NCBI GenBank assembly: GCA_037903355.1
Contig: JBAJFE010000026.1
Span: 3,410,001-3,474,000 of the forward strand
DNA: 64,000 bases
Source: Trichuris trichiura
Taxonomy: Eukaryota > Nematoda > Enoplea > Trichinellida > Trichuridae
Direction of reading: 5' to 3'
Part shown: in pieces, positions 1-64,000 of the stretch
How the letters are laid out: each line of letters opens with the position of its first letter
Position numbering within the stretch: the first letter of the stretch is position 1
Program-made: the position numbers and the translations under genes
The notes under the pieces: generated by a model
Database searches by the model: none
Told to the model about the DNA's origin: nothing
The model's input: only the letters and a program-made list of their open reading frames with translations

Positions 1-3000
1 TAGCAGTAGTAATATTGGATAGGGCAAAAGTTTGTTCTCTTTTTGAAAATTTATTTGCGTTTGAGTTCAAGCTGAAGACGACTGCTCATTCGAAATGATC
101 TCCATTACATACTACAACCCCCTCCCATTGTTCCGGAATTCTATTGCAATAGAAGGGCCGGTGCTTTCATCCAGGAATAAACCAGCCATTTCTTGACCCC
201 TTCAGATTTCATGAAGCGCTGCACAGACTGCAACAGAGCGACTGCTTGTACTTCCGTCACAATCTCTCTGTCATTACTTTATGTCTGTCTCCCGCAAAAT
301 GTCGCACCTTTTGCTGCCGCCTTTTCTCACTTGAAAAGAAGATAAAAGACATGCTTTAAGTATTCTTTTCTGAGGTTCATGACGAAAGGATAGGTGAAAC
401 AATCACTGAACAAAAAAATCGACTTTATGTTTTCTGAGTAAAGCTGATCAGCTGCCACATTCGCGCAACGAAAGCCTAACACCTTACGCAGTCATCAAGA
501 TTTCTGACGCACAAGCTTTGCCGCACGAATCTTTGCTCACACGTAATAATACAGTTGTCACAGTTTGAACTGATGAAGTTTAGTGTGAATGTCTTTACCC
601 TTAACACATTTTTTCTAATGCAGATCTGATTAGCAAGAACGGCAGACTACATTTGCATCAGCTGCAAAAATGCATGTTTCATGTTTTATCAGGTCGATGC
701 ATCAGTTTGTTAGGCTTTCTGACAGTTTAAATTACTAATAAAGTCAAGATGTAGTAGTATGTTTCTCTCAGAATAATATCCATCGCATTTAGTAGCCTTT
801 GCTATCGTTCGCGCAGTGTATGGATGCTTTGAAAAATAGCTAGGTTTGATCCGAATAAATTAAGCACTCATTTTTGAACCTCTACCAATTCCTTGAAGTT
901 TGTCCAGACAGTATTTGTTCCGTTGATCTGAAAAGGTAGTAACTGGTAGATTCCCGGTTTGATAGGTACGAAGCACATGGTAGCACTATCCAAATGAGCT
1001 GCTCAAAAGCAGTTTCTGCCGCTAAAGTGGCATCTGGTCGCGCATTGCTGTCTCTGCAAGAGGAAGACATCATGTTTCTTCGATGTAAATTTCGATAGCT
1101 TCTCTTGAAGAACTTGCGTTATCTTTGAAGCTGCGTGCAGCAGGGCATTTTGACATAGTAAGCCAAGAATCTTTATGGCCAAGTCGCAGCACCTTATGGT
1201 AATGAATATCTTCCTCAGTCTGAAAACTGACGTTGTAGCAGTTTTCTACGACGGATTTAGTTTTTAGCTTTGACGCGGCTGCGGTCTTTTGTCCTGGATT
1301 ATCCTGTTTGGATTGTCGTACGTGACATGCTATTCACATCCCTTAATGTTTGAGACAGGGGACTTTTTTCTGTGTTTATCTAGCAAATTTGGTAAGTTTC
1401 CACGGACGTCTACATAGCTTCTGTAGACTGTTTTATCCTTTTAACGCATTTCTGTATCTTACCCACCAATCTAAACCGGCGGCTAACATTCGACTGCGTC
1501 GCGCCATGCTTTTCGTAACCTATCCGGTCGTTATGGATGAATTTTGCTAACGCAGGACCTACAAATCTACTTCTCCAGCTTCACTATGGGGCTGCAATTC
1601 CAGCCGGTCGTGATAATGCAAATCGTCACCCTAGCAGCGCTTGTAGTACTTGTCACACATGCGTGCAAGCGTCAATCTCTCACTATTGGTGTTGCACAAA
1701 ATCCTTGCGGCTTCTACTATCTTTCTTTGCTCAAAGAACTAAACATACGGAACTGAAAGTTGATCATGTCTGGGTGGATCACAAAATGGCGAAGAAGTAA
1801 CCATTATTTAAACTAAACTGGCTAAAACTTTTGATATAGGTGCAAAGCAGATATCCAGTAGAATTATGCCAACGCTACTTAAGCACTTGCACGACACTCG
1901 AGATTTTGAAGCGAAAGCTTAATCCATCTAATCTATGCATCGACCTAATGTCTAGTTTATTTCTTTATTAATACGTATCTTCGCCAATGCAAGATTTTAC
2001 TGAATGGAGATTTCAGGACGCGTCTATTTTCGTTCTCAGTGTCAAAACGAATGCAGATGTGTGAAGGGAAACACTATAACGGTTGGCAAAAGACCAACAC
2101 AAAGTCCCTGCCCATGCCATGACGCTAGGGCGATCTAATTTGCATATAATTCTTGGAGTAATGGTCATATTAGTGAATCATTGTGAAGGTTTACATGACC
2201 ACCGCGTTTGATTGACGCGACCACAAAATCTTGTCAAAGTCAATTTCCTTTTATCAACACTTCCCTAAGCGAGTTTCAAAAAATTTTATTGTTTGAACAA
2301 AATCATTTTCGAGTAAACAGTATGAATAATCAGACTTTAGTTTTTTCATGATTGGTGACGTAAACTGTAGTTAGGAACGTCTAGTTTCAGGGACAGACGA
2401 CCAACCGACTTCGTTTGCTGCGTTCGACATCTTTTTAGAATTTTATTTTTTTCGCTCATAGCTAATATCTGTCCTCTGCCGCTCGTGGGGTCTATCGCCT
2501 TTTGCACCTTTTTCTCCAAACCAGTTCAACGTCAAATTATCCTTTGTATGCCTGAACTTGTAAATCTTCATTATAGGTATTACCCGTTACAAACATTTGT
2601 GATTTTTAAGACAGTAGTACATGAGGAGCAACTGCAAATACTCATATTTGTAATGATAACGTTGTTATATTGACGGCTCATATTAACGCATCGCTGAGAA
2701 ATGAATACTTTCTGCAAATGAAATATTTTTCACTTATGCAGCATACAAGGAGCAAATAGGTTTCACAAAGCGCTGGAAGCTTTGTCATCAGAATACCTGC
2801 AGTTACTTGTGGTGGTCTCTGTATTTAACGATGGATTTTCAAATTTCCTTAATCAGCATCTGGAAGTACGTCTTACATTAGAAACGTTCACACTCAGTTT
2901 TATGGTTAACTTCTTGTGGTTTCACATAGTCGGCTGTCAACGTGAGCTATTTCATCTAAAAATACAGGTGGCCTCAGATTCAATGAGCAGTATTGTTGGT

Positions 3001-5339
3001 TCACTAAACATAAGCGCTGTATGGTTATCGTGTAAACTTGAAACGTAAATTGGCAGTCTTAAAAGGCCACAGGTAAACTAAATAAAAGTTTTATTTTCAA
3101 TGACATCAACGTTGTTTTTTAACAATTAGATATGGTTTTTTAACTTAATTGTTTGTAACATTTAACGTATCTATCTATTATTTTTAACATCCAGCTCTGA
3201 ACTTTTCTGAATGTAGTGTTTTCCCGTCCGCAACTCTTCCCCGTAAAATCCTGGGCAAAAAAGCGTAAAAGCGTAAAATCCTGGGCGTAAAACCCTCGAT
3301 GTTGACACTGCTTGTTTCCGTCATCTATGTTTTCAAGACAGATTCTTTTCAAACGTTCTTTTAGTTTTGGGAAAGGATAAATGTCGGACAGAGTAAGACC
3401 TGTGCCGTGAAGTGGTTTTGAATATACTTCCAACGAAATTCACGAAGAATTGAATGCACGTTTTCCGATGAATGATTTGTTGCATTATCGTGACGGAAGA
3501 GCGGAACGGCGACGCAACTTTCCTAGCTTTTTCCTGGCTAGTGCTCTCCTTAACTCTTGCAAAGCCGCTGTAATAACCTCTGGTCACTGTTTTTTCTGCT
3601 ACGAGAAAATCAACCAAAGCTACGTCGTCTCAAAAAATGGATGGCATAATCATCTTTACTGATCTCTCTGTTTTGAACTTTGTTGATCCTGCTGACCTCT
3701 TTGACAACTACTGGTTGAATTTTGCTTCATCGTACTGTAAATCTGCCATTTATCTCCTGCGAGATTCGATCTGAAATCTCGGGCATTTGCTCCTCAATTC
3801 TTCCTAAAAGTTTTCCAGATGGCTTGGCCTTTCGAATCAGCAATTCATCGCACAATGTTTTCGGTGCCAACGCGCTGGAAAATCATTTTCAGACCAAACG
3901 TTTTGTGCACAGTCGCGAATTTTGAACCAAAAAAAACACCGTCCACGTTGGCTGTCTTTGTGACCGTAATTCGGCAGTCTGCTTCTACTATGTTTCGAAC
4001 AGCGCCACAGTTTCCTTTTCAGCTGCGATAGGTGACCTTTTCCGTCTTCAGTTATCTTCAGTGCCCTCTGCATCTTTTTTGAGATGCTTTTATCAGTCAA
4101 TAGACAACGGACTTGAATGGAGCATTACTTCCATAAACTTGCTGCGAAATCTCGACAATCTTCCTCGGTTGCTAGTTAAGCTTGACTAGAAATTTAGTGT
4201 TTGTTCTGAGCCCAGAATGAAAGTTTTTCATATCACGAAATGTTTATTTTAAACAGCTCTTAAATCATGAAGGCGAAGAGTTGCATCGGTTACCTTTCCT
4301 TACAAACCGAAGCATAACGCAGATAAGATTAAACATGTTTTATTTTTACAATTGGAGTTCTGTTAAAAGCTGCAAAGCTTTATCAGCGATTTTTCGAACA
4401 ACTTTCGTATTAACTGGGACGGATTGCTTTTGTTTATACCCAGGACTGGAAATGAAGTTAAGTAGATTACATTTTATCTTATTTAATCGACAGAGTGGAT
4501 ATTTATTGTGACAAGTTGGGTATAAACTGTTGATTTGAAACCTAAACACAAGCAAATACAAAGGTTTCACATAGGACCTTTCCTCGTCGTCACTGCAACA
4601 CAACTACGAAAAATATTTCTTCATTTCTCCGAAAGTACCTCCCTGTTACTAGACTAACGTTCGTAATAAAATAGTGAGCTAATTTTTTAGTAACAACTGC
4701 GTAACTTTCGGAACTTAAATGTTTCGTTTTCAGCGCTAAAATGTTGAGGTATCGAATGCTGGGTCAGCAGATGTTTGAAAATTTTCCAAATTTAGGGTTC
4801 CTTTTACCTAATGACAAACCCAGCGTCCATCTAAGCAAGAAAACGGGAATATTTTACTAGATCAAATGCAACTGCCCAACGGAGAAACTGGAAACGTAAT
4901 CACACAGATTTGATGAACTCATTGAACTCCTAACTGCTTAGAATAACGCACATAACATTCTGGGAATGGCAGTATTAACCTTAACGGTTTAAACTGTACT
5001 ATTCAGTGTGAAGTCTCCCCATGTTATGTCATCAGCGTGCATCGTAAGAGTATTGACTTTATTTTCTTGTCGTCTTGCAAGACAACTTTGCCCATTTCAT
5101 TCTGACTGTACGTTGCATGATGTTAGCGTTCTCAATTTTTCCTTACGGCAACTACTTGAGCGATTGTTAGCGTTTCATCAACGGAGCTCTCAGGACAAAG
5201 CTTGTTGCGTTTTTAGGATTTGTGCGTAAAACTGACGTCTTAAGCAAGAAATAAATTTTTCTGTGAGAAAAAGCGAAAAATTATACTTGTATTGCGAAGG
5301 ACTGTATTTTCGGAGTATGCGTTTGTGGTTTTTTTGTAG
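1..5339. other. No supportable gene; probably upstream intron or flank of COX11
   Basis: I found no convincing coding exon in this stretch on either strand. The open frames are short, AT-rich and lack recognisable motifs or good splice contexts. Because the COX11 terminal exon starts at 5340 with a splice acceptor, part of this region must be intron. I looked for the upstream COX11 exons (the conserved segment before the CFCF copper motif) and did not find them, so they may lie before the window. A hammerhead-like motif on the minus strand (4697-4736) is listed separately. Confidence 0.5.
4697..4736 (-). ncRNA. Hammerhead-ribozyme-like motif (Penelope-type)
   Basis: Read on the minus strand the core is CTGAAAA, then C, then a stem II of GAAAC/GTTCC, then GAAAG, TTA and CGC. 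The flanking GCG pairs with the CGC after the presumed cleavage site to form stem I. The sequence after it (CAG, TTGTTA) resembles that after the motifs at 30792 and 37626, so this is probably a solo remnant of the same Penelope-like family. No open frame accompanies it. Stem II has one mismatch, so activity is uncertain. Confidence 0.5.
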
Positions 5340-5537
5340 TGCTTCTGCTTCGAAGAACAAATGATCAATCCAGGAGAAGAAGTGGATCTACCCGTTTTCT
5401 TTTATCTTGATCCTGAATACGCAGATGATCCACGGCTAGAGGAAGTTGATGACATCGTCCTCCACTACACGTTCTTTGAAGCGAAAACAGGCTTACAGCT
5501 ACCTCAGCCTATCGTCGCTCCCCCTATTGTTCATTGA
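5340..5537 (+). CDS. COX11: Cytochrome c oxidase assembly protein COX11, terminal exon
   Basis: COX11 is a mitochondrial inner-membrane copper chaperone. It delivers copper to the CuB site of COX1 during cytochrome oxidase assembly. The exon begins after a pyrimidine-rich acceptor (TTTTTTTGTAG) and opens directly with CFCFEEQ, the conserved family motif whose two cysteines bind copper. It continues with the characteristic PVFFYLDPEYADDP and HYTFFEAK blocks and ends in TGA at 5535-5537 (65 residues). This matches the normal C-terminal part of the family, plus a short extra tail. The start codon, mitochondrial targeting signal, membrane helix and N-terminal part of the domain are absent here and are presumably encoded upstream, behind a long intron. 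Orthology is secure from the motif; whether the locus is intact is unknown. The next plus-strand gene is more than 10 kb away. Confidence 0.93.
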   Translation, partial: CFCFEEQMINPGEEVDLPVFFYLDPEYADDPRLEEVDDIVLHYTFFEAKTGLQLPQPIVAPPIVH

Positions 5538-7139
5538 TGTTTGCCTTTTGTACTCATAAAACAAATTTTTGGGCTGCTTAGTTTGTCTAGGTAGTAGGAT
5601 ATCGAAACTTTAAGTTAACATTATTTAATCAAGGCAGTCTTTCGCTTATGGTAGCAAATGTGCCGACGTTTTTAACCATCGGTTGGCCTCCAAAATCATA
5701 TCTGATGGCCTGATGACTTTTCGAGAGTAATACGAAAGCTCCAGTCGATTACTACACACATATTAAACAAGCCAATCACAACTTAACCGTAACTTTCAAA
5801 AATTGTAAACAGGTGTACTAGCAAACTTCGCTTTCAGATCACCACCATTTATAGTTAAAATAATGCTATTTCTCAGAACCACTGGCTCAGAGGAGAGTGT
5901 ATTGTGTCTGAATTGACAGGTCAGCTGATCATTAACATCACGAAGTTCTAATCTGCATTCCTAGACTCATTCACTATGCGTAGTAGTTTTTAGTACGGTT
6001 ATATCCTGTTTCGCGCAGGTACGTGAAAAGTTGTTCGTGAAGAGAATCTTTATGAAGTCCACCGTAATATGCTATTATTTAATACAGCAAACAGGTTTGA
6101 ACAGACCGCGACACGACGAACGGGGAGTAACAAAATTTAGAAGATTGAATGAACTAAACTCAAAAATGTTATAAACAAAGTCTTGCGTAAGGTTTAAGTA
6201 ACATATCAACACTTTAGTGTTGTTTACCATAATTGAAAAAGATACCTGATAGACGAAGAGCTGAGGCAGCGGAAAGACATGAAGTAACATGAGGTTCTGT
6301 GTGCTCCAAACGGTTGCCGATGAATGGTCGTAAAGCTGTACTGTAGTTGAAAACAACGGTACGGTAAGGTGCGTAGCAAAACGGGAGAATGCCAGAATGC
6401 CTCGTGCTCTGAACGGCGCGCTTATATACCCTTCCCTGACCTGCGCGTTGGCCACATGACGGGCACATGTCAGCGACCAGCGGCCGTCCAGAGATTTGGC
6501 CCGCTGCTGGCGCCGCTGCCTAGCGACATCGCAAATATTTACTTTCGCGCCTGGGAGAAACGCCCTTCTCAAACAGGTTGCGCCCGCTTTGGGGTCGTGC
6601 ACGTGCGCAACCACCTGCACAGGTTCGCCGGCTGATAAGTCGTTCCACAGCCATTGCGCCATGCAGACATCTAATGCCTGACCTACATGCCTGCCTGCTT
6701 GGAGTTCGATTATCCGCTTTGGCGGAAACGAAGCATTTCAAAAAAACTTTATGTCTAACTGTTTGGCATCATAGGTCCTCCTATTGTGTACTTCCCTGTA
6801 TTCTATCGAAATCTTACACACTCCTGCTCTAAGCTGAAGTGTCTTTCCAAAGATTAAAGTTGTTCTTTTATTACAATCGCAGCGAAATCAACTATAGCAA
6901 ACATGCTTTGCAAATGCTTAGTTCCCATTTTTACCGCAGTTTCGTTTTTCAGCCATTCGCCCTCGTATTCAGCTCCAATTTGTAGTCTTTCTGCTTGCAA
7001 TTGTAAGAGCTCTTCTTCCATTACTTCTTCTTTGCAGAATTATAAGTGTCCCTCAACATCATTCGTCAAGTTACACGAATCCTGCTTCCCATTCCCAATT
7101 CACTCACTATTTGTGCGTTTATAATCAGTTATTAAAAGT
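5538..7139. other. Intergenic; contains a CpG-rich stretch with a minus-strand TATA-like box
   Basis: No coding function is recognised. About 6380-6720 is distinctly GC- and CpG-rich against the AT-rich surroundings, which explains several overlapping open frames on both strands (for example 6075-6662 minus). On the minus strand a TATATAA box within GGGTATATAAGCG (about 6420-6432) is a plausible core promoter pointing leftward, but no gene downstream of it could be identified. This could equally be a transposon terminus. Confidence 0.35.
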
Positions 7140-7144
7140 CCCAG

Positions 7145-8110
7145 ACAGTTTTGCAAATTTGTATAACTTTCTGTAAAGAGTACTTCCGATGTTGTAGTGG
7201 ACGAATGGAACACTGCCGACGGCGACGATGTGTTTCACCATTGCCGCAGTCATCGTACTGTAGACTGCCGACCATCCTGTTCTGCCCTAAGTTAAGCCTT
7301 AACCTGAACATAAGGTGTGTTTCTTGGTTTAGATTTGGACGAGGGCAAAAAAGAGTGATCGTCAAGCTGTCTAATGAAGACACAACAAATTACAGGCACG
7401 CTTGCCAGAAAAGAACCTCCATTTCGCCGACGCTGGAGCAGCTAGGTGACAACGTCTGAGTAACGCGTAAAGGGAAAGTACGCGAAAGTAGAAGCAGTCA
7501 ATCTGATGATAGTAACGCGCATGGACAAAATAACGGTAAAGAAAGTGCATACCGTTCACCGGGATACGGAGACCGGCGTAGGCGGTGCAGGCGGTCTACG
7601 GTGTCTTTCGCTGAAACAGAACGCATAACGAGCTTACGCCGTTTACCAAGACGCGACGCGGATCGGCCTGTTGACCTTCGACGTTTTTTACGAATCACGA
7701 ACCGAAGGCCAGCATGCACCACTGTTGCTGCATTGTGCTCCCCATGCCAAGAATCTATGCGCAGCTGTTTCATTTCCTCACCTTCACTATTTTCTAGGGG
7801 TCACTAACGAAATTCCAGGCTAAGGTATCAGACATAACGCTGAATGAGTTGTGCGCCGTTTACCAAGACGCGACGCGGATCGGTCAGTTGACCTTCGATG
7901 ATTTTTACTCTTTCTTAAGGGTCAGTAACGGAATCCCTCGGCAAATATTCCGCGGGTCAATAACTGCAGCTACTGCATGTGCCACTGATGCTCCATTGTG
8001 CTGCCGCGCCAACTACTCTGCACGCGTTCACTAAACCGGCTGATAACGTCCCTCCAGTTGTGCCGTTAATCACACATCATTACGCTGTAGAGTCGCGGAT
8101 TATGCTTTGA
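7145..8110. repeat. Dispersed repeat R1, copy 1 (non-autonomous, terminal-inverted-repeat family)
   Basis: This stretch aligns over most of its length with 14964-16010. Shared blocks include TAGATTTGGAC, AGGGCAAAAAAG, GTGATCGTCA, TCTAATGAA, ACACAACAAATTAC, GAGTAACGCGT and CATACCGTTCAC. It has internal repeated modules (TTTACCAAGACGCGACGCGG at about 7643 and 7859) and no conserved long open frame. The termini are less clear than in copy 2. I infer a non-autonomous DNA element because copy 2 and the short derivative at 10231 have clear terminal inverted repeats. Confidence 0.7.
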
Positions 8111-8139
8111 TATTGCCGCCTTAACTTCCGCTGGGCCAC

Positions 8140-9350
8140 TAATACTCAAGATCCCGATTGGGTCTTGATTTTGTTCACCGTTGAAACGACAAACTGCAGT
8201 GAGCAACTTAAACGGTCGCTAAGTTGTTTTGCAACCAAATGCTGCTGATGAATCACGCAGTGAACTGCCATCACACTCGGAATCAACTCCTTCAAATGCC
8301 CAATAAATCCACGTCGGCTTGCCACCATAGACGGTGCTCCGTCAGTTGCCATCCTTGCTTTTCTTTGAGAAGGATATTCTGTTCTTTGAAAGATTCTTCT
8401 ACAGCGTGAAATATTGACTCTCCTTTAGTGTCTGTTACAAGCTCTTTGGCAAACAATAATTCCTATGTTAAGCGATCATCTTTTAAAAAGCGAACATAGG
8501 CTAGCAGTAATCTCTCATTGCCAGGCAAAGGGGATTCATCAAGTTGCAAGGCACACATCCTAGTCCTCAAAAAATTGCATAAAGTTTCTTCTATGTCACT
8601 GCTCATTCCGTCAATTCTCCTCTGCACCGTATTATTGCTCAAGGGAACTTTTCTTATTATTTCAGTGGGTGACATGTGCAGCAGCGGACGCAGAACTTCA
8701 CTGATGACAGGAAGCAACAACTCTTGCCTGATGTTATGCGGCTTTTCTGAATTTCTAATTAGTAATGAAATATTGTAAGAAGCAAGTAGCCCATCATTTT
8801 CCTCTTTGCAATGTTGGCTTTTTGCGGAATTTTTCCCAAAGCGACTGAAAATAAGCCATCTCGTTATTAGACTTGCCAGCATGTACTGTTTTCAGGTGTT
8901 CTTGCAATCTTGACGGTTTCATTGATTCGTTTCAGAACGCTTTTTCGCAGATCTAGCACATAGCAGATGATTCACGCCTGTCTGTAAGTAAACTGGTGCC
9001 CTACCAACGGGATGAGCAAATTGTTAGAGAAATTACAGAACAAATAATACCGTACGTCAAAGCAGTGTTGGGGACTCCAAGCTGTATTGCGGCAGCAGTT
9101 CCGAAACGTACGGTATTTCTGTAATTTCTCTAACAATTTGCTCATCCATCCGTTGGTAAATTTTGAAGTTTACTTACAGATACACCCAACAGGCAAAACC
9201 CGTGAATCTGAAGATCACTATGAAACTATTCAAGCCTGTTAAAAGACATCCTGTTTTTCGAAAGATCTAGCACATAGGTGAACGCTTCTTAGCTGGTGAA
9301 GGGATGAAACCATATTTCAAATACTCCAAGCTGTATTGCGGCATTTTTTT
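8140..9350 (-). pseudogene. hAT transposase pseudogene (ZBED5/SCAND3-like), split by an insertion
   Basis: Reading right to left, the minus strand encodes a degraded hAT transposase. An N-terminal YLKYGFIPSP segment (about 9345-9280) leads into a BED-type zinc finger, CEKAF then NESMKPSRLQEHLKTVHAGK (about 8955-8880), with stop codons inside. The central region follows (8882-8463: ASYNISLLIRNSEKPHNI, LLPVISEVLRPLL, SNNTVQRRIDGM, LQLDESPLPGN), then DGAPSMVASRRGFIGHLKEL and IHQQHLVAKQLSDRL (8352-8146). It matches the hAT pseudogene at 33424-35190 segment by segment. A 299-bp fold-back element (8964-9262) interrupts the zinc finger. The C-terminal dimerisation part is missing. Not functional. 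Confidence 0.85.
8964..9262. mobile_element. Fold-back element, copy 1, with 15-bp target-site duplication
   Basis: The element sits inside the hAT pseudogene and is flanked by identical 15-bp copies of AGATCTAGCACATAG (8949-8963 and 9263-9277). Internally, GATGAGCAAATTGTTAGAGA and its complement face each other (9013-9052 and 9115-9150), so the centre folds into a long hairpin. Its right part (TTTTAACAGGC, TTCACGGGTTT, CAACAGGC) is shared with copies at 14173, 36450 and 39050. The 15-bp duplication is longer than that of most DNA transposons and in keeping with endonuclease-primed retrotransposition. Confidence 0.8.
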
Positions 9351-9419
9351 CGTTTCCGCCACAGTGAAAAAACTAAACATTAGTCACTCTTCAATCAGGA
9401 ATGTCGTGTTGGGAACAAT

Positions 9420-10230
9420 TAAGTACGAGAAATGGCAGAGTAGCTGCCAGCATGCTTTCAAAATTTCAGTATGAGTAAACTGATTTTTACATGCATGATC
9501 AGCACCTACACAAGCCTTATAGTAAAATTTAAATTAAACAATCGTTTGCGGTAATACCTTTTACTTTCGAATGACACTTCACGCTCTTTTCAAACAGTAA
9601 ACAGGTAAAATATTAGCAGTGATAAATAAAAATGCGAAGATATACGCACCGTTACGAAATCCTACGTCTCCAATTGTAGCAATTTTAATTAATAGTTCAA
9701 TATTAGCAGTCAGTCATTAGTAGTAATTCCAGAAAGCACTTATAAAGCGCGTGTGGTCAGATAGAAATTAGAATATCTCTAGAACAAGCGCGAACGTGAA
9801 ATCCAATACAGGAGGTACAAATCTATCCATTTGATGTAACATCGTCTACGTATTATATACCCGAGGAACAAACTGGAATTTGACATGTCCACGTTCGCTA
9901 ACGAAGTGATCAATCACATGGTTGGTGGTGTCATAATTCATGACAAGTTCAGGCCCTCAATTTCCAGAGAGGTGTATGCATAATTTTAGAGAAACCAACC
10001 TGCTCATTGGTCATAAAAGTGCATCTACCTGCGGATCTTTCAAGGCTCACCCTGTTCCATCCTTAGCACGGAATGACAAGGCTGTAGTTAAATTGACGGC
10101 AACCCATAAATCACGCGACCTCTCGGAAGTGAAAAGGCGCGAATTTGTCACCAATTATGACTGCTCTTCTGATTAAGATTAACTGATCGATTGATTATTT
10201 CATTTAACCAGCCTAGGTGCTAAATCAGGT
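9420..10230. other. No feature recognised
   Basis: AT-rich sequence with no convincing exon, repeat or RNA. The 78-codon frame at 9940-10176 has no recognisable motif and I do not call it. Confidence 0.4.
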
Positions 10231-10492
10231 CTAGTCCGAATTCGGCCCTTCATCGGCTGAGGCGATAACTTCAAAAGAGGTCAAATGCGGATTAAGGAGC
10301 AATGGAACAATACGTTTGCCGGCCATCTTCTCCTGCCCTAGCCTAAGCCTAAGCCTTAACATAAGGTTTATGGGTCAATACCTCCTGCATTCACTAATCA
10401 CGCTGCGCTAATCACACTTCAGTACGCAATTTCGTCGCGCATTGCCGTTTGAAGTTATCGCCTCAGCCGACGGAGGGCTAAATTCAGACTAG
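10231..10492. mobile_element. Short terminal-inverted-repeat element (MITE-like) of the R1 family
   Basis: The ends are imperfect inverted repeats of roughly 45 bp. The left end starts CTAGTCCGAATTCGGCCC and continues with TCGGCTGAGGCGATAACTTC. The complement of the right end starts CTAGTCTGAATTTAGCCC and continues with the same GGCTGAGGCGATAACTTCAA block. Internal AAGCCTAAGCCTTAAC and the CTAATCAC, ACGCA, CGTCGCG modules are shared with R1 copies at 7145 and 14964, so this is a deletion derivative. No open frame. The target-site duplication was not resolved. Confidence 0.85.
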
Positions 10493-10499
10493 TTCCATA

Positions 10500-12420
10500 G
10501 TATTTTTCTTTGAGTATAAATGGTGCCAAACGTTTTATTAAAACAGTTTGGTTTTACTTCTTCTATTGCTACCGCACGCTTACACACGCTCTTGCTCCAC
10601 AAAAGCCCTGCCAGCATTAAGGAAACGAAGACAGAAGGTAATAAGATATATTAAAAAAAACATACGTGAAATAAGATAAAGTAGATTGAATAAAGACTCT
10701 TTAATTAATAATAATAAATGAGTACGTTCCTCATCCGCTGAACACGGGTCATCTCTGGTATGTGTAAATGTAGACTTTAGTCAAATCCTGGGATTGGCCG
10801 TTGATAAATTGCAGAATAAATGTAATGGTGCGATTGATAATTAAGGTATCCGCTCCTCAATAAACAGAAACAAAAAGTTTACCAGAGGCTCACGTGATTA
10901 ATAGACCGTTGATACATTATAACAATGTCCAGCTGAAGTCACCTTAAAGCTGCTTGCAACCGATAGGATAACCGGCGTTCTGTACTTCACAACTGAGTGA
11001 TGAAACCTGTGGTAAACAAGTCGACTCCCTACCTGCTAATTGGGTAGGCTGGTTTGATCTGGCTGAATCCGGCCTTTCAAGAAACGCCATGACCGCGGGT
11101 GCTGCCTAATCCGCACACTTAATGAATGCCAAGGCATGCCAATTGCGGCTGCGGACGCAGGCGAGTGGTAGTATTTCGTGGTTTAGCAAACGGCTACCCG
11201 TGGTACATTGGCATGCGCGCTCCCGGTAATCCGCCTATTACCGAAATGCCACATGCAGTGTGGAGATGCAAATGCCTGGGCATAATCCTTGTAGGTCAAC
11301 TGCTTCAAGCGGTGACGGAAGCAGATTAATGCCCATAATGCTTATGCAAAACAACTGCAGAGGGGTACAAAAGCACGCGCGCCGACGGGCGGAAGACAGG
11401 GCGAACGACAGACGGACAAGAGGGTCCGACGAGCGCCATATCGCTGACCATTATTTTATCGTTGTGTACGTCATGCCACGCACTTCTTCCGCAATAAACT
11501 CCTCTGCGCAAGCTCAAGGAATCGCCCAAGCAGCTACGCTCTCCCGCAGCAATTGTGCTACAAAATCTTCAAGAGGCGCTGAAGTAACTGCAAAGCTAAT
11601 TTCAAAAGGAAAATTCAAAACTGTATTAGATTAATGGAAGTTCGACTTGAAAACTGAAAAACCTAAAATAATTTCCCTAATTTAAAACAGCAAAATTAAT
11701 CCTGCAATAGAAAGAATTGGAAAACTTTTCAAATTAAGTAGACGTGAAACGCCTCAAATAAGGAAGTGTGCAGCCTGGTGAGTAATACAGTGTATGACTG
11801 CAAGGTCACACGAAATGGCGAAAACAAGGAAAAGATTGTCGAATGATTGCCATGAAACATCTGATAATGACGCAGCAGCTTACAAAATTCCACCGAAAAA
11901 ACAATTTTACCCTTGCGACAAAGATATATAAGAAATTTACTTCGACGATGGATTCTTTAAAGAAAGAATATGAGTGAACTGTTACAGAGGGCTTTAAGCA
12001 GATGGCGATTTTGTGACTGTTCCCTGAGTTCTTTCTCTTATTCATCCTCTTGGTTGTTAAGAAATAACTATTTCCAATGTCTGACAGTGCGACTGTGACT
12101 CCAAGAGAGCTACATAAATAATAGAAAGGTGGCGCTGTTGGACCCATAAAGCTCGCTTGGGAGATGACAAAAAGCAAAACTGAGCGCTTGCTAATGCGTT
12201 CTTCTTTTACTCATTCACTTCAGGTTTCCTGTTTTTCAAAAGCTCACTGTAACGATTTCTGAAGTTTTGGTAACAAACATTGAAAGATGCGGCCGATGAA
12301 GTCTGGACAGAGAAATGCTGCTTTTTCTCGTTAACGCTAGGCACTGAGACCCCCGCTCGTTTATTAATGTTAGCAGTCACCGGTTTCGGTTACTTAAGGC
12401 AGGAGCTGTCACGGTAGCTA
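10500..12420. other. No gene recognised; GC-richer block at about 11085-11530
   Basis: The block at about 11085-11530 is GC-richer than its surroundings and carries overlapping open frames on both strands (11126-11634 plus, 11326-11529 minus). None has a family motif, splice support or a long reading frame. The remainder is AT-rich. Possibly old transposon sequence. Confidence 0.35.
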
Positions 12421-12429
12421 ACTGGAAAT

Positions 12430-12748
12430 GATGGATTCATCGCTCCATGACGCACTTCAATATGAAACCGTGATAAATTATATCACTGATTTTGTTCACT
12501 TTTCGCAAGTTCCATCGTGCTATTCCACCATCGAGAAGATCGAACGACAGGCAATGACCAAAAATATCCACGACGCGTAGTAGGTGCACTTCCCTAAACG
12601 CTTCGCTGACCGCCTAAATTTTCATGCCTCATTTCGAACACGTCTTCCCACTCTCCCTCGAGACCATTATCGCCGCCTGCGCGCTACCTCAGCTTGCATC
12701 GCACCCAAGGGGGCGATATCGCCCACTTTGTGAATCATTGATTTAAAC
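12430..12748 (-). mobile_element. hAT element terminus (solo or truncated)
   Basis: On the minus strand the end reads AATGATTCACAAAGTGGG, followed by a palindromic GGGCGATATCGCCC and CCCTTGGGTGCGAT (12698-12740). A nearly identical terminus occurs at 17489-17537, and a cognate CAGTGTTTCCCAA end at 50582. This layout is typical of ZBED/SCAND-type hAT termini. The sequence inward to about 12430 has no transposase frame, so this is probably a deleted or non-autonomous copy. Its other end was not located. Confidence 0.55.
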
Positions 12749-12749
12749 T

Positions 12750-13732
12750 GTACGTATTAGTAGCCACCGTTGATTTTAAAAACTCAGTTATAACAGAACG
12801 GACGAACGCTTGCAAGGCATCGCCCTCTGCCGGCACAAGTCACTTTGCAGTGGCTATTTCCTCTAACTTATATGTTAAGATGGGGAGTTTCAAGAAAGTA
12901 ACTGATTAGTAGGTACTAAGCAATTCAAAAATTTAAATGGGAATAAGGAACAAGGAAAATTCTGTATCTCTTTTTCTGCGACAGTTTGGGTTTTGACGTG
13001 AGCTGTGCCAGCTAAGTGTTCAGCCGCTCTATTCTGAGTTTTTACCAACTCTAGCTACCAAAACGTACAATTTAAATAGTAAATAATAAATACAGACTTC
13101 GTTACGAAGTGATGATTGGTTAAAAAACTTAGAAAGCGCCCACAGAACATTAAGGTTTCCGTTTTGGATCTCTTTTAAACTGTTGAATTATTATAGTAGC
13201 TGCACATCAGTTAATTTCGTTAACCTTCCGATCTAATGGCACGGGTTAGGATAAGCAGTTAGCGCGCTATGAATTGTGCTGGCAGATAGCGGTGCCCGTA
13301 ATTGTTCGTCCCCTCTGTTCAAGTTAAGTTTTCTTTAACGGCAAATAGGTTCATACGCAGGAGTGACTACAAACTGCATGAATATATCTTTAGAAAGTCA
13401 GAAATAAGTCAAACAATAAAGATCACAGCTACAATGGGCTCCTTGCCCTTCCTGTTTACTATAATAAATCGATTCCTAACATAGAAAAAACTATGAACTA
13501 TGAAAACGTTATAAGGTAAATTGTGACGTTTTATCTGAAGTAGAGCGTCAGAAATTATTATGACTAGAAGAGTATACGTTGCAAATTCGATACACCTAAA
13601 ATAACTGCTATACCTTAAGCGAGAAACATCTCTTTGTTTCCGTGATGAGGTGTTCGCAGCGTCCCAAAACGGCAAAAGTTGATTATCTTTATTGGATACT
13701 GTTACCATTACTATTTAGTGTATTTGTTTGAT
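12750..13732. other. No feature recognised
   Basis: AT-rich with only short open frames lacking motifs (13302-13484 plus, 13409-13708 minus). I see nothing supportable apart from the left copy of the target-site duplication of the next element (13721-13732). Confidence 0.4.
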
Positions 13733-13994
13733 GAAGACTAGATGTGTCGTAACGGGGTGATGTTTCATGACTGGAAGGTCTTCTACGGCTTTTCCCGTTT
13801 ATTTATGTCGGTGTTGGTCTCTGTAATTGAACGAAACAACTGCTCTACCAACGGAAGGATGAGCGATTATTAAGAAAAATTGTACAGGATCAATACGCTC
13901 ATCCATCCTTTTGGTAGAGCAGTTGTTTCGTTAAAAAAGAGAGATTAACACAGGCACAAATAAACGGGGAAAGCCATAGAAGACCTTCCAACCA
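13733..13994. mobile_element. Fold-back element, copy 2, with about 12-bp target-site duplication
   Basis: Two inverted arms face each other: GGAAGGTCTTCTACGGCTTT, CCCGTTTATTT and AACAACTGCTCTACCAA on the left, and their complements on the right (13890-13990). The centre carries ATGAGCGATTATTAAGAAA. Flanks repeat TATTTGTTTgAT / TATTTGTTTaAT (13721-13732 and 13995-14006, one mismatch). The same arms occur in the element at 56797-57202. Confidence 0.8.
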
Positions 13995-14172
13995 TATTTG
14001 TTTAATTATAAAATTTTGGAAACGGTAAATTGAATTCCGCAGTGTTCTGCATTGTTCGCGTTCCCCATTTGGCGTAGAAGCGTGGAATGCATCACATTAG
14101 CAACGTAAAAATTCATAACAGAATTGTAGGCAGCTGTAAACTTTATTCAAAATTTTGTTCACAGAATGCTTT

Positions 14173-14417
14173 TTCGAAAGACAGGATGTATTTTAACAGG
14201 CTTGAATAGTTTCATAGTAGATCTTCAGATTCACGGGTTTCGCCTGTTGGTTGTATCTGTAAATAAACTTCAAAGTGCCCTACCAACGGATGGATGAGCA
14301 AATTGTTCTGTATTTTCTCTTACAATTTGCTCATCCATCCGTTGGTAGGGCACTTTGAAGTTTATTTACAGATACATCCAACAGGCCAAACCCGTGAATC
14401 TAAAGATCTAGTATGAA
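14173..14417. mobile_element. Fold-back element, copy 3, with perfect 12-bp target-site duplication
   Basis: Near-perfect inverted arms (TAGATCTTCAGATTCACGGG, then CTGTTGG, TATCTGTAAATAAACTTCAA, then GATGGATGAGCAAATTG, and complements) surround a short centre, TTCTGTATTTTCTCTTA. The whole element can fold into one long hairpin. It is flanked by identical ACAGAATGCTTT (14161-14172 and 14418-14429). The left subterminus TTCGAAAGACAGGATGTATT matches copy 1 in reverse orientation. Confidence 0.85.
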
Positions 14418-14429
14418 ACAGAATGCTTT

Positions 14430-14963
14430 ACGAAATTTCTCTCTTCAGGTCTTCCTAACACGAAACCCAGTTCTTGGCATAACATTGCGGTTTCAGGTTG
14501 CCACCGATCCAACGCTTGACGCATGTTTATGGGTACGATGATTTGATCAAATTATCTGACAATCGCTGCTTCAACCACTGAGCAGCCGATACGTTTGGGC
14601 GGAAATTCACTCGCAAAACTGCAAGCTGATGTTTGAACAAGCATAAGCATTGAAAATGACTTCTCGTGTCGAGTTGGAAACGTTAGTAATATTCTCTATC
14701 AAACAACTGTTTGATCTACTTTTTCAAATTGAACGTCCAAAATACCGGTCTCCTGCAAAAAACGCGCTAAACACTGCTTCGTATATATTTTCTCTGAGGA
14801 TTTCATCAACGCCTTTTGCGTTGTTCGGTTCTGCCAGTAAATTGTGTTTTCTTTTTGTGCTCAGCTCTGACCAATTTCAGGCATTCCCTTTTAATTAAAC
14901 TCACTTTGTAGGTTCTTTTAATTTTACAGTTTGGCACGATACTTTTTAAAACATTTCGGGTCT
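14430..14963. other. No feature recognised
   Basis: Ordinary AT-rich sequence. The 82-codon frame at 14650-14898 has no motif and is not called. Confidence 0.4.
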
Positions 14964-16010
14964 CTTCTGTCTCGTTCCCCCCTCCGCAAGTTTTGGCGGT
15001 AACTTCAAAGGAGGTCAAGTGGGGATTATGGGGGATTATGTACAACGACTTCCGTAATGGAATTATCGGATTAGCGCGGAAGATTTTCTGGTGGCAACGT
15101 CAAAGCGCGGAGTGATGGTTACTAAGGCAACAATGAAACGTATGCCGATGCAAACGGTGCCCGTAACCATTCCACCCCAACGTCATAGCATAGGTCTGCC
15201 GGCCACCGTGTCCTGCCCAAGCCTAAGCAAGAGGTCTGCGTCGTGGCTTAGATTTGGACAAGGGCAAAAAAGGGTGATCGTCATTCTGTCTAATGAAAGC
15301 ACAACAAATTACGGGCACGCTTATTTCGCCGGTGGAGCGGCTGACAGACAACGTGTGAGTAACGCGTGAAGTGAAAGGAAACGTAAACGAAAGCGTACAT
15401 ACCGTTCACTGGGGGAAGTAGACTGCCGCAAGCGATGCGGTCACTCGGGACCCGTTCAATTTGCCGTAGCCATACCATACCCCTACGATGGCTCTTACGT
15501 GCACGTCCACTTTGGCTTTCTGTTGGCAAATTGGGACTGCTCGTCGGCGAAGTCGTAACGCAGAATGAGCTTTGCGCAATTCACTAAGGCGCAACGCAGA
15601 CCTGACCTCTGACCTTCGATGTTTTCGACGAATCACTAACCGAACCCCCAGCATGCAACACTGCTGCCCCATTGTACTCCTGGTGCCAGCAATGAATGCG
15701 CAGTTGTTTCATTCACTCACGTCCATTGTTTCGCAAGGGTCAGTAACCGCATCGGCGACACTTCGTACCACTATTCCGTGCACTGTTACGGAATACCTCA
15801 GCAGGTAACCTGTTAGGCCAATAACTGCAACTGCTGCATGTGCCACTGATGCTTCATTGTGTTCCCGGTGTCAAACACTCGGCATGTGTTCAGTCACCCG
15901 CAGTAAGGCGTCCCTCCTGTTGTTCCGCTAATCACACTTCATTACGCATTATCGTCGCGTATTACCCATTGAAATTGCCGCCTGCTCTTGCGGAGGGAAC
16001 GAGATAGAAG
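14964..16010. mobile_element. R1 family element, copy 2, with terminal inverted repeats
   Basis: The left end runs CTTCTGTCTCGTTCC, CTCCGCAAG, then GGCGGTAACTTCAAAG. The complement of the right end reads CTTCTATCTCGTTCC, CTCCGCAAGAG, then GGCGGCAATTTCAA, giving roughly 45-bp imperfect terminal inverted repeats. The interior aligns with the copy at 7145-8110. No transposase frame is conserved between the two copies, so I call it non-autonomous. CTAATCAC, CATTACGCA and CGTCGCG near the right end also occur in the short element at 10231. Confidence 0.85.
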
Positions 16011-16358
16011 TGACCTAACATTTCTTCAGCGTTGTAGGTTCACCGTAACTTGAAGTTGTGGTCAGGCTAGATCGTAGAATATTAGTAATATCGAACCAAC
16101 ATTTCTGAAATCAAAAGAGCAACAATAGAACAGCGTTTATTAAGCGAATAAGCTGTAGCACGCTTTTAATTTGCCGCGTAGTGCGTTTTTAGCGTAGTAA
16201 TTGAGATACGAAAATCCGTAGGTGCAGGAACCTGCGCATATTTTTTACAGTATTGTAGTCAGTTGTTTTGTAACTGGCGGTGGCTGCAGGACGTTTCTCT
16301 CTGTTTCCTTGTCCACCGTCTGTTCGTGTGTGTATGCCTCAAGTATGAGGTGTATAAA

Positions 16359-16740
16359 ATGAACAGACTTGGGCGGACAAATTGGGCAGACGATATTGCC
16401 TCTGGTAAGTTCATGTCTTTATATTTACAACTTAAGACCGCCGGTGACGGGTCTCAAATGACCCGAAAGCTCCGGAGTCTTTTTATATACATAACAAACG
16501 GGAACTATCCGTAATAAATTTCTTCATTATGAAAACATGCGGTCCCGTACCAAGAAACCACGTTTTCAAAAACATTGTCTTATCGCTCCTTTTCTTCGCG
16601 CAGCGTCACCAAACAGGATGCTCACACCGTCGGCGAGCACGAGTACGAGAAGGCAGCAGCCGGGAAGAGCAAGAGGCTCAAGACTCACGAACAAAAGAAC
16701 TTACAACCTCCGACCGAAGAGAAAAGTAGATTATCGCTAG
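16359..16740 (+). CDS. Small basic protein, two exons, function unknown
   Basis: Exon 1 is 16359-16404 (MNRLGRTNWADDIAS) and ends at a canonical G|GTAAGT donor. Exon 2 is 16604-16740 after TTTCTTCGCGCAG. Phases agree (1 nt + 2 nt) and give about 60 residues ending in TAG. The second exon is rich in Ser, Thr and Arg and finishes NLRPKRKVDYR, which looks like a basic nuclear-type tail. I do not recognise the family. AATAAA signals follow at about 16784 and 16800. The 199-bp intron, long for this genome, contains a sense-strand hammerhead-like motif (16437-16476), its downstream hairpin (16497-16512) and a GTAATAAA. An upstream in-frame ATG at 16263 exists, but the extra segment looks non-coding, so I chose 16359. 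It could instead be a fragment of a longer gene. Confidence 0.6.
16437..16476 (+). ncRNA. Hammerhead-like motif in sense orientation within an intron
   Basis: Stem I is CCG pairing with CGG. The core CCGGTGA differs from CTGANGA at two positions. C follows, then stem II GGGTC/GACCC around TCAAAT, then GAAAG, CTC and CGG. A second hairpin, AACGGGAACTATCCGT (16497-16512), and GTAATAAA follow at the same spacing as in other copies. The core changes probably weaken self-cleavage. Confidence 0.6.
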
Positions 16741-17488
16741 AATTGAATTAGTCCTCTTTCATTTTTGCTTTCTTCGGCGGTTTTAATAAATGAATTCGCA
16801 ATAAAAACTTCTCCCATTACTTGTTTATTCTTGTTGTCACGCGGCTTTGTTGGTTTGCTAAGCCACGAACTATTCTGGGCAACTGGTTGAGCGACCATTA
16901 GCGAGTAAGTTGTCAGCGGGTACAGGCAATGCTATGCTCAGGTTGGAAGACAGTGTTAAGTGCTCTGGTTTACAACTGCATATGGTAACTGTCGTACGTT
17001 GTATCAACACGAGCAATTGCATAGTTGAATAATTTGTTTTTGGTTCTCTTTACAGTCACGCTAGCTTTAACGTAGCAATCCACCGCCCAACAAATGCAAG
17101 CACAGCGTGATATTGATCAAGTTGAATTTCGAAGAAAAACGTATAGCTTTCGCAACAGTCTGAATCGGAGGAAAAATTCCTGGCTGATATATCCAATTTG
17201 TTTAGGAAAAATACGCTGGCGATTTCGCTCAGCTGGTCCGTTAGACCTTGATGCCTTACGTGATTAATACGTTTTCGAAGCGGGATGCAACTTAATTTGT
17301 TTAGAGCATCATTGTTTCTCACCGAAAAGAGAAGCATAAATTAGCCTTTGAAACAAAGCGTTCCCCTAGAACGAGCTTTGGGGTTAGGTTTGTCAGCGCT
17401 CTCTATTTGTTCTTTGGAAAACCTGTAACTTATTAGCTCCCGATTTTGTTTAAGCACAATGCAACGTAGTTTAGAAGCGTACTGGTCT
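16741..17488. other. Intergenic, no further gene
   Basis: Polyadenylation-like AATAAA hexamers near 16784 and 16800 serve the small upstream gene. The rest shows no supportable exon or repeat. Confidence 0.4.
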
Positions 17489-17537
17489 TTATCGCACCCA
17501 AGGGGGCGGTATCGCCCACTTTGGGAATCACTGGGTT
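17489..17537 (-). mobile_element. hAT element terminus
   Basis: On the minus strand: CAGTGATTCCCAAAGTGGG, then a near-palindrome GGGCGATACCGCCC, then CCCTTGGGTGCGATA. It matches the terminus at 12698-12740. The partner end and transposase are not recognised nearby. Confidence 0.6.
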
Positions 17538-17812
17538 ACATGAAATATGCAATTAATTTTTGTCATCATAAGACAATACAAAAGCATGAATTCAAACAAC
17601 CTGATGGAAGTTTATTTACCAGTGCCCTAATGCAGATTTGCATTCGCATAAACGAGAACATGCAAAGAGTCAGCAACGCAACAGCCTTGCACTATTCAAC
17701 GATCGAGGCCATTTCATAACTATTCATCGAATGTGCTTGTTTCCTTCTTGAAAATTTCCTTGTAGCTACGAATGAGTGGTACGCGTCTTGACAAAGGACG
17801 TGAATCAGCAAA

Positions 17813-19852
17813 TCAGGCGACGAAAGCGTGAAACGAATTGGTTTTGAAGCAGCGTAGAAAACGTGTTAGGTGGCCTTCAATACGGAGTGCCAATGCATAC
17901 TGACAAAGTATAGCAATACAAGAGGCAATAAAGAGAACTATTTCAAATACGAATCTTGGCGCAAAAATTTTCCACACCATCAGGTGTCGGCGATGCATGG
18001 CGCAAGCCGAAGTGCAAAGGAGAAGCTAAAAAGAAAACGATAAAAACTTTTGGCAACTTAGCTTACCGCACCTTGAAACCGATGGCAGTTAGGTAAAGCA
18101 TATTACATCGGAACAAGTCTCAGTCTATAGAAGGTTCTTGACTTGTAGGAGAGGTTACCGTCTCTGGTCTACCTTCGCGTTCTTCTTTTTTCAAATTTAT
18201 TATTAGAGGCAGCGAAATTGACACGAGAATGCAGCTAGCACTAACATTAAGTATTACCAATGCTGCTTGAATCCACATGTACTTGAAATTTCCAGGAACT
18301 CCAGTGAAGGCGGCATCCCAAGGAATGGCCGTGAAAGTGGGCTGATGACCGAATGCATAGAAATAATGACTTGCTAGTTCCACAGAAAAGACTACATGGC
18401 TAAATTCGCTTGCACCTAAAAATAATATGTATCAGGAAGCGACTTTCGCATTGTATGAATTTACCTGTCTGTCGAATTTTCAAGAAAAGCACACTAACGA
18501 GCAAAAGGCTGGCAACTGATGCGCAAAGACCATCTCCAAGTAGCAGAGCCACAACGAAGTACAACATCCAAACAAGTATAAGTAAACTTCTCATCACCGT
18601 GGAGCGAACCCCAAAAACACAAACCGCTGAACTTCTTGAACCTGCTCCTTTTCGCAATTGCTTCGCCTTTGCTAATGCGGCATGCTCATACTTTGAAGAA
18701 AATGGACTTCCCCTTTTCCCTCCCAAAAACATGGAATATACCAGTAAGGGATCAATCAGGAATGTTATCAAGAACAACATGAACACGCTATAACAAACGC
18801 GAGGAAAGAACAATATGACAACGGTGTCCAGCAATTTCGGATAAAGCTCAACTAACCAACAGTAACACCAGCTAAAGAAGACGGAGACAGAAACACACTG
18901 TACAGCAGTTTTCAACGCCGAAACCTTTACAGAATCAACGTGAAAGCAGCCGAGTTCCCTCAAATGACGCCAGGGGACTAGGTACAATATCAGCAAAGAC
19001 ACAGAAGCGACGGTAACTCTAATTAATCTCTGTTGGCCATCACAAAATACTACCAAATGGTGGTAAGAAAAACGACATGGAACATTTTGGAATCTTCTCG
19101 CGACAACGAAGAAACAATGCGGACAACCTGAGCAGGCATAGGCTGCTAATAAGCGGCATGACGCGAATACATGGTAGTGTGTTAAAAATAGAAAATAAGT
19201 ACTGTAGTGAATATTTTGATCGACCATGCGCTTTTCTACGTGTTGAATTAACTGAAGAGACCCATTGAAAATGTCTGACTGCTTCAATAAACAGTAATAC
19301 GAACAATGTCTTCAACAGGAACTGAACAACCAAGTCATCATTCACAATATAGCTATTCGAGAATACTGCGACAGCGTGTAACATAAGAATAATCAATGCT
19401 AGGATGTCTATCAACTCGAATAACTTGTCCGGTGCCAACAGATTAATTAACAGAAGATGCACGTGCATAGTAATTTCAATACCCAAGGTAATACCCACTA
19501 CGGGTGGGATACTTTCATTTCTGGCGAAAGTAGCCCACAGGTAAAGAAAAATACTAAAACATTTCAGAAGAACAGCACGACCACCACCAAAAGATCCTTG
19601 ACTTCTGATCAAAACAAGGGAGGAAAGTATGGCTTCAAGTATGGCCAATATGCCAAGCAGTATCCATCCAAGGTGATACTTAGCCCAACAGTCTTGAAAC
19701 ACTGCGCTGATACGACGTATGATCTCGATACTTTTGTGGACTGTTAGCTCGTCTGGTTCAAGTGCGTTGAAAATCTTTAGCAATGGAGAGAGTCTTTCAG
19801 TCAACATAGTGTCACGAAAATTGCGCAAGTAGGTCTCCATATAACGTAATAC
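17813..19852 (-). CDS. PIGO: GPI ethanolamine phosphate transferase 3 (PIGO), C-terminal exons
   Basis: PIGO is a multi-pass ER membrane enzyme that adds ethanolamine phosphate to the third mannose of the GPI anchor. Minus-strand exons are 19852-18465, 18415-18173, 18118-18072 and 18025-17813, with introns of 49, 54 and 46 bp. Reading phases agree at every junction once one frame change near 19044 is allowed. Recognisable blocks include the linker VLRYMETYLRNF, a row of hydrophobic membrane segments, LSALFLRCREKIPKCS, FYAFGHQPTFTAIPWDAAF (a family hallmark) and the end HRRHLMVWKIFAPRFVFE. About 630 residues are covered, ending in a stop at 17813. The N-terminal phosphodiesterase domain with its metal-binding Asp/His residues was not found, and Penelope remnants lie immediately upstream. 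So this is either a gene with distant 5' exons or a truncated copy. A TTTATT (minus AATAAA) lies at 17611. Confidence 0.92.
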
Positions 19853-20589
19853 CTGCAAGTAAAAAACCGACATTACAAAGAGTTAATCTCAGATGTAAAA
19901 TAGCACGTTTACAATGCAACCCATTTGGACCACCGCAACTATCATTAATCGACATTAAGATTGTCTCAAAACATTGTCCTCCACAAAAATCTGTAAATGT
20001 TTTCACAAGCACCTCTCTTTCGTTTCAGTGATGAGTTTACACTGTTCGAAAATCAAGAGCTTTCAATCCGCGATGCCCATAGCTTCCAGGAAATCAAATG
20101 TCCCGTCTTCAGTGGCGAACTTGAATGTAAATGGAGTGAAGCAGGATGATATTAACTGTGTACAAAAATGGAAAAAAGTAGCGTTTCTACGAAGAAACCA
20201 TCCAGACTATAATGGTTGAGCAGCTAAAACTCAAGAACCAGTGCGATTCGTCGTACAACTTTAGGAATAGGAAACTGTTCACTTTGTGAGGCTGTCGAAG
20301 AAGTGTCGCTGATGAATTAGGTTTCTCTCTATCAACAGAAAAAGTACACCGTTCAAGCCTACCAAAGAAGATAGTGGAAGTTCGCATATAACCTACTGCA
20401 GGTTTTCGACTGCGTCAATTCGACCTGCTCGGCAGACCGTAATTATAACGAAGCGCGAATAAAACTAGGTGTGCGTATAACTGGAGCTATAGCCAATTAA
20501 AAATTGCTTCAAAAGCATTGCCCATTGCTGGTAAAAATTAAAATTGATATAGCTGTTAAAAGTTGGAGAACTTGTAACAGGTCCACATG
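19853..20589. other. Upstream intron or flank of PIGO with a degraded hammerhead-like motif
   Basis: I searched the minus strand here for the end of the PIGO catalytic domain and found no frame that stays open and meets a correctly phased donor. A minus-strand motif at 20074-20116 has CTGAAGA, C, GGGAC..TTTCC and CTATGG, with CCA/TGG able to form stem I. It looks like a decayed hammerhead copy. Confidence 0.45.
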
Positions 20590-20640
20590 TTTTCACTTTT
20601 CTCACGGCAACGAAAATTCCCTGTTTTCAACAACTGTATA

Positions 20641-20685
20641 CTACGCAGAGCATTCGGAACTAAGACGTTCCGTCCTCAGTGCTCG
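20641..20685 (-). ncRNA. Hammerhead-like motif, 3' of Penelope endonuclease remnant
   Basis: Minus strand: GCA, CTGAGGA, C, GGAAC/GTTCC with loop GTCTTA, GAATG, CTC, TGC. The GCA/TGC pair replaces the GCG/CGC pair of the copies at 4697 and 30792, a compensatory stem I change. The GAAA box is GAAT here. Confidence 0.65.
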
Positions 20686-21615
20686 AATAACTGGGGCTAA
20701 TGGAGAAGTCTATCTCATAGGCAAAAAATATAGGTTAGTCTCTTGTTGTTTCTGTTATCCTGCAAAATTGATTTCTCACAATTAGGTTGGTCCAGATGTC
20801 GCTGATCTCTGTTCCCTTGTTTCTGTTTATCACCACGTTGTGCTTTTTTTTAGGTAAAGCGCCTCCTTGATTTTCCGTAGTTGGAAATCTGGGTCGTTGG
20901 TGATGATGCTTGGATACAGTTGGCCAATGCAACGTGACGCATGTTCCACTATTGCGGACGCCTTGATTGCTTCATATATCGCCTCATTTAACTGAAGTTT
21001 TCGCGGTGGTCCTGATTCCTCTTTGTTCTTAATTCTTTTTGTGGTTAATGGCATTTTTGTAACGGTTCAGGCAACTCAAGTGTTGATCTTTCCTGTGGGA
21101 TAAAATATTTCCTGCCTCCACTACGTAGGAAGCGGAGCACGTGCACTTAGTTTCGTAAACGATCACTGATTTATCATTTGGGGGACTGCCTGATCTTGCC
21201 TTTCCTGACAATGGATTTCAGAGACGCAGCACGTTTGAAGTGAAGGGACGAACGACCAAAAGCGATTAGAAACAAAGAGACGAGGACAACCACAAAAACT
21301 ACAGCAAATGACGCGATAGAAAAAGCAATCAAGGTGCCCGCAATAGTGGAGCGTGCGTCACGTTGCATTGGCCAACTGTATCCAAGCATCATCACCAACG
21401 ACCCAGATTTCCAACTACGGAAAATCAAGGAAGCGCTTTACATAAGGCACAACGTGGTAGCCTAAACAGAGATAAGGGAACAAAGGTCAGCGACATCTGG
21501 ACTAACCTAATTGTGAGAAATCAATTTTGCAGGATAACAGAAACAACAAGAACAACAAGAGACTAACCTATATTTTTTGCTTATAAGACCAACTCTTCCG
21601 TTAGCCCCAGTTGTT

Positions 21616-21660
21616 TGAGCACTGAGGATGGGACGTGTTAGTTCTGAAACCTCTGCGTAG
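21616..21660 (+). ncRNA. Hammerhead-like motif, partner arm
   Basis: Plus strand: GCA, CTGAGGA, T, GGGAC..GTTCT with loop GTGTTA, GAAAC, CTC, TGC. It mirrors the motif at 20641-20685 in the inverted arm. Stem II carries wobble pairs. Confidence 0.65.
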
Positions 21661-21749
21661 AAGAACTTGTTGAAAACAGGGAATTTTCGTTACTTTGAGA
21701 AAAAAGGATGGGTATAGCTGTGGCAACGTCACCATGAAAACTGTAATCT

Positions 21750-22475
21750 AAACATAATTCACTGCAAGAAATCAACCATCATTGCTAATGTAATAACATT
21801 GATCAAAGGTGCGATGATTAAATTGTTAATAAAACAAGTTGGTAGGAATCGTTACTGGTTTTAAAACCATGCGAGAGACTGACGGAAAGGCTAAGAAAGT
21901 AACTGCCCTAGCAAGTTGAAGGAGAAGGAATTGCAAGCCTTCTTGCAAAGAAGTAAGGGGGCACGGGAGACTCGCTTTCCGTATGAACGTTTGCTGAGCG
22001 CTCAGTTGCCGAAAGATCATAAGCCTGAATGGAAGTTCGAGGGGTGTTCATTTACCTGAATGGTCATTCGCCAGAAGTGCATTTCCTGAACGGTTATTTG
22101 CCCTAAACAATCGTTTAAGATCAGAACGTGCTTATATATACGTATGGCTTTATGAGGGTAATCATTTGCTGCTATAGCTGATTGACAGGAGTTCATTGCT
22201 CTTTTCTGCTTATCAGAGTATGGAAGAAATCTGTGAGGTAGTTCATTCCGCGAGAGGTGGTGATAATTTACGTGCACGAGGATAGATGCTCTGGAGATCG
22301 TCACTATTAGTTATGCGAAATTCAGAAAAAATGTACTGTCGTGGTTGAGCAGCAAGTAGAGGCTTTCAGGTGGGCAGTACCTACTTATTAAATTTGCGGA
22401 TTATAACCATACGCCAAATCCAAATGGGGCAAGTGTCTTGAAAGTTATTGGAGAAATTAAGTCTGTGGCACGAAG
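21750..22475. other. No gene recognised
   Basis: Short open frames only (for example 22017-22304 minus), without motifs. About 22120-22150 is AT-rich with TATATATA. Nothing supportable. Confidence 0.4.
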
Positions 22476-22479
22476 TGGC

Positions 22480-23650
22480 AGGGATTTGCCTTGCCGGATA
22501 ATTCAATCATGCACAACTTCTTGTTCATTGGATGTGGCCTCGTCTTTACCATAGTCGGATGCATTGCGGCAAATGGCAAAAAGAGTTCAACGAGCTCAAC
22601 GACCACCGAAACCAACAACGCTGGCGGACGTTGACGTTCGTGCGCAGCTGCGAAGCACACTGGATGGAGGCCATTCATGATTAAAGATACAAGCATTCCT
22701 GAAGGAAGACTACTTATTTTTGCAGCTGCAGGCAATCTTCAGAAGCTTGGAAATGCCTCCTATTGGGTAATGGACGGCACTTTCAAGGCAGTACCGACTA
22801 TCTTTTACCAGCTGTACACGATCCATGCTCCTGTCGACCAGGACAAGCAGAGGACGTTTCCGCTCGTTTATGCAATAATGGCTGGAAAAGGAGAGGCGTT
22901 TACAAGCGATTATTAGACCCCTTTGATTCTGCATCAGAAAATGGATTCAACTGTCGCCGCCAATCATAATGACAGACTTGGAGCTGGCCGTCATCAACGT
23001 TTGGAAAAGCACATTTGAAGGTGCTGAAAACACAGTTTGCTGTTTCCATTTTTCACAGCGTATTTCGCGGAAACTTCTGGCGTATGGCTCATTTGCATGA
23101 TACATGACAGAAGCAAGCTTGAGGTTAAAAATTAAGTACTTGTTCGCTATGCCTTTCCTTCGACCAGAGAAAATTGCAGAAGCCTTTGACGAAATAGAGG
23201 AGAGCATATCAATTGAAACTGCTGAACTGGCAGAATAGTTCGATGCAACTTTCGTAAGGGGTAAGGTAAGGAGAAGGCTGCGCAATGGTACATGCGTACG
23301 GTCGCCACCGATGTTTACGCCGAATTTATGGTCCGTGGGTCGCTGCGTCTTGAGTAGATTGCCCGTACCTAAAACAATGTGGAGGCATGGCGTGGGAGAT
23401 GGGAAAGCTTAGTCGGCCGAGCTCATGTCGGCGTGCGCTGAATTAAATAAGAAATTCGAAATGAGCGGCGCAACGTTGAGAACCAATGTGAACGAATCCG
23501 ACGAGGAGACCAGACGACTAAAAGAAGATAGGGACGTATTCGCAGGGAAAAAAAATTTGTGGAAATAATCAACAATCGTGTAAATCGCCATGCAATTATG
23601 GACTACCTGGGCGCAATTGCCTTCAATCTACCCACACAAGTACGCTTATA
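22480..23650 (+). pseudogene. MULE (Mutator-like) transposase remnant
   Basis: On the plus strand an N-terminal stretch (ALRQMAKRVQRARR, about 22560) leads to the MULE transposase core, WVMDGTFKAVPTIFYQLYTI then FPLVYAIMAGK (22762-22900). This includes the first catalytic Asp in the DGTF motif. Later come IIMTDLELAVINVWKSTF (second Asp), CCFHFSQRISRKL, PFLRPEKIAEAFDEIEE and NNVEAWRGRW. A C-terminal block, NRHAIMDYLGAIAFNL, lies at about 23575-23630. The frame is broken repeatedly by stops and shifts, so it is a pseudogene. It lies between PIGO and the 363-residue gene. Terminal inverted repeats were not resolved. Confidence 0.85.
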
Positions 23651-23671
23651 AACTTATATACCCATCAAAAA

Positions 23672-23856
23672 ATCCCCAGCCCCAAACTGTCCCTCTTTCC
23701 CCCTTCCTCGCCTTTCCTTGGCTTTTTCCTTTCTTTTCTCTTTTCTTCCTCCCCTTCCCCTTCCTCCAGTTCCCCTACCCCCTTATCCGTCCCCTTTCCT
23801 TTCCCGGTCCTCCTTTTAAACATCTCCAATCCCTGCCCATCCTCATTTTAAGTTTG
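23672..23856. repeat. Polypyrimidine tract
   Basis: About 185 bp of almost pure C and T on the plus strand (runs such as CCCCTTCCCCTTCCTCC), immediately after the MULE remnant. The open frame across it is a composition artefact. Such tracts can adopt triplex structures and often collapse in assemblies. Confidence 0.8.
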
Positions 23857-23869
23857 TTACTCATTTAAA

Positions 23870-25912
23870 ACGACCTAAGTCCTCCGTAGTTTGAGGCACT
23901 TGTCCTACACAACGGAATACCAGAATTCTCTCTGTCACTTTCATGCGCTGAAGACAGGGATAGGTGTTCCCCGAAAGCTTCGCAATATTAATAAAAGCTT
24001 TGAACGGCTTTCTGTACAACAATGTTGTTCTAAATATCTGAAACAATAGTGACCGGCAGGGGAGAGACATGATGTATAATCCAAGAGATTCAAAGTTGCG
24101 TATGTCAACGCGTAATACTTCTGCAATATTAGTATTTTTGAAACATAAACTCAAGCGCTACTGTGAGGAATAATCGTGCCTTTTTGACAGACTAATACTG
24201 GCTTTAATTTCTTCAATTTCTCACGCGTTACTTCAACTTCAGCACGCCACTTTCCTACTGTGATGCACTCACGCGTCTCATAAAGTTACTATGAATGATA
24301 CTGGCCTGTCCGTACATGATGAGTCAGTTGTAGCAGGTGACACGGGGTTCATCAGTATCCATTTCAGAAATTCATCCTATAGCCATTTTTTACAGCGAGA
24401 TTAGAGATCCAGTCCAAAAGAGATAAGCATTACGCAAAAGAAATAATCCCAACCAGATTTCCGTTTGTAGTTGAGCTCGCGTGGAAGCTCATCTGCCTAG
24501 CTTTCTTATCTTACCGGTCTTCTTCAGATGTCGTGACAGTTCTTTCAGCAGGACTTCACGCCTTTCTATTTCTCACCTGATGCCAATGGTAAAGAGCGTT
24601 GGCTAGCTATGTTCGCGTTGAATCCACCTAATGTTGGTTTCTTCCGCAGCTTCAGAAGCGCCGGGTCCGCCTATTTTTAATAGGAAAATGACACAAAAAT
24701 GGAGCAAAAACATGACAAGAATGGCTACACAAAGTATAGTCCAATCGGAGAAAGTTGTCGCCAAAAACCAAATGGTGATAAAGATGAGACCATAAGCTTT
24801 TGGATTAATCTGTCAATGAGAAAAAAATTGTCAGTAGTAGTAGTAGTAAATTTCAACAGTAGTAGTAAATTTCAACTTCTGCAAAACTATGTCTTTTCAT
24901 CAAGGTGACAACTTTGTTGGCCTTGCGCTTAGGCTTGTTTTACCGGTTGCGCACTCACCGGCCAAAGGTGGTAGGCTCATTTTAGAGACAAGTAGTCACT
25001 GATGAATTTATTTCTAAGAATCAGACAACATTAAAATCGCCCCTAGTTCCACGGAAAGTTCCAATGTATTATTTCATATTCAACATACCGTTGCTGATGA
25101 ATCTTTCATGACGCTTATCAGCTCGTACTTACACATTTTAAAATCCCGTCTGTTGACCTCCAGAGAGACAGATGAGCGACACTACTCAGATCTTGTTCCT
25201 TCTTGGACTGTTTCGACGATGTCACGTGTTGATTGCTGGTTAGTGTTCTTTGGTCAACCGGTCGCACTTTTGGAGGAGACAGACGGATTCGCTAACTGCA
25301 GAACCAGTTTGGATGATCAATGTAACTGACTTCAAATGAGCCTAACATCAGCTCTGAGGCCTCAAGGAGATGGAGCAAAAACTCCTGAAAAGCTAGCCCC
25401 CTACTCCTTAGAGTCGCGGATCATACTTCCCAATGTGCACCCTCCGACTTAGAGGGCCTTGTGCGCCCTTTGAACTCAAAAGTGCCTCCCAAGTACCCTC
25501 TTGGCGATTTGCCGTACCGCTCTGATTTAAAAAACATCCAACATTGGGGCATATGCCTCACTGTGAGGGTCACTATCTGTACCATAAAAAGCTTCAAACT
25601 GAGAATCGGTAAATGCCTCTCGAGGCCCAGTACCCTTGAAGGCAGGCATGTAAAGTGCAAGCGATGACATTCATATGTCTTTCTAAAAGCATCGCTCTAT
25701 CATAACAGCCAAGTCATTTAAATGGGTCGAAATGCGCTGATCCCAAAAGAAAGACCACATCATTGACCCAGTTGCTAAGAAAACTAAAACAGCCAGCAAG
25801 AAACTAGCAACATTTTAAGCCATTCAAGTCATAATGTTTATTATGTACAGGTAACCACTGAACGCGATACAGTTCAGTGCATCCCAATTACTACCCACGT
25901 GAAACCATCCAA
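23870..25912. other. No gene recognised; short AGT/AAATTTCAAC repeat at 24831-24876
   Basis: Only short open frames without motifs are present. At 24831-24876 GTAGTAGTAG and two copies of AGTAGTAAATTTCAAC form a small tandem repeat. Near the right end TTTATT (25837-25842), AATAAA on the minus strand, is a plausible polyadenylation signal about 75 bp beyond the stop of the next gene. Confidence 0.45.
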
Positions 25913-28900
25913 CTAGCGGTAGCCAATGAGATTATTTTTAAACTCAACGGCGGGTTCGTCTTTAACGTATGCTCGGCCTCTTGGAAATGTCCTACCGGTT
26001 ACAGTCTTATCAAAGTCCACTTTTGGGCCTGTTTTCTTTGGTAACTTATTCTTTGCGTCGTCTGGACTAGACTAAAGGTCACAAATATTCAAGGAACGAT
26101 TATTTAAAAGAGCAATCAAATACTTGAGAAATAATCCAGTTATACAAAGCGTTTTCGTTCGATTCATTTTCCCAAAGGTCCTTCTTGCATAGTCGATTAA
26201 TGTACTCTTGCAAAGACGGATCAATATCTCCATTTCCAGCAGTGGGCGTAGCGGGCGCATCAGTCGATCCATGGGGTGAACTGACTGACTGAGCTCCTTG
26301 AGATTGCTGAAACGATTTTCTCAACAATGAAGTTCATTCGACGTCATCCTACTCCAGCAAAGATTGCCGCGAACATCTGTGTTGCAACTTCCTGTTCGAT
26401 TTGAGACGGCTTTTCAGCTGCACTTTTATCTTTTTTTACATTTTGACCGCTACCAGAGGAAGGGGAAGGTGTGGAAGCAGCGTTAACACCACCAGGCACC
26501 GCATCGCTTGCATTCTCAATTGTAGTTGATGCCTGGCTAGCCGACTGCTCAGAAACTAAATTTTCAAGATTCAATGTTTTCAAACTGTACGGGAGTGCAG
26601 CATCTCCTTTACGCATATCCTTCATGACTTCTTTAGCCTAAAATCAAACGCAAACTTGTTTTCTTTTATTAATATCCTACAAGTTCTATAAATCAGCTTT
26701 CTGTTAAAGTTTTACGATCCAGAGTTACACTGAAAAAATTCAACAAATTAATAAAACTAGAACAGATTTAAAGTGCGTTGAATCTACTATTCGCAGCAAG
26801 AGAGCTAACTATTGCTTAGACTGGACGTTGACAGACATGTGCAGATAACGGAAAACCTAATTTAGTTGATTTGAGCGTAAACTTCGTTATTCGGTTGTGC
26901 TGTACAATAAAGCCACGTGAAAGCTCAGCATTAATTCAGTGAAGCCGTTTGTTCTGCGTTTCACCGGCAGTTTCTTTGACGATTTATGTATCAGTTATTC
27001 TTTGAATATCTGGCATTTCGTAAAAGGTTGATAAAGTTTCATAATACAGATCTTATTTACAGTAAGACCCCTTGAGCAAACTCAGTTTGCAAACCAGTAC
27101 TTTCAGGTCTCAGTCTACACCCGTCTTCAGCGATAAAACAGAAGCTAATGAGTGATTTTCGCATTAGTTTCTCAATTCAAACTGCAGTTATATTGCGATA
27201 AAAAAAACTGTGGTTGGGTCTCTACAATGCCAAATTCCACGAACAAAGAGGACCCTGGAAGCAGAGCAAATCTGCCTACCCAGTAAGGTTTCGTATGGAA
27301 CCTGCGCTGAGAAAGTTTTAGCTTGAGATACGGAGGGGTTCCTTCTGATTGACTACTTGAAAGAGAACACCACTAGCATTGATAGTATTATCCTAATCTT
27401 TGCTTTCCAAAATTTAAGAATCAACCAAGGAAAAGCATCTTGGGAAGCTCAGTCGCAAAAGTCTGCTTCTCCAAGACAAGAGGCTGATTCACAGGGCACT
27501 TGCTCCCACACACGAACGCGAATTCGTATTGCTGAGTAATCCGCCATAAGGCCCAGACTGGGCACCTAGTGACTATTTACTGCCTGGAAATCTGAAGCAA
27601 CACCTTCGAGAAACCTTTTCCAGGCATTAAACCACCTGGAGTCAGATGTTCACAGCTGCTTAGACTTGCACGAATAAAAATTCTGCATAAAAGGCTTAAT
27701 GAACTTGAGATCCCAGTGTGAGAAGTGCACATAAGTTAATAGATACAATATTTTTCAAGAGCAGTTCCAAAGTATACGAAAAATTTGACCTGTACTTTCC
27801 CTTACAATTTCTTCGTCCATTCATTGATACAGCAGTTAATTAGTTTAATTATGAACATCAGCGACAAGCGAAAAGGCTCTGGCTGAAGAACAGCATCAAA
27901 AGTGTGTTATTGACCAGATTAGGTCACTGTACACTAACTTTTAAGTACTTTGCTCTGTCCAATGTAATATTACGTCAGATGAACGGGGTAGTGTTTCTCA
28001 ACTTCCTCCAACCATCATCCCGAGCTTAGTCGTTGCACTGCAGCAGGGATGGGAGGCTCCCACTAACAGCAGAGCACTGGGTGTCCCTCGTTGCTGCCGG
28101 AATGGAAGGCGTGCCGATACAAAAGTTTGAGCGAAGACAGTGTACCTTCTACATGTCACAGGCATATGTGAGACGCTGTCATCTTATGGAACGTATGACG
28201 TTTTTAGGCAAAACATGAAATGTCCGTATGGTTTTAATATGATGCATACTTCGTCTAGGCATTATAAGCAGTGCCTAGCATGTATATAGAATGGCAAACA
28301 TTACCTAGGCAAACTGTGGATTGCATCTTGGCTGCAGAGACGTTTGTGGTCTTGTTACCTATTGGTTAAGTTCAAAACCCCAAAAGCCGAAATCCCGTCA
28401 GGTCAAAATCCTGATAGTCGAAACCCTGAATGGGTCAAAATCTGAATAGGTCGAAATCCAGAATAAATCGAAATTCAGAATAGGTTGACGGTGCACTGTA
28501 ACGTTTCGCCTTGTTGTAGTAGTTGTGCATTGGCATCTTTTAGATAAGGAATGTATTTGAATAGAGGCGTTGTTATACTGACTATGTTCGAAGTTAGTGA
28601 ACTAAAAACTAAGGCTAGCATCACAGCGCTTCTACTCAATACATTCTTTATCTAGAAGATGCCAGTGCACAGCCACCGCAAGGTCACACTTTACAGTGCA
28701 ATTTCAACCAATTCTGAATTTCAACCTATCAGGATTTTGACCCATCCGGGATTTTCATCTATAAAGATTTTAACTTTTAGGATTTTGACTGCCACCGGTC
28801 ATCTACGACCCCACAAACCTGCGGTTGCGACACCTAGGGGTAGAATGCGCTGTTTCTTTCTCTCTACTTCAGAGCTGTGCCGTCCTTATATTTTGGCTAA

Positions 28901-31900
28901 GCTTAGGCCAGGGCAAAACACGATAACCGACAAGATTCTACGACCCAAGCACCCGGTGTTTTTGCATCCATGTCGGTTATCTTGTTTCCCCTTAGCCTAA
29001 GCCAAGACATAAAGAAACCATAATCCGCAAAGTAGGGAAAAACAATTTGGTCCCATAGGTGTCGCCTTTGTAGGTTTGTAGGAGCATAAGCGAAACAGCT
29101 CAATTTAATACTTTGTCTGTTTGTCCTTAGGCATTTTATAGAATGCCTAGGAAATGTGGAAACTATTAGTGTGTTTTGTACATTGCCTAGATTTTGGCCA
29201 GTCTATGGATTGACTTGGCATTTTACAGAACGTCTGATTTCATAACACTGCCTATAATATATAAACGGTATGGACTCGTATTCGTACGGCTGCAAGTTAG
29301 TAAGTCTTGGTTCAAATCTTTGTCAGAAGACACCAATGCATTGAATACACACACAGCTTTTATGTTCAGTCAACCTTCCTTCGTCCTACTGACGTTAACG
29401 GCAACTATCCGGTTCGTTCTCCTCCTTATACAATTCTGTACGCGAGGTCAGACCAGATCGCACTACCAATGGGTGACTGGGCTTATTTTCAACAACGACT
29501 GAGTATCATGTGGCGTGGAGAGTGTCGTCCTATGTTGTTTACATCAACAGCGCCAGCGGTGTTGCCCTCTTGGGCCAATGGGTCTTTGGCGGGGACAAAG
29601 CCCCAGTTATGCATTACGGAGACAATAGATTAGAGGCCACTGCTTTTTCTTCTTTTTGCTATCAGACGGCCCGGTAATTGTACATAAGCTTAAACGGGGT
29701 TGCAGTGTCTCCTATATAGGGAAACGGGCAGTATTTTGTTTCACAAATTAAAGAGCACAAGGCCAGAGCACGCTACAAGAGAGCACAAGATTAACTTGAT
29801 GAGAAGCAGGTGAATGGTTAAAGATGGCTACATCTAGTGAACCCAGCAGAGATATAAAAGAAACGGTCAAGAAATCTGCACTCATCAAACATGCTTCTCA
29901 ACATCTGCAGAACTTCCATCTAAAAACCATTGGGGAAACCTTGTTCGATACAAGAAACTGAAATGACTCTGTTCAATCGACACTATATGTCAAGGAACAG
30001 AGACAAAGGTTTTACCTTTAGTGTCATTTGGTTAGCCTACACAGACGCCGACCTCTTTTCTTAATTAGCCATTTCAAAAAATTACGGATGTCCAAAAACA
30101 TATTCAGCTGAGAATTTGGGTACTGTATCTATCTAAAATCACATCCATGAGGAACGGTGTACTGCTTTTCCGCAGTTCTAAAGGACTTGTGAATTCTTCC
30201 AAAGAACTTCACGGTAGATCTTATCTACGGCAGCATCTGTTTTAGGAATGGATTTTTGCTGATATTGACAGCTGAAAATGGGCGAAGAGTATAGGCTCGA
30301 AAGCTCTAGTGAAATAAATTCAGTTCTTTTAAAAACGGGTGCCGGCATAAATAAAGTCTACCATGAGAACTTAAGAAGCCGTCACGAGATAATACGCATT
30401 CATTCTTTTAAAGAATGAATGCGTATTATCTCGTGATTGGTTGGGGGACGTAAACTAATCAGTGGCAGTATCTTCTGGTTTTCATTCGCCTTGAGCAGAA
30501 TCTCACCTTTCAACTATTCGTGCATCAACGAATCGGAGGCGTTTTAAGCGTGCTACCGGTATTCAAAATCGTTCAAAAGTTTATTACTTCACTTCCTGCT
30601 GTGGAGCGATAAACGATTCATAAGCGCGCACTACTACGACGTAAAGACGAGAGAATGAAAAGGTTATCAGTAGATTGAATATTGGTTAGTTGGTAACAGT
30701 CCCAAGTTTTTTTGTCTGCTAACGTAAATTCCTGTTTTTCCCCATTGGTCACAATAAAAACGAAAGCCAATTTTTTGATAACAATAATAACAGCTGCGTA
30801 GCTTTTAGAACTGACGAATTCCGTCTTCAGCGCTCGAATCTTGGAGTAGAGACATTCAATCAGTTTTATAGGGGAAAATGGGATTAATTTGATGTTTTTT
30901 GCAAAACTAGTTTCTTGTAATGAGCTTTATCCAAGTGTCACTGACTTCCTTTCCTTTGTCTCGGCTACTCACTACATTGTATCTAAAGAACAGGGCTTTC
31001 TTTATCTCTCTTATTTTGAAGTTCCCTTCTTGGCGAAAAACTTTGAGAAATAATTGTCCATTACAGTGGGAGCCACGCTTTGATGCCTTAATTGGTTCGT
31101 TCATTGCTGCGTAAGGTCTATTTTCTGAGACCATTCACGGCGTTTTGTTTCTTTTTTTGTAGGTCGGACAATGCGTTTTTGTAGTTGTTTAGGCAACTGA
31201 AGCGGTAGTTGAACATTTGAGACAGGCTTTTGCTCGTCTCTGATACTGGAAGCAGGGCAATTACGCGAAACCTCATAAACAACATTTACCCTCTCCTCAG
31301 GCAGCAACCGTGCTTTGCCATGCCCAACCGTCCCTCTCAATGTAGAAGAGCTTTTGAAAAACGCTTTAACACCAGTCCATCTTCCTATCCGCCTTATCTT
31401 TTCTCTTAAGCCTTTATACCATGGCAGCATGAGTAAGAGAATGTCACGGCTTGGGGCAACTACTTGTGAGCTGGTAGTTCTCCGTTTGATGGCTGAGGAA
31501 ATTAATTTTGGTGGATAGCCATTGTATAGGGGTTTACTTTAGTTCTAAGCAAGATGGTGTCGTCTGCGTTTAGTAGAGTTTACAGGTCTTTAACGTCATA
31601 ACTTGCCAGGAGGTCAGTGGATTGTAGTTTTACGGATTTTAACGCTGCGCAAAATTCTTTACAGTTTTTAGCATTAGAACCAAGTTTACCGGTTGGAGGT
31701 TGTATTATGGTTTTTAGATACGAACAAAGTTTGAAAGTAAAACTATTTATGCTCGAAACAACTGGTCTTAAAGAGATTCCTAGTCTATGGATTTTGGGAA
31801 AACAGTAAAGTTGGACATTGATGTTACTAGTGAGAAAAGGTTGCGGCTTATTCTAGACAGTACCGGCTCCTAGGTTTCATTAGCGAAAGCGTCTAACATG

Positions 31901-34900
31901 TTTAGAAGAAATTCTCGCATCTTGTCTGTCGGGTGTCGTTTAATCAGGCAGTAAACAGGGTTACCCAGAAATTCATTAATCTTTTGTGAATAGATAGTTT
32001 GGTCAAGTATAACGACACTATTACCTTTATCAGCCTTCGTAATAACAATATCTGTTCTTGGTTGTAGATTTTTAATAGTGGCGCGTTCCGACTGGCTCAG
32101 ACTAGGGATCGGATGATTATTATTGTATAACAGGAAGTTTGAAGTTATCCCTTAATTTCATTCACTACTTTAGATTCGCTGTGCGCGGGGCTGTGTTCAG
32201 TGGAGAAAATGATATCTAAAACAGGAGGGTTCGTGGGACTGGGAACAAAATTTAAACCTTTTCCTAAGACCATTTTTTCAGCGCCGTTTAGAACAAGCGA
32301 GCTGAGATTGACGACTGTTTTATCCATATTGTTAAGCGGAAGGTACATTTTCTTAATGTTGGACTCAGCGATTTCCAATGGGAGCGCTGGGGGAAACTGA
32401 AAACTAAGGAGGCCCTTTGGGGTCTTCCTGGTTGCACACATACATCTTTTTTCTAATTTAACTTTTCTCGTGAAAACAGATAATAAACCATTTCTCGCTA
32501 TCATGGAGCATAGACACAGGAACTTATTAGCGCCCCTGAATCAATAGAACCCTGCTGCGTTCTAGCTAAGTCACTAACAATTCGCAGAGGCTGGCTGAAT
32601 ACTGAATGAGGCTGCGCAATTTCTCCCTTTGGCTACGACTTGCAGTCCTTCGAAAGAACTTTACAGTTGCTGCGTTCAGTAGCTGGCGGGACGCTAGACG
32701 TCTTGTCTTCAGGAGATGCCGTGAACAAAAGAACGTGAAGGTCACAAGGAATTTTTTCTTTGACACCAGGCAACGTAGTTCTTTCTTTTCTTTTGCGCAG
32801 TTCCTGTCATAGGCTCGCGGAGTCTTAAGTCTTCGCTGTCGTTACTTTTGCACTAATACACTGTTCCAAGTCACTTGGCTGAAAAATTCAGCCTTCGGTG
32901 GTCAAGTGTTTGTGAACCTCATCAAAAATAAAATCTTTACGGGAAGGAGATAAAGGTAACTGCTACGTAATTTCCGTTTGATCTTTCATTTCATCAGCAA
33001 TTTGTTACTGTCTGCAAATTAGAATAGGCTCTAACAGGTCTTAAAGAAGTTTACGAGGTAAAGAAGCCATGTTTTATCTGATTTAAAAGTGTGAAAGGAG
33101 GGAAAGAGAAAGAAGAGACTGGGAGAAACTAGAAAGCCATGCATACAACAGCTTGACGCTACGCCAAGGGTGCTTGCATTGGCAATTGGCTATGAGGGCG
33201 CAGCTTCATTCTCGGACCCAACGAAGAAAAAAATTCTGAGTGAGGACGTAGACCCACCAAATTAAGCAAGAAACAGAAACCATCGCAGATCCGGTTTTCG
33301 TCACATACTGAGGCAGGACGCATGTAAGTCTTTATAATTCATCTCAGTGAGCTTTTAGTTCCCCAAAGCCGGCACAACGCTTCGTATCTCTGGGGGTGTT
33401 AGTAACAAGCATGTTTATCCTAGATGGTCGCACCGAAAAAGAAATGTAGGCAATATAGCGCTGAATATCTAAAATACGAATTTATACAATCACCCTCGAA
33501 CACTCAGCAACCATTGTGCCTCATCTGCGAGAAGACGTTTGCCAACGAAATCATGAAACCGTCAAAATTAATATAACATTTAAACAGAATGCATGGCGAC
33601 AAAGCCGGCAAAGATCTTTCATATTTTCAGTCTCTACGTGACAGCTCTAAAAAATGATTGAGGTTATCAAGCATTTTTTCCTCTGCATCAAGTCAAAGTA
33701 GCGATGGTTTGCGTGCTTCCTATAATCTTTCTTTAATGATTGCTAAATCTGGGAAACCACACACCATTGGTGAGCAGCTGTTACTTCCCACCGTGAGTGA
33801 GGTGCTACGTACTATGCTGCAGATGCCAGCGACAAACATAACCAAGAAAATCCTCTTGAACAATAATACGGTGCCGCGACGAATTGATGAAATGGGTGCT
33901 GATATAGAGAGCACGCTGTGGGAACTTTTGAAAACGATGCAATTTTCACTACAGCTGGACGAGTCCGTTTTGCCGCAGAATGAGGCATTGTTGCTTGCGT
34001 ACGCACAGTTTATAAAGGGGGAAAGCTAGAACAGGAACTGCTGTTTGCGAGAGAAATGATAGCTTATACTAAGGGAGAGTTTACATTTAACACTGTATAA
34101 GATTTCTTTCAAAATAAAGGGATTCCGCTAACAAATATAATGTCAGTTGCGATGGATAGTGCTCCTTCAACGGTAGGATGATATCAGGGTTTTATATCTT
34201 ACCTGAAACGTTCGGTTCCAAGCGTTTTGGCAGTGCGCTGCGTAATGCACCGACAACACCTGGTTGCAAAGCGGCTCAGTGATCGTCTATATCGCTACTT
34301 GCAATACGTTATCCTAGCGATCAACAAAATTAAGAAAAATCCTTTAAAAGACAGATTATTCAGCCAGTTATGCGACGAAAATGGTGAGTTCACTCGTTTG
34401 CTTTTCTACACAGAAGTTGGACGGCTGTCAAGAGGCGTACGCCTGAACCGTTTCTATCAGCTTTTCAAACGCTTTTGCAGTTTTTTGAAAGCGACGAAGT
34501 CGAACACGGAAACAACTTGAAGAAGTACAACGGCGACATCGCTTATCTGTCAGACCTTTATTTTAAATTCAACGAAACCAATCTTCAGTTGCAAGGAAAT
34601 GATCTGAATCTGATCAAGACCAAGAATGTTATTTCGGCCGTCTCCAAACTCTTGCTTTTCAAGCAGAACACTTGGCACGTGGACAGTTTTACCAGTTCTC
34701 TAATCTTGGCGAGCAGAAGAAGACGTGCAGCATAACCGACGGCGATGTCCACGTTTACTGCGACCACTTGAGTGTGCTGCACAAGTAAGTGCGTGAAAGA
34801 TACGAGGACGTCTTGACAATGAGAATACCAGCCTGAATTTTAATCCATATTCAAACACTAACGAAATAGGGACATTTTTGCAAGAAGAGCTGGTTGAATT

Positions 34901-37900
34901 GCAAGCCAATGAGGAAATAAAGCCTAGATTTAAGAGGGGCTACAGTCCTTCCTGATTGCAGCATCAAGCTGCGACGTTTCACACCTCGGACTGTGGAAAG
35001 TTGTTAAGAGGTTCCTCGTGCCGTCTCTTTCCCCTTAACTGGCTGAACGTGGGTTCAGTGCCGCAACAGAATTTTTGGTTAAAAAAGAAACAGGCTACAG
35101 ATAGTGCAGCGCGGAAACTTAAGATTGCTGCTAACGAATACTGAACCTGACGTGGATAATTGCTATTAGGGCACCAGCCTCAGCCATCACACTGATTTGC
35201 CAACATGGCTAACTTTTACTGTTTGTTAAAATCAAACAGTAAACTTGGGTACAATGCTATGGAGTTCGAAGAACCGACGTCCAGCATGATTAACTTATAA
35301 CACCATTGTTGTTAACGAGGCGACAAGTACAGCAAAAAACATAGGTAGAGTTTGACAGTGTTCGTCAAAAGCGCGTTAAAGTGTCTAACAAACCACTTTC
35401 ATACCCTGCGACCAAAGAGTTAAATCCCAGTTAGTCACAAGAAAAAAAGAGCGGTTTATTCTCGTTGTAAGTAAAAGAAAGTAAGAGCAACCGAACGATC
35501 GGGACTTTCCAAACCCAACTGGATCCGTCGTCAGCGATAGGGCATATGCTCTGGGCGAAAGGGAGCACTCATCTGGTTTCGTCGTTAGCGATAGGGCTTG
35601 TGCCCTATTGCCGACGATGGAACTAGTTGAGTTCCGAAAGCTCCGATCGTTTGTGTGCTCTTACGTTCTTTCACTTACAACGGAAATAAACCGTCCCTTT
35701 CTTGTAACAAAACTGCTGGCCCGTTATAAGACGTTCCATCTTCATGCGAGGTAGTCATTGCAAATCTTGGCTAAAAATCCAATAAGTCTTAACAGGAAAC
35801 TTTTATCATGTACGCCCATTTTCAAGGCGAAAGTTTGGCAGTTGCGTACGATAGAGGTTTCGATCAATTCCATATGACCAAGGGAACTTTTTAGCCTACC
35901 TTCATAGACTCAGCAGGGAGGCGCAGCTATAGGTCGTCTGAAATACTTAAACCGCGTAACTGAAAAGCACTGCACACACGTCAGGAATTAGATTTGGATT
36001 CGTTACTATCTTTTCCATATGGCACAGATCGGTGCCAACGTCGAACGTTTAAGTTGAAAAGTTTTAAAATGCAGATTAAAAGTTTGGTCTTAGCATAGGC
36101 TTCCATCGGATGGAAAAGACAAAAGCGAATTCATTGTTGAAATCTTCGGCAAACTGTGTGCCACTAGTATCCTAAGAAACGCGAAAGAACGTCAAGCGAG
36201 AAAAGGGAAGAGCAGGATCACGCAAGAACGGAATGGAGGAAGGCCTGAGGAAATGCGCGCCTCGAAAGGGGGCTCTAACCAGACCTGTGCAACTTTCAGG
36301 AGTGAGAACAGTATAAGGATTCAAGTTTTTAATACAGAAGAGCGGTTTGGTTTAACCCATTGTTCCCATGTGCCTATTTAACCACCTTTCTGAATAAACT
36401 TCTCCCTTACACCGCTGACGATAGAATAAGAGCAGCTCAGAAACGCACGGTATTGAATTGTTCTGTATTTTCTCTAACAATTTGCTCATCCATTCGCTGG
36501 CAGGGCATTTTAAAGTTTACTTACAGATACATCAAACAGGCCACAGTCGTGAACCGAAGATCAACCATGAAACTTTCTATCATTGCAGTAATTATGCCAC
36601 TCATTAATCATCGAGAATGATGGGACGAGAAATGCTAATACCTGTTAGAATTCGTAGGCTTCCTATAGACCGCTGTTTTAAACCTGCACCCAACCTTGAC
36701 GAAAAGTATGCCCAGGAAGGGGACTATTTCTATTTCTTCTTTTTATATGGTAAAGGAAATGCGGTTCAGGAATAGGCTGTTTCAGTGTTCGAGAAAAGCT
36801 CCCTCCTTTTCTGACTTTGTGATAGCAAAGACAATGTCCGCGTGCTGTTTTGCAAAACGTCGGCGTAATAGACGCATCAGCAATGGAACCGTTCTTGAAA
36901 GCGAAAGTAATTTTATTTCCTTAATGGAGAAAGACTATCTTGTTTACATGAAACGTCTTAAGGTTGGTTCTTTGTGCTAACGCTGGGTCCACGCCAAGAA
37001 GCTTTTCCAACGTGTTCAGTGACTTTCTACGAGGATACTTTGAATAGGTCCTTCACGTCGTAACTTACTAAAATGTTAGAAGGGTCTAACTGTAATCTTT
37101 TGACCTCTGCCCAGAACTCCTTAACTGAGGAAGTCCTGCTTCCAGTTAAGGGTCCGATAGTCGATTTCATGTAAGAGTCTAATCGTGTTGTAACGCTTTT
37201 TATGCTCAAAATCACGCACCCTCGAGGGACGCCTGATTTGTGGATCCTTAGGGGTCTATAGAGTTCCGGACATCGAGTTCTGCTAATGTAGCAAACGGAG
37301 GTTATTATTTTGGGTATCTCTCCGCCGCGTGTTTCATGTTCAAAACATTCTAGCAGAAGTCTAAGCTCCTTTTTCACATTTTTCAAGAAATCTTTTTGGA
37401 CGGGCGTGTATACTTCATATGTAAGCAGTTCATTCATTTTTTGAATGCCTTTTTATCTGTTACTATCACAAGGTTCCCTTTATTAACTTTTGTGACTACT
37501 AAAGGAAAGGAGGTCAGTGACATCTGTGCCAATCACTTCGCACGATACTAATTTGCGAGAAACAACAAATGAACCCCATTTTCTGTTTGTTTAAAAAACT
37601 GAACGCATCCTCTAGTCCAACATCCAAGCGCTCAAGATGGAACATATCAGTTTTGGAAGCTACGCAGTTGTTATTATTGTTATGGGCAAATTGACTTTCG
37701 TTTTTATTGTAACTGACAGAGAAAAACAAGGATGCACGTTAGCAGACATGATGTTATCAGCAATATTAATCTATAACCTTCGCAGCGCTTACTTTTCAGT
37801 CATATATTGCCCACCTACTCACTATGCTTAACCTGAAACCATGAACATCATGCTAACGTTAGAAACCTCATACGTAGAAAGCCGATGAACTTCATGTTTA

Positions 37901-40532
37901 TCATATTTATTAATATTTGACTTTAGTGATGAATGGTCACCTTTCGTGGCACGACAAAATGGACACCAGACGTAGCTAGCAGTAAACATAATATGCAAGT
38001 CGTCACTACATACTCGCTATTCAGTATTTACCTCAATTAATACAATTTTTTTATGATGATTAGGTCTGACAAATGTTTGCTCTTCTCCTAACACTGGAAC
38101 TGCTGTAATTGGATAACCAACATTGTTATTATTAGTTGGCTCCAAGAAGGCTGTACAGTCGCTAAGAACGATGGCGATTTAGTATGCAGAGCATTTCATC
38201 TCACCTGTGCCTTGACCTTTTCTTCTGCCGCTGCTTTATCACCGATAACAATGGCGTGGCGAAGTGTTGCCTTTTTCAGTATCTGGAACTTTTTAGCTTC
38301 CAGCTCTGCTCTTCTTTTGCGTCGTTCATCTTCTTGGACAACTGATTTGGCAATCCTTTCCTGTGCCCACTCAGGAAGATTGTGCACGCGACCCCAGTTC
38401 TTCATGCGTTCGGTGATCACTTTTTCAATGTCAGCCTTCTTTTGCTTTTCTGTCGCTTGGCCATCCTTTTTACATACTGTAGACAAAAAAATGAGTCATC
38501 AGGTATTCATTTAGCGTACATATGCTGCTTTAATTATGGTATAGAACGAGTAGGGTTTAAATACCCAAACAGTTATAGGAATTGTTATGACTACGCTTTT
38601 TTTGTGAGCTAGTCTTGATATCCTCAGTGTTTTACGGTTTGCACTCAATGGAACTTAACTTCTATCGACCGCGTTATTTCAAAAATAAACGGTTAATCAT
38701 AATCTTAGTCTCCTGATAAACATTGAATGAGCTCGTGTAGTCATTTAGCTGGAATGAATAGATCTTACGGTGCAGGACGACTATGCAATGATAGATGGCC
38801 TAATGTTTGCAATGCCTAAAATTGTTTAAAGTATCTTTTGTCGCCGGCGTTTCCGCCACTGAACGATGACTTCATCTGCGGTAAACCTTAATGAAGTTGC
38901 CATGATGTTCTTTACCTGTTATCTGGACATCTCCTACGCGGACATTGTGTAATATTCTAAACATTGCGTCGTATGCATCTTCAACTAAGCTTTCCCAAAA
39001 CCAAACCTATCAGTCGGTTGATACAACTATGAGGAAGAGTGTTTCGAAAGACGGGGTGTCTTTTAACAGGTTTAGGTTTTTTCATAATTGGTCTTTTGAT
39101 TCACGGGTTTGTCCTGCCTGATGCATCTGTACATAAACTTCAAAGAGCCCCACCAACGAATGGATAAGCAAGTTGTTAGAGCAAATACAGAACAATTCTA
39201 CACCGTAAGTTTCGGAACTGCTCGTGTTCCGTCGTCAGTAGTGTAAGGGACGGAGCAGCAGCAGTGTAAAGCTCCGGCCCTTACACTACTGCCGGCACTA
39301 CACATAATCTCACCGCTGAAGACGGGTCGCGAAAGACCCGAAAGCTCCGGAAGAAAAGAAAAATCTTTTTGTTTTACTTCACAACGGGAGAGAATCCGTA
39401 ATAAAGATAATTTTCGATATTGTCTGCTTGCTAACATGTAGCTTCATCGCCATCTCTTCTTGGGCTTGACTCGGATCTGATTCCATTAGCCCTTTCGACA
39501 CTTGGCTGTTGAAATTTGAAGGCCGACCAGTCCATTTCCAATCTTCCAGGCTATAGCAGATCTTTGCAAATTTCTTGAACCAACACCGCGCCGTCGATTT
39601 AGGGACACTGCCCAAACCAAACGCTACATTTACGTGAGAGAGCGCTTCCCTTACATATCACCGTGATCTAAACTCGTAAAGCAAAACTGCTCGCCCTAAT
39701 TTCTCGTCTATACTTATGCTTCTACTATGTTAACTCGTGAAAATAGTTCGCCGCAGTCTAGACGAAGGCACCGTTCGATAGCGTGGAACGCAAACTGTAC
39801 ACCGATATGCAACACAAAGCACAACAATTCATGTCCTAAAACTTTCTGGTAGGCCTAATATTTTTGGGCAGAAAATGATAAAAAGATCAGAATACGTGAA
39901 AATGGAGGGAAGGGCAGAGAGAGAGAGAGGGGGAGAGAGAGAAAATCATCCCATGAACACAGAAAATTTAGCGAGACTTAAAGCAGTCGTTTCGGCTTAG
40001 TTATCTCCTGGTCGGTTGCGCGAATCTTCCCATGTAATTAAAGTGTGAATGCGAGCGAAGACAACCATTGTGATATCTCGGGAGTTAATGGCATGAGCGC
40101 ATTTCTCCTTTTTATTCAAACTCGATCAATGTTTAATTTCCCACATGACGGTCTTAGTGCACTGGTTTCAAAATAAATTTTGCCATATTGCCACAATAAA
40201 TTACAAGGAGCATCACCACAGGAAATGCGCCTGGCTACCAGTCAATTTTTTGGGTACTAGTATTCGCTCTATGGCGTAGCTAATGAAACCCCTGCTGTTA
40301 GTGCTATAAATGATAGGTATTCCGCAAGAAATTCTTTACCTACAGCCTGTTCTCTTCCTAGTCGCAAGCTACCACGCAGCTCGCTGACTTTCTTCCGGAA
40401 TGTGTGCATGAGGCCTTGCTTGCCTTCTGATTTAGGGGATAAACTGTCTGATCTTCGTGACTTGTCTTCACTGCCAGAACTTCGCGGCTTTCGGTCTTTT
40501 TGATTGCCGGTTTGCTTCTTTTGTTGGCTCAT
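25913..40532 (-). CDS. Unrecognised coiled-coil/low-complexity protein, about 363 residues, five exons
   Basis: Exons on the minus strand: 40532-40340 (ATG at 40532), 38476-38205, 26637-26353, 26306-26124 and 26071-25913 (TAG). All junctions are GT..AG, phases agree, and the total is 1092 nt. The N-terminus is basic and Ser/Lys rich (MSQQKKQTGNQKDRK). Exon 2 is charged and helical (ERMKNWGRVHNLPEWAQERI, DERRKRRAELEAKKFQILKK). Exon 3 continues VMKDMRKGDAALPYSLKTLN and turns into Ser/Ala/Pro low complexity. The C-terminus has SLQEYINRLCKKDLWENES and FPRGRAYVKDEPAVEF. I do not recognise the family. Intron 2 is 11.6 kb and packed with transposons, so extra exons there cannot be excluded. No signal peptide or membrane segment is visible, suggesting a soluble cytoplasmic or nuclear protein. 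A duplicated piece of exon 3 lies at 41443-42018. Confidence 0.75.
27405..27725 (+). pseudogene. mariner transposase remnant (C-terminal catalytic part)
   Basis: Plus strand, in shifting frames: LGKLSRKSLLLQDKRLIHRA, EFVLLSNPP, then DWAPSDYLLPGNLKQHLR. This corresponds to the mariner pattern LLLhDNAr.H, NPPYSPDLAPSDY, NLKqHLRG. In the first the expected DN is DK, and the frame carries stops, so it is inactive. It lies in the 11.6-kb intron of the 363-residue gene. Confidence 0.75.
28250..29235. repeat. Nested fold-back element complex
   Basis: Several inverted pairs are nested. Outer short palindromes AGGCATTATAAGCAGTGCCT (about 28257) and AGGCATTTTATAGAATGCCT (about 29131) flank the block. 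Inside, 28371-28500 and 28690-28790 are inverted arms made of tandem variants of TCGAAATCCAGAATAGG. Between them, GCATCTTTTAGATAAGGAATGTATT faces its complement. A second fold-back at 28805-29095 has arms ACAAACCT..GCGACACCTA and complement around GGCTAAGCTTAGGCCAGGGC. No transposase frame. Confidence 0.7.
29236..29655. other. No feature recognised
   Basis: Intronic sequence of the 363-residue gene. Open frames at 29194-29633 have no motif that I recognise. They could be degraded Penelope coding sequence, because an endonuclease remnant follows directly. Confidence 0.35.
29656..30105 (+). pseudogene. Penelope-like element, GIY-YIG endonuclease remnant
   Basis: Plus strand: VIVHKLKRGCSVSYIGKRAV corresponds to the GIY-YIG start of Penelope endonucleases (usually YxiKC.CsasYIGeTgR). 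It is followed by degraded His/Arg-rich sequence and then SRDIKETVKKSALIKHASQH, equivalent to EAIKASAIVEHASR in the copy at 20590. The catalytic Arg/Glu region is disrupted by stops. It lies inside the long intron. Confidence 0.65.
30382..30436. repeat. Perfect 27-bp-arm palindrome
   Basis: A 55-bp perfect inverted repeat (arms from TCACGAGATAATACGCATTC inward, single central base). As RNA or single-stranded DNA it would form a loopless hairpin. No element was recognised around it. Confidence 0.9.
30437..30790. other. No feature recognised
   Basis: AT-rich intronic sequence between the palindrome and the hammerhead-like motif of the next Penelope-like element. No supportable reading frame. 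Confidence 0.4.
30792..30836 (-). ncRNA. Hammerhead-like motif downstream of a Penelope-like ORF
   Basis: Minus strand: GCG, CTGAAGA, C, GGAAT..GTTCT with loop TCGTCA, AAAAG, CTA, CGC. It lies about 70 bp beyond the end of the GIY-YIG reading frame on the same strand, the position expected for a ribozyme in the terminal region of a Penelope-like element. GCG/CGC forms stem I. One base of the GAAA box is altered. Confidence 0.65.
30900..32830 (-). pseudogene. Penelope-like retroelement (RT plus GIY-YIG), degraded
   Basis: Minus strand from about 32830. The N-terminal part contains FVTFTFFCSRHLL-like basic sequence, then VVNLSSLVLNGAEKMVLGKG with LNFVPSPTNP (32290-32250), the conserved Penelope N-terminal motif. 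Reverse transcriptase pieces follow: KADKGNSVVILDQTIYSQKI (about 32030) and ASYDVKDL (RT motif A, about 31590, first catalytic Asp). A GIY-YIG remnant (VVYEVSRNCPASSIRDEQKP, about 31280-31220) precedes KASKRGSHCNGQLFLKVFRQ and KIREIKKALFFRYNVVSSRD (to 30907). RT motif C was not recognised. Several stops and frameshifts make it inactive. It occupies the long intron of the 363-residue gene, in the same orientation as that gene. Confidence 0.85.
32831..33420. other. No feature recognised
   Basis: Intronic, AT-rich; no recognisable frame. The last part may include the left end of the following hAT element, but no clear CAGTG..CCCAA terminus was found. Confidence 0.4.
33424..35190 (+). pseudogene. 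hAT transposase pseudogene (ZBED5/SCAND3-like), nearly full length
   Basis: The start MVAPKKKCRQYSAEYLKYEF precedes a BED zinc finger with CLICEKTFANEIMKPSKL, then HLNRMHGDKAGKDL (33510-33640, one stop inside). The central region follows: ASYNLSLMIAKSGKPHTI, LLPTVSEVLRTML, NNNTVPRRIDEMGADIES, LQLDESVLPQNEALLLAY. Next are a DDE/RNase-H part (VAMDSAPSTV, VRCVMHRQHLVAKRLSDRL, LLFYTEVGRLSRGVRLNRFY) and NETNLQLQGNDLNLIKTKN. The C-terminal dimerisation region survives as KRNRLQIVQRGNLRLLLTNTEP (about 35085-35140). Stops and frameshifts are scattered, so it is inactive. It is the reference copy for those at 8140 and 50582. It lies in the 11.6-kb intron. Confidence 0.9.
35449..35697. repeat. Long inverted repeat with hammerhead-like motif in both arms
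   Basis: Arms of about 95 bp (GTTTATTCTCGTTGTAAGTA, AAGAAAGTAAGAGCA, ACGATCGG and complements) face each other around a GATAGGGC-rich centre. The plus-strand motif at 35605-35646 reads CCGACGA, T, GGAAC/GTTCC with loop TAGTTGA, GAAAG, CTC, CGA, followed by the hairpin at 35677-35692. The minus-strand arm (35497-35543) reads ATCG, CTGACGA, C, GGATCC, ending GGAAAGTCC, CGAT. ATCG/CGAT forms stem I. Confidence 0.75.
35700..36445. other. No feature recognised
   Basis: Intronic sequence with no supportable frame or repeat. Confidence 0.4.
36450..36580. mobile_element. Fold-back family fragment
   Basis: Contains TGTTCTGTATTTTCTCTAAC, TTTGCTCATCCATTCG, AGTTTACTTACAGATACATC and AACAGGCCA, which match one arm of the elements at 8964 and 14173. 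Only one arm is present here, so it is partial. Confidence 0.7.
37020..37505 (-). pseudogene. Penelope-like reverse transcriptase fragment
   Basis: Minus strand: KVNKGNLVIVTDKKAFKK, then MNELLTYEVYTPVQKDFLKN, then LYRPLRIHKSGVPRGCVI (the Penelope palm/fingers pattern LYGLPKIHKpg.PLRPI). It continues STIGPLTGSRTSSVKEFW and DPSNILVSYDVKDLF, RT motif A with the first catalytic Asp. The frame is open for 136 codons (37437-37027), longer than in the copy at 30900, suggesting a younger or less decayed insertion. The rest of the RT and the endonuclease are absent. Confidence 0.85.
37626..37666 (+). ncRNA. Hammerhead-like motif next to Penelope RT fragment
   Basis: Plus strand: GCG, CTCAAGA (G5 changed), T, GGAAC..GTTTT with loop ATATCA, GGAAG, CTA, CGC. 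The sequence after it (CAGTTGTTATTATTGTTAT) matches that after the motif at 30792, so it is the same family. The core change predicts loss of activity. Confidence 0.55.
39050..39410. mobile_element. Ribozyme-bearing fold-back element
   Basis: The left part (TTCGAAAGACGGGGTGTCTT, TTTAACAGG, TTCACGGGTTTG, ACATAAACTTCAAAG, CAACGAATGGATAAGCAA, ATACAGAACAATT) matches one arm of the fold-back family. It runs directly into hammerhead-like motifs on both strands: minus 39202-39242 (CTGACGA, C, GGAAC/GTTCC, GAAAC, TTA) and plus 39311-39352. Between them TAGTGTAAGGG faces CCCTTACACTA. It ends in a hairpin at 39383-39399 and GTAATAAA. It physically links the fold-back family with the ribozyme module. 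Confidence 0.75.
39311..39352 (+). ncRNA. Hammerhead-like motif, best-conserved core
   Basis: CCG, CTGAAGA, C, GGGTC/GACCC with loop GCGAAA, GAAAG, CTC, CGG. Stem I is CCG/CGG and stem II is five Watson-Crick pairs, both different in sequence from the copies at 4697 or 30792 but preserved in pairing. The downstream hairpin AACGGGAGAGAATCCGT is at 39383-39399. Confidence 0.7.
39379..39725 (-). pseudogene. mariner transposase N-terminal (helix-turn-helix) remnant
   Basis: Minus strand: GRAVLLYEF, then SHVNVAFGLGSVPKSTARCW, FKKF, SLEDWKWTGRPSNFNSQVSK, QAQEEMAMKLHVSKQTISKI. This follows the mariner DNA-binding region: LLYEF.G..A.EA...I..AFG, TAQRWF.KF, LED..RsGRPs, and a second helix-turn-helix ending LnVSh.TI. 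The catalytic domain is absent. Stops near 39680 show that it is inactive. It lies in intron 1 of the 363-residue gene. Confidence 0.85.
39900..39945. repeat. GA-rich microsatellite
   Basis: GGCAGAGAGAGAGAGGGGGA, then GAGAGAGA; simple sequence within intron 1 of the 363-residue gene. Confidence 0.85.
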
Positions 40533-41442
40533 TGTTCAGACTCTTTCTAGTACACCCTGCTAAGTAAATTCTGATTTAGTAGTCTTACACGTGCAAGTCC
40601 ATTATGCTCCTTGTTCTTACTTTCAATGGCATGTTCTCTTACCTTACTAACTTTTCTGACCCAACAGGAGGTGCAGCTTTCTGCCTCCTACCTGTAGTTT
40701 TGTCAATACCACGGCGACACTGACGCGACAAGTAAAATGTAATGGCATTTAATCAAGTTTATGTGAATTATTTTAAAGTCAACGAAATATTAAACAGTCA
40801 AAAAGCTGCTTAAGTGACAGAAACCTACCGTAAAGTGTTTCAACAGACTGAAGTAAACTGCAGAGCTTAACGTAATTTCAATTTTACCGAACAGCGTTGT
40901 CAAAATAGCAGCGCCTTGTACGGATCAACTTTGATCAATTATACGATAACTAAAGGCTAAAAGGGTGCGTCACTGAAACAGCTAATGAAAAAAATTTAAA
41001 AGTGCAACAATTCTGACTTTTTCCCCACTGACTTAAAAACCTCAGGCGAATATCTTTGTCGCGAAGTATAGTTAGTCCAGTTTAACTTACATTTTCATCC
41101 TGGTCTTTTCATGGGTCACCTGAGTTTCACAGCCACCGTATCTGTAAACAACTGAAACAAACGCTCTACCAATTAGTGGATTAGTAAGTTGCTAAGTAAA
41201 TCACAAACAGCAGCGTACGTACTTTGTTCTCTGTGACTTCTGTAACCAACTTGCTAAAGCACAGCGTTTCGTTGGCCAGTTTGCTAGCTGCGTGTGAGAA
41301 TGGTACGACTTTTGTACATGTCTCTGTTTTCACACCAAGACAAGCCATGGGCAAGGTTCAACGCCCTTGGTCCAGCAATGTCAGTGTATTGCTTGGCGAT
41401 GCTTCACTGTCAGTAGCTTGGCGGCGTTCATTCACCGCCATT
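40533..41442. other. Presumed promoter region of the 363-residue gene, no further gene
   Basis: Upstream of the ATG at 40532 on the minus strand. No clear TATA box or initiator was identified. About 41145-41220 resembles a fold-back family arm (ATCTGTAAACAACTGAAAC, CGCTCTACCAA). Nothing else supportable. Confidence 0.4.
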
Positions 41443-42018
41443 CGGAAGCAGCATTGATACCACCAGGCATTGCATCGTTTCCATTCACAATTGAAGTTGA
41501 TGCTCGGAAATCGACTGCTCAGAAACTAAATCTTCAGGATTCAATGCTTTCAAACTGTATAGGAATGCATCATTACCTTTGCGCATGTCCTTCGTGACCT
41601 CTTTGGCCTAAAACCAAACGCAACCTGGTTTTCTTTCATTAATATCCCACAAATTCTATCAATTAGCTTTCTGTTAAAGAGTTTTACGATCCTGAGTTAC
41701 ACTGCGGAAATTAATTGATTAAACTAGAACAAATTTATAGAACGTTGATTCCACTATGTGCAACATGAACCATACACTGCTAACTATTGCTTAGACTGGA
41801 CGTTGACAGACATGTGCAGATAACGGAAAACCTAATTTAGTTGATTTGAGCCTAAACTTTGTTACGCAGTTGTGTTGTACAATAAAACCACGTGCAAACT
41901 AAGCATTAATTCAACGAAGCCGTTGCCCTGCGTTTCACCGAGAGTTTCTCTGACAATTTATGTATCAGTTATTCTTTGAACATCTGACATTTCTTAAAAA
42001 GTTGATCAAGTTTCTACT
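41443..42018 (-). pseudogene. Partial duplication of exon 3 and adjacent intron of the 363-residue gene
   Basis: This segment is collinear with 26471-27040 in the same orientation. On the minus strand it keeps the intron tail and acceptor (GTTTGGTTTTAG) and then encodes AKEVTKDMRKG, YSLKALNPEDLVSEQS, a diverged copy of AKEVMKDMRKG, YSLKTLNLENLVSEQS. The frame then runs into a stop after SEHQLQL, where small indels have accumulated. It lies between exon 1 of that gene and the 3' end of RELCH, so it cannot be spliced in order. It is a dead segmental duplicate. Confidence 0.85.
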
Positions 42019-42429
42019 ATACGATGGCTAAAAATAGGGTAATACTAGAAAGCATAATGACGCCCATTTGTGCTCTCATGGAAAAAGACGAATTCAGAAA
42101 GAGTAGTTTTTACAATCGAAACTACACACAATAAACAGATAACTACCAAACTTAATGAAACTCTCAGCTAGAAGTATTCCTGAGTCCATCAATAGCTAAC
42201 AACACAAAGGACAAATAAAGTTGTGCTAACTTAGGCAAGCAACATTTTAATGCGTTTCAATGAATATTCGAAATAGTTTTTCAAAAAATATGTGAACAGT
42301 AAACGTAATAATGCATGACCTGATACAACAACAGATAAACCACTGTCTTCTGGATTCGCTATGTATGATCTGATACACTTGGAAAAAGATTGCCACAGGC
42401 AGAGCTAAGGCGTAAAGTTACCAAGAGAA

Positions 42430-45400
42430 TTAAACTGTGGCAAAAACAGACTCACCGAGCCTATCTCGATGGGATAAGCAATTGACAAAGTCACTATTTA
42501 ACTTGCCCATCATGTTGTTTGGAAGTTGAACAGCTAATAAGAAGACCAACAGCTTAAAAGCAAAGCTTGACGGAGACTTCCATGTGTCACTTACTTTACG
42601 TTCTTGCTCGATAATGATAGACCGCGCAATCTTGGCACGTCTCGCGTCAAGTTCCCTAACGAGGACGCGTAATCCAGGTAAAAAATAACTGCTGCGAGTC
42701 GTAGGAGAAAAGTAGCAGCATGAAAGCGCAATGTAAACGTCGAACAGAGCTGGAAATACAGCTGCATTCGTTTCATCACGAGCACCGAGACATCTCAAGG
42801 TTAATGCGTACAGTTGGGGAAGGAATACTTAAATGTTAACAATAGAACAAGTAGGAATATGTTTACCCTAAAAGTGCTTACAATAATCTAGAAATTGAAT
42901 GGCAAATGTCGGTGCAATGCGTGCGATCTTTTCTAGCATTTCAGCGGCACATACATCACTTATTGTTCCAGGAACGTCAGAAAAAATTTTGGTCAACTCT
43001 TGCTTAGCATAATCTGAGACCTGCAAAAAGTTTGTGAAACCAAAATGGCCCAAGTGGAACATGTACCTGAGAATCTGACTCGCAACCACTAGCCAAACAG
43101 CACAACCCTCCTACACTGTTGATACGTACTTCCCTAAAGGTAAAAGTGAGCCCATTATTACAATTTTGTCAAACCAACTCACGGTGAACTGTCATTAGCC
43201 AACTTCAGCAGTAGGGATGAAATTGTGACTTCTACATCTTCACCATTGTGTTCAGTAGCTAAATCGGACATAATGGCTCCGGCAAGTCTACGAACCGGCC
43301 AACTGGGATGCAAGACGCAGGCGTGCATAACGTCAAATATCAACTGCTTGTCTGGATAAACCCCGCTAGAAAGAAGCACGTAGAACAGGTGAAGGAATAA
43401 TAAGTTGAATACGATATCTCTAGAAGAGTTAGCACTAAACAACGGATAGGTAGATTTCGATCAGCAATGGTAGTGATCGTTTCCGTCAAGAAACGCTTCA
43501 GCCGTTCCGTCTCGCTCTTCTAAAATTACAAGAATAAACGGATAAATATTAATAAAACACAGTGATAGATAAAAAAAAATACAAAAAGCACTATGCCGAC
43601 GCAGTCTGTCGTGCAGAAACCGAAAATCTAATGAGATGAACATGGGCAAATTTTTTGAAATTGATTGTTCACACATCTCAACGCAACGAAAGACATAAGG
43701 TCGATAGTCATCGGAGCACCAAATACACTATCAGCACTAAACAGATCTAAATTTAAACTCTTTTCTTCCTATCGTCAACAATGAAACATTAATCCTATTA
43801 TAGCACAGTTCAGAGCAAGCCAACAGGAAATCCATGAAATTACATGACTAACAAAATGAAACCGTTTCGCTAGGAAACCGTTATGACCTAACACTGCCGA
43901 ATTAAAACAATTTTGTGACACAGTAACCAAACCATTCCGGTTCACTACACTATCTGTCGCAACTTGCTCAAAAACTCTATAAAGCAAATCAGGACAATGA
44001 AGGTAACATGCATACTCAATGCAAGCCTATAGTACCTGAATAAGTGACCCAAGAACAACTATAGTAAACACCGGTAAAGAAAGGCTTGTGAACTCCACGT
44101 TTTCTTTATCTAAAATGTAAGGGATATTCAGAGTTAATGTGAAATACGTAGATACCGGAGATGCCAGCTTGCTTGACCTGAAGCAGAGAAGAAAGCTTAT
44201 TCCTGACAAAGCCTTGACCAAAAAAATTGCCAAATCTTTTGAAACAATGAACAGCGCTGCGAAGAACAGAACGGTCACCAGTTTCCACTTTCCTTATAAG
44301 GCTTGCCAGAGGAGCGAGCCTTTAATCGACTGGTGACGCATTTAAAATGCCGCTGAATTAGCAAACTCACACACTGTTTGTAAAAAAGTTTAGCATTGGC
44401 CAAGTGGGATGCCCTTCCTCCTCTGTAAGTCGATGAAATGATGCCATCAACAATTGCATTTCACTTGAACACGTGTACAATGTGAGATCGTCTAGGAGAC
44501 ACTCAGATGGTATTTGGAAACTGTGGTTATCTAACGAAATTTTTAAATTACATGAATTGAAAACAATTTGCATTACAATTTTTGGCTAACTTTGTACGCC
44601 GTCTAGGTCCATATCTTTCGCTGGGTTGCTTTGTACAACATTCCAAAACAATACAGGGACTATAGACCCTATGCAATCGAAATAAATATTTAATTGCTGC
44701 TGCTCCTTGCCACTTTTAGAATTCTTCTTCCAAAAAACCTGAAATACAAACGTGGAAATGAGAAAAAAATATAAGCCTGAAGCTTACGTCTGCGATGCAT
44801 TCCATACGGCAAAACAGGGATGCAACCATCTTCTCCATTAAGGCGAAGTCTTCCAACGCCCAAATAGCCAAAGAAGACAAAAAAGCATTGCGTGCTTGAT
44901 CCACAACAATACTGCTTGCGCTGCTTAACGCAGTCAAGAAGAGTTCATTCATCTTTCATAAACAAAGTAACTATTATAAGGTAAACCTGCATAAAAACAT
45001 CTAGAACATACTCCAATACTAATTTAAGAACCAAAATCTTTACATCCATCAACTTATTAACACCTTGAAAGCTTTGCAAAATTAAAAGGTTGAACGGGTA
45101 GCTTGTCCGTACCGTAGTGTTAATTACCTTGAAAAGGCAAATAACTGTCTAAAAACAGTTTTACAAACACGCAGGCAGAAATCTGATGCAAGAAACGAAC
45201 GCTCTCAGCCACATTACTATTTACAGAATAGTTACGGTTCTTAATTCATTCATATACAGTAGTGATTCGCAAGGGAATGGCTGGGAGCAGCTAAGGCCCA
45301 GTGGGCGATATCATCCCCTGGCCCTGAAAGTCGGGAACAGTGCAAAGTTTCTGGTTCGTAGAGCTTAGCAAAGGGCCAAGAACAAAACCGACCCGGTATC

Positions 45401-48400
45401 TTCACGCCCTGTTCACTTTTCTCATTAAAACTTCTAGTGGACTGTACGGCCTCTAACTTTCCAGTGCTCAATGATTTTCAGTGGAATGGATTGGGATGGT
45501 GTGGTACCACTCCTTCGAGGAATACTCTGTTAAACACCAAAAGTGGGGGAAGAAACACGAATACCGAAAGCGGTGGTAAAGGGAGCAAAGGACTGTGGAG
45601 ACCACTTAACCTTGCCTCCTTGCCGCTCTTTTAAGCGCCATTTCTCCCTGTACTCACATAGCGAGAAAAGAAGCAGGGGAACGAGTGGCCTCGACTCTTT
45701 CTCAATCTCTTTTTTCCAGTTCCTTTTCTCCCTTTTTGCGTCGATCAGTAGCACAGAACTAATGGACCAACCACATCAGCGAGGTGGTGGCGAATTTACA
45801 GTTCTAAAAGAACCTAAAAACGAGCCTAATCTTGACAAACACTGATATACAGCGAAGCGGAAAACGAAAACAGGGTTGATCTGAAGTCTTTATTTCCGGA
45901 TTCTTCATTTAACGGCCGCTGCCTATTCATATGTACATAAGAAACCATTACCAAGCAGCATCAAAATTAATGGCAAATATGTAAAAATTGTTTGAAACAT
46001 TAATGCAGCGAAAACGCAATCTCATGGTTATATTCTTTTCTGAGTTACATAGATTTTTTTATTGGTAAGATAAGGCCCGTCAAAGCAATAAAAAAACTTT
46101 TCTTCTGAAGTCTTCAGGTTAAAGTGTAATCTGACCTCCAGTGGATAGGCAAGGAGAATGATTCAAGTGAAATAGAAGGTAGATGTTGATCATTCGTTCG
46201 CTTTTAAAGTGCGCCCGTTGGTTTACAGCAAGTTAATTTGATCGAATATCGCTGTTTCAGATTTCCTGTCAGCAGATTGTTGCAAATGTTGTTTTTGTTT
46301 ATCCCTAACTATTAGTCACTGTACTACTACTCAATTCTTTCACTTGAAGATAGAACGCTTCATAAACGGGTAACGGATTTTTTACAAGAAAAAAAGGTTT
46401 TCATTTCAACTGTATGAATAGCATGCAAGAGCAGTCGAAGCTTTCGGCACACGAATGGTTCCGTTTTCAACGATAAAAGCAGTTGTGATCGCCTGGGACG
46501 GTGCTTTTATGCTCGATACAACCGGTCAGGGAACTATCGCGGAGCATATGGTCTGGCTGATCAGATCAGCCTACAGTTCACGAGTTCCGACGCGTTTGTC
46601 TCAGTTGATGGAAGGAGCGTTATGCGGATTTATAATGCCCTCTGTAACTTGCGCAGCAGAACCGGATTTTCGCGACGTAAGACCTTTGATCGGAGGTCGA
46701 GTGAACATTAAGGGAAGGGATGTTCGACCACCGCTGAGCCTATGATCCTTAGAAACGCCTTGTTTCATACAAACTACTGTTGACATTATTTCTTTCATAC
46801 TATAAAGACGACGTAACCACCCACATCTACCTCTACTACGTTTTTATTTATCTATATTCATTTGTTCCGATTTTGTTATTCCAATTGGAAAGGTATCACT
46901 TTTTATTGATTCGTTTTTGAAGGCCATTTATCCGTTTAAATCTATACCCATTGTCTTCATTTTTTAAATTTTGTTTCTTTCCGGTTTCCAATGTAACCAT
47001 TTGTCGTCTGCAATCATTTATATGCATGTCATTCTTTAAAAATTACGTACCCATTTTTATTCATACTCATCGCGTTATTAATTATCGGTATCCCAATGCA
47101 CTGTTTTTGTTCGCTTGTTTGCTTTGATGTTGTTTTTGTTTGTCCCAGTTTTCAAACGCAACTATGTGTTATTATTTACTGTTATAAACAAATTTCATTA
47201 TTTAAGAATTACTTATCCATTTTTCGCTTGTTCTACAAAAGAGAATAGCAATCAGGTTAAACAGCAGTATTTGGAAAAACCAATTACGTTTGACCAGAGT
47301 GCGCCTCCTTCATCAACTCGATCACGGTCGTATCTCGAATTGTGTCTAATGTGAAAGGCTTCCTTAATCTATCTCAGGCGTAGGTTGCTTTCACGACACA
47401 GTGTTCTCGGTTAAAGAGTTTGTCACAATGGATCGCATGTTTTGTTACAGCTGAAATCCGTAAAACCCTCTCCAAGGCAATAAGAGTATTCAACATCGGC
47501 GGTCCTGCACGATTTGAGATATGGGTTCCATTGCGCAGATACTTTGCATTACCATAACTTGTTAATTTTTTCACATGTTGAATAAACCTGTGCCCTGAAA
47601 TATTACCAGTTTCTCAAACACAAACCGCGGAACAGGCAAATTCTGTCAAACAAGCGAACACACTCTAAAAAATGACAAGACGATCAACATCTACTTTCTG
47701 CCTCTTCGATCATTCTTTTTACCTATCTGCTGAAAATATGTTACGGCTTAACCTGAAAGCTCCAAAAAAAATCTTTATTGCTCTAACGAAACGTTATGGC
47801 ACCAAAAAAAATATCAACATTCTACATGAAGTACTACCGCCCCGTACCAAAAGGCTGTTTCCGAGTTAAACAATTAAAACGGACTGATCAGAGCATTTTC
47901 TAATCCATCTTCAGCGTGCAAGAAACATGTAATGTAAAATAGCGTCTATGATGCAAGGCTTTACGCGTTGTCTGCGTTCTTGCGCTGTTACGTTGGCGTT
48001 GCCACATTTCGTTCGTTAATGTTACTTTTTTCCGGTTTAGACGGCTGTCATTGTCAGTTAACATTGCTTCCTAAATTTGTGTAACAGGAATTCGTTCCTG
48101 CCTGCTTCACCAGTGCTCAGCTGCTGATCCAGGCATGGTTCTGTTATCAGCATTATTACATGTTTCAGGACTAAACTTGCCTGTACTACTTCTACTTCCA
48201 GTTTCCATTTACTGTATCCACCCTGTTTTTTTTCAAAATCGAATCTATTCTGCACGATATTAATAAATTTTCACCTTCCCAAGGTTCAATAAAACGCAAA
48301 CATTCGCACAACTAAAAGACAAAACATTTTGCAATGGGTTGAAACCTATTCATGATGCAAACTTTTAATTATCGTTAAACCCGTTATGTTTTTATTACGA

Positions 48401-51400
48401 ATTTTTTTCGGTACGACACGTTGATAATAAGCAAGGCTTTTACTCCAGGCTTTCGGATCCGCTCTTGAACTGCCCTTAGTGGTAAAATTTGATTAGCGGG
48501 TAGATCAATTTTTACCGCTAAAAGCGGTTCAAGAGCGGACCCGAAAGCTCCGGAGTAAAAACATTACTTACTATCAACGGGTCGTACCGTCATAAGTTTT
48601 ATAATAAAAACTTAAGCGCCCGTTACAAAATGCTATGTTCTGTTAAATAAAAGAAAATAGTGTTCAGACCTTTCGGGTCCAAGCTCGACGGTTTATTAGC
48701 GGAAATCGATTTCGCTGATGAAAGGTCCAGCTTAGATCCGAAAGCTCTGGGCACTATTTTTTTATATATATAACGGGTTTAACCGTAATTAAAGTTTACA
48801 ACTGAAAGACAACAGTATATTACTCGCCTTACAGAATATTCACATGGTTTGGTGTTAAAACAATTACTCCCCAACAAAAATGATAAAAACGTTTTCAAGA
48901 AATGCTTCCTCTATTATCAGACCTCACAGAAATACTCCAAAACAAAAAAACATTAATAATAAATCTGCTGCATTCTTACTTTGAAACAATTTGCTTTGGG
49001 CTGCACAGCAACAAACTTCAAAGTGTAAACAAGAAAAACCTGGCTAGCGGGGGGCAAAATTTTTACGAAGCTAACGTCGATAACTATACTTAGTAAACTT
49101 TGGTCTCAATACATAAAATTGTGGACTACCAATATTCATCTGTGACAGGTTTCAAATAAAGAAAAGAATCCACGAAAAGTAAACGAACCCATATGTGGTT
49201 TCAGTTTCGAGAAATGGCAAACCACGCTAGGAACTTACTATATGAAACTTTTCGCCAGCAGTGATAAAACAGCAGAGACGAGAGCAAGCTTGAATCACTG
49301 GGACAAGAACATTTTCAGCACTGTTTGACAAAATCATTTGTCGAAGTACAGAGATAATTAAAGACGACAAAATTTGCGTCTACAAGATGAACATCAAAAC
49401 AGGAACAATAACTGAGCTATTAATTAAGCACACTTACCGATATAAAGGGAATGAGCGCACTGACAACCTCAGCTGCCATTATCCGCTGCTCAAGCAAGCG
49501 GCTATCAATACGCTGCACGCAGTTCACTAAGACTTCGGTTTCTACTCGTGTAGAATCTACTTTGCTAGCTATGTACGCGCAAACGGCAACCAGGGCTTGC
49601 CTAAAAAGAATAAGCTAAAAATATTAATAGAATCAACACAGCAAATTAAAAGCAACACCTTTGTTCCGCGGTAGGATGCTTAAATAAGTCGAACATCATA
49701 CCACATAGCTTTTCCCGCCGTTTGGGTTTTGGATGCGCGATGATAACAACAGCAACAAGGGGTAAAACTAAACAAAAAAAGTTCAACCAAAATGAGGCTT
49801 ACGCCATTGACAGGCCCAAAAAGCAATATCAGTTGACTATAGGAATTGAGTTTCATATTCCTAGAACTCCAATATGCCTGATAAAATACATAAAAAAAAC
49901 TAGCTGAACGACTCAACGTTTTAGCCAGCAGAGGTTTGAGCTGGGGATCTTTCGACCCCGCAGATTTGGCCGAACTCCATTTTAATTGCACTTTAGGTTA
50001 ACCAGTGCAGACAGCCAGTTAAACATTACTTACCTGACACACTGACTTGATGGTTTGAATATGTGCCTAGTCATCGGCTGGACGAAGTTGACAAAATGAT
50101 TTACGCGCAGATGCGCACAATCTTCACCCGAGAAGTTACAATCCCCATGTCATTCGTCAGAAATAATAGTACCACAGGAATAAGTGTGTGGCTGCTCCAA
50201 CTCTCAACAGGAACGAGAAAAAAACATTCATGAGTCTCCATGCAGAGGCCACCGAAAACCTATTGTTACGGGGTGCAGTCGACCGCAGTCGGCTTTCCGT
50301 TTGGAAAAAAAATTACCATTCACTTCCACGGTCTGTCCTCAACTCCTGTTATTAAAGAGTTCCTTGCTAGTGACTCTGCAACAACTTTAATGAGGAGGTT
50401 CCACTCCATGAGCGCTACTCTAGTCATTTCTGTAACGCGCTAAGTACAACTGCAAGCTACAGCAGTTGCAACAGTGGTCTTACTTAGTTCCTCCCTACGG
50501 AAGTGACATTATGTCAGCTCATGACTCCACCAGCAAATGAACCGAACAGCCGTCCTGCAGCGCAGCCCCATTACCGTAAAGCAGTGTTTCCCAAGGAGGT
50601 GGTACTGTTCCACTTCACCCTTACCCCTGATGGCACTGCAAAATCCTAGGGGACGCTGGAGCGAAAACGGGCATTTGGGGGAGGGCTGGTAAGCCTAAAG
50701 GACATTGGCACGCCCGGGGGCGGTACTGCCTCCTGTAAGAGCTAATGGGATACCGAATAGTTCTGCCGCATGAAGTGCATATCCAACGCTCCTGGTGCCT
50801 AAGCAAGCGCCAGAAACCCAAATAGCAACAGTGCCGTACTGCCTGCACAAGTCTTGTGTCGCGTTCTTCTTTTGCTTTTTTGCTAAACGCACTTTTCGTT
50901 TACTCTGACTCACCGACGCTGCTCAAAGAAAGCTCGTCGCAGCGCATAAATTGGCTCATTTGCTGTAGCTTGGCGTTAAGCACGCATGGCGAAACTTTCT
51001 GCTCCGTAGAAAAAAGCCATGCATGCGCAGACGTAGATATCGTTTTTCAAAACGTCTTTGCGGCGGAGAAAACAAGTTAATGGCCATTGGTCAACTTCGT
51101 CTGCCAGAATGAGCTCCTGCTTGATCTGGAGCGACAAAACAGCGCTTGTTGCTGCCATAATTACTTTTCGTTCGGTCTCAGTCTACGGAAGCTACTAACA
51201 CTACGAGTAGCTTCCGTCGTCATCGCGCTTTTCTTTCTGGGTTCCAAGAAATTCCATTCCATGTAAGTGCCCATCGTTGTACAGCATAGAATCCTCTTAA
51301 CTAAAGTCAACTTTAGCAACTTTCTCTCATTGCCCGCTACTTAAAAGGGATTTGTTTGATCAGGCTTCCTAATGGCAGAATCAAAAAGGCAATGTAGGTA

Positions 51401-53595
51401 ATATGGCTCAGACTACCTCACGCATGGGTTCATCACTGCACCAAGTAATAAGCAATTACCGATGTGCCTGCTTTGCAACAGAGTACTTTCGAACGAGCTT
51501 ATAAAGCCTTCAAGATTGAAGGAGTATCATGCAAAAGTACACCCGGACAAAACAGGCAAAGATTTCAACTACTTCAGATCGCTTTGCGAAAATGTTGGGA
51601 AGCGACCTACTCTATCGAACATATTTTCTTCACGAACGACGCAACTACAGTGGCAGTACAGTTCTCAGTTGACGTTTTTACAACAACTTTGCTGAACAAG
51701 CAGCATCTGCAGGCGTGCAGCGTCGCAGAAGTCTTGCCAAAACGCTAGAGTAAGCCATTTCTAGTTTGCTGAATCGGACGCCATCGCTAATGGGATTATC
51801 GCATCAGGTACGAGGTAGCCTAACCTGTATTACGGAATCGTTTTCGCCTGGAGTGTGGATTAGGGCAAAAACTTTATAAGAACCATCTTTTATTATGCGT
51901 GCTTACTGAATTGCACTTTCCTGTCAGCGCACAAAAACTGGCGAAAGCATAAACAGTTGTGTTCATTGCTATCAGCAGATAAGACTGACCAAATTCGCGT
52001 GCTTTTGGAAATGCAGTTTTTCATAAACGTTACATAAGTCTCCCCAAATTTATCAGGGAAACGTCTTTACGGTAAGAAGTTCTCACCGTAAGCGCTTAAG
52101 CATTCGAGACCCACATTGTCCCGCGATGGGACAAAATGAATCGTCTAAGTTTCGTCGTAAGAAATATTGGCTTTGTACCAAAAACGGGTTCTTTTCCGCA
52201 CATATACACTTATGCATAGACAAACTGAAAATTTTGAACATTCACTTACTGCATTCACGTTTGCGTATGGACATTTTTGGGATAAGAGTAAGCAAAATTT
52301 CGCCAATTACTTCAATGACCTCTGCAGTAGCAGCAGTCTGTCCAGTGAATGAGTTAAGAAAGCTCAGCTGAAAAACAAATATGCAAACGGATATAGCTAA
52401 TTCATCAGTGGAGCTTCAACTAACCTTTTCAAAACCAAGTTCGCTTGGTATTGGCCAAGAAGGATGCAGTGTATCTGATAAACGCTTGTAAAATGACTGC
52501 CTTATTCTATTTGCGCAAGCAAAATAACATAACGCCTCAATTATCACGCTAATCCACCCACTTGCTCACTTCTTCGTTCTGCCTGCCAACTTCAGCTACT
52601 GTTGAATGGTTCCAACAATGCTGCGTAACTAGTGGATTGTGCGAATCGTTGCCTTGCTGAGCAATTAATCTGAAGAAACAGAATTTTAACAATTAATCGC
52701 AGAGTTTTACTACAAACTGCGGAAAAGACACAGCAAACAATTTAAACAAAACCTACGTTGCCTCTAACTCAGCTTTTATAACTTTCAGTTCTTCCTCCAA
52801 ATGCTGATTACGTTCTAACAGTGCTGCATTTTCAGCATTCTAAAACGTAAATCAAGATGAAGGGTAACATAAAAACAGATAAACCAAACCAGGCGATTTA
52901 ATAGTATGAACGAATCTGTCGATAGAGTGCTTTCGCCTGACGTAGGACCATGGGAACCAAAAGAATGCGTCTGCAAGTTTACGTCGCGAGTTTCTGGTCT
53001 GCTTTGTGGTAAATTTGCGAATCCGTGCCGATAGATGCTCAGTAAGTCAGGTGGTCTGGCTACATTTAGCCCGACGTCAGCCCAATCATCGAAGTCCTAA
53101 GGTAAACGCAGTATAATCACATTGCTGAGCCACTACACTGAGCAAATACTTGATTTATAACTTCCTCTGAGAAGGTCACCGATGTAATTTTGAAGTCATT
53201 TTTTAAGAGGTATTCGTTAACCAAAAAGTTCAGCACCCGCTGTTCGTGTGGTTTTATTTGCATCTGCACGTACTCCTCAGGTACACAATTAGATGAAACA
53301 CCCTGTGAAGCATCGGCCTCGCCTGTAGCGTAGAAAGAAAGCATTAACAAATTTGCCAGAGAAGGTAGTAGTCGATAAAGCAGGTACTCGTAGCAAGCGT
53401 TAAATGTTCTCTCAACGTCTTAACCGTTGCATTTGCTTGGCGCAATTCAAACTCCAATACTGAAAAAATTTACGTAAAAATTTCGAATCCACGTAAACCA
53501 TTTACTCGAAATCCTCTCCTCGTAGCGCTTTTCTGGCTCATCTGATATTCTGGTACAGTCCAACGAATCCAACGTCTGCGCACTGGAAGTACGAA
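42430..53595 (-). CDS. RELCH: RELCH (KIAA1468): LisH/coiled-coil/HEAT-repeat protein, 21 exons, N-terminus missing
   Basis: RELCH binds Rab11 and tethers recycling endosomes to the trans-Golgi for cholesterol transfer. Exons (minus): 53595-53506, 53459-53388, 53322-53150, 53096-52890, 52839-52757, 52669-52570, 52496-52425, 52367-52250, 49767-49659, 49600-49438, 49379-49239, 44952-44788, 44738-44591, 44530-44371, 44319-44156, 44109-44036, 43519-43413, 43365-43183, 43133-43067, 43020-42882, 42827-42430. All phases agree, giving about 976 residues. Landmarks in order: TLDSLDCTRISDE; LEFELRQANATVKTL (coiled coil); VLNFLVNEYLLKNDFKITSV plus DFDDWADVGLNV (LisH-like); a heptad helix (AALLERNQHLEEELKVIKAE); then HEAT repeats (VIIAHPKPKRREKL, DSTRVETEVLVNC, ELFLTALSSASS, HPSWPVRRLAG, ALSCCYFSPTTRSSYFLPGL). 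Most introns are 46-60 bp; two larger ones (2.5 and 4.3 kb) hold transposons. The first N-terminal exons were not found. The extreme C-terminus after 42595 is uncertain because a GTAAGT donor lies there. Confidence 0.92.
48440..48620 (+). repeat. Hairpin element ending in GAAAGCTCCGG and AACGG hairpin
   Basis: CCGCTCTTGAACTGC pairs with GCGGTTCAAGAGCGG, and GTGGTAAAA pairs with TTTTACCGC, forming a long stem. It ends GACCCGAAAGCTCCGGAG like the hammerhead 3' halves, but a CTGANGA core is absent. The small hairpin AACGGGTCGTACCGT follows at 48576-48590, then AATAAA. I infer a derivative that lost the catalytic core. Confidence 0.65.
48662..48800 (+). ncRNA. Hammerhead-like motif with canonical CTGATGA inside a long hairpin
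   Basis: CTGATGA at 48714-48720 is the exact consensus core, and GAAAG, CTC, TGG follow 19 bases later. The region between (AAGGTCCAGCTTAGATCC) pairs only partly as stem II. A competing long hairpin pairs ACCTTTCGGGTC and AAGCT with AGCTT, GATCCGAAAG. The terminal hairpin AACGGGTTTAACCGT is at 48772-48786. Confidence 0.55.
48801..49238. other. RELCH intron sequence, nothing further recognised
   Basis: Right-hand part of the large RELCH intron. The 63-codon frame at 48902-49093 has no motif. Confidence 0.4.
50582..51800 (+). pseudogene. hAT element with BED zinc finger fragment, truncated, inside RELCH intron
   Basis: A left terminus, CAGTGTTTCCCAAGGAGG, starts at 50582, a typical hAT end. 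At 51372 the transposase begins MAESKRQCR (stop), then YLTHGFITAPSNKQLPMCLL. The BED finger follows: CNRVLSNELIKPSRL, KEYHAKVHPDKTGKDFNYF (C2H2-type spacing). It continues to LSNIFSSRTT, and the frame is lost at about 51640. The central and C-terminal domains are missing. It sits in the 2.5-kb RELCH intron (49768-52249), antisense to RELCH. Its BED finger is the least damaged of the three copies in the window. Confidence 0.8.
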
Positions 53596-55600
53596 CTAAA
53601 ATAACTGTTAAGATGAACCGGGCATTTTAGTCCAAGACAACCAATTGTGCTACTGCAGTCTTTCTGCATTAGAGCAACTGTCGCAAGTGAAGCCAAACGA
53701 CGCTAGCTAATTCAAATCAGTTCATGGACCGTTGAACAAATGCAATCGCCTAAAAGCAGTCAATATATGCACTAAATTAGCAGTTCATGATTTACTTAGG
53801 ACCTCAAGCATGACAGAGATTACTAAACACATGGTTCTTCGTCACGGACTTTTTTCTTCCTAACATCAAAAAACCGTTCTTGACTCTGCTTTTACAGCGC
53901 TTAAGAAGACAAAATCGGCTCTAAAAGCAATGTGTTGTTCTGCAACTTCGCATGCAGAAGGCCCTCGTTATCCGCGGCTGTTGGTTCCAGGACTTGCCGC
54001 GTATAACGAATTCCGCATACGGTCAAGTCCCCGGCGCAAAACATAGAATCATTTGTAAACAACCTGCACACTTTCTCGTGTACACTACAAATGGACATGA
54101 AATTGCTTATATTTACTAGTATTAACTAGTGCTAAATAAATAGTCTGATGAAGAAAACAATGACATACAACAATCCAAAAACATACTGGAATGCGAACTA
54201 CTTTCACAATATATTTTTTTTAGCTGTAAGCGAAGCATAAGGGCTTTTATTTTTACGGTGTTGCCTGTTATTTCAGGAAAAACAGAGTTTGTGCGAAGCC
54301 ACAGACAACATCGCAACAATAAAGGCTGCATACTTCGCATGAACTACTACAGTTCCGTACAAAGAAACTACGTTTCAATGTTGTAAACGAAAGGTGAAAG
54401 CGCTGAACCTGAGCTGACACCATTGATTTGAGTTCGTCTTTAACAGCAATCGTTGCCTGTGCAATGCGTTCACATTAGTTAAGATATCTTTTACTTTAAT
54501 GTTGTTCAAGTAGAAGATCTTTCCGACTCTGCGGTCCGCTTCAGCGCATGAATTTGGAATCCACGTAAATAAGCATAAAATTCTTCTCTCAGCATTCTCG
54601 ATTTTCAACAACCAAAACCCAGGTCGTTTAGCAGTTGTCAGCGTTGAGCAACGATTATCTTGGGTGAACATGACAGGGTGACGGTTCTGATATCGATTTG
54701 GACTTTTTGCTAATAGAAGTGCTCAAACTGTAGTGTAAATTGCATTTTTTCTGCTTAAAATTATTGCACACCATACGACATTTCAACTTCAGCAGACTAA
54801 GCTGTGCTGTTTACCTTCTCAAACCTTCGCTGTTGTTAACGGACTTCCTAAATTTAACATTTTAGTGCGTTGAGCGATCTTACAGCTTTTTCTTCGAAAA
54901 ACTTATGCAGCTTTTCTGAGACAGCCAATATTCAGACTTAAAAGCTTCTATGGGTAAGGAAGTTTATTATTATTCGTAAGCCATTTGACTTGGGAAATTG
55001 ACTTATAATAGTACGAAGTACCTGTACCAAATCTAGGGAGATGAGAAACTAAAAGCAACAGATGAATGATAGCTCATCATAGTAATACTAGGTATTAGCA
55101 TTATGCGCAAGTTGAGAAGACATAAGAACTGAAAAAAAGCCATTTTCTAAGGCCACATGATGGAATCCTACTACTACATACACAAAAAGAATACTGCACC
55201 GCTGCTATATTCAGCAGCGATTCGTCAATCGCTGCTGAAAATAACGTCGTTTTTTAAAGACAAACCGCGTTAGTCAAATCCGCGAATAAAAAGACCGTGG
55301 ATAACGAGGGCCTACTTTATTAAACAATAAACGGTTCCCCCGTAAACATAGGAAATTCATGACCACTTACTGTTAGGTTTGTATATTTATTTAACAAAAA
55401 ATGGGATAATATGGATCCTGGAAACTTCGGAGAACCCTTTCTCAATAAACTGTTTAAAAGAGTATCCGTGAGCATTTATCAGTACCAGGATAGTTTAATT
55501 CAATGATCCTCGAAGGGGCAATGAACGTTGCGTTCGAGAGCTGGTGGGAGTGTTAGAAGATCACACGCACTACTAAAAAAGAAGCAAATGAAAGTTTTTC
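53596..55600. other. No exon recognised; expected location of RELCH 5' exons
   Basis: The first RELCH exon found needs two bases from an upstream exon, so more 5' exons must exist. I examined the minus-strand frames here (including 53901-54098 and 54375-54671) for the N-terminal LisH segment and saw no convincing match. They may lie beyond intronic insertions further right. Confidence 0.45.
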
Positions 55601-55950
55601 AAAGATCAAATAAAGGACCTATTTCCGCTGATCTATCGCAGACGCCTTGGCAGACTGCCGAAAAAACATAAATACACCGCCGAAAAAATAATGGATCAGG
55701 AAGATGACGGCAAGCACGATCGAGGACTCAGCGGCCGTTGAACGTTGCTTTCAACGTTCTGTGGACCTCTGGCCGACGCTTATATACCGAGAAAGTTTGT
55801 TTTTCCTACGGAAGATAAAAGAGGATCTATATTTTCAGCACGATACCTCCATTCACCAAAAAAAGGCGTCGAGGATGGTGAAATGCGGGTTACTCTGATT
55901 AGTGGGACCGGGTTCTGGGCGTTTGACAGGTTGTCTCAAGCATAAAACAC
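55600..55950 (+). pseudogene. Penelope-like element fragment (post-GIY-YIG tail)
   Basis: Plus strand: TIEDSAAVERCFQRSVDLW, then FFLRKIKEDLYFQHDTS. This parallels AIKASAIVEHASRC, then FQLRKIKEALYLKKST in the copy at 20590. The reading frame closes at 55896. No hammerhead-like motif was found immediately downstream. Confidence 0.65.
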
Positions 55951-56782
55951 CACTACAAGCAGTCATACTTGCTTGTGCCTTACAGCCTTACTGCTGACAG
56001 TGGAACAAGGCGAGTTCTGAACGCAACGATCTTTTGTTGAATATGTGCAACGAGAACAATAAACCGCTTTTGACGTAACAACGCGCAGCTCCGTCATGAG
56101 CCTTCGAAAAGGAAAAGTAAAGATAGGATATTCCACCTACCGCAGGCAACCAATGAGAAACATGCTATGATACATTTATGCAGGGAGAACTTCTACACAA
56201 TAGGGCACATCGTTTCAGGAGTGGGACTCCAGGGTAGCCTTACACAAATTACCACAAGAAAATGAACTAAAAACCTAAGACGTGCTTGTACATAGGATAT
56301 CTTAACAAAATATAAACAATCTCTAACGCCTAAAAATCAAACTCAGGTTAAATTCATTCGCAGGCGCACATATTACTTAACTGAAGTTGTTCTTTCACGA
56401 GCAACCAGCAAAAGCACTACACAAAGTGACTCCTATTACAAAATGCATTAAAATTCCTAATATTGCCGGGTATAGCGAATAACAAAGCAGGCTAAACCGA
56501 ATTCAGAATCTTACCAGTACACTGAAGCTTACAAAAACAACCATATGATTCCAAATAAATCCTTATTCGGTTCTACTGATATAACCATAGTCAGGTGCAA
56601 ACATCCCAATTGCACTTGGAATAAATAACTCAGCCGTTGGTGGCTCTGTTGTACAATAATATAAACGCTATCGTTGTTTTTTCAATTTTGTTTCATGACA
56701 AACGAAGAAAGTGAAGTGTCGGATATTTCCTGTTAGCGGCCCACGAATCTTACTGTAACTTCGCGAAAACAGCGGAAAATGC
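55951..56782. other. No feature recognised
   Basis: AT-rich sequence without supportable frames or repeats. Confidence 0.4.
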
Positions 56783-56796
56783 AAGTTCCTAAGCTT

Positions 56797-57202
56797 GAAA
56801 ACTGGATGTTTTGTAACGGGTTGAATTTTCATGGTTGTAAGGTCTTCTACGGCTTTTCCCGTTTTTCGTTGTGCTGTTATCTGTAATTAAACTAAAACAA
56901 CTGCTCTACCAATGGATGGATGAGCCGTTATTAAGAAAAGTACAGATATCAACGCACTCAACTTTTTTATTGTTCAAAGTTTTCGGAACGCTCTAGTTCC
57001 GTCGTCACTGAGGTGGTGGAGCTATAAAAAGTGCTATAAAAAAGTGCTATAAGAAGAACAATAAAAAAGTTGAGTGCGTTGATATCTGTACATTTCTTAA
57101 TAACGGCTCATCCATCCGTTGGTAGAGCAGTTGTTTTAGTTTAATTACAGATAACAGCACAACGAAAAACGGGAAAAGCCGTAGAAGACCTTACAACCAT
57201 GA
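56797..57202. mobile_element. Fold-back element, copy 4, with perfect 14-bp target-site duplication
   Basis: Inverted arms (TTGTAAGGTCTTCTACGGCT, TTTCCCGTTTTTCGTTGTGC, AACAACTGCTCTACCAA, GATGGATGAGC and complements) are followed inward by GATATCAACGCACTCAACTT and its complement. The centre has a minus-strand hammerhead-like motif (56977-57017: GTGACGA, C, GGAAC/GTTCC, GAAAA) and a tandem AAAAAGTGCTATAA. Flanks are identical AAGTTCCTAAGCTT at 56783-56796 and 57203-57216. The outer arms match copy 2 at 13733. Confidence 0.85.
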
Positions 57203-57216
57203 AAGTTCCTAAGCTT

Positions 57217-58184
57217 TCACTTTCACACGTCCTCCTGTTGGACGATGCCTGCCGACGCTTGGCGGAGTTAGCGCGGGGCCGTATTGCCAAGCGTATTAGG
57301 GTATGCGTTGCTCACGAACAGATGAAACAAGACACAGCACCAATTGTGGAGATTAACGCGTACCTTACTTAGTAAGCCTCCTATAGTAGCGTTTCCTGCG
57401 AATGGACGAAGCGCAACGTCCCGCTGAAGAGTTCTTTTTGACTTTCTCACCTGTTTAACCCATCGCGCTTTCTTGCCTTAGCGCTACGCTGGTTCGCACT
57501 GAGCGCCCATATCTGAGAAGTTAAAGTGTGCCTGTCCACTATCCGTTTGGCCACCCACAGTGACACGCACATGCGTGTTAAACACGGCGCAAACGGTAGA
57601 GTACCTTTGAGCACACGCAAAGCTGCGAGATAAGCTGCGCTGCGGCATTCTCAAAGCAGCAAAAGGGTTTATACCCATGTGAGTTCACGTGGCGGCGAAG
57701 GCTGTGGAAGTGTGAACACTCATTCGTGAAGATCATGAAGAGTATAGCAGCCATTATGCCGCCGCAGCGGTGCGCCCACATTTCGCATCCCTGATCGTTG
57801 TTGTTTCGAACAGAACTTGCTAAACGTTACCACGTTCGTCAGTCGTGGCCGCCTTTACAATAAGGGCATTACGATTTCGACAGGCAGCGGCAAGCGCAAA
57901 GCATTGACTAAAAATATGAGTGTATGCCACAAAAATATTGTGCACGGATGCAACGCGCAACGTATGGAATGCAAAGTGTACGCGATGAAATTTGAAGTCA
58001 GAGCACGATTGTCAGGACGGAATCAGTTTGTAATTGCGGTTTCCGTGTAACCGCTACCGCTAATCCCCCCATCGGCACGACAAGCACGAACTGAACTGCA
58101 ACAGGTTTACCTAATGCGGCTGCTAAAACGGCTTAGCGCTAATTTCCGCGAAGCCTCAGTATGCGTCGTCAAATGGGAAACAAT
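57217..58184. other. No gene recognised; GC-richer
   Basis: GC-richer than its surroundings with overlapping minus-strand frames (57268-57450, 57484-57781) and a plus-strand frame 57817-58050. None shows a motif or splice support. Confidence 0.35.
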
Positions 58185-58226
58185 CACGCTGACGACGGGA
58201 CTAAAATGTCCTGAAAGCTGCGCACG
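58185..58226 (+). ncRNA. Degenerate hammerhead-like motif
   Basis: ACG, CTGACGA, C, GGGAC..GTCCT with loop TAAAAT, TGAAAG, CTG, CGC. The core and stem II are good, but the cleavage-site base is G, which does not support hammerhead cleavage, and stem I is short. A fold-back-type arm (TTGCTCAACCATTCGTTGG) follows within 60 bp. Confidence 0.5.
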
Positions 58227-58358
58227 AATTGTTTTTCTGTGAACTCCCTAACTTGCTCAACCATTCGTTGGTAGCGCATTTGTTCTGGTTTGTAGAGTTA
58301 CAATTAGCAAGAACGGGAAGAAGCTGTGGAAAGATCAAAATAAAGACCTATCACCTTA

Positions 58359-60240
58359 CCGTGTTTCTAATAAGACCGTCCCTGAAAATACGTCCCAGCA
58401 CTACTTTTGGGGTGCTTGTTAACTTAAGCCCTACCCTGAAAATAAGCCCCAGTTGCGATCGTCCTCCACAGAGGCATATTTAGCAAATCCGTTGGAAAAT
58501 GTAACGGGCGTATCGTATTTTAAAATATACAGTTTGCGTATGGTTAAATTACTGTACTGTAGAGTTTGCTTGTAAATAAAGTGCTTTGGTACATCTGCGT
58601 TTGTAGTGATCTTTCACGCAGTGCGTCTGAGCGAACTGTCTTAGTGATTTTTGCAATTTTGTGTGCAACGGGTTGGTGTAAAAGTGCAATCTTGTCTGCA
58701 AAAGGAATTAACGTTTTCACTCTCAGGCAAGATGCCTGCGGAAAGGAAGAATTATAGCGTCGAGTACAAGAAAGCAATCGTAGGGGATTCTCATGGCAAA
58801 AATCTGACGGCTTTGCGCAAAGAGAAGCTCGACCTCCGAATGGTTCGAAAATGGCGAGCACAGTACGGTAAACTCCGTGAAAATATGGACAAGGGAAATG
58901 AAAAGAAGCGTAAGTGTGGACAAGGGCGGCAGCTATTGTTTCGTGAGCTTGAGGACATCATTTGTGAATGGATTGCTGACAGGAGAACACAGACTTTCAT
59001 TGTGCGCAGGTCTGACGTTCAGGCATCTGCCCTTGCAATGGCATCACGCGTAGATACATCCACAGGAAAATTCAAAGCGCCACAGCACTGGCTGGATAGC
59101 TTCCTTCAGCGACATAAACTGTCACTAAGGAGATCGACAACATTGTTCAAACTTGAAGACAACGAAGTTATTAAACGTGAATTCGCATCCAAGTCCTTTA
59201 TCGACAGAATCGATTTTTCTAAATACCAACTGTCTAACATGATTGTTATGGATGAAACTGCAGTGTTTATGGGTAAAAAATTTCAAACAACAATTGACGG
59301 TAGAGGAGCCCCGTTAATCTGCATTCCTTCTACTGGTTATGAAAGTGCGCGCGTCACCTGCATTCTGGCAATTCGTATGGACGGAAAGGAAGTCCCTCCT
59401 CTAACCATTACAAAGGGAAAGAAAAACAAAATTGAACGAGTTTCAGGTATTTATGCTCTTCAAGCCCAAGAAACCTGGGCACTCCGTCAATCATATGAAA
59501 GTGGGTCGATTTAGTGCTGCCACTTGATTTGTGAGGTAGCCAAAGAGGAATGATAGCCTGGGATTCAGCCAGCATTCACCGCTCTGAAGAGATGAAAAAC
59601 TTTCTTTCAGAGAGAAGAATAGATCAGGTAATGATTCCTGCAGGAATGACTGCCTACCTCCAGAATAAACAAGCCATTCAAAGACAATTTGCGCAGTGAA
59701 ATCAATTACTATATTGAAAATAAAATGGAGAGGAATCAGCGTGGAAGCTTTATGAGGTCCAGGTTGAAAGATGTTGTGACTTTGGTGAAGAACTCATCGG
59801 ACAAAATCACTGAAAGCTATGCTGCCAATGCTCTATGAGCGGGCTACTTGAACAAGGAAAGCTCGCTTAAGGAGAGCTCTATTGCAAGACATGAGAGGCT
59901 GGGCTCAATGGTCCTGCAAGAAATGGAGTCGCATGAAATCCAGGCCAGAATTCAGAATTTGAAGATTTATGAAGATGTCCCAGAAAATAATGACATGACT
60001 CTGTTCGAATAAACTTAGCTGTTTGAACATTTTTTAGCCTTGCATTTGTGGTTCTTCTAGGTGTTTCCATATTTTTCTTCTTTTACATTTACACTTCGTA
60101 TGGGCATCTGCACACAAGGCAAATGAACAAGTGTAGAGTGTGGTACCTGAGAACATAATACACCACCCGGGAAATAAGCCCCGCCACGCTTTTTGAAGGA
60201 AAGATAAATATAAGATCAGGTCTTATTATGGGAAACACGG
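58359..60240 (+). mobile_element. pogo/jerky-type DNA transposon, complete ends, TA target site
   Basis: Terminal inverted repeats begin CCGTGTTTC, then ATAAGACC at the left, and the complement of the right end begins CCGTGTTTCCCATAATAAGA. Each end is flanked by TA (58357-58358 and 60241-60242), as expected for the Tc1/mariner/pogo superfamily. Subterminal AATAAGCCCC motifs occur on both sides. Length 1882 bp. It contains one transposase pseudogene. Confidence 0.88.
58731..60012 (+). pseudogene. CENP-B/jerky-like DDE transposase, frameshifted
   Basis: From ATG 58731 (MPAERKNYSVEYKKAIVG) the N-terminus carries a CENP-B/psq-type helix-turn-helix, then a CENP-B-type DNA-binding domain ending KAPQHWLDSFLQRHKLSLRR (about residues 105-140). 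The DDE catalytic domain has its first Asp in NMIVMDETAVFM and continues through TCILAIRMDGKEVPPLTI. The frame breaks after ALQAQETW (about 59480, stop at 59512). It resumes as IAWDSASIHRSEEMKNFLSE (second Asp) and IDQVMIPAGMTAYLQ. The segment that normally carries the third catalytic Asp (PLDVSVNKPFK-like) is deleted: LQ runs straight into NKQAIQRQF. The copy is inactive but young enough to keep clear ends. Confidence 0.88.
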
Positions 60241-60264
60241 TACTAAACATCCGGTCTGTGTCTT

Positions 60265-60350
60265 ACATCGCTGAAGACGGAAACAGGCAATTTCTGAAAG
60301 CTTCGATTCGATACATTTTCTTGCTACGTTCAACGGGGGAATATACCGTT
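60265..60350 (+). ncRNA. Hammerhead-like motif plus terminal hairpin
   Basis: ATCG, CTGAAGA, C, GGAAA/TTTCT with loop CAGGCAA, GAAAG, CTT, CGAT. Stem I is ATCG/CGAT, another variant with preserved pairing. The terminal hairpin AACGGGGGAATATACCGTT is at 60332-60350. Confidence 0.65.
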
Positions 60351-60399
60351 GTTTAACCATCTCCATCAAGACATTTAATAGTAAGAAAACGTACTTTCC

Positions 60400-61690
60400 T
60401 CTTCCTGGCACAATCATGCAGACTTGCGGAAAAGAACAAGGGCAATCTTCAAGATTCATTGTGTTCAGAAGAAATGTCTTTCATTTCGTTGCTCCAGGCA
60501 GTGTTTGAGGTTCACCTGAAAATGAGGATGCTATGCTCATTTTAAAATCGAGAATCGTACAACAAGAAATTCTTTCTACCGTCGTCACCTTCGTCAGTTT
60601 GAAAAGCTTCGAGTATCATCGCAGCAACCTGACTGGTGTGCTGTTATGCTACGGCTGTACAACAGTCTTTCTTCGCCGAGTAGTTTCTCTCATAGTGGCA
60701 TTGCTTCTACACCCGCATTGGGCTATGTACACTTATCTTTCCATTCTATCCATTATATCAGCCTTGCAAACTGCGAGTCAACTTCTGCATGGCCAGCCGA
60801 GTGAACGTCTAAACGCGTTCGCGTGTTAACGTTTTACTCAGTGTGAGGCGGACTGCATGCGGCAAAACGTTGCATTTCTTTGCATTTACTGGCAATATTT
60901 TTCGGTTTTAATTTTTTTTTGCGTTTCTGTTGCAGCAGTGTGTTTAGAATAAGGAAAAATAGAGTAACACTCATGGTGCATCTAGGAAATATATCACGAA
61001 GAACAGCAACAGGCTGTTTTCCCATATCGTACGTTATTAGAATAATGATGTCACTTTAATACTGTAAGTGCCAGTTGCCTATCGTAGTAGTATGTTAGCT
61101 TAGATCTTTGTTCTTTGAGTCCCCAGGACCAGCTCCATTTTATGTTTACCAAGTTGCTAATAGTTATGTGAATGTTGTTGTACTATTATTCATTTGTTGT
61201 TTATTCAAAAATCAGTTGTATCCAACCACTTTCGCGTACTTTTGCACCTCGGTGATTGCTCATTAATTGTGGGATGACGCAGCATGTCTTGTGCTCAGTT
61301 TTTTCATTTGCGTTGTTTCCTTGGTTCGGTTAACATTTGCAACGATGATGCATTCGTGTACATTTGTAAATCTTTACTGTGAGTTTGTCCTTTCGCATCC
61401 TACCTGCCCGATTGAGGATTTACGGTTTCTATGCTTTTTGAACAAAAGACGCCCATTTTGTAGTCCTTTGCATCAACTTGCGTATTCCGTAATTCTTAGA
61501 AGATACAGTTATCAGAGGGACCGTTAAGGTGGGTTAGCAGGTAACGCTTAAGTACAGGTGTGTTTGAAGACGATCAATGATTGCTTCTTTCACGATATTT
61601 TCTGAACGCTGCATGTCTTTAGGCGTTATTCGGCATTTTCGTAGTGTGAACTGGTCACGGCTTTTTACGTTGTTATAGATGTCTGCAGTT
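60400..61690. other. No gene firmly recognised; hydrophobic ORF at 60533-60829
   Basis: A 98-codon plus-strand frame (60533-60829) encodes hydrophobic stretches such as VVSLIVALLLHPHWAMYTYL, but composition alone could explain it and no family is recognised. 61267-61527 is similar. I leave both uncalled as genes. Confidence 0.3.
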
Positions 61691-61694
61691 AAGC

Positions 61695-61920
61695 TATGGA
61701 AGTGACCTATCAGCGAATAGATGAGCAGTTTGTTAGAGAAAGTACAAGATACTATTTTTCGTACGTTTTCGAACTGCTTTATTCTGTCGCCAGCATTGTT
61801 AGGCAGTTCCTTCAGCGACAGGGCAAAGGCACTTGCCCTATCGCTGAAGGCAGAACCAGTTGTGTTCCGTAAGCCTCGACCACTTTTGTGTGTTTTCTCG
61901 TACAACGAGATTAAAAACTG
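61695..61920. repeat. Inverted repeat with degraded hammerhead-like arms
   Basis: Begins with a fold-back-type arm (GATGAGCAGTTTGTTAGAGA, AGTACAAGATACT). CTTCAGCGACAGGGCAA then faces TTGCCCTATCGCTGAAG. The plus arm reads ATCG, CTGAAGG, C, AGAAC..GTTCC with loop CAGTTGT, GTAAG, CCT, CGA. Core positions are mutated in both arms. ACAACGAGAT downstream is a decayed terminal hairpin. Confidence 0.6.
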
Positions 61921-62640
61921 TTTTTTCCTTGTGGGAAACTGTGACCCGGCATGAGGTGTTCGATCTTCAAAAAGAGTTTCGTTGTGGAATAATTCACGAA
62001 GTTTTTTGAGCCGGCAATGTTCTATCTTCAGCGTGTCAGTATAACGCTATCAGTAGCAAGCAATTCATTGATTGGTGCATTCTGTCAGCTGAAAACTAAA
62101 ACCGTTAGCAATGTTTGTAGGTCCTTATGTCGCACGCTGTTTTCTGTTTCTCTTATTTTTGATGAGGTTATTGTTGTAGTTGTTTAGCAGGGCCAACAGT
62201 AGTGCACATTCAGCAATTTATTCTTCTTTTCTTGATAAGGAGTTAATTGCACATGTAGGTGCTCTTTGACACCCCATCTCCAGTATACTTCGAACGGGCT
62301 AATTGCATGATGCTTCACGCTGGTAGTATATTCCCGGCATGCTGATACTATAAAATCGCATTCATATTTTTTGGGTAAACTTTATTTCCATTTAAGCGCG
62401 ACTTGCAATAACTGTTAGCAAAGGGGTTTTAATTCATCTCTGTGTCGTTAGTTAGCTTTTTGATTCGTAGTTGCTTTTGCTAACTACATAAATGTCTTCA
62501 CATTTTGAAGGCTTTACCGTGTTTGAATTGGGGGTATTAACGTATGCACAGAGTACATTGCCATTTGCTGATTGCAAAGTTTTTATATGCACCGTGGTTT
62601 GAGCATCGCGTATTTTCTTGAAAAATGCAAATGACTTTTA
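61921..62640. other. Intergenic; presumed upstream region of the next gene
   Basis: AT-rich, no supportable frame. TGACTTTTAG at 62632-62640 directly abuts the next ATG and looks like a 3' splice acceptor, so either a 5' untranslated exon or trans-splicing is plausible. Confidence 0.45.
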
Positions 62641-62978
62641 GATGACGGAATTTGTTGATCATACGAACGGAAGCTCGTCTTTCGACTCGAGAAGCCGAGC
62701 GTTCCTGAAAGAAATGGAACGATTACGGAATGAGGTTAGATGGTAGATGTGAAATTCTTTTAATTTCATTGTAGTGCAGTTTCCTGCAGATGGATGAACT
62801 AATTCGCCGACGAGCAGATTTAGAACAGAGGATACAGGAAAAGATGGCTGAACTCGCTGAGTCTCGCGCTCGCCTTTCATTCTTACGCCGAATCCAAGAC
62901 ATGATTTACAATGCTGAACCCCGCTGCTTTTGCCCCCGTGCTGATGTTTTCTGTCGCTGTTTTTCAAGTCGCGGTTAG
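62641..62978 (+). CDS. Small coiled-coil protein, two exons, function unknown
   Basis: Exon 1 is about 62641-62732 (MTEFVDHTNGSSSFDSRSR, then AFLKEMERLRNE) and ends at a GTTAGA donor. Exon 2 starts after CAGTTTCCTGCAG at 62790 with MDELIRRRADLEQRIQEKMA and ends with a stop at 62978. Phase 0 on both sides gives about 92 residues. The middle (LKEMERLRNE through ARLSFLRRIQDMIY) is a continuous amphipathic heptad helix, so an oligomerising or complex-subunit role is likely. The tail is Cys-rich (CFCPRADVFCRCF), which could bind metal or be lipid-modified. No family recognised. AATAAA follows at about 63136. The start is chosen at 62641 because an acceptor-like TTTTAG lies immediately before it; an internal start at 62790 is the alternative. 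Confidence 0.65.
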
Positions 62979-62979
62979 A

Positions 62980-63440
62980 TATTTGCCATTGTAGTTTAGT
63001 CTTTTAGCGACAGTGACAGTAATTGCTTTTTCGTAAAGCCTGTTTTGCCGTACAGCGACGGGCCCGTGACTAGAAACGTATCATCCAAAGGAAACTGGGT
63101 GTCACAGTGCTGAATGCGTCTGTCTGCTTCGAATGAATAAAATTATTTCTTGTTAATAGTGAGAGGTGTTCTTTATTTGCGCTGCTCTCTGCGAAAGGAT
63201 TATCAATAGAACTTAATGGACAAATGCTGAGATATCAGCATGCGCCTCAAGCTAGTTCTGGCATCTGGAATGTACAGTAGGCCTCTATGTTCGCAGGCGG
63301 AGTCCAGTGCAGACTGAAAGTCTGTTCAGAGGCAAACTACAGCAGGTTCTCTAAAAGCAGCTTGAATTTACATCTCTGAGAACTACACTACCCATAATCG
63401 GTTGAAGCGCTGTTTAGTTACATTTTCTGTTTGTGAAACA
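62980..63440. other. 3' flank, no gene recognised
   Basis: Contains a likely polyadenylation signal near 63136 (GAATGAATAAAATT). No other supportable feature. Confidence 0.45.
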
Positions 63441-64000
63441 CAGTTAAACCTCCGTAAGCTGATCACCCAAGGGACTGGAAAAAACTAGTCAAGACAAGGA
63501 GGCTATGAGTAAAAGCTGCTCGGCGGACTAGACTACTTGTGTTTGGAAGAGAGAAAAAGTGCAGTTGAACCTCAGCAAGTTGACCACCATAGTGACTTGT
63601 AATTAACCAGTTTGGTCAACATAGGGAAGCTGTGGGTGTAAGTGGCTCGGCTGAATAGACTTGTATCTGTACGCGTTTTATTCTGCTGCACAGCATCTAT
63701 TGAAGATCTATTAAATGGCGAGGTGCACAAAAATAACATCGTTGTGAAATCATGCATAAGCTTTTTAGGGGCTACAATGCTTGCCGAAAAAAGTGTCAAT
63801 TCTAGTCTGGTGCTTGTTCTTACTACAAACATAAGCGGTAAGGGCGAACTCCGCGCTGGCTACCTCGCTCAGCATCTTTGGGCATTTTTCAGCAGCAAAA
63901 CACTTCAGCTGCGCTAACATGCGCCCGACGTCCTCTTCCTTCAGGTTTTGTACCATTTCCGTCTCACTGTCACTTTCCTTCTCTGCGTCGTCTCTTAAGC
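63441..64000 (-). mobile_element. Tigger (pogo superfamily) element 3' end, cut by the window edge
   Basis: Two Tigger-type termini lie in tandem: CAGTTAAACCTCCGTAAGCT at 63441 and CAGTTGAACCTCAGCAAGTT at 63562, each followed by a GATCACC or GACCACC. The minus-strand reading frame from the window edge to 63765 encodes the transposase C-terminus, EKESDSETEMVQNLKEEDVG, then AQLKCFAAEKCPKMLSEVAS. It ends in HQTRIDTFFGKH, resembling the PIP-box-like tail (Q..hh.FF) often found at Tigger/pogo C-termini. The catalytic region must lie to the right of the window. Confidence 0.75.

What the first reader, a model, noticed from the sequence alone, without database searches (positions are those of the whole stretch)
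4697..60350. A dispersed family of hammerhead-ribozyme-like motifs with compensatory stem changes
Roughly fifteen sites share CTGANGA, one extra pyrimidine, a five-pair stem II, GAAA, and a stem III reduced to AGCT followed by C, A or T. Stem I differs between copies yet stays paired: GCG/CGC (4697, 30792, 37626), GCA/TGC (20641, 21616), CCG/CGG (16437, 39311), ATCG/CGAT (35497, 60265), CCA/TGG (20074). Stem II also varies with pairing kept (GGAAC/GTTCC, GGGTC/GACCC). Very short stem III hammerheads are known in Penelope-like elements, where they are thought to cleave best as dimers. The extra pyrimidine after the core is unusual, though extra bases at this junction occur in some natural hammerheads.
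Basis: partly seen in the sequence, partly recalled or inferred. Interest (0 to 1): 0.9.

Follow-up and report, generated by a model that had tools for sequence, protein, structure and literature searches.

The report
Whipworm Penelope retrotransposon hammerhead ribozymes
A genome that is likely a whipworm's carries thousands of copies of a tiny hammerhead-type RNA motif, found inside Penelope-like jumping genes where checked; the motif is predicted to cut its own RNA, likely when two copies pair, and it belongs to a kind already known from other animals.

Summary
A covariance model built only from copies outside the window finds 16 window sites at E 0.0018 or better. The pattern CTGANGAC-N-GAAAGCT occurs 4290 times in the 72.7 Mb genome against 7 for its reversed control. 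Stems I and II covary, and G at the cleavage position is rare (92 of 4290). The copies are the minimal type I hammerheads of Penelope-like elements (PLEs). In 26 of 30 GIY-YIG loci a sense hammerhead lies downstream of the endonuclease, 25 of them 555-803 nt from its start. Fetched copies sit in pseudo-LTRs, mostly inverted, with the PLE 'tail'. The host is likely Trichuris trichiura or a close relative. The extra base is constitutive here: present in 1580 of 1581 copies with intact GGGTC/GACCC. I also read it in the printed sequence of the Anolis PLE PAc. The open idea is that this base pairs with catalytic G12 and keeps the lone motif silent. Self-cleavage was not tested.

The parts
39312..39351 (+). 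Hammerhead motif, intact by every rule applied: CCG/CGG stem I, CTGAAGA, junction C, GGGTC/GACCC, GAAA, AGCT, C17
   Evidence: CM 57 bits E 3e-13
60267..60307 (+). Hammerhead motif, intact: ATCG/CGAT stem I, GGAAA/TTTCT stem II (one G-U), AGCT, T17
   Evidence: CM E 5e-9
23944..23984 (+). Hammerhead motif, one stem II mismatch
   Evidence: CM E 4e-9
16437..16476 (+). Decayed hammerhead (CCGGTGA) in a pseudo-LTR that still has hairpin, AATAAA, ATGA and the Penelope tail downstream to about 16570
   Evidence: CM E 1e-8; sequence
39202..39242 (-). Hammerhead motif with ACTT in place of AGCT, first stem I pair broken
   Evidence: CM E 7e-8
30795..30834 (-). Hammerhead motif (GAAA to AAAA), about 83 nt downstream of PLE ORF remnant ending at 30913(-)
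58185..58224 (+). Hammerhead motif with G17, predicted not to cleave
35607..35647 (+). Hammerhead motif with broken core CCGACGA, right arm of inverted pair 35442-35552 / 35593-35703
35498..35538 (-). Hammerhead motif, left arm of the same inverted pair, decayed
   Evidence: CM E 0.012
56973..57012 (-). Hammerhead motif (core GTGACGA) at the inner edge of the left arm of inverted pair 56823-56975 / 57056-57208
48711..48751 (+). Hammerhead motif with A at the junction, one stem II mismatch
48514..48554 (+). Hammerhead-like match in palindrome 48384-48615
   Evidence: CM E 4e-4
4698..4737 (-). Hammerhead motif, core CTGAAAA, AGTT
21618..21657 (+). Hammerhead motif with ACCT, about 92 nt downstream of PLE endonuclease remnant 21313-21530(+); right arm of inverted pair 20597-21046 / 21251-21703
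20644..20683 (-). Hammerhead motif (GAAT), about 77 nt downstream of PLE remnant 21184-20756(-); left arm of the same pair
20076..20116 (-). Hammerhead motif (GGAA), CCA/TGG stem I
27093..27134 (-). Hammerhead motif, decayed
   Evidence: CM E 2e-4
37627..37666 (+). Hammerhead motif, core CTCAAGA, GGAA
   Evidence: CM E 0.09
36411..36441 (+). Hammerhead-like site, arm of inverted pair 36403-36572 / 39080-39250
   Evidence: CM E 0.33, not significant alone
30913..32495 (-). Penelope-like ORF remnant (RT and endonuclease pieces)
   Evidence: tblastn
36575..37446 (-). Penelope-like RT remnant
   Evidence: tblastn
47258..47781 (-). Penelope-like endonuclease remnant
   Evidence: tblastn

Best explanation
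These sites are the minimal type I hammerhead motifs of Penelope-like retrotransposons, which lie in the elements' pseudo-LTRs downstream of the reverse-transcriptase/GIY-YIG reading frame; they are predicted to cut the element's RNA right after the base that follows AGCU, likely as paired dimers. Shown here: sequence, copy number, position in the element, covariation of stems I and II, rarity of G at the cleavage position, the constant extra junction base. Inferred: a lone motif cannot form stem III, because AGCU (or ACGU) has no loop. Two motifs in a tandem transcript, or in two RNAs, would join through the self-complementary AGCU, with stem I formed between the partners (double hammerhead). 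Cleavage at successive pseudo-LTRs would release unit-length element RNA with a 5'-hydroxyl and a short leader before the ATG. The element's own protein may be needed, as published for the Anolis element PAc.
For: 4290 matches against 7 for the reversed pattern. Covariation score 0.426 against shuffled 0.192; 93% of cells paired, 60% or less when slid. G17 in 92 of 4290. Sense hammerhead downstream of GIY-YIG in 26 of 30 loci, 25 of them 555-803 nt from its start. RVT_1 and GIY-YIG in the two open frames L059 and L060. Inverted pseudo-LTR arms with a tail, as described for PLEs (PMC3846280 passages). PLE location and dimer cleavage are reported for this class (passages of PMC7761336 and PMC6466107). 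The PAc hammerhead cleaves only with protein (PMC11167929 passages). Direct tandems exist: three hammerheads 475 nt apart in L027, two 218 nt apart in L028. Stem III keeps self-complementarity through a double change, AGCT to ACGT: 82 of the 100 ACNT places listed, all but one of them in what looks like one family (my count).
Against: No cleavage data. AATT, another self-complementary stem III, is little above background (35 against 17). AGTT (wobble-tolerant) is hardly commoner than AACT (192 and 158), so those variants give the dimer model no support. ACGT looks like one family, possibly one event. In 14 of the 20 loci the motif has an inverted partner (my reading); a full-length transcript would then pair the motif with its complement. 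No Rfam hammerhead model matches even intact copies. Folding prefers other dimer structures to the double hammerhead in all 7 RNAs tried. The count of pairs with a change on both sides does not exceed shuffles (5 against 4.3).
Confidence: 0.8

Rival explanations
1. The motif is a self-silenced hammerhead: the extra pyrimidine pairs with G12, extends stem II to six pairs and blocks catalysis until a partner motif or the Penelope protein opens it. This adds a switch to the best explanation.
For: One extra base in 1580 of 1581 intact GGGTC/GACCC copies: C 1438, other 142, of which 89 of the 100 listed are T by my count. Among the 62 of 69 local copies with at least 4 stem II pairs, predicted pairing with G12 exceeds 0.5 in 44 of 52 C copies, 6 of 9 T copies and 0 of 1 A copy. 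Same pyrimidine in Anolis PAc, predicted pairing 0.88, and PAc RNA is inert without protein. At the same junction in CChMVd a C is strongly detrimental (PMC3705267).
Against: In CChMVd a G is also detrimental and U improves cleavage 3-4 fold, which a simple G12 lock does not predict. The C lies in a CpG, so T as the main variant can be mutation alone. A natural ACGT copy (L049) is predicted to fold otherwise, pairing 0.00. Folding programs do not model the hammerhead core.
Confidence: 0.25
2. The hairpin is kept as an RNA or DNA handle for the Penelope protein (packaging, RT start, stable 3' end) and cleavage is vestigial.
For: PAc cleavage mutants still insert in vitro (PMC11167929 passages); nearest-neighbour energy comes mostly from stem II.
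Against: G at the cleavage position is rare (92 of 4290), a rule that a bare hairpin does not need.
Confidence: 0.15
3. Animal non-LTR retrozymes: small non-coding tandem repeats making circular RNAs through type I hammerheads.
For: Short direct tandems in L027 and L028; retrozymes have 170-400 nt units (PMC7229834 passages).
Against: The motifs sit at a fixed place behind a Penelope ORF in 26 of 30 loci chosen by GIY-YIG; stem III lacks the loop of invertebrate retrozymes; 14 of 20 loci show inverted partners.
Confidence: 0.05
4. Ordinary repeat decay: stems look compensatory only because a few families were copied.
For: Copies are related; the number of independent events is small and was not measured on a tree.
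Against: At least five different stem II and four different stem I solutions, all paired; sliding partners by one column drops pairing to 60% or less.
Confidence: 0.03

Closest known systems
Minimal hammerheads of Penelope-like elements (Cervera and de la Pena 2014; Lunse, Weinberg and Breaker 2017; neither paper held, known through passages of PMC7761336, PMC6155905, PMC6466107)
   Same: Pseudo-LTR location, stem III missing, thousands of dispersed copies, palindromic stem III said to be needed for dimers
   Different: Whether those papers note the extra pyrimidine or the AGCU/ACGU alternation could not be checked
Poseidon PAc hammerhead of Anolis carolinensis (PMC11167929, passages)
   Same: In its printed template RNA I read CCU|CUGAGGA|U|..|GAAA|CGU|C|AGG: extra pyrimidine, self-complementary stem III, 3-bp stem I
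   Different: PAc overlaps the start codon; here the motif ends some tens to about 200 nt before the ATG (read) and follows the ORF stop
Plus-strand hammerhead of chrysanthemum chlorotic mottle viroid (PMC3705267, passages)
   Same: One extra base between A9 and G10.1
   Different: The base is A; a viroid with loop-loop interactions
Animal non-LTR retrozymes (PMC7229834, passages)
   Same: Type I hammerheads in repeats, weak helix III in amphibians
   Different: Non-coding tandem units; here an RT/EN element

Membership tests
Minimal Penelope-type hammerhead (published variant class) | Core CUGANGA ... GAAA with stem II between | tested here: met
   these letters were also the search terms
Minimal Penelope-type hammerhead (published variant class) | Stems I and II supported by covariation | tested here: met
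   3 pairs in stem I; II.1 and I.2 show no excess over shuffles
Minimal Penelope-type hammerhead (published variant class) | H17 is not G | tested here: met
   G17 in 92 of 4290, 28 of the 92 one family by my count; U16.1 was part of the pattern, so not tested apart
Minimal Penelope-type hammerhead (published variant class) | Stem III missing or reduced to a palindrome | tested here: met
   AGCT or ACGT directly followed by H17
Minimal Penelope-type hammerhead (published variant class) | Located in PLE pseudo-LTRs | tested here: met
Minimal Penelope-type hammerhead (published variant class) | Cleavage as dimers | not testable with these tools
   Needs RNA
Canonical type I hammerhead | Stem III within one molecule | tested here: not met
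   No loop
Canonical type I hammerhead | A9 directly followed by stem II | tested here: not met
   1 of 1581; two or more extra bases were not searched
Canonical type I hammerhead | Match to an Rfam hammerhead model | tested here: not met
   None at E up to 5 in the window or in 10 loci
Penelope-like element | RT and C-terminal GIY-YIG in one ORF | tested here: met
   RVT_1 and GIY-YIG over cut-off in L059 and L060
Penelope-like element | Pseudo-LTRs, direct or inverted, with an optional 3' tail on one of them | tested here: met
   against PMC3846280; three arm pairs have a tail at both ends
Animal non-LTR retrozyme | Non-coding tandem units of 170-400 nt | tested here: not met
   ORF-linked in 26 of 30, inverted partners in 14 of 20; L027 and L028 show short direct tandems

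The most novel reading that the evidence does not exclude
Penelope hammerheads from worm to lizard carry a built-in safety catch: a junction pyrimidine that pairs with the catalytic G12 and keeps each lone ribozyme off, so that only two motifs meeting through a self-complementary AGCU or ACGU, or binding by the element's own protein, release the cut.
Probability: 0.2. Interest if true: 0.7.

Novelty: new member of a known kind. Interest (0 to 1): 0.4.

Why it matters
What hammerheads do for Penelope elements was called a mystery in 2020 (PMC7761336, passages). This genome offers thousands of copies, so core rules can be tested by counting: one extra base kept, G rare at the cleavage site, stem III self-complementary in two alternative forms. 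The extra pyrimidine shared by whipworm and Anolis gives a concrete hypothesis for why PAc RNA needs its protein to cleave.

Tried and rejected
Rfam scan for a hammerhead match: none; palindromes score as microRNA precursors below the gathering scores, which I take as artefacts of inverted pseudo-LTRs. DNA transposon with terminal inverted repeats: considered because copies are head-to-head, rejected after the tail, its identity with the ORF start, and the RT/GIY-YIG frames. Stem III change to AATT: not supported. Other animals' PLE hammerheads through contaminated bacterial and viral records: 48 and 3 loci fetched, only L061 and L062 look like PLEs to me, no hammerhead found in them. Print on Trichuris with Penelope or with hammerhead ribozyme: one paper each in the held library, listing only seen, about TERT and about an oxidoreductase. 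Odds of the lock reading were lowered from 0.22 to 0.20 after a natural ACGT copy folded otherwise.
Full report
Observation. CTGANGA is twice as frequent as in shuffled sequence (61 against 29). My descriptor scan gave 18 sites against 1-7 in 10 shuffles. To avoid training on the window I built a covariance model from 58 copies outside it: the 62 unique non-window matches, less those with loops other than 6 or 7 (7 pairs). With filters off it finds 16 window sites at E 0.0018 or better, the best 39312-39351 at 3e-13. In ten bacterial loci of 63 kb, filters off, the best is E 0.31; in 40 such loci (250 kb) with default filters 0.37. E-values of this model are rough. Most window sites are decayed: 39316 and 60271 satisfy every rule I applied, and 23948 misses one pair.

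Scale. The window lies at C7:3410001-3474000 of a 72.7 Mb assembly. CTGANGAC, a spacer, then GAAAGCT occurs 4290 times, and 7 times when the pattern is read backwards. An ORF in the window (19043-19882, minus) is 96% identical over 64% of its length to a Trichuris trichiura protein, the only hit. The best named relatives of the PLE protein are from Trichuris muris and T. suis. The host is therefore likely the human whipworm or a close relative.

What it sits in. Around the copies I found head-to-head inverted arms that contain the motif in 14 of 20 loci (my reading). From the flanks printed, 17 arm pairs carry an extra piece of about 36 nt on one end only and 3 on both ends (L011, L021, L022); the arms in L027 show none. 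PMC3846280 (passages) describes inverted pseudo-LTRs and an optional 31-bp tail on one of them for Penelope elements. The tail reads as the start of the ORF: in L059 ATGAAAACACACGCTCCCGTACAAAAGCATCATGTTTTC, MKTHAPVQKHHVF, and the L059 frame contains KHHVFKTIK (my translation). Two frames of 854 and 865 aa carry RVT_1 and GIY-YIG above Pfam cut-offs. Of 30 GIY-YIG loci (the best 30 of 71 matches), 27 have a hammerhead on either strand within 1.5 kb. 26 have one on the sense strand downstream, 25 of them 555-803 nt from the GIY-YIG start. In the window, PLE ORF remnants end 77-92 nt before the hammerheads at 30830(-), 21622(+) and 20679(-).

Is it a hammerhead by its rules? Of 69 unique local copies chosen by core letters only, 56 have at least 4 stem II pairs and at least 3 stem I pairs. 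Pairing at I.3, II.3, II.4 and II.5 beats all 1000 shuffles; I.1 and II.2 are weaker (1 and 23 of 1000 shuffles reach them, 42 and 52 after collapsing to 44 distinct stems); I.2, I.4 and II.1 show no clear excess. On the 58-copy alignment 93% of cells pair (shuffled 80%, slid by one 41-60%), with 42 doubly changed cells against 9. The number of pairs with any double change, 5, is not above shuffles (4.3). Shuffles ignore relatedness, so independent events are fewer. Position 17, which must not be G for cleavage (recalled rule), is G in 92 of 4290, and 28 of those 92 are one near-identical family by my count.

Stem III and the dimer. After GAAA comes GCT and then H17, so stem III would be AGCU with no loop. 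A monomer cannot form it; two motifs can, because AGCU is self-complementary, and then stem I forms between the partners. Counts of variants: AGTT 192 (background 20), AACT 158 (12), AATT 35 (17), ACNT 595 (45), where 82 of the 100 listed are ACGT, 81 of them in what looks like one family (my count). So a second self-complementary form exists, but AATT hardly does, and wobble-tolerant AGTT is not clearly favoured. This is consistent with dimers, not proof. Passages of PMC7761336 and PMC6466107 say that such PLE hammerheads may act as dimers, with a palindromic stem III and a tandem arrangement. Direct tandems exist here (L027, L028), but inverted partners are commoner in the loci I fetched.

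The extra pyrimidine. With stem II GGGTC/GACCC intact, the junction base is C in 1438, A, G or T in 142 (89 of the 100 listed are T, 11 purines, my count), and absent in 1; two or more extra bases were not searched. The same junction base is in Anolis PAc: the template printed in PMC11167929 reads CUGAGGA-U-GCC...GGGC-GAAA-CGU-C-AGG (my parse). RNAfold pairs the base with G12 above 0.5 in 44 of 52 C copies and 6 of 9 T copies, and at 0.88 in PAc. PAc RNA does not cleave without its protein. In CChMVd an extra base at this place is natural; C or G there is strongly detrimental, U is beneficial (PMC3705267). Hence the lock hypothesis, with U in CChMVd as the main result against it. In six RNAs the C:G12 pair gains 2.0-2.5 kcal/mol (five natural copies and one composite of mine). 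A natural ACGT copy (L049) gains 2.2 when compared alone, but its predicted minimum is another fold and its pairing probability 0.00. In none of these 7 is the double hammerhead the predicted minimum-energy dimer.

Verdict. A new, very abundant member of a published kind. The anatomy and the counts are solid; cleavage, dimers and the lock are inferred.

Noticed in passing
Genome, e.g. C7:6328, C11:916, C6:11065, C30:14751: One near-identical hammerhead-like family with G17 (CTGAAGACGGGAACCGTGTCCTCCTGAAAGCTG and variants), 28 of the 92 G17 places by my count; 9 of the 28 lie within 25 kb of a contig's first base, so it may be a subtelomeric repeat.
   Followed up: no
L009-L017 downstream of the motif; window about 16476-16520 and 39351-39400: Hairpin ACGGGA...TCCGT followed by AATAAA between the hammerhead and the ATG; AATAAA could be a polyadenylation signal in the pseudo-LTR.
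   Followed up: partly
window 14318-14355, 36473-36510, 57095-57132 and others: GCTCATCCATCCGTTGGTAGAGC in the longer pseudo-LTRs resembles a tRNA D-arm / A-box (recalled); no tRNA called.
   Followed up: no
window 58648-59514 (+): Open frame with a Tc5-type transposase DNA-binding domain, perhaps a pogo/Tigger-like DNA transposon.
   Followed up: no
L061, L062: Penelope-like ORFs in contigs filed as bacterial MAGs (Chlamydiia, Pseudogulbenkiania), probably eukaryotic contamination.
   Followed up: partly
L024 35-2923 and 3113-6001: A 2.9 kb inverted repeat, 97% identical, with Penelope-type hammerheads inside each arm.
   Followed up: no
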